Shown in pieces: positions 1 to 31,027 of a stretch of DNA of 31,027 nucleotides. How positions within the stretch are numbered: the first letter of the stretch is position 1; every line of letters starts with the position of its first letter. Both the position numbers and the translations under genes were made by a program. The stretch is from a virus, in the IMG/VR virus record IMGVR_UViG_3300032220_001968, positions 1-31,027 of that record; one strand, 5' to 3'. The notes below the pieces were generated by a model. That model had not been told where the DNA came from and did not search any database. It saw nothing but the letters and a program-made list of their open reading frames with translations.

Positions 1-115
1 CATCGTTGGACTTTTGAAGATAGAGTGGTTTAAATTTTTTCTTAGGTTTATATTTGCGATTTTCAATCCAAATTTTCAAACATTCTAATTTTGCGTGATG
101 ACTTGTTTTACTCAT
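1..115 (-). CDS. Small basic protein, 3' end cut by window edge
   Basis: An open frame begins at the ATG at 113-115 and runs off the left edge after 38 codons. The product starts MSKTSHHAKLECLKIW and is rich in Lys, with no recognisable domain. The start is supported by the AAAGTT sequence directly before the ATG, a context shared by many starts in this window, and by the 15-base gap to the preceding gene. I do not recognise the family. It may simply be a short phage peptide, or the N-terminus of something longer outside the window. Confidence 0.5.
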   Translation of the reverse strand, partial: MSKTSHHAKLECLKIWIENRKYKPKKKFKPLYLQKSND

Positions 116-130
116 AACTTTGTATTAATT

Positions 131-274
131 TTAATTTCCTTGACCTTTATATAGTTTTCGATAATTTTTACTTGATTTTAATTTACTTGTTTTTGATTTT
201 GCATGAACTCCAGGACGAGATGTTTTAGGAGCGTCTTTTTTTAAGATTACTGTTTGTGATTTTGATTTTGCCAT
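131..274 (-). CDS. Small Lys/Ser-rich basic protein (47 aa)
   Basis: A complete 47-codon frame runs from the ATG at 272-274 to a TAA at 131-133. The product starts MAKSKSQTVILKKDAPKTSR, then has a Ser/Lys-rich middle and ends KLYKGQGN. It is strongly basic and has no hydrophobic segment, so it is probably soluble and may bind nucleic acid; that is inference. The frame fits between the genes on either side without overlap. Similar short basic peptides ending in a Tyr-Lys-Gly-Gln-Gly-like tail are, as I remember, common in environmental phage genomes, but I cannot name a function. Confidence 0.6.
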   Translation of the reverse strand: MAKSKSQTVILKKDAPKTSRPGVHAKSKTSKLKSSKNYRKLYKGQGN

Positions 275-280
275 GTTATT

Positions 281-301
281 TAGAGTTTAAAACGTACTCT
301 A
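281..301. repeat. Short inverted repeat (6-bp arms, 9-base loop)
   Basis: TAGAGT at 281-286 is matched by ACTCTA at 296-301. It lies in the 46-base gap after the lysozyme gene and just before the start of the 47-aa gene. No T-run follows on the transcribed strand, so it is a poor intrinsic terminator. It could be a small operator or hairpin, or chance. Confidence 0.25.
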
Positions 302-320
302 ATACATATCGCAATTTGTT

Positions 321-839
321 TTACCAGTTTGGTTTATAATTATAAACTTTATGTGAATATCCATTAATACAAGGACGACCAGTGTTATATTCTCCAAATG
401 CAACTTTCCAATCACCGTTTTTATCAAATAAAATACGTAAAAGTTTCATTGAAGTATAGATATTGTATTTCATATCAGTTTTCAATCGTTCCTTAGATAC
501 CATATCTTTATTAATCCAACGAGCAGTTGATACCATTACCTGCATTGGACCTACAGCACCTGCTGATGATGTTTGAGCAGGATTATATTTCCAATGAAAT
601 GGACCTTTATATCCTGTTTCAGTGTTTGCAATACCAAAAGCATATTTTAGAGGAATATTAAATGAATCAGCATATTGTTTAATGTGTTGATACATTTGTA
701 AACTTACTGGGGATGATTGGTCAATACTATCAGGAATTCTTACATTATCTATTGATGTAGATTCTTTACTAGTAACGGTTAACGCAGCGACAGCTAATGC
801 TCCCACTGCGATACCGATTTTAATACTATTTACCAGCAT
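321..839 (-). CDS. Membrane-anchored lytic transglycosylase (SLT domain)
   Basis: The product is a 172-residue protein predicted to cut the peptidoglycan glycan strand. Residues 7-22 form a hydrophobic, Ala/Val-rich segment that looks like an uncleaved signal anchor. The rest is an SLT-type lysozyme fold: the candidate catalytic Glu74 is in NTETGYKGP, followed by AVGPMQVM (95-102) and AFGEYNTG (147-154), the three usual SLT motifs. I chose the ATG at 837-839 because it puts the hydrophobic segment at the N-terminus. The frame stays open upstream to about 932, but that would run about 100 bases into the previous gene. With the chosen start the overlap is only 14 bases. It could be the phage lysis enzyme or a virion-associated wall hydrolase; the membrane-protein neighbour upstream fits either. 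Confidence 0.85.
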   Translation of the reverse strand: MLVNSIKIGIAVGALAVAALTVTSKESTSIDNVRIPDSIDQSSPVSLQMYQHIKQYADSFNIPLKYAFGIANTETGYKGPFHWKYNPAQTSSAGAVGPMQVMVSTARWINKDMVSKERLKTDMKYNIYTSMKLLRILFDKNGDWKVAFGEYNTGRPCINGYSHKVYNYKPNW

Positions 840-1155
840 TGACTTCTTGACTAATACGGTTAGCATACATACCAAAAATTGTCTGACCAATTTTATCACT
901 GTAAACGATGTAATTTCCTGTAGCTCTCTCAATCATAATCAATTCATTACCTTCATTAACAGCAATAGAAATTTCTTCAGGTGAAAACGCATGAGCATAA
1001 GGATTTTCACCTTTAGGTTCGGAAACACCATACTTAGCTCCTAATTTAAACGATGCTGTAGCAACTGATGCTACTACTGCGACACTCAAAACATTTTTAA
1101 CATGTTTCTTAACAAAATCAATTGTTTGTTGATTAAACATTTTGTTTTCTTTCAT
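826..1155 (-). CDS. Single-span membrane protein of unknown function (109 aa)
   Basis: The 109-residue product has an amphipathic basic N-terminus, then a hydrophobic Val/Ala-rich segment at about residues 21-37, then a soluble acidic C-terminal region. I do not recognise the family. The ATG at 1153-1155 is preceded by AAAGTT and lies about 15 bases downstream of a candidate promoter at 1171-1190. The gene overlaps the start of the SLT lysozyme by 14 bases, so the two are probably co-translated. A holin-like or lysozyme-partner role is possible from position and the single membrane span, but nothing in the sequence proves it. Confidence 0.7.
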   Translation of the reverse strand: MKENKMFNQQTIDFVKKHVKNVLSVAVVASVATASFKLGAKYGVSEPKGENPYAHAFSPEEISIAVNEGNELIMIERATGNYIVYSDKIGQTIFGMYANRISQEVNAGK

Positions 1156-1170
1156 AACTTTTATTTTTTT

Positions 1171-1190
1171 GTTTATGTAAATATATGTAC
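1171..1190 (-). promoter_or_regulatory. Candidate promoter upstream of the membrane protein/lysozyme pair
   Basis: On the minus strand the 54-base gap holds ACATATATTTACATAAAC, which resembles the 17-bp sequence repeated exactly at 19245-19261 and 25869-25885 (shared core ATATATTTA then ATA). It ends about 15 bases before the ATG. The similarity and intergenic position suggest a phage promoter, but an AT-rich genome will give such strings by chance too. Confidence 0.35.
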
Positions 1191-1209
1191 CTTATTTCAG
1201 GGAACCAAA

Positions 1210-1551
1210 TTATTTTTTGAATCTTTCAATCTCCTTTACAATATCTAACACGTCTTGATTTTTTAGTGAATTGATTGTATCTGCTATAACTCGACAATCT
1301 TCATAACGCTCTTCACGAACATAATAGGGTAAATTTTCCTCTAAGGTTTCAACAAAATGTTTACGTTCAACAGTAATATCATATATTGCATCATCTTCTA
1401 TACAGTGGATGGATAATACATGAACGTGTTTCTTCTTTGATTTTACGTTCTTTAAAATACCACTCACTACAGCTTCTGAGAGTCTAAAATCTTTACTATC
1501 TACCATTTCTTGGAACTCATCTGAGTTTTGGACTGTTATTTCTGGTGCCAT
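1210..1551 (-). CDS. Conserved-looking hypothetical protein (113 aa)
   Basis: The 113-residue product, starting MAPEITVQNSDEFQEM, is soluble, mixed alpha/beta in appearance and fairly charged, with a Lys-rich stretch at residues 37-42. There is no membrane span or recognised motif. The ATG abuts the end of the small Lys-rich gene upstream (one base between them), so it belongs to the same transcript. Function unknown. Confidence 0.65.
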   Translation of the reverse strand: MAPEITVQNSDEFQEMVDSKDFRLSEAVVSGILKNVKSKKKHVHVLSIHCIEDDAIYDITVERKHFVETLEENLPYYVREERYEDCRVIADTINSLKNQDVLDIVKEIERFKK

Positions 1552-1552
1552 A

Positions 1553-1741
1553 TCAAAATAATTTTAGGAAATCTGTGTTTATGTTTTTTTCTTTTAGTTT
1601 ATTAAGTTTATCTTGGTCATCTAACATTTTGGTTGCTAGTTTTTCAAGATGTTTTTGTTTTTGAACATCAAAGTCATTAACAATATTATCATGTTTTTTA
1701 TTTTTACCTTTTTTTAATAGGGGTACTCGTTTCTTTTTCAT
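1553..1741 (-). CDS. Small Lys-rich protein (62 aa)
   Basis: A 62-residue, very basic protein (starts MKKKRVPLLKKGKNKKHD) with a predicted helical C-terminal half. Its ATG overlaps the stop of the upstream gene in an ATGA arrangement, with the sequence CGATTATGA at the junction, which supports translation. No family recognised. Nucleic-acid binding is conceivable from charge alone. Confidence 0.6.
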   Translation of the reverse strand: MKKKRVPLLKKGKNKKHDNIVNDFDVQKQKHLEKLATKMLDDQDKLNKLKEKNINTDFLKLF

Positions 1742-2382
1742 AATCGTGAAATAAATTCGCTACCATCATCAACTGGGTGGGAATCAAATAATCCCAACTC
1801 TTTAAGACGTTGTTGGGTATAATCATCTACATCCCAATCCACTTTAGATTCATTTTTAGATACATGGTCTTCTAAACCTTCAAGTTGTTTACCCGTAAAT
1901 ATGTCTCCGATTTGTAGAAAATAACAATTATAACAAAGCATTTCTAAATTATCAAGACGATAATGTTGTTTATTATTATCTTTGAAATTTAATATTAAGG
2001 GCATTTTGTAATCAAGAACTCGTCTTTCACTAAATCCACATGATGTGCATTCTTCTTTTAAATAACCTTCTTGGATTAAACGGTATTTAATTTTGGCTGG
2101 GTTGAAAGATGATGGGTCAATTCTACCTTCAATTAGATCTAGTAATGCAAAATCTTTTCTTGGATTACCATTACTTAAGAATTTAGGAATACCTTTACCA
2201 CATTGGTTTTTATGCTGCTCAAATAAATTTGGATATCCTTCTTTAGTAGCATCGTAAAATATAGCCCATTTTTTATAATGAATGTAAGAAACATTCAAAT
2301 AGCGAGCCGCTGCCTTATTTGATTTGGTCTTATTTATCGCGGCCAAAACCAATTCTTTCGATAATGGTTTAGCTTTAGGCAT
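1738..2382 (-). CDS. HTH protein with degenerate HNH-type zinc module
   Basis: The 214-residue product has an N-terminal helix-turn-helix-like segment (residues 8-40, with KAAARYLNVSYIHYKKWA as the helix pair). A zinc-knuckle module of the HNH type follows at residues 110-155: Cys112/Cys115 and Cys150/Cys153, and the typical RLDNLEMLC stretch. The residues that normally carry the catalytic His (in the ...LILNFKD strand, around 131-133) and the final His after the second CxxC (here Tyr154) are missing. I therefore read it as a DNA-binding protein built on an inactive HNH scaffold rather than a working nuclease; that is inference. Its ATG shares one base with the stop of the zinc-finger gene (TAATG). 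Confidence 0.75.
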   Translation of the reverse strand: MPKAKPLSKELVLAAINKTKSNKAAARYLNVSYIHYKKWAIFYDATKEGYPNLFEQHKNQCGKGIPKFLSNGNPRKDFALLDLIEGRIDPSSFNPAKIKYRLIQEGYLKEECTSCGFSERRVLDYKMPLILNFKDNNKQHYRLDNLEMLCYNCYFLQIGDIFTGKQLEGLEDHVSKNESKVDWDVDDYTQQRLKELGLFDSHPVDDGSEFISRL

Positions 2383-2696
2383 TATTCTTCTGTAAAGTTT
2401 TGGATATCGCTATCACTCATTGAAATATCATCACTTTCATAGTCTTGATATTCGGCTTTAGGGCTTTTCAAGTTCATACGTTTTAATTTTCCTTCTTGTT
2501 CCATGTAGTGTTGGAAATCTTCATGTTCCATAAATATAGTTTCAATCCATGTGTGGTCTCCTTCACCTTTCATTACTGTGACTGCTCCTCTTTTTTGTGT
2601 TGTTGAGCAAGGAACACAAGTGATTGCTGTGGGAATGATTTCTAATCTCTTTGGATTAATTTGTTCTCCACATCCTTTACAATAGCGTATAATCAT
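2382..2696 (-). CDS. DksA/TraR-type C4 zinc-finger protein (104 aa)
   Basis: The N-terminus has a four-cysteine finger with Cys6/Cys9 and Cys27/Cys30, in the spacing and context of the DksA/TraR finger: CGEQI, then a basic-Leu pair and an Ile-Pro before CVPC. The C-terminal half is acidic. It lacks the long coiled coil that full DksA uses to enter the RNA polymerase secondary channel, so polymerase binding is only a possibility. The ATG is preceded by AAAGTT. It lies directly upstream of the HTH/HNH-like gene, so the two may form a small regulatory pair. Confidence 0.7.
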   Translation of the reverse strand: MIIRYCKGCGEQINPKRLEIIPTAITCVPCSTTQKRGAVTVMKGEGDHTWIETIFMEHEDFQHYMEQEGKLKRMNLKSPKAEYQDYESDDISMSDSDIQNFTEE

Positions 2697-2701
2697 AACT
2701 T

Positions 2702-3073
2702 TTATTTTATTTCTATTTTTCTAATTAGGTCCCAAAGTTGTTCAGGGGTTTCAACTAATACTTCTTCTGTGGTGTTACTATCGTCATCATTAAGTTCAAT
2801 AGCTAATAATTCACCTTCTTCAGTAAAACGTTCAAACAACCACCATAAAACAATATGACCCTTCCATTCACCATAATGAAGAAAGACTAAATTTTCAATT
2901 ACAAGATAAAAAGGTTCTTCATAATTAGAAACCCCCATACCCATTTCTTCTTCCATGTGGTTGGTTCTTTTCCAACACTCATCTACAATTTGAATAATCT
3001 CTAAGAAAATTTCTTTCTCAGTAGGTTCATCATTGCGACGTTTAATATTAATATTTTTACCAAATGGATTCAT
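2702..3073 (-). CDS. Acidic hypothetical protein (123 aa)
   Basis: The product is 123 residues, starting MNPFGKNINIKRRNDEPTEK, with an aromatic-rich core (residues 55-82, including HYGEWKGHIVLWWLFERF) and an acidic linker. No known domain is recognised and there is no clear membrane span despite the Trp-rich stretch. The ATG overlaps the stop of the 52-aa gene upstream (ATGA). Probably a conserved phage protein; function unknown. Confidence 0.65.
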   Translation of the reverse strand: MNPFGKNINIKRRNDEPTEKEIFLEIIQIVDECWKRTNHMEEEMGMGVSNYEEPFYLVIENLVFLHYGEWKGHIVLWWLFERFTEEGELLAIELNDDDSNTTEEVLVETPEQLWDLIRKIEIK

Positions 3074-3228
3074 ACAATTGTTACTACAGCGTATAATTTC
3101 AAAAATGTTTTAAGATCTAACTGTTTACGTTCGGCAAAAGATTTTGCTGCTTGCAAACGAGATGTATTTACAATTTTTAAGACCAATTCTTTATTTTTAT
3201 CGTTTCGTGAATAATATCCAAATATCAT
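3070..3228 (-). CDS. Small basic protein (52 aa)
   Basis: A complete frame from the ATG at 3226-3228 to a TGA at 3070-3072 encodes 52 residues starting MIFGYYSRNDKNKELVLKIV, followed by a SRLQAAKSFAERKQL helix. The stop overlaps the next ATG in the usual ATGA arrangement, which is good support for a real gene in an otherwise empty 198-base stretch. The pattern of a short beta strand followed by an Ala/Lys helix recalls small conserved phage peptides. No function can be given. Confidence 0.65.
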   Translation of the reverse strand: MIFGYYSRNDKNKELVLKIVNTSRLQAAKSFAERKQLDLKTFLKLYAVVTIV

Positions 3229-3271
3229 TTTGTGTAAATTTAATAATAACTATTTAAAAATCCAAGCTAAA

Positions 3272-4141
3272 TTAAAAAAGCTCATATTCAATATCTGAGT
3301 TTCCTAGACCCCAATCTTTAGAATTTTCAGATGTTTCGAAAAATTCAACCCATTTCCAGACATCGTTATATTTTGGTGGGGCCTTTTCAGCATTTTTATG
3401 TACTGCTTTAGTATGTGCTTGTGGTAAAATATTTTCATGAGACATATGATACATTGGAATATCATATACAGCTTCAAGTTTATAACCAGCAAGTGCTACT
3501 TTTTTCTGGATATTAGTGTCTATGAAACAATTATGGAACATATTTTCTTCAAATCCTTTAACATCAAACCAAATTTTACGAGGTGCTAATTGAAAATCTC
3601 CACAACAATTTATTAAACTATAATTATCATTAGGAGATACTTTTGCATTATAATAACGAGGTTCTGTTGATTCTTTAAGATATTGTCTATATTGATCTAA
3701 ATTATTTATATTAGATAATGCCTCGGAATACTCAATTTCTCGCCTACTAACGGTGTAGAATGTGTTATAATCACTGTTATTTATTAACCCATGTAATTCA
3801 TCTCTTGTTGGAGGAATATTATCAGTTGTAGTTGATACAATCCAATCAGCATCTGTTCGTCTTAATGCTAGATTAAAGGATGATGGACCAAAACATTTAG
3901 GAATATCAGGAACATAAGTTGAATACAATTTATGAACTGATGGGGGAATAATAAAATGTTTAATACGCCCTGTTTTAGGAACTAAGTCTTCTACTTCATA
4001 TAAAAAACTTCTACCTTCTGAATTCCAATCAACATAATTGACTTCATCGAAAGTGTCTAATAGGGTGTTTAAATGAATGGCGAATCGTTCTTTTTCTTTA
4101 TAACCATCATTTCTACTAAAAGTAATAACTGCAGTTTTCAT
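3272..4141 (-). CDS. Glycosyltransferase, GT-A fold
   Basis: The 289-residue product is predicted to transfer a sugar from a nucleotide donor. The N-terminal half looks like a Rossmann-type donor domain with a DADW motif (about residues 97-100) in place of a canonical DxD, then a TTTDN stretch. The C-terminal half resembles the galactosyltransferase type: VKGFEENMFHNCFIDTNIQ followed by ALAGYKL and a closing MSHEN His motif. It is the last gene of the sugar cluster in the direction of transcription and lies 12 bases after the PfkB kinase gene. Donor and acceptor unknown. Confidence 0.75.
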   Translation of the reverse strand: MKTAVITFSRNDGYKEKERFAIHLNTLLDTFDEVNYVDWNSEGRSFLYEVEDLVPKTGRIKHFIIPPSVHKLYSTYVPDIPKCFGPSSFNLALRRTDADWIVSTTTDNIPPTRDELHGLINNSDYNTFYTVSRREIEYSEALSNINNLDQYRQYLKESTEPRYYNAKVSPNDNYSLINCCGDFQLAPRKIWFDVKGFEENMFHNCFIDTNIQKKVALAGYKLEAVYDIPMYHMSHENILPQAHTKAVHKNAEKAPPKYNDVWKWVEFFETSENSKDWGLGNSDIEYELF

Positions 4142-4153
4142 TTTTAAATTATA

Positions 4154-4888
4154 TTAGATTGTAGATACTCCTGATTTTTGAACTACAATTGTTGTACATT
4201 CTTGAGCAAATTCAATTGCTAGATTTATATTTTTAGAACGAACATATTCTATTACTAGTCCTGCTAAAAATGTATCACCAGCACCCGAAACATCTTTAAC
4301 TGAAACTTCTTGAGTTGGGTAATTTTTTCCTTGATAATCACATCCTAAAGGTCCTCTAGTAACTATAATTTTATCTGATAGTGTTTTATCGGTAGTTAAA
4401 AGAGATTTATTGTTACTAAATTCCAACGAATTAATTTTTATAAAATCAACATCATATGCCCATTCACCTAATATTTTTTTAGTGTCTAAAAATACGGGAC
4501 AATCAAAACTTTTAGCAATAGTTTTAATATCTTCTTCTGTTAAAAATCCTTTACAGTAATCTGAAATAACAATGGCATCAAATACTCCTGTCTTAAATGG
4601 GACTATGTCTATCTTTTCACAAGTATCGTTTTCATCTACTCGTAATAATAAATGATTATACTTAGAACAAACGTATCTAATTTTACGTATTTCTGTTTTA
4701 TTAGTAATAAATTCTACCTCAGCACCTAATGATTTTAAATTAGCTACTACATTTCCTGCCATCCCGGGATTAGAGGTTTCTTTGTGGGGTTTTATAATAG
4801 GGATAGGTGCTTCAGGAGCTAAACGAGTAACTTCTCCATATTTAAAAATATCTACACACGAATCTCCTATAACTAATATTTTACTCAT
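4154..4888 (-). CDS. PfkB-family sugar kinase, heptose-7-phosphate kinase-like
   Basis: The product is 244 residues. It opens with ILVIGDSCVDIFKYG and RLAPEAPIPI, features of the HldE/RfaE kinase domain, which phosphorylates D-glycero-beta-D-manno-heptose 7-phosphate. The PfkB signature DVSGAGDTF at about 199-207 contains the catalytic base Asp205. It is shorter than bacterial HldE kinase domains (about 310 residues), mainly through a reduced middle, and no nucleotidyltransferase partner is fused or nearby. Its true substrate is therefore open: heptose phosphate, ribose or another ketose/aldose. It overlaps the upstream flavoprotein gene by 8 bases. Confidence 0.8.
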   Translation of the reverse strand: MSKILVIGDSCVDIFKYGEVTRLAPEAPIPIIKPHKETSNPGMAGNVVANLKSLGAEVEFITNKTEIRKIRYVCSKYNHLLLRVDENDTCEKIDIVPFKTGVFDAIVISDYCKGFLTEEDIKTIAKSFDCPVFLDTKKILGEWAYDVDFIKINSLEFSNNKSLLTTDKTLSDKIIVTRGPLGCDYQGKNYPTQEVSVKDVSGAGDTFLAGLVIEYVRSKNINLAIEFAQECTTIVVQKSGVSTI

Positions 4889-5603
4889 AAATTTCTATTT
4901 TAATTTGTTTTTTATCGAATCCTAAATTTTGAAGGATGGTTTTAGCTTGTTTAACCATTTCTTTCCAACCACAAATAAAAAATTCTAAATCTAAATTATT
5001 ATATGTTCCTTGTTCAATTTGTAGGAAATAATTTTGAATTATTTCTTCATAAACAGAATGTACATAACCTTGTTTACCATTCCAAATTTCTCTTGATAAA
5101 ATAATATGATATTTAAACTGTAGAAGATCTTTTTCTAGTTGAAGCATTTCATCATAGTATAAAATACTTTCTCTATCTCTAGTACCAAATATCAAATTAA
5201 TATCTCCTGTTTCTATATTATTTTCTTTTATATATTCTAACATACATTTAAAAGGAGAAATCCCAGTACCTGTACATATAAAAATATAATTCTTTTTAGT
5301 GTCATTCCCCATAGTCATTATACCTGAGGGGCCTTCAAATTCAATTTCAGTACCTAAAGGTGAGTTCCAAAGATATTCTGTACCTTTACCTCCAGGCTTT
5401 TTTACTATAATTAATTCATAGGTTTTATTTGAAGGAGAATTAGCAACTGAATAGTGTCTTATTCTTCTTGTTGGTTTTTCATCAATTGGTAATTCTAATG
5501 AAACAAATTGACCAGGTTTAAAAAAAGATTTATTTTCTGGTTGGAGATAAAAGCGGCTAGTAGTAGGTGTTTCTTTAACTACATCAATTAATTTGGCTTT
5601 CAT
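4881..5603 (-). CDS. Ferredoxin-NADP reductase-like flavoprotein
   Basis: The 240-residue protein has the two-domain FNR plan. A beta-barrel FAD domain carries RHYS (49-52), and an NAD(P) domain carries CTGTGISPF (110-118) and a late CGWKEMV near residue 212. No plant-type [2Fe-2S] ferredoxin domain is attached, unlike the AscD/E3 reductases that serve sugar 3-dehydratases. It would pass electrons between NAD(P)H and a separate protein such as a ferredoxin. Its place inside a sugar cluster, two genes from a radical-SAM-recycling pair, suggests a reductive step there; the partner is not visible. Confidence 0.85.
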   Translation of the reverse strand: MKAKLIDVVKETPTTSRFYLQPENKSFFKPGQFVSLELPIDEKPTRRIRHYSVANSPSNKTYELIIVKKPGGKGTEYLWNSPLGTEIEFEGPSGIMTMGNDTKKNYIFICTGTGISPFKCMLEYIKENNIETGDINLIFGTRDRESILYYDEMLQLEKDLLQFKYHIILSREIWNGKQGYVHSVYEEIIQNYFLQIEQGTYNNLDLEFFICGWKEMVKQAKTILQNLGFDKKQIKIEIYE

Positions 5604-6150
5604 TTAGTAATTCCTTTATTTTATTAAAACCTACCTGACACATGTCTTTCCAGTGAGAAAAATCACCATCATCACTAACCCATTTATAACAATCAAATTT
5701 TACACCAAACTTCCAACATACTTTTGATAAAGCAAAACATTCCATATCAAAAACATCACAATTTTCTACCATTGATAGATAACTTGGAGAATATTTACTT
5801 TTTTGGTATTTATCATAAAAATAATCTGTTGTAAAACAAGTATAATTTGTTTTAGTATCTATGATAATTTGGTTTCCTGGGGTTTCACCTGGTGTGTAAC
5901 CATATTCTGCTATAGGACTAGTATCTATATCTTGAAATACTTGACCTATTTTTATAATATCACCAGGATTATGTTTTAACGAACCACATGAACCAATATT
6001 AATTATGTGTTTATAACCACTATTTACCGCATTATAAGCAGCCATAGTGGCGTTAATTTTCCCAATACCACTAAATATAACAGGACTTCCTAATATAGTA
6101 GTATCATTATTTATTTCATCTGGAAGGGCTACTATAAAGATTTTACTCAT
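5584..6150 (-). CDS. MTA/SAH nucleosidase-like protein (PNP/UDP family)
   Basis: The 188-residue product belongs to the nucleoside phosphorylase/nucleosidase superfamily. It has FSGIGKINA (26-34), INIGSCGSL (50-58) with GDI, DMECFAL with Glu137 for ribose binding, and WVSDDGD with Asp160 in the position of the catalytic Asp of MTA/SAH nucleosidase. It is shorter than the bacterial enzyme (about 230 residues). Expected reaction: release of adenine from methylthioadenosine, S-adenosylhomocysteine or 5'-deoxyadenosine. The next gene upstream encodes adenine phosphoribosyltransferase, and an 8-base overlap ties the two. Inosine or other nucleoside substrates cannot be excluded. Confidence 0.8.
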   Translation of the reverse strand: MSKIFIVALPDEINNDTTILGSPVIFSGIGKINATMAAYNAVNSGYKHIINIGSCGSLKHNPGDIIKIGQVFQDIDTSPIAEYGYTPGETPGNQIIIDTKTNYTCFTTDYFYDKYQKSKYSPSYLSMVENCDVFDMECFALSKVCWKFGVKFDCYKWVSDDGDFSHWKDMCQVGFNKIKELLNESQIN

Positions 6151-6625
6151 ATTTTATCAAACTTTTTATATTATTTTTATGTAAGAAAGTTAAATCAATT
6201 AAAACAATTTTATCTATAACTTCATAACCTGCTTTGATGCATAGCTGTTCAGCAGCATCCATTGTACCTCCAGTAGCATAAACATCATCTACAATTACTA
6301 CTTTACCTTTACCAGGTTGAATTTCTAAAGTATCAGTCCCATATTCTAAACTATAAGATAATTCAATAGTTGGAGGTGGTAATTTACCTTTTTTGCGAAT
6401 TAATTTAAGTCCTTTTTGTGTTTTTTGAGCCATTGCTGAGGAGAAAATGAATCCTCTAGAATCTATACCAATAAAATAATCTGGGGGTGGGATTAAATTT
6501 AACATCTGAGTAATAGCTTCATTGAATATTTTTCCATTAGAAAGTAATGGTTGAATATCTTTAAAGATAATTTCTTTTTTAGGGAAATCAGGAATATCTT
6601 TTATGTATGATTTAAAATCAAGCAT
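6143..6625 (-). CDS. apt: Adenine phosphoribosyltransferase
   Basis: This 160-residue enzyme joins adenine and PRPP to give AMP. The family features are all present: IPDFPKKEIIFKDI near the N-terminus, GIDSRGFIF (53-61), LIRKKGKLP followed by SYSLEYGTDTLEI, and the PRPP loop VVIVDDVYATGGT (109-121). Length is close to the bacterial Apt norm of 170-180. The frame also offers a GTG just before the ATG at 6623-6625; I use the ATG. The start overlaps the end of the RmlC-like gene. Its pairing with a nucleosidase makes it an adenine salvage step. Confidence 0.93.
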   Translation of the reverse strand: MLDFKSYIKDIPDFPKKEIIFKDIQPLLSNGKIFNEAITQMLNLIPPPDYFIGIDSRGFIFSSAMAQKTQKGLKLIRKKGKLPPPTIELSYSLEYGTDTLEIQPGKGKVVIVDDVYATGGTMDAAEQLCIKAGYEVIDKIVLIDLTFLHKNNIKSLIKYE

Positions 6626-7094
6626 CACGTTTAGATAAAATAGGATTATTTATTGGCCAATGTATACCTAGTCTTTGATCGTTCCACTTTAAACTAAATT
6701 GGTCTTGTACATCAGGATATTCTCCAGGATATGACCATTTATAAAAAAATGTTGCTTCAGGACTTAAAACTAAATGACCATTAGCAAACATAGGAGGAAC
6801 TAAAACTGATTTTTTATTTTTTGAAGTTAAAATAATAGAATCCCAACACAAATAATTTTCAGATTCGGGTCTATTATCTACTATTACTAAATAAATTTCA
6901 CCTGAAAGGCATGTTATATGTTTCCAAGATTTATGATCTCCATGTAAACCACGTAGTACATTTTGTCTTGAAACTGCTACTTTATCATGGTTAAAAACTA
7001 AATCACTGTCTTCTTGTTTGAATAAAGTGTATAACTCACCTCTATAATCTTCAAAAGAATCAGGTTGAAATATTTTTACTTCGGGGAATATCAT
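6618..7094 (-). CDS. RmlC-like sugar 3,5-epimerase (cupin)
   Basis: The 158-residue protein has the dTDP-4-dehydrorhamnose 3,5-epimerase pattern: FEDYRGELYTLFKQ early, VSRQNVLRGLHGD (43-55), an HITCLSGEIYLVIVDNRPES strand, VPPMFANGHLVL and FYKWSYPGEYPD, ending in GIHWPINNPILSKRDA. It should epimerise a nucleotide-linked 4-keto-hexose next to the keto carbon. It is shorter than RmlC (about 180). The 4-base junction with the ColD-like dehydratase gene suggests the two act on the same sugar. The nucleotide carrier (dTDP, CDP or GDP) cannot be read from the sequence. Confidence 0.88.
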   Translation of the reverse strand: MIFPEVKIFQPDSFEDYRGELYTLFKQEDSDLVFNHDKVAVSRQNVLRGLHGDHKSWKHITCLSGEIYLVIVDNRPESENYLCWDSIILTSKNKKSVLVPPMFANGHLVLSPEATFFYKWSYPGEYPDVQDQFSLKWNDQRLGIHWPINNPILSKRDA

Positions 7095-8269
7095 AATGAA
7101 TTTAATACATTAATTAAAGTATCTATTTTTTCTCGTTCTAATGAAGGATAATTTCCAACATACCATCCGAAATGATGAACATGATCCATATTTAGGAATT
7201 GAGAATGATCTATATTAAAATGTTTTTTAAACCAAGGTTGTCTTAATTGATTACCACCACCTGATAGTCCTCTTCTAAATTCGATACCATTTTCACGTAG
7301 TGTTAATTCTAGTTTATTTCTAGTTTCAAAGTTACCTTCTTTTAATACAATAATAAAAGCATAATTACATTGTCCATCCATTTCAATATCAGTATGATAT
7401 TTGTTTGGATTAAGACGTTCCATAAAATATTTAAAATTATCAATTCGATGTGAATTATTTGAATCTAATTTTTTAATTTGAGACAAACCAATTACAGCAT
7501 TGATTTCAGTACTTCTAAAGTTATGAGCAGGACGAATAAAGATAAAATCAGGATTTAAATCAGGATTAGCATCAATAATTTCTTGTTTCATTTTATCATT
7601 AGTCATTTCTCTCATCATACCATGTGAACGTAATGCTCTACATATTTGATAAAATTTTTCATCATTAGTACAAATCATCCCACCTTCAATAGTAGACATA
7701 TGATGAGCAAAGTAAAAACTAAAATTACTTGCAAAACCATAAGTACCTACTTTTTGACCTTTAAATGTTGTACCGTGAGATTCACAAACATCTTCAATTA
7801 ATAAAATATTATTTTCATTACATAATTGAATTAGTTCATCAGTTAATCCGTTAATACCCAGTACATGAGTTAAAAATATTGCTCTTGTGCTTGGAGTGAT
7901 ACTTTGTTTTAATTTTTCAATATCAAACGAGAAATTTTTTAAATTTATATCACAAAATACAGGTTTCATCCCACTAAAAACAACAGATGAAATATCTGAT
8001 ATCCAGGTAAGAGGGGGTACTATTATTTCACCTTCGCCATGAATGTAATTTAAAGCTAACATAGTTAGTTCATTTGCTGATGCTCCTGAATTTACCATGA
8101 GATTATATTTTGTACCTAACCACTCACCCCAAGCATTTTCAAATTCAATTACTTTAGGACCATTAGTTAATTTAGGTATTTGATCTTGACTTAAAAAATC
8201 AATTACTGCTTTAACATCTTCTTTATCGATGTTATCACTCATTAAGGGTAATTTAAAACTTTCCATCAT
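7091..8269 (-). CDS. ColD-like PLP/PMP-dependent sugar 3-dehydratase (DegT family)
   Basis: This 392-residue protein has the DegT/DnrJ/EryC1/StrS fold, with NSGASANELT (60-69) for cofactor phosphate binding and EDVCESHG with Asp160. In the loop FSFYFAHHMSTIEGG the residue that is Lys in sugar aminotransferases is His189. That swap marks ColD (GDP-4-keto-6-deoxymannose 3-dehydratase) and E1-type 3-dehydrases, which remove the C3 hydroxyl rather than transaminate. No CxC-containing [2Fe-2S] motif is present, so it resembles ColD rather than E1. Expected role: making a 3-deoxy sugar. Two ATG codons stand in tandem at the start. Confidence 0.85.
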   Translation of the reverse strand: MMESFKLPLMSDNIDKEDVKAVIDFLSQDQIPKLTNGPKVIEFENAWGEWLGTKYNLMVNSGASANELTMLALNYIHGEGEIIVPPLTWISDISSVVFSGMKPVFCDINLKNFSFDIEKLKQSITPSTRAIFLTHVLGINGLTDELIQLCNENNILLIEDVCESHGTTFKGQKVGTYGFASNFSFYFAHHMSTIEGGMICTNDEKFYQICRALRSHGMMREMTNDKMKQEIIDANPDLNPDFIFIRPAHNFRSTEINAVIGLSQIKKLDSNNSHRIDNFKYFMERLNPNKYHTDIEMDGQCNYAFIIVLKEGNFETRNKLELTLRENGIEFRRGLSGGGNQLRQPWFKKHFNIDHSQFLNMDHVHHFGWYVGNYPSLEREKIDTLINVLNSL

Positions 8270-8957
8270 TGTTTAAATATTCTGTTAATTTTTTTATATC
8301 TTGTTTAAACTCGGTTGAATTAAAATGATAATTTCTTGTTAAATAATTTCTATCAATTACTTCTGCTTTACCCTCAGTGGTTTCATCAAAATGTTCATAA
8401 TCATGTTCTAAAACAACATCATCAATCAAAGAATTAATACCAATTTTTTCTCCTAATTCATATAAATAGGTATCAATTTGGTTATGAGGAGATATATGAC
8501 CTAAAAGTTCATACAATTTTTTAGGAAATAAGGGAAAAGCCCATCTATAACCAAAACTAGGATTTGGATAATAAACTTTAAATTCAGTCAAATGTTTTTC
8601 TAGTAATGTATTCCAATTTTGGGTTTTCATTATTAAATCATCATTAAATCCTAATATCCATTGACCTTCAGCACATCTTATTAAATTTTCAACAAAGTCA
8701 ACCATATTAAGCCAACCGTTTTTTCTTGAATTAGTTATAAAAGTTACATTTTCAAATTCATTTCCCCAATTTTTTATATAATCAATAGATTCATGGTCAT
8801 CTAAATCTAATTTAACTAATATTTCAAAATTTACATTTTCAGGATCAGCTGTAGAAAGAAGAGAAAATAAAGTGTCATTCAACATTTCTATTCTTTTTCG
8901 GGAAGGAAATATTACTGAGATTTTAATTGGGGATGGGTTTCTATTTACTAATTCCAT
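8253..8957 (-). CDS. Glycosyltransferase, GT2-like
   Basis: The 234-residue product has a GT-A donor domain: KISVIFPSRKRIEML at the N-terminus, KLDLDDHES (about 49-57) and the metal/nucleotide motif GFNDDL (about 103-108). The C-terminal part, with ISPHNQIDTYLYELGEKIG and an HDYEHFDE acidic stretch, resembles phage and capsule transferases. It is cytoplasmic, without membrane spans. Its ends overlap the dehydratase and the TPP-enzyme beta genes by 17 bases each, so it is in the same operon and may attach the sugar those genes make. Confidence 0.78.
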   Translation of the reverse strand: MELVNRNPSPIKISVIFPSRKRIEMLNDTLFSLLSTADPENVNFEILVKLDLDDHESIDYIKNWGNEFENVTFITNSRKNGWLNMVDFVENLIRCAEGQWILGFNDDLIMKTQNWNTLLEKHLTEFKVYYPNPSFGYRWAFPLFPKKLYELLGHISPHNQIDTYLYELGEKIGINSLIDDVVLEHDYEHFDETTEGKAEVIDRNYLTRNYHFNSTEFKQDIKKLTEYLNNDGKF

Positions 8958-9858
8958 TTTTAATATTTTTTAGCTTTTCAATTATTTTTTCAGCAGATGG
9001 TGGTAAATTATCTACATTAGCATAAAAACCAGCTGTACGAGGTTCTAGACCTAATGTCCATATTTTCTTTCCAGAAGCCAAACTTAATTCATTAGCAATA
9101 CTACTTGCTGTACCTTCTACAAAATCATCATCTGTTACTAACCCACCAAATTTAGAATTATCTAAGGCAATTTTCCATTTATCTTCAACAATAAAAGGTT
9201 TAAGCCATAATTGGTGAATTATGTTTAGTTGAATGTCTTCTTGTTTAGCTAATTCAACTAGTTTTTTCATTTCTAATCTAGTAATAGAAATAGGAAAAAT
9301 AGTAAAATCAGCTTTAGGTAAAATAATATTTTCTAATTCTTCAGTATTATCATATGACTTTCTATGTTCTGAGATGTAATAAGGTTCATCTTCATCCATA
9401 AAACAATCATAAACATATTGGTACTCTCCAGGAGTCATAGGTGCTACTACTTTTATACCAGGCATACGTTGAGCCATTGAATGGTGAGATGAACCAGCTA
9501 CTGGCCCTACACCACCTTCCATAGCAATACTTCGAACAAAAATTGGACATGGACGATTCCAAATTTCTTTAGATTTTGCAGCATAATTAACTATTGAAGC
9601 TAAATTATACCATTGAAATCCTTGATAACGAACTACATACATTGGTCTACCACCTGCTAAAGCAATTCCAGTAGCAATTGCTCCTCCAGCGACATCAGCC
9701 ATTGAAAATTCAACCATTCCTTCCTCTTCATACATTTCAGGTAATGTACCTCCAACCCAACCAACTGCTGTTAAGCATTGTCCGTAACATTTACCTTTAT
9801 TTTCTGAGAGGTGTTTGTGGGTTATTCCTTTTATTGTATCTCTAACTGTTGTTGCCAT
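8941..9858 (-). CDS. ThDP-dependent E1-type enzyme, beta subunit
   Basis: The 305-residue protein resembles the beta subunit of 2-oxoacid dehydrogenase E1 or the C-terminal half of transketolase. The pyrimidine-binding half has FSMADVAGGAIATGIALAGG (51-70) and the FVRSIAMEGGVGPVAGSSHHS region, followed by a transketolase C domain (about 180-295). The ATG is preceded by AAAGTT. It overlaps the alpha gene by 28 bases. No lipoyl acyltransferase (E2) or lipoamide dehydrogenase is nearby, so the pair probably does not feed a classic dehydrogenase complex; a carbon-unit transfer onto a sugar is a reasonable alternative. Confidence 0.83.
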   Translation of the reverse strand: MATTVRDTIKGITHKHLSENKGKCYGQCLTAVGWVGGTLPEMYEEEGMVEFSMADVAGGAIATGIALAGGRPMYVVRYQGFQWYNLASIVNYAAKSKEIWNRPCPIFVRSIAMEGGVGPVAGSSHHSMAQRMPGIKVVAPMTPGEYQYVYDCFMDEDEPYYISEHRKSYDNTEELENIILPKADFTIFPISITRLEMKKLVELAKQEDIQLNIIHQLWLKPFIVEDKWKIALDNSKFGGLVTDDDFVEGTASSIANELSLASGKKIWTLGLEPRTAGFYANVDNLPPSAEKIIEKLKNIKNGISK

Positions 9859-10664
9859 AACTTTTCTATAAGTAACTTATTATTTGTATCAATTTCTAAA
9901 GCTTCATTGCCTAAGAATTCTAATTCTTGTTCATAACGAGTGTTATAATCACCATCCATTCCAGCTCCAGCATGCCAATATTTTCTTGTTGTGTTAATAT
10001 TTAAAAGCATAGGGTATGAAAAGTCATAATTTTCTAAATGATTTTGAATAGTTAATGGGTTGTCATCTATATTAAAAGCTTTCATATTAAATGCTTTTGC
10101 AACATCGTCCATTTCCCAATTTCGTCTTGCTTTTTTTTCAGTTAAAATAGATAAATTATTATCTTCAACAATGAATAAAATAGGTAAATTTTTAGTTGAT
10201 GCCCATCCTAATGCTCCTAAAACATAATCTTCTTCTGCAGATGCATCACCCATTGTTACAATTGTAGGTTTACGAGTTACATAAGCATGCCCAACAGCAA
10301 TAGGAACTTGACTCCCCATTAAACCATCATGCCCAAAAATATTTTTTTCAATTGATTGAATTGAAGCTGAGCCACCCATTCCATTAGCACATCCTGTTTT
10401 ACGTCCTAATAATTCATCAATTAATTGAATTGGATCGGCTCCCTTACAAAGATAATGGGAATGTCCTCTATGCTGGATAAATAAATTAGTATCAATTCCT
10501 TTTTCTTCCAAAATTGTAAAAATTGATGCTGGGATATATTCTTGTCCTGCTGACAGATATGCGGGGATTAAAATTGTTTTATTTTGAAGGTTTTTATAAA
10601 CTTGGTTTTCAAAATGTCTACAAAAAGATGCTTTAGCAAATGCTTTTAATCTATAATTACTCAT
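9831..10664 (-). CDS. ThDP-dependent E1-type enzyme, alpha subunit
   Basis: The 277-residue protein resembles E1 alpha of pyruvate/acetoin dehydrogenase. The HRGHSHYLCKGADP region (65-78) and GCANGMGGSASI (91-102) are typical of the family. The thiamine-diphosphate/Mg motif runs from GDAS (139-142) to DNN (168-170). I choose the ATG at 10662-10664. It follows AAAGTT directly and overlaps the upstream stop in ATGA form; the longer reading would need a TTG at 10695-10697. With the beta subunit it should decarboxylate a 2-oxo acid and transfer the resulting C2 unit, or oxidise it, if a partner exists. Confidence 0.85.
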   Translation of the reverse strand: MSNYRLKAFAKASFCRHFENQVYKNLQNKTILIPAYLSAGQEYIPASIFTILEEKGIDTNLFIQHRGHSHYLCKGADPIQLIDELLGRKTGCANGMGGSASIQSIEKNIFGHDGLMGSQVPIAVGHAYVTRKPTIVTMGDASAEEDYVLGALGWASTKNLPILFIVEDNNLSILTEKKARRNWEMDDVAKAFNMKAFNIDDNPLTIQNHLENYDFSYPMLLNINTTRKYWHAGAGMDGDYNTRYEQELEFLGNEALEIDTNNKLLIEKLWQQQLEIQ

Positions 10665-11044
10665 AACTTTTTCATAAAATTTAATGTATCTTTCCAATTT
10701 TCAAAACGATACCCATTATCATCAATGTATAATTCTGCTCTTGGTTTTTCGGATGTTACCGAGTCTACATACTGAGCTACATTATATTTTTCTAACCATT
10801 CTAAAACGTGAGTAACTCCTGTTTTACCATTTACAAGAGGCCTATCAGATTTAGCTTTAGCAGTAAATATAATAATATTATATTGTTCTGAAAGGTTGTG
10901 TAATGCTTCTAATGAACCTGGGAGTGGATCTCCATAACAAGTTCCATCATGCCATCCTTTATCAGCATTGTGAATTACACCATCGAAATCGATGGCTAAA
11001 TTCTTTTTTTCGGATTCAAATCCTGGGGGGTAAAAATTAGCCAT
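10661..11044 (-). CDS. Small HAD-superfamily phosphatase-like protein
   Basis: The 127-residue product carries the HAD motif I DFDGVIH with Asp19 and Asp21, motif II in IIIFTAKA, and a C-terminal KPRAELYIDDNGYRF that supplies the motif III/IV Lys and paired Asp. There is no cap domain, as in the small HAD proteins found in capsule and LPS clusters. It probably removes a phosphate from a sugar phosphate or nucleotide sugar intermediate; substrate unknown. It ends in ...KKL and its stop overlaps the next ATG within AAGTTATGA. Confidence 0.8.
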   Translation of the reverse strand: MANFYPPGFESEKKNLAIDFDGVIHNADKGWHDGTCYGDPLPGSLEALHNLSEQYNIIIFTAKAKSDRPLVNGKTGVTHVLEWLEKYNVAQYVDSVTSEKPRAELYIDDNGYRFENWKDTLNFMKKL

Positions 11045-11696
11045 TGTTTTTTATAATCATTATTAGAGTTTCAGGAGCAATTTTAGTAAATACTTCTGTT
11101 AATTGTTTAACAGTACTTGCTGAGACAATGTCTCCAGGACTTGCTACATTCTGTCCATAATCGGCTTGCAAACCACCTTTTAAAAACATAATATTATATT
11201 GATCTTCAACTTCATTAAGTTGGGAAATATCAGTAATATTTTTTACAGATAAAACACAATTAGAAAAACTATAATCTTTAGAATCATCTGTAATCCAAAG
11301 ACATTCTTCTAATTTAGGAGTTTCATGAGTACTATCTTCATATGGTTTACCTTCTCTTCCGTAACTATCTCTAAAACGAACTAAATCTTGTTTATCTACA
11401 GGAGTTTCAATTTCAAACACATATGCTCCTTTTTCTGAAGTTGCTTTTGTTGAATGAAATAAACCTTTTCTGATCATTATTTTATTTCCTGGATTTAGTT
11501 TATTGGTATTATTAAAAAATGATACTTCAGCTTTACCATCTAATAATACTAAACCGGTTGTTTTTTTAGGATGGCAATGTAAAGATGTAGAATGAGTATG
11601 TTTAATATATAGAAACCATAGGGCTACGTGCTCATTTTCATAAGCAAGATATTCATAACCCCAAGGTTTTTTTACTATTGTTGACTCGTAACTCAT
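11037..11696 (-). CDS. Cupin protein, sugar-isomerase-like
   Basis: The 219-residue product begins with the VKKPWGYEY pattern seen in type II mannose-6-phosphate isomerases and related cupins. The first cupin motif is LHCHPKKTTG with His40 and His42 as likely metal ligands, and LLDGKAEVSF follows. A second, degenerate cupin half with no clear metal ligands follows at about 135-215. It may isomerise or epimerise a sugar or simply bind one. It sits in the cluster between the HAD and the PfpI genes with ATG overlaps at both ends. Confidence 0.72.
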   Translation of the reverse strand: MSYESTIVKKPWGYEYLAYENEHVALWFLYIKHTHSTSLHCHPKKTTGLVLLDGKAEVSFFNNTNKLNPGNKIMIRKGLFHSTKATSEKGAYVFEIETPVDKQDLVRFRDSYGREGKPYEDSTHETPKLEECLWITDDSKDYSFSNCVLSVKNITDISQLNEVEDQYNIMFLKGGLQADYGQNVASPGDIVSASTVKQLTEVFTKIAPETLIMIIKNNG

Positions 11697-12256
11697 TAGA
11701 TAATAGTTTCCGGATTATAACTTCTTTGTTGATGTGTTTCTACACAAGTTCTCATCCATTCACCCATAAAATCATAATGTGGTGTTGAAATAATATTACC
11801 ATCTACTACTACGGGACCTCTATCATAAGTAGCTCCTGCATTTTCAATATCAACATCAATTGAATAATATCCTGAAATTGTTCTTCCTTTAAGAATACCA
11901 GCTGAAATTAGTAATTGAGCTCCATTACAAATAGAGAAAATAGTTTTATTGGCGGTGTTCCATTCTTGAATAAATTTAAGAACACCTTTTTCTTGTCTTA
12001 ATTTTTCTAAAGATTTAACTCCTCCAGGAATAAGAATAACTTCATATTCATTTAGATATCTTCTTCTAATATTTTCATCTTCAAAAATATCTGTGGTAAT
12101 ATCGCAAGGCATGTGACATCCCATATCACCATAAATTCTACCAACTCTATTAGCCATTAACGTTACATCAAATCCGTTTTCTTTTAGTGAATAGTAAGGA
12201 TAAACTAATTCATGATCTTGGAATCGTTCCCAAGTAATAATAAGTGCTTTTTTCAT
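11696..12256 (-). CDS. DJ-1/PfpI-family protein
   Basis: The 186-residue protein fits the DJ-1/PfpI (class I glutamine amidotransferase-like) family. It has an N-terminal Rossmann strand with Glu16, a PGGVKS turn (78-82) and the nucleophile elbow SICNGAQLL with Cys110. The family includes glyoxalase/deglycase, chaperone and protease-type members. In an alpha-ketoaldehyde-rich sugar pathway a glyoxalase-like role is plausible, but nothing here decides it. The gene starts 36 bases after the radical SAM gene and overlaps the cupin ATG by one base. Confidence 0.8.
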   Translation of the reverse strand: MKKALIITWERFQDHELVYPYYSLKENGFDVTLMANRVGRIYGDMGCHMPCDITTDIFEDENIRRRYLNEYEVILIPGGVKSLEKLRQEKGVLKFIQEWNTANKTIFSICNGAQLLISAGILKGRTISGYYSIDVDIENAGATYDRGPVVVDGNIISTPHYDFMGEWMRTCVETHQQRSYNPETII

Positions 12257-12292
12257 GTTTGTAATATAATAATTTAATTTATAAAATCCAAA

Positions 12293-13831
12293 TTAATCTC
12301 CTAAAATTTTACGTTTTAATTTAATTTTAGTATTATTCAGAATATTTTCAACAGCTTGATCTCCATATTTATTTCTAACTTTTTCTAAAAATTTAGGGTT
12401 AGTATGATATTTAATATAAGCTTCATCTCTAAATCTTAAGATTTCTTCTGATGTTAAGGTTTCATTTGGAACGGGGACTGTAGTATATGAATGGAAAGAA
12501 TAATCTACATAATTTTCTGGTGGTGTATAACCTCTGTCAATAGCATCTTTATAAACTTGACTTCCTGGGAGTGGCATACAACCATACATGTTAGCCATCA
12601 TTGGGGATAATTCTATTGCTAAATCTAAAGTAGTTTGCATAGATTCTAATGTATCACCTGGGAGTCCAAAAATAAAGTTTCCACCAACATTGATTCCTGC
12701 TTCTTCTATTTGGTGAACTACTTTAGCAATATCTACATCTTCAAATTTACCTTTAGAAACTTCCAATCTTACATTTTTATCACCACTTTCAATACCTAAA
12801 CCTAACCATCTAACCCCAGCATCTCTAAGTAATTTTAATATTCCTGGTCGGCGAACTGTGTCTATTCTAGAGTAAGCCCACATTCTCAATTTATCACCAT
12901 ATCCTCTTTCTATTAAACCTTCACATAAAGGAACATAATATTTAGGATTTAATAGAAACATTTCATCTATAATTCGAATATTATAAACTCCCATTTCTAC
13001 TAATTTATCAAATTGTTTTAATACAAACTCAGGAGACCAATATCTCATTAAACTGTAATTACCTGCTACTCCAATAGGATCGTTATCATTTCTGTTTAAA
13101 ATGTTAATCATACAGAATTCACATCCAAATTGACATCCTAAAGAAGAGTTTACAGCAGCATATGGAGTTCTAAGAGAATGATCATACTCAGCATGCCACA
13201 TTGGGCTTCTATATAAGTCAAATGGTTTTTCATTATAAGGAAGTAAATCCCAAGCATATCCTGGAAGATCTTCGTCCATTTTGTTATTAGGAACTAATCG
13301 TTCAGGTTGATTTAATACTACTGTTTCTTTTACTCTATATCCGATTCCTTTAATATCTTTAAGATTACTCATAAAGTCATCATATGAAAGTAAATTACGC
13401 AAAGCATAAACTCCTTCATTAGTGAAAACGAAATCAATGTTTTTTTCTTTTTCTAATGTTTGGAAAGGGAGAGCTTGAACATGAGATCCAATAAAACCTA
13501 TAGGAGTATTAATATTATTTTCTTTAATAAAATTAGTTAAACCTACAGCTCCACTCATCATTGTTGTACCAGCATTTACGTTTTGGCCATAAACTACAAA
13601 ACAAATAAATCTTGGGTTATCTTGTTTAATACGTTCTAAAGATTCTTCATGAGATAAATTTTCAGCTCCTGTGTCTAAAATATTTACTTTATATCCTATA
13701 GATCGGCAAGATTCAGCTAATAAGCAAGCCCATGTAGGTGGTTCAATCCCCGCGTAATCTTTAGCTAAGTCTTGATATATACCAGCTGCATTGCTAGGAG
13801 CAATAAATAAAACATCTAAATTTTCTTTCAT
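12293..13831 (-). CDS. Radical SAM protein with B12-binding-type N-terminus
   Basis: The 512-residue protein has the BchE/cobalamin-dependent radical SAM layout. Residues 1-150 form a Rossmann-like domain with PPTWACLLAE and NILDTG; a DxHxxG cobalamin His motif is not visible. The radical SAM domain follows, with the [4Fe-4S] motif CQFGCEFC (Cys233, Cys237, Cys240). It then has GGNFIFGLPGDT (about 384-395), a late strand typical of the subfamily, and a C-terminal tail. It likely methylates or rearranges an unactivated carbon, perhaps on the nucleotide sugar; the substrate is not evident. Each turnover would release methionine and 5'-deoxyadenosine. Confidence 0.88.
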   Translation of the reverse strand: MKENLDVLFIAPSNAAGIYQDLAKDYAGIEPPTWACLLAESCRSIGYKVNILDTGAENLSHEESLERIKQDNPRFICFVVYGQNVNAGTTMMSGAVGLTNFIKENNINTPIGFIGSHVQALPFQTLEKEKNIDFVFTNEGVYALRNLLSYDDFMSNLKDIKGIGYRVKETVVLNQPERLVPNNKMDEDLPGYAWDLLPYNEKPFDLYRSPMWHAEYDHSLRTPYAAVNSSLGCQFGCEFCMINILNRNDNDPIGVAGNYSLMRYWSPEFVLKQFDKLVEMGVYNIRIIDEMFLLNPKYYVPLCEGLIERGYGDKLRMWAYSRIDTVRRPGILKLLRDAGVRWLGLGIESGDKNVRLEVSKGKFEDVDIAKVVHQIEEAGINVGGNFIFGLPGDTLESMQTTLDLAIELSPMMANMYGCMPLPGSQVYKDAIDRGYTPPENYVDYSFHSYTTVPVPNETLTSEEILRFRDEAYIKYHTNPKFLEKVRNKYGDQAVENILNNTKIKLKRKILGD

Positions 13832-13835
13832 ATTT

Positions 13836-14774
13836 TTATAAATTAGTAAAATCTTTATCTTTGGATTTTTTAATCAATTGGTAACCTTCAATTAATTCTT
13901 GAATACCATCTTCAAGTGTAAAGGTAGGTACCCATCCTTGAGATTCCAACTTAGCATTTGAAACCATATAGTTTCTTTGATCAAAGTCCTGTTTAAAATT
14001 ATTTTCAACAATAACTAAATCAGGAACATATTTTTGAATAGTTTGTGCTAATTCTAGTTTTGTACAATTTGCTGAGGTTAAACCTACATTAAAAGCATTA
14101 TTATTACACTTTTCATAGTTTTCAATCATGAATACAAATGTGTTAGCAATGTCTCTAATGTGTATATAATTGCGAATAAAATGGGATTCAAACAATACCA
14201 AATAACCATCCGTAAGTGCTTTATATACAAAATCATTTACTAATAAATCCATTCTCATTCTATAAGACATACCAAACACTGTTGCTAATCTTAAAACAAT
14301 CCCATTACCTGAGTCTAGTATTGCTTTTTCAGCATTACATTTAGTTTCAGCATAAAGTGAAAGAGGTTTAAATGGAGAATCTTCAGTAATAATTTCTGTA
14401 GAGGAACCATATTGACTATTGGTATTAGGAATTAATACCATTTGATTTTTAGTAACCCATTTTGTAATATTATTTACCTGTTCAAAATTAATTTTTACAG
14501 TTAATTCAGGTTGAGCTTTACAAGCAGGCATACCTACAATAGCTGCTAATGGAATAATTACATCATGTGCTTCTACTAAGGGACGTAGGATAGAGTTATT
14601 AGTTACATCACCTAAAATAAATTTAAAATTTTTATTAAAGCTAAAAGGAGCTACTGATGTTTGTTTATAGATTAAATTATCTAATACAGTTACTTGATAT
14701 CCTTTTTCTAATAAAACTTCTGTTAAAACGGAACCTAAATAACCAGCTCCTCCTGTTATTAAAACTTTTTTCAT
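13836..14774 (-). CDS. NAD-dependent sugar epimerase/dehydratase (SDR)
   Basis: The product is 312 residues of the extended short-chain dehydrogenase family. It has GGAGYLG (8-14) for NAD, GDVTNN with Asp56, Ser120 in NTNSQYG, and the catalytic pair Tyr141/Lys145 in YAETK, then RNYIHIRDIA. It acts on a nucleotide-linked hexose: 4-epimerisation, 4,6-dehydration or 4-keto reduction are all possible. Because the ColD-like enzyme needs a 4-keto-6-deoxy sugar, supplying or finishing that sugar is a reasonable role. It is one base from the upstream gene. Confidence 0.88.
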   Translation of the reverse strand: MKKVLITGGAGYLGSVLTEVLLEKGYQVTVLDNLIYKQTSVAPFSFNKNFKFILGDVTNNSILRPLVEAHDVIIPLAAIVGMPACKAQPELTVKINFEQVNNITKWVTKNQMVLIPNTNSQYGSSTEIITEDSPFKPLSLYAETKCNAEKAILDSGNGIVLRLATVFGMSYRMRMDLLVNDFVYKALTDGYLVLFESHFIRNYIHIRDIANTFVFMIENYEKCNNNAFNVGLTSANCTKLELAQTIQKYVPDLVIVENNFKQDFDQRNYMVSNAKLESQGWVPTFTLEDGIQELIEGYQLIKKSKDKDFTNL

Positions 14775-14775
14775 A

Positions 14776-15174
14776 TTACCAACTAATTTCCCAATCTTTA
14801 AAATCTGCAGCTAAACAATCAATTTTGTAATCTTTACGACCACCTACTACTTCTTGAATACGATTTTTAGCTACATTACGAATACCATTTAAACCATGTG
14901 TTAATTCTAGGTTATTACCGTCTTTAATACCTTTACGATAATTAGATTCATTATGCCAAATATGAAGATTCATTTGAGATAAAACAACTATAGCACGAAT
15001 AGTTTCAGCTGTTATTTTACCATTTTGCTCATCAAGTAATACTTGGATATCATGAACGATATCAGCAATTTCTTGTGAGTATTCATTTTTATGTTCTACA
15101 ATAAACACTTCTTTAAGCTGAGCAATAGACAATCTGTCTACTAATTCACTAAGGGTTGGTAGGTACTTTCTCAT
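14776..15174 (-). CDS. Small helical protein of a glycan cluster (132 aa)
   Basis: The 132-residue product is mostly helical with a LSELVDRLSIAQLKEVF start and a WHNESNYRKG segment at about 74-83. The opening resembles small proteins of unknown function that recur in LPS and capsule gene clusters (a DUF4254-like pattern), though I am not sure of the match. No membrane span or catalytic motif. It overlaps the upstream glycosyltransferase stop by 4 bases and lies next to the SDR gene. Confidence 0.65.
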   Translation of the reverse strand: MRKYLPTLSELVDRLSIAQLKEVFIVEHKNEYSQEIADIVHDIQVLLDEQNGKITAETIRAIVVLSQMNLHIWHNESNYRKGIKDGNNLELTHGLNGIRNVAKNRIQEVVGGRKDYKIDCLAADFKDWEISW

Positions 15175-15806
15175 TTTAATTCTCCTATTTCAATTTTGGT
15201 ATAACGTTCATTTTGATTTTCTTGACGGTCAATTGTCTTATTATGGATAATACTCCATTCTTCAGTAAATGGTAAGGTTGCAAATGTTTTATAACCTTCA
15301 ACCATTCCATGCACCTGGTGACCTGACCATTTAATTTCAGGGGTATTTTTATAAATGCGTTTTTGAGCATCAGGCCAGTTAACCCAACCTTGTTCATTTA
15401 CATTCCACCCCCATTTTTGAATATGTTCTGGGGTTAATCCTTCAACTAAATTTTTACGAGGTGTAATTAATAGATCTACTGGATTGTCTTCTAAAATAGC
15501 TTTTAAATTTTCCACTAAAAAACTTTCAGGTATTTCATCAGCATCAATCTGGAAGATATAATCTCCGATACATTTACTGTTCATGAAGTTTTTATTTTCA
15601 AGGAAATTTTGTTGGAAATTAAAAGGATGAGCATTTGCTTCTTCTTTATAATCTTCTATAACCTTTAATACTTCTGGGGTGACTCTATTTTGATCATAAA
15701 CTACTACGATTTCATCTTCCCCATCAATTCTTTTAATTAAATACTCAATTAAATTTTTTAATTCTTCGTGTTCATTACACACGGTTAATCCATAACTTAT
15801 TTTCAT
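15171..15806 (-). CDS. Glycosyltransferase family 2
   Basis: The 211-residue product is a compact GT-A transferase. It has ISYGLTVCNEHEELKNLIEYL at the start, DEIVVVYDQN, then the DxD motif in YIFQIDADEIP (about 87-97), and a C-terminal acceptor region with WSGHQVHGMVEGY. This is the common layout of family 2 enzymes acting on glycan or O-antigen chains. It shares the operon with the neighbouring zinc-ribbon and SDR genes. Donor and acceptor unknown. Confidence 0.85.
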   Translation of the reverse strand: MKISYGLTVCNEHEELKNLIEYLIKRIDGEDEIVVVYDQNRVTPEVLKVIEDYKEEANAHPFNFQQNFLENKNFMNSKCIGDYIFQIDADEIPESFLVENLKAILEDNPVDLLITPRKNLVEGLTPEHIQKWGWNVNEQGWVNWPDAQKRIYKNTPEIKWSGHQVHGMVEGYKTFATLPFTEEWSIIHNKTIDRQENQNERYTKIEIGELK

Positions 15807-15817
15807 AATAATATAAT

Positions 15818-16273
15818 TTATTCAGGTAATACGTCAATATACGAAAGAGCTTCCATATAATCACGCTCAGAGAACATTTTTAATGTAGTCATATCCATTC
15901 TCCATTCATAGTATTCTCCTTTTTTTCCTGGGATTGGGTATTTTTCTTTTTCTTCATCTAGGACTTTTACAGCTTTTACTGCTGCCCATCCCCAATCTTC
16001 TTTAGAAGGTCCATTAGCAAATATCATACCTTGTTGGGGTAAATTTACTGATGATGCCATCCATATTTTTCCTTCCTCATCTTTATAAAATAAATCTTTA
16101 TAAAGTTCAGGAAGAATATTTGATTGTTCTTCAAAAAATGTTTCTCCTTCTTTCATTATGGAGTTGGTTTGAAAACCGCATCCATAACAAAAGTAAGTTT
16201 TAATATCTTGGTTCACTTCTTCAACATAACATGCATCTGAACCACAACGGGAGCAAGTAATTAGATTATCCAT
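15818..16273 (-). CDS. Zinc-ribbon protein of unknown function (151 aa)
   Basis: The N-terminus has CSRCG (Cys7/Cys10) and CYGCG (Cys29/Cys32), a clear C4 zinc ribbon. The remaining 110 residues hold an aromatic, acidic domain without a recognised motif. It sits between two glycosyltransferase genes and overlaps the upstream one by 8 bases. A structural or nucleic-acid-binding role is possible; a link to glycan synthesis rests only on position. Confidence 0.7.
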   Translation of the reverse strand: MDNLITCSRCGSDACYVEEVNQDIKTYFCYGCGFQTNSIMKEGETFFEEQSNILPELYKDLFYKDEEGKIWMASSVNLPQQGMIFANGPSKEDWGWAAVKAVKVLDEEKEKYPIPGKKGEYYEWRMDMTTLKMFSERDYMEALSYIDVLPE

Positions 16274-17567
16274 TTATTGTTTCTTTTTTAGGTAATTCAA
16301 TTTTTTTAATAGTTGGAAGTTTTAAAGAAACTTCTTTTGGAAATTCAGGTATAGAAGAATCTAAAAGATTATCTAATTTTTCCTTCATTTTATCCCAACT
16401 AAAATTTGTTTTACTATGGAATGATTGACGTTTAGCTTTATCAATATAGTTTTTATAATTCTCAAATACATCTTTCATGTAAAAACCTGTCTGGCCATTG
16501 TCTGCAGAGAACCATTGAGATTCAGATAACAACCATTGGTTAGCGGCACTAGGATGAACATTAGTTAACTGACCTCCAATTAAGTTAGTAAATTCTGGGT
16601 TAAGAAAATCAACATGGCCTGACCATCCTGTAGTAATAAGTGGTTTTTTGGTTAAAGTAAATTCAAGTAATGGACGACCAAATCCTTCACCTTTAGTTAA
16701 ATTAACCATAGCTTTAACTTTAGGATTATTGTATAGTTCATTCATTTCTTCATCAGTAAACTCACCATGAAGTAAATAAACATTTGGTAGGTTTTTAGAA
16801 TTTACTGTTTCTTTTATTTGTTTAATTTTTTTAAGAATTTCTTCTCTATCAACATAAGATGAACCTACTTGGGATGTTTTTAGAATTAATGCTGGTTTTT
16901 TAGTTTTATTTTTAAAGATTTCATAGAATGCTTTTATTAATAAACCTACATTTTTTCTATCTTCACCCATATCTCCAGCAATCCAGTGACCTACAAACAA
17001 ATATGCAAAATCTTCCTTGATAGGACTTAAATCAATATTTTTATTAGTATTTTTTTCTAATACTTTATATACATCAGTATTAACACCTTCAAATAATACT
17101 TCTATAGGTTTTTCTAATTTAATAACACCTTCTAAAGCATTTGTTTGACGATTACGTTTTTCAAATTGTGTACTTAAAAATATTTGTTTTGAATGTTCTG
17201 AGGATACAATATTAAGATCCATTCTATTACAACCTTCAACCCAGTCTGCGGGAACAATAGTAGTTTCTATACCTGCTGTAAAACCAATATTGTACTTTCC
17301 AATAAGTTGGAATTCACTTGGGATAGTTACCTGAGCCCATATTTCAGGTTGTTTAGGAAGTTGGTTATTTGAAAAAGTTAAATCTAGTAAAAATGCCCAT
17401 TCAGGGTTATCTTTACAAAAACCAAACGGAGTAGCACCCCAACGTTGAGATAATAATCTCACAGTATATTTATCTGTTTCAATAATGGCTTTAATTAAAT
17501 CCCTTGAACGAGCACCGTAGCCACTGTAGGTATCAAAAGGGGCACTTATAACGAATAATGGTTTCAT
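16266..17567 (-). CDS. Glycosyltransferase family 4/group 1
   Basis: The 433-residue GT-B protein starts with PLFVISAPFDTYSGYGARSRD, the acceptor-domain glycine-rich loop. The donor domain holds FVGHWIAGDMGEDRKNVGLLIKAF and the E-x7-E-like region MVNLTKGEGFGRPLLEFTLTKKPLITTGWSGHVDFL, where the two Glu contact the nucleotide-sugar. It is predicted to be cytoplasmic. It lies just before a second GT4 gene with one base between them, so the two may work in order on one glycan. Confidence 0.87.
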   Translation of the reverse strand: MKPLFVISAPFDTYSGYGARSRDLIKAIIETDKYTVRLLSQRWGATPFGFCKDNPEWAFLLDLTFSNNQLPKQPEIWAQVTIPSEFQLIGKYNIGFTAGIETTIVPADWVEGCNRMDLNIVSSEHSKQIFLSTQFEKRNRQTNALEGVIKLEKPIEVLFEGVNTDVYKVLEKNTNKNIDLSPIKEDFAYLFVGHWIAGDMGEDRKNVGLLIKAFYEIFKNKTKKPALILKTSQVGSSYVDREEILKKIKQIKETVNSKNLPNVYLLHGEFTDEEMNELYNNPKVKAMVNLTKGEGFGRPLLEFTLTKKPLITTGWSGHVDFLNPEFTNLIGGQLTNVHPSAANQWLLSESQWFSADNGQTGFYMKDVFENYKNYIDKAKRQSFHSKTNFSWDKMKEKLDNLLDSSIPEFPKEVSLKLPTIKKIELPKKETING

Positions 17568-17568
17568 T

Positions 17569-19011
17569 TTAATATAACAAATTATGATTTATAACTCTAT
17601 CTTTTATTTCATTAGCATTGATTAATTCATATTTTTTTCTTGGTTTCCAAGTTTTAAATAATGTATCAAAGGCTTCAATGATTCTTTCTCCTTGAATAAG
17701 GCCTGTAAATCCAGCTTCACTTAATGCCCATTCTCTACCTTTTAATCCTTTAGCTTTACGTTCTTCTTTATCTAAAGAATAAACAGCCATGATTTGTTCA
17801 GCAGCATCCTCAGGACGACATCTATCATCCCAAATATAAGGAGTTTGAGGTGAACCTTGGATTGAACGATTATTTGGAAATACTGGGAAAGCCCATTCAC
17901 CGCATTTTTTATATTTCCCTGTATTATTGGAAGGAATTTCAGGTGATGGTGTAAACCAATTCCCATCTTCATCTTCAAATCTCATTTGATCTTGCATTCC
18001 TCCAGTTACATTAGCAATAATTGGATTACCAACTAATATAGCTTCGGTTAATGATAACCCCCAACCTTCATTAGATGTTAAAAGAATTTGTGCGTCTGAT
18101 GAATTATAAATGAAATTCATTTCGGTAGCATTCATTATTTTATTAGTAAAGATTATGTTGTATTTATCTTCATTTAATAATAATTCTTTAATAACTGGAA
18201 GATCTGTTCCATGATCACTTATCATTTCTGTATGAAGTATAAAAGCGCATTTCTTAGCTTGTTCTACTGGAAGTTGATCAATGAAATATTTGTAAGCTAA
18301 CATTGTATCCGGAATTTGTTTACGGCGGATATTTCTTGAATTAAAGAATAATACAAAATCATATTCTTTTCCTTGTAGTAATGATTTTTTAAATTCCTGG
18401 AATTGGGGGTATGATTCGTGGGTTTGGGGGATTGGGAAATATATTTTTTCATTTAACCCATGAGGAACATATCTAACTATTTTATTTTCAGCTTTATCAC
18501 CTAAAACAAGTTTATTAATGTTTACTGTTTGTTTGCTAATCCCCATTAATAAGTCACATGCTTCATAGAATGCTTTATTATAATGAGGTGCTGGGTAATC
18601 ATCCCAAATGTTTAGATAAGTAATAGGAATGTTTTTTCTAATTTCATTTTCAATTGAAAATAACCAAATAAAATAACGTGGATCTGTGATCAACATAATT
18701 GCATCCGGTTTTTCTATTTCAATAATAGTACGAAGAAGTGTTGGATCACCATAATCATTAGCAGGATACATTATGACCGATGAATTATCTATACCAGCAA
18801 CTTCATTAGTTGCTTGAGATAAATCCAAACGTTTACCTTGCTCAGGATGATTGATAGATCCCCCAATGTTTACCCAGTTAAAATGTTGACAGGTGTGTAC
18901 TACTACTTCTCGTCCTACTGTTGCTACTCCCGAATGAACTCGGATATCATCGCAAATTAAGAGAATTTTCTTCCTCTGCTCTGGTGGCAGATATGCAAAA
19001 CTATTATTCAT
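17569..19011 (-). CDS. Glycosyltransferase family 4/group 1
   Basis: The 480-residue protein opens with KKILLICDDIRVHSGVATVGRE, the GT-B N-terminal pattern. The C-terminal donor half includes FNSRNIRRKQIPDTMLAYKYF and SSDAQILLTSNEGWGLSLTEAILVGNPIIANVTGG, which carries the E-x7-E motif. A 40-residue insert rich in Pro/Asn/Trp follows, before the final helix. It is first among the transferases to be transcribed, 21 bases after the small RHH-like gene. Donor and acceptor unknown. Confidence 0.87.
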   Translation of the reverse strand: MNNSFAYLPPEQRKKILLICDDIRVHSGVATVGREVVVHTCQHFNWVNIGGSINHPEQGKRLDLSQATNEVAGIDNSSVIMYPANDYGDPTLLRTIIEIEKPDAIMLITDPRYFIWLFSIENEIRKNIPITYLNIWDDYPAPHYNKAFYEACDLLMGISKQTVNINKLVLGDKAENKIVRYVPHGLNEKIYFPIPQTHESYPQFQEFKKSLLQGKEYDFVLFFNSRNIRRKQIPDTMLAYKYFIDQLPVEQAKKCAFILHTEMISDHGTDLPVIKELLLNEDKYNIIFTNKIMNATEMNFIYNSSDAQILLTSNEGWGLSLTEAILVGNPIIANVTGGMQDQMRFEDEDGNWFTPSPEIPSNNTGKYKKCGEWAFPVFPNNRSIQGSPQTPYIWDDRCRPEDAAEQIMAVYSLDKEERKAKGLKGREWALSEAGFTGLIQGERIIEAFDTLFKTWKPRKKYELINANEIKDRVINHNLLY

Positions 19012-19032
19012 GTAACTAATTTAATTTAATTT

Positions 19033-19224
19033 TTAATCGTTAATTTCTAGGTTGTTGTGGTTGTGTACTTTTTTTCTAAAATCTTCATCGGTAAGATACA
19101 AATGAATTGTTCGATCAGCAAGCTTTTGTAGAGAAAATTTGTATTTTACGCAAGCAATCTTGAAATTTTCGAATAACTCGCTCTGTACTTTTACAGAGGT
19201 CAACGTCATGTCTTTTTTACTCAT
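19033..19224 (-). CDS. Small ribbon-helix-helix-like protein (63 aa)
   Basis: The 63-residue product has a beta strand (TLTSVKVQSELFENF) followed by two helices (KIACVKYKFSLQKLADRTIHLYL), the order found in Arc/CopG-type ribbon-helix-helix DNA-binding proteins. It is small, basic at its start and has no membrane span. It is the first gene after a candidate promoter at 19245-19261 and directly precedes the sugar cluster, so it could regulate that cluster; this is inference. Other small conserved phage proteins share the same fold pattern. Confidence 0.65.
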   Translation of the reverse strand: MSKKDMTLTSVKVQSELFENFKIACVKYKFSLQKLADRTIHLYLTDEDFRKKVHNHNNLEIND

Positions 19225-19244
19225 AAATTTTATTTTTTAATTGT

Positions 19245-19261
19245 TGTATATAAATATATTA
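19245..19261 (-). promoter_or_regulatory. Candidate promoter, 17-bp repeat copy
   Basis: The minus-strand sequence TAATATATTTATATACA lies in the 50-base gap before the RHH-like gene, about 20 bases from its ATG. An identical 17-bp copy lies at 25869-25885 and a partial match at 1171-1190. The + strand reading contains TATAAATA, the T4 late promoter core, but that would point away from the genes here. Confidence 0.4.
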
Positions 19262-19274
19262 GGATTCTGTTAGA

Positions 19275-20222
19275 TTAACCCTTATCACATAATTCTTTAT
19301 TATCTTTAAAAGGACAAAATCGACAATTAAATGCTGAAGGGTTTGGAATATGCACTTGGGTTTTATGAGAACCATCAATATTAAATACCTCTTGAATAAA
19401 ATTATTAACTGCTATATGTGCTTTATTTATTTTTACTTTACCAGATGCTGGTTTGAATTGTTGAATACGTTTAATAGCAAAATCTGATTCTTCCCATATT
19501 TTTCGTTTTACAATAAAGAATTCAATATCAATATCATCTACAGGAATGTTATATTGTTGTGATAAGTATTTTTTATAAAGAATAAGTTGGAATTGTTTTA
19601 ATTCGTCTTTCTTTTCCTTATCACCCCAACCTCTTGTAGATGTTTTGATATCAAGGATTAAAAACTTATTCATGGTTTCATTATACAAAACAACATCTAA
19701 ATAACCTTTATAAAGAATATTTGGATATTGAGGATTTGGGGTAACAACAAGAGGTATTTCACAACCTACTAAATGCCATCCTCTTTTACTAAAATATGAT
19801 CCTCTTTTTTTAGATAAAAAATCTAAAATAGCTAATCCATCTTCAAAAAACTCATTCATTTCAATTGAGTTACTGAAATGGATGTTTTTATTAGATTTGT
19901 AGTCTTTAAGGTATGTTTCCCTAAAACGTTCTTCAAATAATTCTTTTAAATCAATTCTATCGGCAGCTGCTGCACTTTGCTCATATATAGTTGTTATATA
20001 ATGCTGTATAGTTTCATGCAACGCCGTTCCAAAAGTCATATGGATCGATTGTTCTGACGTATAAAAACCGTCTCTATACTGTAGAGACCATTTGCGAGGG
20101 CAATTTTGAAATACCGAGAATTGACTATATGAAATAGCTTTTTCAAAGGCATAATTTACTTCTCGTAATGGTTGATTTTTTATTTGTTTTAAAACCTGTG
20201 GTATTTTTTTCTTTTTAGCCAA
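19275..20222 (-). CDS. Cas4/RecB-like PD-(D/E)XK nuclease with Fe-S cysteines
   Basis: The product is 315 residues and should cut DNA ends or flaps. The fold motifs are GTALHE with His69, GYLDVV with Asp176, LDIKTS with Asp191 and Lys193, and QFQLILY (210-216). Four cysteines, one in NCPRKW (Cys41) and three near the C-terminus (Cys300, Cys303, Cys312), match the [4Fe-4S] arrangement of Cas4 and AddB. The start is a TTG at 20220-20222, directly after AAAGTT, the same leader seen before several ATG starts. It lies at the end of the replication block and may act in recombination or end processing. Confidence 0.88.
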   Translation of the reverse strand: MAKKKKIPQVLKQIKNQPLREVNYAFEKAISYSQFSVFQNCPRKWSLQYRDGFYTSEQSIHMTFGTALHETIQHYITTIYEQSAAAADRIDLKELFEERFRETYLKDYKSNKNIHFSNSIEMNEFFEDGLAILDFLSKKRGSYFSKRGWHLVGCEIPLVVTPNPQYPNILYKGYLDVVLYNETMNKFLILDIKTSTRGWGDKEKKDELKQFQLILYKKYLSQQYNIPVDDIDIEFFIVKRKIWEESDFAIKRIQQFKPASGKVKINKAHIAVNNFIQEVFNIDGSHKTQVHIPNPSAFNCRFCPFKDNKELCDKG

Positions 20223-20228
20223 AACTTT

Positions 20229-20759
20229 TTATTTAACCCATTTAAGGTAATTTGTGTAATAAGCATAACCATTTATAAAATTATTTGTTAAAAACAATTC
20301 TAATTCTGGGTATCTGATTTTCATAATTCGAGGGGTTAAATCTTCTTGATGATGAATTTCTGATTCTACTCCATCTACTGCGTCTTGAGGGCATAGGAAT
20401 GGGACTGCTACTAAACATTTGATTCCTTTTGAAGTGATATCTTTAATTAATTTTTGAGCTGCTTCAGCAGGGATATGTTCTAAAACATCTCCAATAATAA
20501 TATAATCATAATCATCATAATTAAAGGATAAAATATCTCCTACAAATACATTTTTATAGTGTTTTCTAATCTCATATTGTTCAATATATGGTTCATGTAT
20601 TTCAACAGCATCTATATTTAAATCAGATAGATTCATTCCATAAGTTCCACATCCTGGACCAACGTCTAGGATTTTATGGAAAGTAGGTAGATGATTATAA
20701 GCAACTGTTCGAATATGTTCAAAAATTGCTTCTTTTAAGTCTGGGGAGCTAAAAGGCAT
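20229..20759 (-). CDS. SAM-dependent methyltransferase-like protein
   Basis: The 176-residue protein has the class I motif LDVGPGCGTYG (31-41), the acidic VEIHEPY loop and a motif IV-like IIGDVLEHI (88-96). It resembles methyltransferase type 11/12 domains. No target-recognition region is visible and the sequence gives no DNA-type DPPY/NPPY motif, so a small-molecule, sugar or protein substrate is more likely than DNA. It stands between the nuclease and the nucleotide-modification-associated gene. Confidence 0.82.
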   Translation of the reverse strand: MPFSSPDLKEAIFEHIRTVAYNHLPTFHKILDVGPGCGTYGMNLSDLNIDAVEIHEPYIEQYEIRKHYKNVFVGDILSFNYDDYDYIIIGDVLEHIPAEAAQKLIKDITSKGIKCLVAVPFLCPQDAVDGVESEIHHQEDLTPRIMKIRYPELELFLTNNFINGYAYYTNYLKWVK

Positions 20760-20763
20760 AATA

Positions 20764-21141
20764 TTATTTTTTCCATTTACCTTTCATTACTAATTGAGCG
20801 ATAATACCGTAATTAGCAATGTCTATAAAACTATCAATCATTGGTTCGTCTTGAACATAGTTACGACCCTTACGTTTTAACATGTTTTTCAAGCGATTTA
20901 TCTTGTCGTTACAACGCAACCAAATTCCAGTCAATGAAAGATTAATATCATCAGGATCTTCAAGTGTAGACCCTAAAGTAATATTTCCTAAACCATAATC
21001 CATCATTTTACGAGCAAACAACTCATATTGTTCTTGTTGGTTTTCTTTAAATGCTTCTGCTAAAGTTGGGTATGTTTTTTCAAAATCAGAAATAGCTCTT
21101 CCAGCTCCCGTAGGATCATAACTTGTATTTTCAGTAATCAT
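20764..21141 (-). CDS. Nucleotide-modification-associated protein (DUF1599-like)
   Basis: The 125-residue helical protein matches the pattern of the PF07659 family (nucleotide modification associated domain 1). It has ELFARKMMDYGLGNIT (41-56), then LTGIWLRCNDKINRLKNML and a late DSFIDIANYGIIAQL helix. The EL..K...DYG and D.aNY motifs suggest an all-alpha NTP-pyrophosphohydrolase-like fold. It may act on modified or unwanted nucleotides; the exact substrate is unknown. The ATG has the TAAGTT leader. Confidence 0.75.
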   Translation of the reverse strand: MITENTSYDPTGAGRAISDFEKTYPTLAEAFKENQQEQYELFARKMMDYGLGNITLGSTLEDPDDINLSLTGIWLRCNDKINRLKNMLKRKGRNYVQDEPMIDSFIDIANYGIIAQLVMKGKWKK

Positions 21142-21144
21142 AAC

Positions 21145-21372
21145 TTATATAAGTATTTCTTTTTCTTGTGGAAAATAATTATTTAAAATCTCAATTTGAT
21201 CTTGATACTCAGCAATAGCTTTAAGTTCAATTTCAATTGCTTCAACAATATCGGAATGCTCTCCAATTCCAACTGGTTGGTGAAGATAAACTTCGATGTT
21301 CGCTCTATGTTTAGCGATGTGTCCTTCAGCATGTTTGTATACTGCTGATAGGATTGTATTTCTCATACTCAT
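21145..21372 (-). CDS. Small conserved phage protein (75 aa)
   Basis: The 75-residue product is helical, with VYKHAEGHIAKHRANIEVYL followed by VGIGEHSDIVEAIEIELKAIAEYQDQIEIL. I recall similar short proteins near replication genes in T4-like environmental phages, but their function is unknown to me. The ATG has the AAAGTT leader and overlaps the stop of the clamp-loader subunit (AAGTTATGA), which ties it to that operon. Confidence 0.75.
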   Translation of the reverse strand: MSMRNTILSAVYKHAEGHIAKHRANIEVYLHQPVGIGEHSDIVEAIEIELKAIAEYQDQIEILNNYFPQEKEILI

Positions 21373-21791
21373 AACTTTGCTTTTTTAATTAATTTATCTG
21401 TTTCTTTTTCATCAACTCCCATTTCCCAAAGGATTCCTCTTATACCTGATTCTCGGATAATATCAATATATTCTTCTGCTTCTCCAAAACTACATTGGTA
21501 ATATTCAGAAACATATTTTAACAAATCTTCGTATGTATTTTTTGTTTGTTTTTTAACATACTTGAGGAACATTTTTTTCTTTGGCAACATGGTCTTATAG
21601 ATATTATATATTTTTTCTTTTTCAGTAAGTGGGAGTTTTTGTGCAATGTTTGATAATTCTACATATCCGATATACATCGATACATATCTATGTATCATGT
21701 AAGAATTGAATGATTCCCGCTGATCTTCTGAAAAAGATGACCATTCCCTTTTATTAAAGGTTAATTCATTAAGCCAATCAAACAGCGTCAT
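21369..21791 (-). CDS. Clamp loader small subunit (gp62-like)
   Basis: The 140-residue protein resembles the T4 gp62-type clamp loader subunit (phage clamp loader A family). It opens FDWLNELTFNKREWSSFSEDQRESFNSYMIHRYVSMYIGYVE, where FDWLN, the Phe-Asn-x-Tyr-Met/Ile and the Arg-x-x-Ser-Met region are characteristic. It is shorter than T4 gp62 (187 residues). It should join the ATPase subunit encoded at 22226-23140 to load the clamp. It overlaps the 81-aa gene upstream by 14 bases. Confidence 0.8.
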   Translation of the reverse strand: MTLFDWLNELTFNKREWSSFSEDQRESFNSYMIHRYVSMYIGYVELSNIAQKLPLTEKEKIYNIYKTMLPKKKMFLKYVKKQTKNTYEDLLKYVSEYYQCSFGEAEEYIDIIRESGIRGILWEMGVDEKETDKLIKKAKL

Positions 21792-22023
21792 CTTCGAATT
21801 CTGCTCTTAATTCTTTAGGCAATAATTCTACTAATACTTTACCTGTTTTTACATCAAAAAATACTGGGACTGGAATGACTCCATCTTCTGATGTTCCTGT
21901 TACGAATTTAGACACTTTACGTAAAATTACACCTTCTTGGAATACTTGATTACCCTCAGGTGATGTTATTGGTGTCGTGTTTTTGATGTCAATATTGACA
22001 TTCATTTGTGGTTTTTGATTCAT
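21778..22023 (-). CDS. Hypothetical protein (81 aa)
   Basis: The 81-residue product, starting MNQKPQMNVNIDIKNTTPIT, is polar and beta-rich with no recognised motif. It sits between the small membrane protein and the clamp loader small subunit in the replication operon and overlaps the latter by 14 bases. It is probably translated, but no function can be assigned. Confidence 0.65.
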   Translation of the reverse strand: MNQKPQMNVNIDIKNTTPITSPEGNQVFQEGVILRKVSKFVTGTSEDGVIPVPVFFDVKTGKVLVELLPKELRAEFEDDAV

Positions 22024-22025
22024 AT

Positions 22026-22229
22026 TTATTTATTTAATTTTTCGTTTTTATATTCTATAAAATCTTGGATAAACCCAGCTGCTACAATAATATTCATACC
22101 TAATGATATTAATATTTCATGTATATCCGCGTATATAGTTGTCATTAAATGTATATGTCCAACCATCCAAAACGGTATCGATAGATTCTGTGAAACCCAA
22201 GATAACGTGTATTTTATAAAGTATTTCAT
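22026..22229 (-). CDS. Small membrane protein (67 aa)
   Basis: The 67-residue product has two hydrophobic stretches: about 16-34 (LSIPFWMVGHIHLMTTIYA region) and 40-55 (ILISLGMNIIVAAGFI), with a basic/acidic C-terminus. This suggests a two-span inner-membrane protein. The start overlaps the clamp-loader stop by 4 bases, in the same operon. Function unknown; it is too short to identify. The two short spans argue against a chance open frame. Confidence 0.65.
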   Translation of the reverse strand: MKYFIKYTLSWVSQNLSIPFWMVGHIHLMTTIYADIHEILISLGMNIIVAAGFIQDFIEYKNEKLNK

Positions 22230-23140
22230 TTCAATTCGATTAATCTAGCTATTAAAGCCATGCAATTAATTTCTTTATCAATTCTGAAATTTGATTGATA
22301 TGAATATTCATTTACATAGATTGCCACCATTCCTTCATTACCCGATGCAAATTGAATAGAATTATCATACAAGAAACGATAAAGTTCCTCAAAATCTTGA
22401 ACATTTGCGTTTGCAATAATTTGACGTATTTCATTAAAACTTGGTTTTGGTTTAGACAATTCTTTAACTACTTGAGTCATGTAGTTAGAAGATACTATAA
22501 CTGATTTATCAATACAAAGCTCACCATCTTGATTTGACAATTGAGCTGTGTTAAGCATTTTTCGAACATCAGGATAAAATTGGTTTACTAAAACTTTAAT
22601 ATCATCCATAGTATAAGATACTGATTCCTGTTCTAATACTCCAGCAACATGTTTAGCAATATCTTGTTTTGAGGGTGGAACAATTTTAAGTACCTGACAA
22701 CGTGATTGAAGTGGATCAATGATGCGTTCTACAAAATTACAAGTTAAAATAAAACGAGTAGTACGAGAATAAGTTTCAATTACATTTCGAAGCGCTGCTT
22801 GACCCTGAATTGTAATAAAATCTGCTTCATCTAAAATAACTACTTTAAGGGGTTTAAATGATGCGGCACTAGCAAATCCTGTTACTTTATCACGAATTGT
22901 ATCAATTCCACGTTCATCACTAGCGTTAATGTACATGTAATCACAATCAAGATTATTTACCATTAATTTAGCAAGAGTAGTTTTACCTGTACCTGCGGGA
23001 CCATAAAATAGGAAATTTTGAATATCATTTTGTTGAAGATATTTACCTATAGTAGTTTTAATATTTTCATTACCAACGTAACTATCTAAATTTTGACTAC
23101 GATATTTTTCAACCCACAATGTATGTTCTTTTTTTCTCAT
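22226..23140 (-). CDS. Clamp loader ATPase large subunit (gp44/RFC-like)
   Basis: The 304-residue AAA+ protein opens sliding clamps. It shows LWVEKYRSQNLDSYVG at the N-terminus, Walker A GPAGTGKTT (47-55), the DEAD box (104-107), sensor-1 Asn135 in LTCNFVERI, and the SRC motif (146-148) that carries the arginine finger. This is the RFC small-subunit/gp44 layout, and the length is close to T4 gp44 (319). It is preceded by a small gene sharing one base with it (TAATG). With the gp62-like subunit it would load the clamp encoded at 25886-26626. Confidence 0.93.
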   Translation of the reverse strand: MRKKEHTLWVEKYRSQNLDSYVGNENIKTTIGKYLQQNDIQNFLFYGPAGTGKTTLAKLMVNNLDCDYMYINASDERGIDTIRDKVTGFASAASFKPLKVVILDEADFITIQGQAALRNVIETYSRTTRFILTCNFVERIIDPLQSRCQVLKIVPPSKQDIAKHVAGVLEQESVSYTMDDIKVLVNQFYPDVRKMLNTAQLSNQDGELCIDKSVIVSSNYMTQVVKELSKPKPSFNEIRQIIANANVQDFEELYRFLYDNSIQFASGNEGMVAIYVNEYSYQSNFRIDKEINCMALIARLIELK

Positions 23141-23391
23141 TACTCTCCGTATAGATTAAATGTTTTAGGTTTTGGTTGAAGTATTTCTACTTCTTCTGTT
23201 GTGATAATATACAACATTCCTTTTAATGGTTCAAGTCTAAATGATTCAGGTTTTACTTTAGCACTCATATAATAAGCATTTAAAGCCTCTGTAAGTGAAG
23301 ATTGAACCTCATCTACACCAACTACATTCCATTGATCCCCAGGTGGTACTCTCTCAGCAATAAGAATATTTCTTTCTACTTCTTGTTTCAT
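23140..23391 (-). CDS. Hypothetical protein (83 aa)
   Basis: The 83-residue product is soluble, mixed alpha/beta, with a FRLEPLKGMLYIIT strand near residues 51-64 and a short Asn-Leu-Tyr-Gly-Glu end. No motif recognised. Its junctions overlap genes on both sides (ATGA before, TAATG after), so it is likely expressed with the clamp loader. Confidence 0.62.
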   Translation of the reverse strand: MKQEVERNILIAERVPPGDQWNVVGVDEVQSSLTEALNAYYMSAKVKPESFRLEPLKGMLYIITTEEVEILQPKPKTFNLYGE

Positions 23392-23585
23392 AACCTAATT
23401 TGTTCTTGAAGATAAGGCAATAGATCCTTGTAGGAAAAATTTACAGTTGATCCATCTGCTGATAATCCAAACCAAATATAGTTATCTGATTGAGCAGGGA
23501 TTGGAAGAAAATTAACATTACTAATAATATATGTTTTCTCTTTAACCACAACTGGTTTTCCTATAAGATCTACTGCGTCTCTCAT
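23388..23585 (-). CDS. Hypothetical protein (65 aa)
   Basis: The 65-residue product starts MRDAVDLIGKPVVVKEKTY and is short and beta-rich (strands KPVVVKEKTYIIS, DNYIWFGLS, STVNFSYKDLL). No recognised domain. It sits just after groEL in the direction of transcription and ends in an ATGA overlap with the next gene. Function unknown. Confidence 0.6.
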   Translation of the reverse strand: MRDAVDLIGKPVVVKEKTYIISNVNFLPIPAQSDNYIWFGLSADGSTVNFSYKDLLPYLQEQIRL

Positions 23586-23596
23586 ATTACGTAAAT

Positions 23597-25213
<1,617 letters not shown>

Positions 25214-25218
25214 TTAAA

Positions 25219-25509
25219 TTAATTATTTACTTTTGCTAAAACTTGATTTTCAGGTCCAATCCAGTACTCTTCACCTTCATGTTCTAATTTGCTGAATCCC
25301 ATAGTAGGTAAAACTACTACATCTCCAACACTAAGAACTGTTTCAATCCATACTCCTGTTACTGAAAAGTAACCATTTCCAACTGAAATTACTTCAGCTA
25401 GTTTGTTTTTTTCATTCCCTAAATCTGGAACTATAATGCCTCCATATGAGGTTTCTTCTATTTCTATCGGTTTAACGATAACTGCGTTATAAATTGCTTC
25501 TAATTTCAT
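25219..25509 (-). CDS. groS: Co-chaperonin GroES
   Basis: The 96-residue product has the GroES length and layout. AVIVKPIEIEETSYGGIIVPD covers the first strand and the mobile loop (hydrophobic Gly-Gly-Ile-Ile-Val) that docks on GroEL, then AEVISVGNGYF and VGDVVVLPTMG follow. T4's equivalent gp31 is diverged, while this looks like a normal bacterial-type GroES. It starts in an ATGA overlap with the 99-aa gene upstream and precedes groEL by 8 bases. Confidence 0.93.
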   Translation of the reverse strand: MKLEAIYNAVIVKPIEIEETSYGGIIVPDLGNEKNKLAEVISVGNGYFSVTGVWIETVLSVGDVVVLPTMGFSKLEHEGEEYWIGPENQVLAKVNN

Positions 25510-25805
25510 AATCCAATTTTTTCTAATAACTTATTCATTTCATCTTGTTGGCGTTGCCATTCATTAATATAATCCATAATTGTTGAGTACTCAGACTTAA
25601 GGTCTAATTTAGACTTAGCAATTTTTTTAAGTGCGTGTGATAAATTACTGTAATGACCTAAAGGCTTTTCATAATTTTTACCAACACTTCCTGCTTCTAA
25701 ATTTTTCTCGTCGGGAGTAATTGTTTCCACTACTGTATAACAGTATTGATCTTTGGAGATGTGGAACGGCTCAATAGCCGGATCTTTGATAATTGTATAA
25801 CTCAT
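25506..25805 (-). CDS. Hypothetical protein (99 aa)
   Basis: The 99-residue product, starting MSYTIIKDPAIEPFHISKDQ, has a beta hairpin-like start and a LSHALKKIAKSKLDLKSEYS helix, then a long amphipathic helix to the end. It recalls small phage proteins of the hairpin-plus-helices type seen with recombinases and replication genes, but I am not confident of a family. It is the first gene after the longest non-coding gap of the window and precedes groES. Confidence 0.65.
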   Translation of the reverse strand: MSYTIIKDPAIEPFHISKDQYCYTVVETITPDEKNLEAGSVGKNYEKPLGHYSNLSHALKKIAKSKLDLKSEYSTIMDYINEWQRQQDEMNKLLEKIGL

Positions 25806-25826
25806 ATTTTTTATATTTTATAACGT

Positions 25827-25843
25827 GAATATACGAAATATTC
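25827..25843. repeat. Inverted repeat, possible operator or leader hairpin
   Basis: GAATAT at 25827-25832 and ATATTC at 25838-25843 flank five bases (acgaa). It lies within the 80-base gap, between a candidate promoter (25869-25885) and the 99-aa gene start, where an operator or leader hairpin would sit. The arms are all A/T except the terminal G-C pair, so a stable hairpin is doubtful. Confidence 0.3.
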
Positions 25844-25868
25844 TTTAAATAACCAACCTTAATGGTGA

Positions 25869-25885
25869 TGTATATAAATATATTA
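25869..25885 (-). promoter_or_regulatory. Candidate promoter, 17-bp repeat copy (chaperonin operon)
   Basis: The minus-strand sequence TAATATATTTATATACA is the same 17 bp as at 19245-19261. It lies at the upstream end of the 80-base gap, about 63 bases before the ATG of the 99-aa gene that leads into groES and groEL. Exact conservation between two intergenic gaps in a gene-dense genome argues for a functional site, most simply a phage promoter. Confidence 0.45.
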
Positions 25886-26626
25886 TTAAATTTCTTTTGA
25901 TACGAGATAGTAAGTACTTTTTACATTTTCGTTTTCAAATTCCAATTTCATAATACCATCCAAATTAATACTAATATATCCGTTAGCCATATCTTTATTA
26001 CAATACATAATTTCTTTAATCATGTTTGAATTGTAATGTTCTTTAAAATTATCTGGGATGTTGTTTGATGTTGCTTGTGGGATGTAAAATGATACTTTGT
26101 TAGCATGTTCTACGTTACCACCAAATTGCATTTCGATTTGAAATTCACCATCTGCATTTTCATGTGGTTTAATAACTACTGTTTCACTTTCAGCTAATGC
26201 TGATTTGGCTCTAACAATAGCATTGATACTTTCATTATCAATTGGGGCTTCAATATTCCATTCACCAGCATCACCTAATTCACCTGCTTTAGGAATAATC
26301 ATTGTATCCGCTAAAGCGTAATTTAATGTAAATTGATTATCGGCAATAATTAATTTGGTAATGAATTTATTTATTTTAACATAACTTAATTCCAAATAAC
26401 CATTTGTAATACCAATTAATTTATTTAATTGTGATGTGTTACTAATAGCGATTATTGAATCTTCAAGAGGCATTCCTTGGAATTCAACTCTACCAATCAT
26501 GTCCTTTGAAGGAGCATTAAATTTAATTGTTATTTTTTCATCTTTAATATCCCATTTAACCGGTTCAATCATTCCGTTTAAATGATATTTGGATATAACT
26601 GATGTTAAATCTAATTTGTTTATCAT
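25886..26626 (-). CDS. Sliding clamp (gp45-like)
   Basis: The 246-residue protein has the length and repeated beta-rich architecture of a trimeric phage clamp (T4 gp45 is 228). It starts INKLDLTSVISKYHLNGMIE and has repeating strand-turn units, with charged patches on the inner helices (e.g. INAIVRAKSALAESET). No single motif proves it. The call rests on fold pattern plus place: it follows DNA polymerase by only a few bases, with TAAGTTATG merging the polymerase stop and the clamp start. It should encircle DNA and hold the polymerase on the template. Confidence 0.7.
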   Translation of the reverse strand: MINKLDLTSVISKYHLNGMIEPVKWDIKDEKITIKFNAPSKDMIGRVEFQGMPLEDSIIAISNTSQLNKLIGITNGYLELSYVKINKFITKLIIADNQFTLNYALADTMIIPKAGELGDAGEWNIEAPIDNESINAIVRAKSALAESETVVIKPHENADGEFQIEMQFGGNVEHANKVSFYIPQATSNNIPDNFKEHYNSNMIKEIMYCNKDMANGYISINLDGIMKLEFENENVKSTYYLVSKEI

Positions 26627-26629
26627 AAC

Positions 26630-29230
26630 TTAGTTAAATATAAAGAATTTATTTATTTTTTTATTAAATACAGGCATACCCCATCCTAAATCACTGTATA
26701 TGCTTTCTAGTTTATTTTTCATTACTGAATCAAATAATCCATCTCTGTCAATGTATTTTTCAATAAATTCCATAATTTCAGGAGGATCACTATGTCCATT
26801 AAATCCAATCACGTCGATACGATACGGATTTTCTTTCAGGTATCCAATGTACATTTTATCTCCTATTTGGAATGTTGGGTGTTTTTTATCCAAACCTTTA
26901 AAACGAAGTAAATCGTTATAATAAATAGCAGCTTTAGTATTAATAGGACATTTTAGACCAAGTTTAGAAAATATTTCACCTGCTGTTGGGCCGGATGCTA
27001 TGTATTCTTGCATTTTCTTTAACCCAGTAGGTTTCATAATTTGTTCCCAACCAACTGTTCTAAGTGATTCTCTAAAATCAAGTACTTGTTTATCAATATC
27101 AGGTTTAAGAGTACCAAACATAACTTCATTTAAAATATGTTCTCCAAACTTTCTAAACAGTGGAGGGAAGTTTGATTTCATCAAATCTAAACCTTTCATA
27201 TCTAGTTCATCTGTTGGTACACCTTCTTTATTTACAATGTGGATAGCATATCTACGTTTACCAGCAAAATAACCTCTATCTAATACAACCTCTTGTTTTA
27301 ATTCAAAATAATGTGGTTCGTCAGGTTTAATATTAAATGCTTCTTGACAAAATTCACCTATAAATTTATTAGCCATATTTTGTAATTCAGTAGCTATTTC
27401 TAATATTTTAGGTATTACTTCATCTTTATTTTTTAAATCTAAATCTGGGTATTTGTGTAATAGTAAATCAGAACACTGGATGAATAAACTATCTGTATCA
27501 CTTGTAATGATTGAATCTTTATCAATGTTCATCTCTTTATTTAGATAAGCATTCATATTTTTAATACTTTCCTGCAATAATCGTTGTCCGGTAAGTGTAA
27601 TGGCTTTACTAATAAATTTATGTCCATCAGTGTATCTCCAACCATTAATGGCAAACACACCATAAACATCATTCAACTTAATTTTATACGCGTGTTGACG
27701 CTTATTATAAAACTCACCCATAATAGGGTCGTTATCAACTTTATATGCTTTTTTCATGAGTTTTTTATACTCTTGACGTTTAGCAAACCAGTCAGCTAAT
27801 ATCTCACAAACAACACTTGATTTATCTTTACGGAATATTACACCAGGAGCTGAAATAAGTAAATCACCTTCCTCAATTAATTCAATGATATCTTTTACTT
27901 TAACTTCAGAACGAACTAATGAGCGGTTTTTCTTAACTTTTTCAATTTCAACAATCTTATTAGGATCCATTTTCTTAAGTTCCCTTAATGACCATTGATT
28001 ATCAAACTTATCTCTATTCACAATGCGTCCTACTAATGTTTCAATACCCATATTAAGTGAACGAATAATACTAGGATATAGTGATGTAAAATCTAAGTCA
28101 ATAACCCACTCATATAAACCGGGTATTGGATCTTTTAAATAACCTCCAGCATATTCTTCCTTAATTTCTTTTAATCCAGGATTATATGTTGTTGGTTTAT
28201 TAGGTGAAACTATATCTTTACGTTTTAAATAAGTTAAAATAGCTCCATCATTTAATACTGTTGAATAGTAGATAGTTTCATAAGGTGTATGACACAGATG
28301 ACAAATTGTTACTGTTAATTCAATAAACTTAAGTGATTTTTCTAATTCAACTAAGATTTCAACGTCTCGAATGTTATATTCAATAAACTTATCTATATCC
28401 TCTCTGAATAACTTGTCAAGTGATCCTTGATATTCAATCTTACCTAATTTAACATATTTTTCTCCAATTGTTCCTAAAGCATAACTTGGTTCCTGTTTAG
28501 TAATAAACTTTTTAAATAAGTTCATGTAATCTAAATGGTTAATTCCTGCTACAATTACATGTTCTGCTAAACCGTTTTTGGTTTGAACAATTTTGGTTTT
28601 AACTTTTTGAATTGGGGATAAGTAACTACCCATATCTTGTCCTAGAACTTTATTGATACGATAGTAAAGATAAGGAATATCAAAAAATTCACTATTCCAT
28701 CCTGAAATAATTGTTGGATCTAATTTAACCCATAAATCAAGAAAACCATTAAGTAATTCACGTTCTGATTTATAAGGGATTACTTCTTTACTTTCAGATT
28801 TAGCTTCATCCATTAATTGTTTTTCATCTAAGATCAAACAGTAGTATTTTTTACTATTGTTATCATAAAGAGCAACAGATGTAATTTTACCTTTAGGGTC
28901 TTTAATATTTTCAGGGGTAAGAGCTCCAGCAATCTCACACTCAATATCTAAATAAACTAGATTATGGTATGAAGGAGTTTCGTCAGATTCATAATAAAAA
29001 TCAACTAGTAAACGAGTATCTTTATCAACATCCTTTTCAAAATATTTAGGATCTCTCCAGTCGTCCATCTTTTTAACAGGCATAACTCGAGTTCCATCAA
29101 GAGTTTCTAACTCACCCTCAGGATGAGCGACATAGTAGGTTGGGGTGTATTTAAACACCTTCCAACCCCTTTTATCGTCTCTTAAATAGTATTGATACTC
29201 GTCTCTATCGTAGTAGACGGATTGATACAT
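26630..29230 (-). CDS. Family B DNA polymerase with 3'-5' exonuclease (gp43-like)
   Basis: The 866-residue enzyme is close to T4 gp43 (898). The exonuclease domain has YLDIECE with Asp95/Glu97 (Exo I), SGWNSEFFDIPYLYYRI near 176-192 (Exo II) and YNIRDVEIL near 285-293 (Exo III, Asp289). The polymerase domain has DLDFTSLYPS at 378-387 (motif A), KIKLNDVYG near 516-524 (motif B) and the SDTDS catalytic motif at 577-581 (motif C). All catalytic residues are intact and the gene is not interrupted by introns. It starts with TAATG overlapping the MazG-like gene. It is the likely replicative enzyme of the phage. Confidence 0.96.
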   Translation of the reverse strand: MYQSVYYDRDEYQYYLRDDKRGWKVFKYTPTYYVAHPEGELETLDGTRVMPVKKMDDWRDPKYFEKDVDKDTRLLVDFYYESDETPSYHNLVYLDIECEIAGALTPENIKDPKGKITSVALYDNNSKKYYCLILDEKQLMDEAKSESKEVIPYKSERELLNGFLDLWVKLDPTIISGWNSEFFDIPYLYYRINKVLGQDMGSYLSPIQKVKTKIVQTKNGLAEHVIVAGINHLDYMNLFKKFITKQEPSYALGTIGEKYVKLGKIEYQGSLDKLFREDIDKFIEYNIRDVEILVELEKSLKFIELTVTICHLCHTPYETIYYSTVLNDGAILTYLKRKDIVSPNKPTTYNPGLKEIKEEYAGGYLKDPIPGLYEWVIDLDFTSLYPSIIRSLNMGIETLVGRIVNRDKFDNQWSLRELKKMDPNKIVEIEKVKKNRSLVRSEVKVKDIIELIEEGDLLISAPGVIFRKDKSSVVCEILADWFAKRQEYKKLMKKAYKVDNDPIMGEFYNKRQHAYKIKLNDVYGVFAINGWRYTDGHKFISKAITLTGQRLLQESIKNMNAYLNKEMNIDKDSIITSDTDSLFIQCSDLLLHKYPDLDLKNKDEVIPKILEIATELQNMANKFIGEFCQEAFNIKPDEPHYFELKQEVVLDRGYFAGKRRYAIHIVNKEGVPTDELDMKGLDLMKSNFPPLFRKFGEHILNEVMFGTLKPDIDKQVLDFRESLRTVGWEQIMKPTGLKKMQEYIASGPTAGEIFSKLGLKCPINTKAAIYYNDLLRFKGLDKKHPTFQIGDKMYIGYLKENPYRIDVIGFNGHSDPPEIMEFIEKYIDRDGLFDSVMKNKLESIYSDLGWGMPVFNKKINKFFIFN

Positions 29231-29847
29231 TATGCTAAGAATTGTTTTAGATCAGGTCTAAAATAATTAATATTTTTCATTACTTTTTTGTCACGAGTTC
29301 TATAGACGATATAATATTCACCAACCTTTTCATAGTGACATGATTCCTTTTGCTCTGAGGAACGAACTCTAACGGTTTCTTGTGCCTCTTCTTCACTAAT
29401 ACAAGCTTTAGACATATTAGACGCTTGTACTTCTTGATATGCTGGCCATAACTTATCCTTAAGACCATGAAGCATAGTTCCGTTGCCAAGCGAGACGTAG
29501 GCAATGTCACATAGAGCGTCAAGAACCTCAACAATGTCTCCTGTTTCACAAGCATGTTTGTACTCTTCAAGTTCTTCAAGGATGAAATTGTAAACAAACA
29601 TCCATTCTTTTTCTTCTGGGATAATTGGCTCATAATTGTTAGGTTTACCCATAGTGGAATTAAACGTCTCTACTTCACTTACAAACGGCACATAATTTTC
29701 ATTTATGCTACTAATTTCTTGATTTAATCGTCTCCATTCTTCAGTAACATCATTGCCTAATTCAATCTTAGACATCATAGATAGATCTACTACTTGACTT
29801 GTTAACAAATTAATTAATTCGGATTGTTTTTCTTCTAACTTTGTCAT
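29230..29847 (-). CDS. MazG-like nucleotide pyrophosphohydrolase
   Basis: From the ATG at 29845-29847 the product is 205 residues. The central helical part, EELEEYKHACETGDIVEVLDALCDIAYVSLGNG (91-123), has the ExxE ... ExxD metal-binding pattern of the MazG/PRA-PH all-alpha NTP-PPases, which hydrolyse NTPs to NMP and pyrophosphate. The ATG at 29847 follows AAAGTT and is four bases past the FolE stop, so I prefer it to an upstream in-frame ATG at 29871 that would overlap FolE. In phages such proteins can clean the nucleotide pool or blunt (p)ppGpp signals. Confidence 0.8.
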   Translation of the reverse strand: MTKLEEKQSELINLLTSQVVDLSMMSKIELGNDVTEEWRRLNQEISSINENYVPFVSEVETFNSTMGKPNNYEPIIPEEKEWMFVYNFILEELEEYKHACETGDIVEVLDALCDIAYVSLGNGTMLHGLKDKLWPAYQEVQASNMSKACISEEEAQETVRVRSSEQKESCHYEKVGEYYIVYRTRDKKVMKNINYFRPDLKQFLA

Positions 29848-29851
29848 AACT

Positions 29852-30547
29852 TTAAATTTGGTGTCCTCCATTATTAATTTTTAATGAATCGAAAAATTCT
29901 TTACGTGCTTGATTGTTGTTTTCCATAAATACGCCTGAAGCTTTAGTTGTAACCATTGATGCTCCCTGGTGTTTAATACCACGACATGAAACACAATTAT
30001 GGGTTGCTACTACTGTCACAATAACACCAATATTATTTTCACAAATTTTATCTACAGCATTATGGATAGCAGAAGTTAATTGTTCTTGAATTGCTCCTCT
30101 ACGACCAAATAATTCTACAATTCGGTTTAATTTTGATAACCCAATTACTTGACCATCTTTACCTACTACATAACCAATATGAACTACACCTCCAATTGTT
30201 TGATGGTGATGTGAACACATTGAATTAATTGGAATATTTCTTTCGATTACAATACCATCATATCCATCTGAGGGGAATGAAGTAATATCAGACATAGCGT
30301 CATAACGACCTGCCCATAAATCAAACACATAAGCTTTAGCTACACGTCGAGGTGTTTCCATTGAATTTGGATCATTTCTCCAATCACAACCTAGAGCATC
30401 AAGGAATTTACCATATGCCTCTTCAGCTTCATCTACCATTGACCACTTTTCTTTTTCTGTAAGGGGGAATCCAGGCGCAACTCCATTAGCGAAACCTGTT
30501 TTAACACACTCTAGATCAGTGTGGTTTTTTCGTCTTTTGTTTTCCAT
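29852..30547 (-). CDS. folE: GTP cyclohydrolase I
   Basis: The 231-residue enzyme converts GTP to 7,8-dihydroneopterin triphosphate, the entry to folate and 7-deazaguanine synthesis. Zinc ligands are clear: Cys111 and His114 in SMCSHHHQ, and Cys185 in THNCVSCRG. The surrounding GLSKLNRIVELFGRR and TVVATHNCVSCRGIKHQGA are standard. Length matches bacterial FolE (about 222). It follows HPRT by about 27 bases. Possible uses are folate for thymidylate synthesis or the start of a 7-deazaguanine pathway; neither partner is visible in this window. Confidence 0.95.
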   Translation of the reverse strand: MENKRRKNHTDLECVKTGFANGVAPGFPLTEKEKWSMVDEAEEAYGKFLDALGCDWRNDPNSMETPRRVAKAYVFDLWAGRYDAMSDITSFPSDGYDGIVIERNIPINSMCSHHHQTIGGVVHIGYVVGKDGQVIGLSKLNRIVELFGRRGAIQEQLTSAIHNAVDKICENNIGVIVTVVATHNCVSCRGIKHQGASMVTTKASGVFMENNNQARKEFFDSLKINNGGHQI

Positions 30548-30564
30548 ATAACTTATTTATTTTT

Positions 30565-30575
30565 GTATAATATAC
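30565..30575. repeat. AT-rich palindrome before folE
   Basis: GTATAATATAC at 30565-30575 is an exact inverted repeat with a one-base centre, lying in the gap before folE. On the minus strand it reads GTATATTATACAAAAA, which is loosely like the 17-bp promoter candidate. It could be a weak promoter or operator; chance is quite possible at this base composition. Confidence 0.25.
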
Positions 30576-31027
30576 TAATCTTCTTTCAATAATCCAACAA
30601 TATGTTTAAGATTTCGTTGAAGTCCTTTTTCATCATCTAATCCATAACCTACTAACCAACTTTCATCTTGAAGTTCAAATCCATAAATTAAGTCTGGGTT
30701 ATGGGAGCTCCAACGTTTGAATAAAGTAACAGGTGTGATTGATTTTGGATTACTAAGATTTAAATGTTGGATTAAGGCTTTCATTGTTTCCCCAGTATCA
30801 TAGATATCATCTACAAGATATACATCTTTTCTTGAAATATCTATTTCAATTGATTTTAAAATTGAGACGTTAGTTTGCGTGATACCCATGTAAGATTTCG
30901 CACGTATAAAGTCTATTTCGCATTCACCTACACGTTTCACCAAGTCCGTAAAAAACATAAAAGCACCGTTTAAAACGCATATAAATACGGGAGGAAAATC
31001 GTGTTCTTTTCTACTAATTTTATAGGC
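30575..31027 (-). CDS. hpt: Hypoxanthine/guanine phosphoribosyltransferase, N-terminus cut by window edge
   Basis: An ATG at 30958 looks like a start, but the same frame stays open to the window edge for 23 more codons. Those codons read PPVFICVLNGAFMFF before the TDLVKRV segment, which is the conserved HPRT N-terminal region, so the true start lies beyond 31027. The visible part holds the PRPP loop VYLVDDIYDTGET and the C-terminal ESWLVGYGLDDEKGLQRNL, with the family's base-contacting Asp. The enzyme salvages hypoxanthine and guanine as IMP and GMP. Its stop TAG lies about 27 bases before the folE start. Confidence 0.9.
   Translation of the reverse strand, partial: AYKISRKEHDFPPVFICVLNGAFMFFTDLVKRVGECEIDFIRAKSYMGITQTNVSILKSIEIDISRKDVYLVDDIYDTGETMKALIQHLNLSNPKSITPVTLFKRWSSHNPDLIYGFELQDESWLVGYGLDDEKGLQRNLKHIVGLLKED

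Follow-up and report, generated by a model that had tools for sequence, protein, structure and literature searches.

What sugar does a phage make when a long run of glycosyltransferase and sugar-tailoring genes lies beside its replication genes, and onto what is that sugar transferred? The question was addressed for the 31,027 nucleotides analysed here (the window), taken from an IMG/VR virus contig that is classed as linear and is thus possibly a fragment.

Organisation of the cluster and its flanks

The region spanning 3272-19011 contains 20 complete minus-strand ORFs, none of which is interrupted. They overlap at 13 of the 20 cluster junctions, and the widest gap is 36 bases. An earlier note on this DNA had counted about 21 consecutive minus-strand genes, a number reached when the 63-aa ORF at 19033-19224 is included, and decay, which it had named as a concern, was not seen in any gene. 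The GC content of the cluster (27-33%) is close to that of its flanks (27-35%). As that note had stated, replication genes (PolB, an RFC-type clamp loader and a PD-(D/E)XK exonuclease) lie on one side and an SLT lysozyme on the other. The carrier of the cluster is a T4-like phage; host assignment from PolB was rejected because the best match, Microcystis phage Mel-JY01 (36%), was too distant. Scans for tRNA, Rfam families and promoters or terminators gave no informative result. The features are as follows.

321-932, flank on the other side: transglycosylase/lysozyme
3272-4141, minus: glycosyltransferase GTa, GT-A fold (fold match of an AlphaFold2 model)
4154-4888, minus: PfkB-family kinase, HldE/RfaE kinase-domain-like (heptose 7-phosphate kinase; TIGR02198, PDB 4e84)
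4881-5603, minus: FAD/NAD(P)H ferredoxin-reductase-like oxidoreductase (Pfam FAD_binding_6 and NAD_binding_1)
5584-6150, minus: MTA/SAH/5'-deoxyadenosine nucleosidase-like protein (PNP_UDP_1)
6143-6628, minus: adenine phosphoribosyltransferase, APRT (NF002636, 174 bits, above the cut-off of 125)
6618-7094, minus: RmlC-fold epimerase, 4-keto-heptose type (PDB matches)
7091-8269, minus: ColD-type PLP/PMP sugar 3-dehydrase (PDB 2gms/3gr9, ColD)
8253-8957, minus: GT2-type glycosyltransferase GTb (PF00535)
8941-9858, minus: E1-beta-like half of a thiamine-diphosphate (ThDP) enzyme (Transket_pyr)
9831-10697, minus: E1-alpha-like half of the ThDP enzyme (E1_dh)
10661-11044, minus: small HAD-like protein (our own reading of the sequence)
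11037-11696, minus: cupin (weak Cupin_2 match)
11696-12256, minus: DJ-1/PfpI family protein (PF01965, 117 bits)
12293-13831, minus: B12-binding-domain radical SAM enzyme, HpnJ/BchE/AprD4-like (PF04055 and PF02310)
13836-14774, minus: SDR of Cj1427 type, predicted NDP-heptose 4-dehydrogenase (PDB 6vo6)
14776-15174, minus: u132, conserved all-helical orphan (sequence conservation and model)
15171-15806, minus: GT2-type glycosyltransferase GTc (PF00535)
15818-16273, minus: u151, zinc-ribbon-like Cys pairs (sequence)
16266-17567, minus: GT4-type glycosyltransferase GTd (PF00534)
17569-19011, minus: GT4-type glycosyltransferase GTe (PF00534)
19033-19224, minus: 63-aa protein with no PHROG match, conserved on the window-type backbone where it borders the cluster

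These assignments agree with the enzyme identities of the earlier note, except that the ThDP enzyme is encoded by two genes rather than one. Its gene list had omitted the flavoprotein, the nucleosidase-like protein, APRT, the HAD-like protein and the DJ-1/PfpI protein. The five glycosyltransferases that it had claimed were recovered, four by Pfam match and GTa, which has no Pfam match, by the GT-A fold of its model (pLDDT 84), whose nearest fold in the PDB was that of K4CP chondroitin polymerase (E 5.6e-12). Orphan u132 gave no family match and, despite a good model (pLDDT 82), no fold match; it accompanies the PfkB kinase in 32 of 49 loci and the HddA-like kinase in 0 of 14. Orphan u151 has no Pfam or NCBIfam match and was found in 11 viral ColD loci.

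Probable heptose-type enzymes and the ColD-type dehydrase

The wording “ColD, RmlC, SDR” of the earlier note points to ordinary deoxyhexoses, and we judge a heptose-derived, probably C4-branched 3-deoxy sugar to be the better reading. The SDR matched PDB 6vo6, which we take to be the GDP-heptose 4-dehydrogenase Cj1427, with 353 bits and 52% identity, the second structure scoring 73 bits. The active-site YxxxK is kept as YAETK and is preceded by the segment NTNSQYG. As judged from sequence, the kinship of the SDR to the Cj1427 type is clear over that to other SDRs. An L-2-hydroxyglutarate oxidase, described as fit for recycling the by-product of Cj1427 (PMC10680097), is encoded in 7 of the bacterial loci and in 6 of the phage ones; its presence in these related clusters lends indirect support to a 2-oxoglutarate-coupled oxidation of GDP-heptose.

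The top eight PDB matches of the RmlC protein scored 152-161 bits and the best further RmlC 84 bits. Five of the eight bear heptose names (7m14, 8db5, 8dco, 8dak and 8dcl), GDP-4-keto-heptose epimerases as named by their depositors being among them, and the remaining three carry the generic name “thymidine diphospho-4-keto-rhamnose 3,5-epimerase”. The PfkB kinase scored 136 bits against TIGR02198, under the cut-off of 345, and its best PDB match, the heptose 7-phosphate kinase 4e84, covers residues 2-58 only; because several equivalog scores were far under the NCBIfam cut-offs, the substrates may have drifted. The kinase slot is filled by PfkB in 49 loci and by an HddA-like heptose kinase in 14, with no locus having both or neither. 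Two loci (L214 and L227, the latter sharing the window's backbone at both ends) carry RmlC and SDR with a GDP-fucose-synthase-like reductase and without ColD or E1; this gene set matches Cj1427/1430/1428 and speaks for the heptose reading.

GmhA, HddC/HldC and a recognisable GmhB were not found in the window, and an HldC-like motif, present in 22 other viral loci, is absent from it. The HAD-like protein, which has no Pfam or NCBIfam match and has relatives in 16 of 28 E1-anchored loci, was considered as the missing GmhB and rejected, as none of the ORFs in the bacterial loci, the GmhB-like ones among them, showed detectable kinship to it. Kinases of the HldE type lead to ADP-beta-heptose and the substrate of Cj1427 is GDP-alpha-heptose; the sugar would be carried on GDP or ADP.

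Where aminotransferases have their PLP-binding Lys, the ColD-like protein has His, in a motif FYFAHHMSTIEGG (HH) that is invariant in 15 aligned relatives; nearly all ColD copies scanned in the E1- and SDR-anchored loci have HH and two have HQ. It scored 193/188 bits against ColD 2gms/3gr9 versus 115-120 against the CDP-sugar 3-dehydrase (E1/E3-type), and against RfbH, the one model that NCBIfam offers here, it scored 198 bits, under the cut-off. Cj1427 combined with a C3-dehydratase in vitro yields GDP-3-deoxy-4-keto-heptose (PMC10680097).

A colitose-like deoxyhexose, made by ColD from the host's GDP-4-keto-6-deoxymannose and finished by SDR and RmlC, would fit the names ColD and RmlC and the cultured cyanophage S-CAM7, in which GDP-mannose 4,6-dehydratase and GDP-fucose synthase accompany a ColD relative. 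The window, however, has no 4,6-dehydratase, its SDR resembles 6vo6 far more closely than it does hexose enzymes of any kind, the nearest RmlC group includes heptose epimerases and heptose kinases recur across the loci; we consider this route improbable.

An exchangeable ThDP slot beside ColD

The E1-alpha-like protein has the ThDP motif GD[AS]...EDNN in 10 of 10 sequences. The full-type E1-beta, aligned to E1-beta, has an invariant Asp (10/10) at the position of the catalytic Glu, which the minimal-type E1-beta apparently retains as judged by eye. Because of this Asp, membership of the aKADH2 type is not claimed, only a likeness of role. The cupin always accompanies the E1 pair and DJ-1, the four occurring together in 28 of 28 E1-anchored loci, and ColD lies beside the pair in 26 of these. 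A ThDP enzyme was found in 74 of 80 viral ColD loci, the window included, and in 56 of 80 bacterial ones; among 50,697 phage records, E1-alpha was found in five.

The slot takes four non-orthologous types, namely the E1 pair, a minimal E1 pair, a split transketolase and an ALS-like enzyme with PanB. They have been exchanged in place on shared backbones, with at least 17 changes along the ColD tree. The E1-type enzymes could have a role other than branching: the E1 pair, cupin and DJ-1 may make an acyl or amide substituent or a small-molecule precursor, while ColD only deoxygenates. The Asp in E1-beta and the strict association with cupin and DJ-1 speak for such a role. Against it, the slot types cover all three ThDP families known to C-branch keto-sugars (PMC12247030), the slot adjoins ColD, and PanB beside the ALS-like type could supply 4-hydroxy-2-oxo acids of the kind that ErwE uses. 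We hold the absence of C-branching to be rather unlikely, and C-branching is retained below.

The radical SAM enzyme and its putative helpers

The radical SAM enzyme has an invariant CxxxCxxC motif and scored 56 bits with AprD4 (PDB); the scores with HpnJ (129 bits) and BchE, both in NCBIfam, were higher. The nucleosidase-like protein (NF004168, 60 bits, under the cut-off) and APRT occur in related loci only with the radical SAM enzyme (21/21 and 17/17). The flavoprotein is a possible electron source. It was rejected as the E3 reductase of a CDP-sugar 3-deoxygenation, as it has flavin and nucleotide domains only and is present in 6 of 63 loci; ColD-type enzymes use glutamate, which also argues against that role.

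Across loci, the radical SAM slot also shows mutually exclusive replacements. As the raw Fisher p for slot exclusions ignores kinship, a kinship-corrected test was applied. The kinase swap then amounted to 2-3 events and the nucleosidase/radical SAM association to 1-3, and only radical SAM versus the SDR pair reached p ~0.03.

Recurrence of the cluster and the probable acceptor

The cluster recurs on many viral contigs with at least three different backbones, so the outcome that the earlier note had feared, a cluster confined to cellular genomes, was not what we found. The same core is also carried by bacteria. The bacterial ColD loci have the HddA-like kinase in 62 of 80 and, where checked, GmhA, GmhB and HddC-like genes. 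Intact genes, viral recurrence and enzymes whose identities suit a single pathway together lend good support to the proposal that the phage makes and transfers its own unusual sugar.

At least four membrane segments were predicted in 1 of 1723 ORFs of the phage loci versus 66 of 1172 in the bacterial loci. In the window's cluster no protein has a predicted membrane segment, and by this prediction no flippase, polymerase or ABC exporter was found. With multi-pass membrane proteins so scarce in the phage loci, the evidence leans towards an acceptor in the cytosol, for which virion proteins would be candidates. The clusters adjoin head or replication genes, a position that does not separate a virion from a host-surface target.

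The product of the same pathway may instead be placed on host LPS or capsule, altering receptors so that other phages are excluded. The variable islands of T4-like pelagimyophages, in which rfaE and glycosyltransferases occur alongside radical SAM cassettes, have been read in this way (PMC7029224); the clusters of the bacterial relatives resemble those for surface polysaccharides, a flippase-like gene being present in one, and frequent cassette swapping fits surface variation. The scarcity of multi-pass proteins weighs against it, as export would need host machinery, and we regard a host-surface target as a tentative alternative to the cytosolic acceptor. Sugar modification of the phage DNA would agree with five glycosyltransferases and no export genes. 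Yet no hydroxymethylpyrimidine-making enzyme was recognised in the window, which is possibly part of a fragment, and both the GT2/GT4 types and the tailoring of nucleotide sugars are in keeping with glycans on polysaccharide or protein, making DNA a very unlikely target.

A proposed pathway and its relation to known systems

The genes, their families and key residues, their recurrence and the replacements within slots were observed here; substrates, order of steps, product, nucleotide, acceptor and the radical SAM role are predicted. We give an even chance to a cassette-built phage pathway for a heptose-derived, deoxygenated, C4-branched nucleotide sugar, with its own transferases and a cytosolic acceptor. 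The PfkB kinase would phosphorylate host heptose 7-phosphate, the host providing the phosphatase, isomerase and nucleotidyltransferase. The Cj1427-like SDR would oxidise NDP-D-glycero-manno-heptose at C4, and the ColD-like enzyme would remove the C3 hydroxyl to give a 3-deoxy-4-keto-heptose. The E1 pair may then decarboxylate a 2-oxo acid and join its acyl unit to the ketone at C4, the stereochemistry being set by the RmlC-type enzyme. The radical SAM enzyme would make one further change to the sugar, while the nucleosidase and APRT would clear or salvage 5'-deoxyadenosine/SAH and the flavoprotein might deliver electrons. Finally, the five glycosyltransferases would put this sugar and others on the acceptor, most likely virion proteins.

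The capsular heptose pathways of Campylobacter jejuni (PMC10680097, PMC10440746), with the C4-dehydrogenase Cj1427, the epimerase Cj1430 and a C3-dehydratase, share with the window the SDR, an RmlC group that includes the heptose epimerases, a ColD-family C3-dehydratase and a heptose kinase. The window differs in being phage-borne, in having no 4,6-dehydratase or C4-reductase and in adding ThDP and radical SAM enzymes; in C. jejuni the dehydrogenase and C3-dehydratase were combined in vitro only. Related branching systems are those of yersiniose and erwiniose (YerE, ErwE) and the E1-type/transketolase branching of antibiotics (PMC12247030, PMC4753412). Like YerE and ErwE, the window has a ThDP gene beside a 3-deoxygenase giving a 4-keto-3-deoxy sugar nucleotide; unlike these CDP/dTDP-hexose systems, its context is heptose-type, with GDP or ADP linkage expected, it lies in a phage genome, and its single ThDP slot can be occupied by any of four enzyme types.

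The earlier note knew of no description of this exact combination. T4-like phages are known to carry clusters of LPS type; no description of the modular pathway, or of a phage C-branched heptose pathway, was found in the open-licence literature. LPS-type islands in T4-like cyanophages and pelagimyophages (PMC7029224; S-SM2, P-TIM68, S-CAM7) share glycosyltransferases, E1-like ThDP and nucleotide-sugar genes, and the rfaE-like kinase of S-SM2 and P-TIM68 shares 44-49% identity with the window kinase's viral relatives. Among cultured phage records, the best radical SAM match was 24%, u132 had none and no SDR exceeded 35% identity.

Chloroviruses and mimivirus glycosylate their capsid fibres, and some mycobacteriophage capsids are glycosylated, with sugars and glycosyltransferases serving the virus's own particle. 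The present case differs from the capsid-fibre systems in concerning a bacterial virus and another sugar pathway, and its acceptor is a predicted one.

The vague label “LPS genes in phages” would be replaced by a chemical pathway open to testing. Among its predictions are a natural source of the 3-deoxy-heptose intermediate, which one study obtained only by mixing enzymes in vitro (PMC10680097), and an unusual C-C branching step served by four interchangeable enzyme types. Speculatively, two things may hold together: that 4-C-branched 3-deoxy-heptoses form an undescribed class of sugars produced both in bacteria and in several large-phage lineages, and that swapping of kinase, branching and radical SAM/SDR cassettes in such a slot pathway gives switchable glycans on phage particles. 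Related phage backbones whose chief difference is the branching cassette offer natural experiments on what phages gain from changing a glycan.

An intact sugar pathway lies among phage genes

The phage pathway is real, intact and widespread, and represents a new variant within the known T4-like phage glycan clusters. Its product, nucleotide, step order, acceptor and the role of its B12-binding-domain radical SAM protein (rSAM) are what we infer, and the pathway yields a specific chemical prediction that is open to test. The record (IMG/VR virus record, 31,027 bases) is of the linear class, and ORF calling placed all its substantial genes on the minus strand, with these features:

3272–19011, minus strand: the cluster, with 20 complete ORFs
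8941–9858, minus strand: full-type E1-beta-like subunit
14776–15174, minus strand: u132, an orphan protein gene
23597–25509 and 29852–31027: presumably, from reading of the translations, GroEL and GroES, a GTP-cyclohydrolase-like protein and a phosphoribosyltransferase

When the small ORF following the cluster was included, 13 of the 20 junctions overlapped and gaps did not exceed 36 bases. The flanks are those of a phage (PolB, RFC-type clamp loader, PD-(D/E)XK exonuclease and transglycosylase). No broken genes were found in the cluster and no shift in base composition was seen across it; the gene decay that the earlier note had named as a way for its reading to fail did not appear. Most cluster ORFs were named by Pfam and NCBIfam. 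The first glycosyltransferase gene (GTa) had no match in the Pfam search and its predicted structure is that of a GT-A glycosyltransferase; therefore the five glycosyltransferases counted earlier are borne out.

The u132 protein is all-helical and its aligned relatives are 48–89% identical. It had no match in family and fold searches, was absent among 50,697 phage records and occurred with the HddA-like kinase in 0 loci.

The enzymes resemble those of heptose pathways

The SDR matched PDB structure 6vo6, which we take to be the GDP-heptose 4-dehydrogenase Cj1427, with 353 bits and 52% identity, and the next structure scored 73 bits. For the RmlC-type epimerase, the top eight structures scored 152–161 bits, five bearing depositor names that name heptose and the rest generic ones, and the next scored 84 bits. 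The PfkB and HddA-like kinases are both like heptose 7-phosphate kinases. The nearest bacterial relatives of the ColD-type 3-dehydrase share as much as 58% identity with the protein from the window; the HddA-like kinase was present in 62 of 80 bacterial ColD loci, and GmhA, GmhB and HddC-like genes occurred in the bacterial loci examined.

Cj1427 is re-oxidised by 2-oxoglutarate with release of L-2-hydroxyglutarate (PMC10680097). An L-2-hydroxyglutarate oxidase, fitting as a recycling enzyme for this by-product, was found in seven bacterial loci (six with the SDR) and six phage loci. In the SDR-anchored phage loci L214 and L227, RmlC-SDR and a GDP-fucose-synthase-like reductase occur without ColD or a ThDP enzyme, and these are the enzymes of the Campylobacter Cj1427/1430/1428 pathway. 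The window lacks an HldC-like nucleotidyltransferase motif that was noticed in L217, L227 and 20 other viral loci; its presence in these 22 suggests that certain relatives may activate heptose themselves.

Predicted deoxygenation and C-branching

In the ColD-like protein, the ColD His replaces the aminotransferase Lys and is invariant among aligned relatives. Cj1427 with a C3-dehydratase produced GDP-D-glycero-3-deoxy-4-keto-heptose in vitro (PMC10680097). In yersiniose synthesis, an acyl unit is added to a 3,6-dideoxy-4-keto sugar by a ThDP enzyme, and the reviewed keto-sugar-branching ThDP families are three, YerE-like decarboxylases, E1-type enzymes and transketolases (PMC12247030). The families in the ThDP slot here are these three. 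C4 branching, if it occurs, would explain why a C4-reductase is dispensable in the window. In our alignment, the full-type E1-beta-like subunits share an invariant Asp at the catalytic-Glu position of E1-beta, and therefore we claim for the full E1 pair a likeness of role to the branching enzymes and not membership.

ErwE prefers 4-hydroxy-2-oxo acids (PMC12247030), and a PanB-type enzyme could be a source of such acids. PanB (ketopantoate hydroxymethyltransferase, above cut-off) adjoins an acetolactate-synthase-like (ALS-like) protein in six phage sugar clusters (L065:5706–8464, L049, L051, L052, L062 and L063).

The ThDP and kinase slots are exchangeable

One viral contig scan gave 124 relatives of the ColD gene, from which the best 80 loci were retained; 79 of these and the window formed the comparison set (n = 80), one short locus being left out. 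ORFs were called and clustered and gene order was compared. The recurring core consists of SDR, ThDP enzyme, ColD, RmlC and kinase, and the ThDP slot is occupied by four non-orthologous types, at least one being present in 74 of the 80 loci.

Occupants of the ThDP slot
Type 1: full E1-alpha/E1-beta pair; window and 9 others, with cupin and DJ-1 in every case
Type 2: minimal E1 pair (202 + 178 aa); majority of loci
Type 3: split transketolase
Type 4: ALS-like protein with PanB

The type switches at least 17 times on the ColD tree. The backbones of L066, L070 and L071 are 79–86% identical with different types in place, and L005 and L055, 90–95% identical over ColD, APRT-nucleosidase and the downstream flank, also differ there. 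With full E1-alpha as a second anchor, E1-beta, cupin and DJ-1 were found in 28/28 loci and ColD in 26/28, some contigs being shared with the ColD set.

PfkB occupies the kinase slot in 49 loci and the HddA-like GHMP kinase in 14, none having both or neither; the two were together in 0 loci of the E1- and SDR-anchored sets too. Corrected for kinship, this exclusion rests on two to three events. A pair of GDP-fucose-synthase-like SDRs occurred in 0/42 rSAM loci and 15/18 loci without rSAM (kinship-corrected p ~0.03). A 99-aa Mpo1-like protein (2-hydroxy fatty acid dioxygenase family) was seen at L031:12424–12723 and in 25 other viral sugar loci.

A putative radical SAM step

The rSAM protein is nearest to HpnJ/BchE/AprD4-type enzymes. 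The 21 loci with a nucleosidase and the 17 with APRT every time had rSAM as well; radical SAM enzymes are inhibited by 5'-deoxyadenosine (PMC8102628). ThDP and rSAM genes go together among the bacterial loci: 49 had both, 7 and 6 had a single one and 18 had neither (p = 9e-8, uncorrected).

Phage and bacterial relatives

The phage copies occupy different backbones.

Backbones carrying the phage copies
1: window type
2: T4-like, with helicase, late sigma factor and SbcD-like nuclease
3: adjoining the major head protein

On the ColD tree, whose deep branches are weak, bacterial sequences separate the viral proteins into two groups, suggesting that viruses may have acquired ColD at least twice. 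A ColD-like gene that bears an RfbH-type motif (CSFYPAHHITCGEGG or similar) was noticed at L180:13712–15022 and L183:15649–16818, on the strand opposite to the main copy, and in L219 and L222.

The SDR-HddA-ThDP-ColD-rSAM core occurs in bacterial loci (L083–L162) of Verrucomicrobia, Deltaproteobacteria, Cyanobacteria, Omnitrophota, Planctomycetota and others, and no published account of it was found in the open-licence papers searched. Among phage records, no close relatives of the rSAM and SDR were found. The cultured phages are partial relatives: in S-CAM7, ColD goes with GDP-mannose enzymes, and both S-SM2 and P-TIM68 encode PfkB and heptose genes together with a ThDP protein of E1-like type.

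The acceptor of the sugar

In pelagimyophages, the published interpretation is O-chain modification (PMC7029224). Of 1723 ORFs in the phage loci, 1 had at least four predicted membrane segments; among the bacterial loci, 66 of 1172 ORFs did. The scarcity of such ORFs in the phage loci points towards a cytosolic acceptor, for example virion proteins, rather than towards export encoded by the phage, with host export a possible route.
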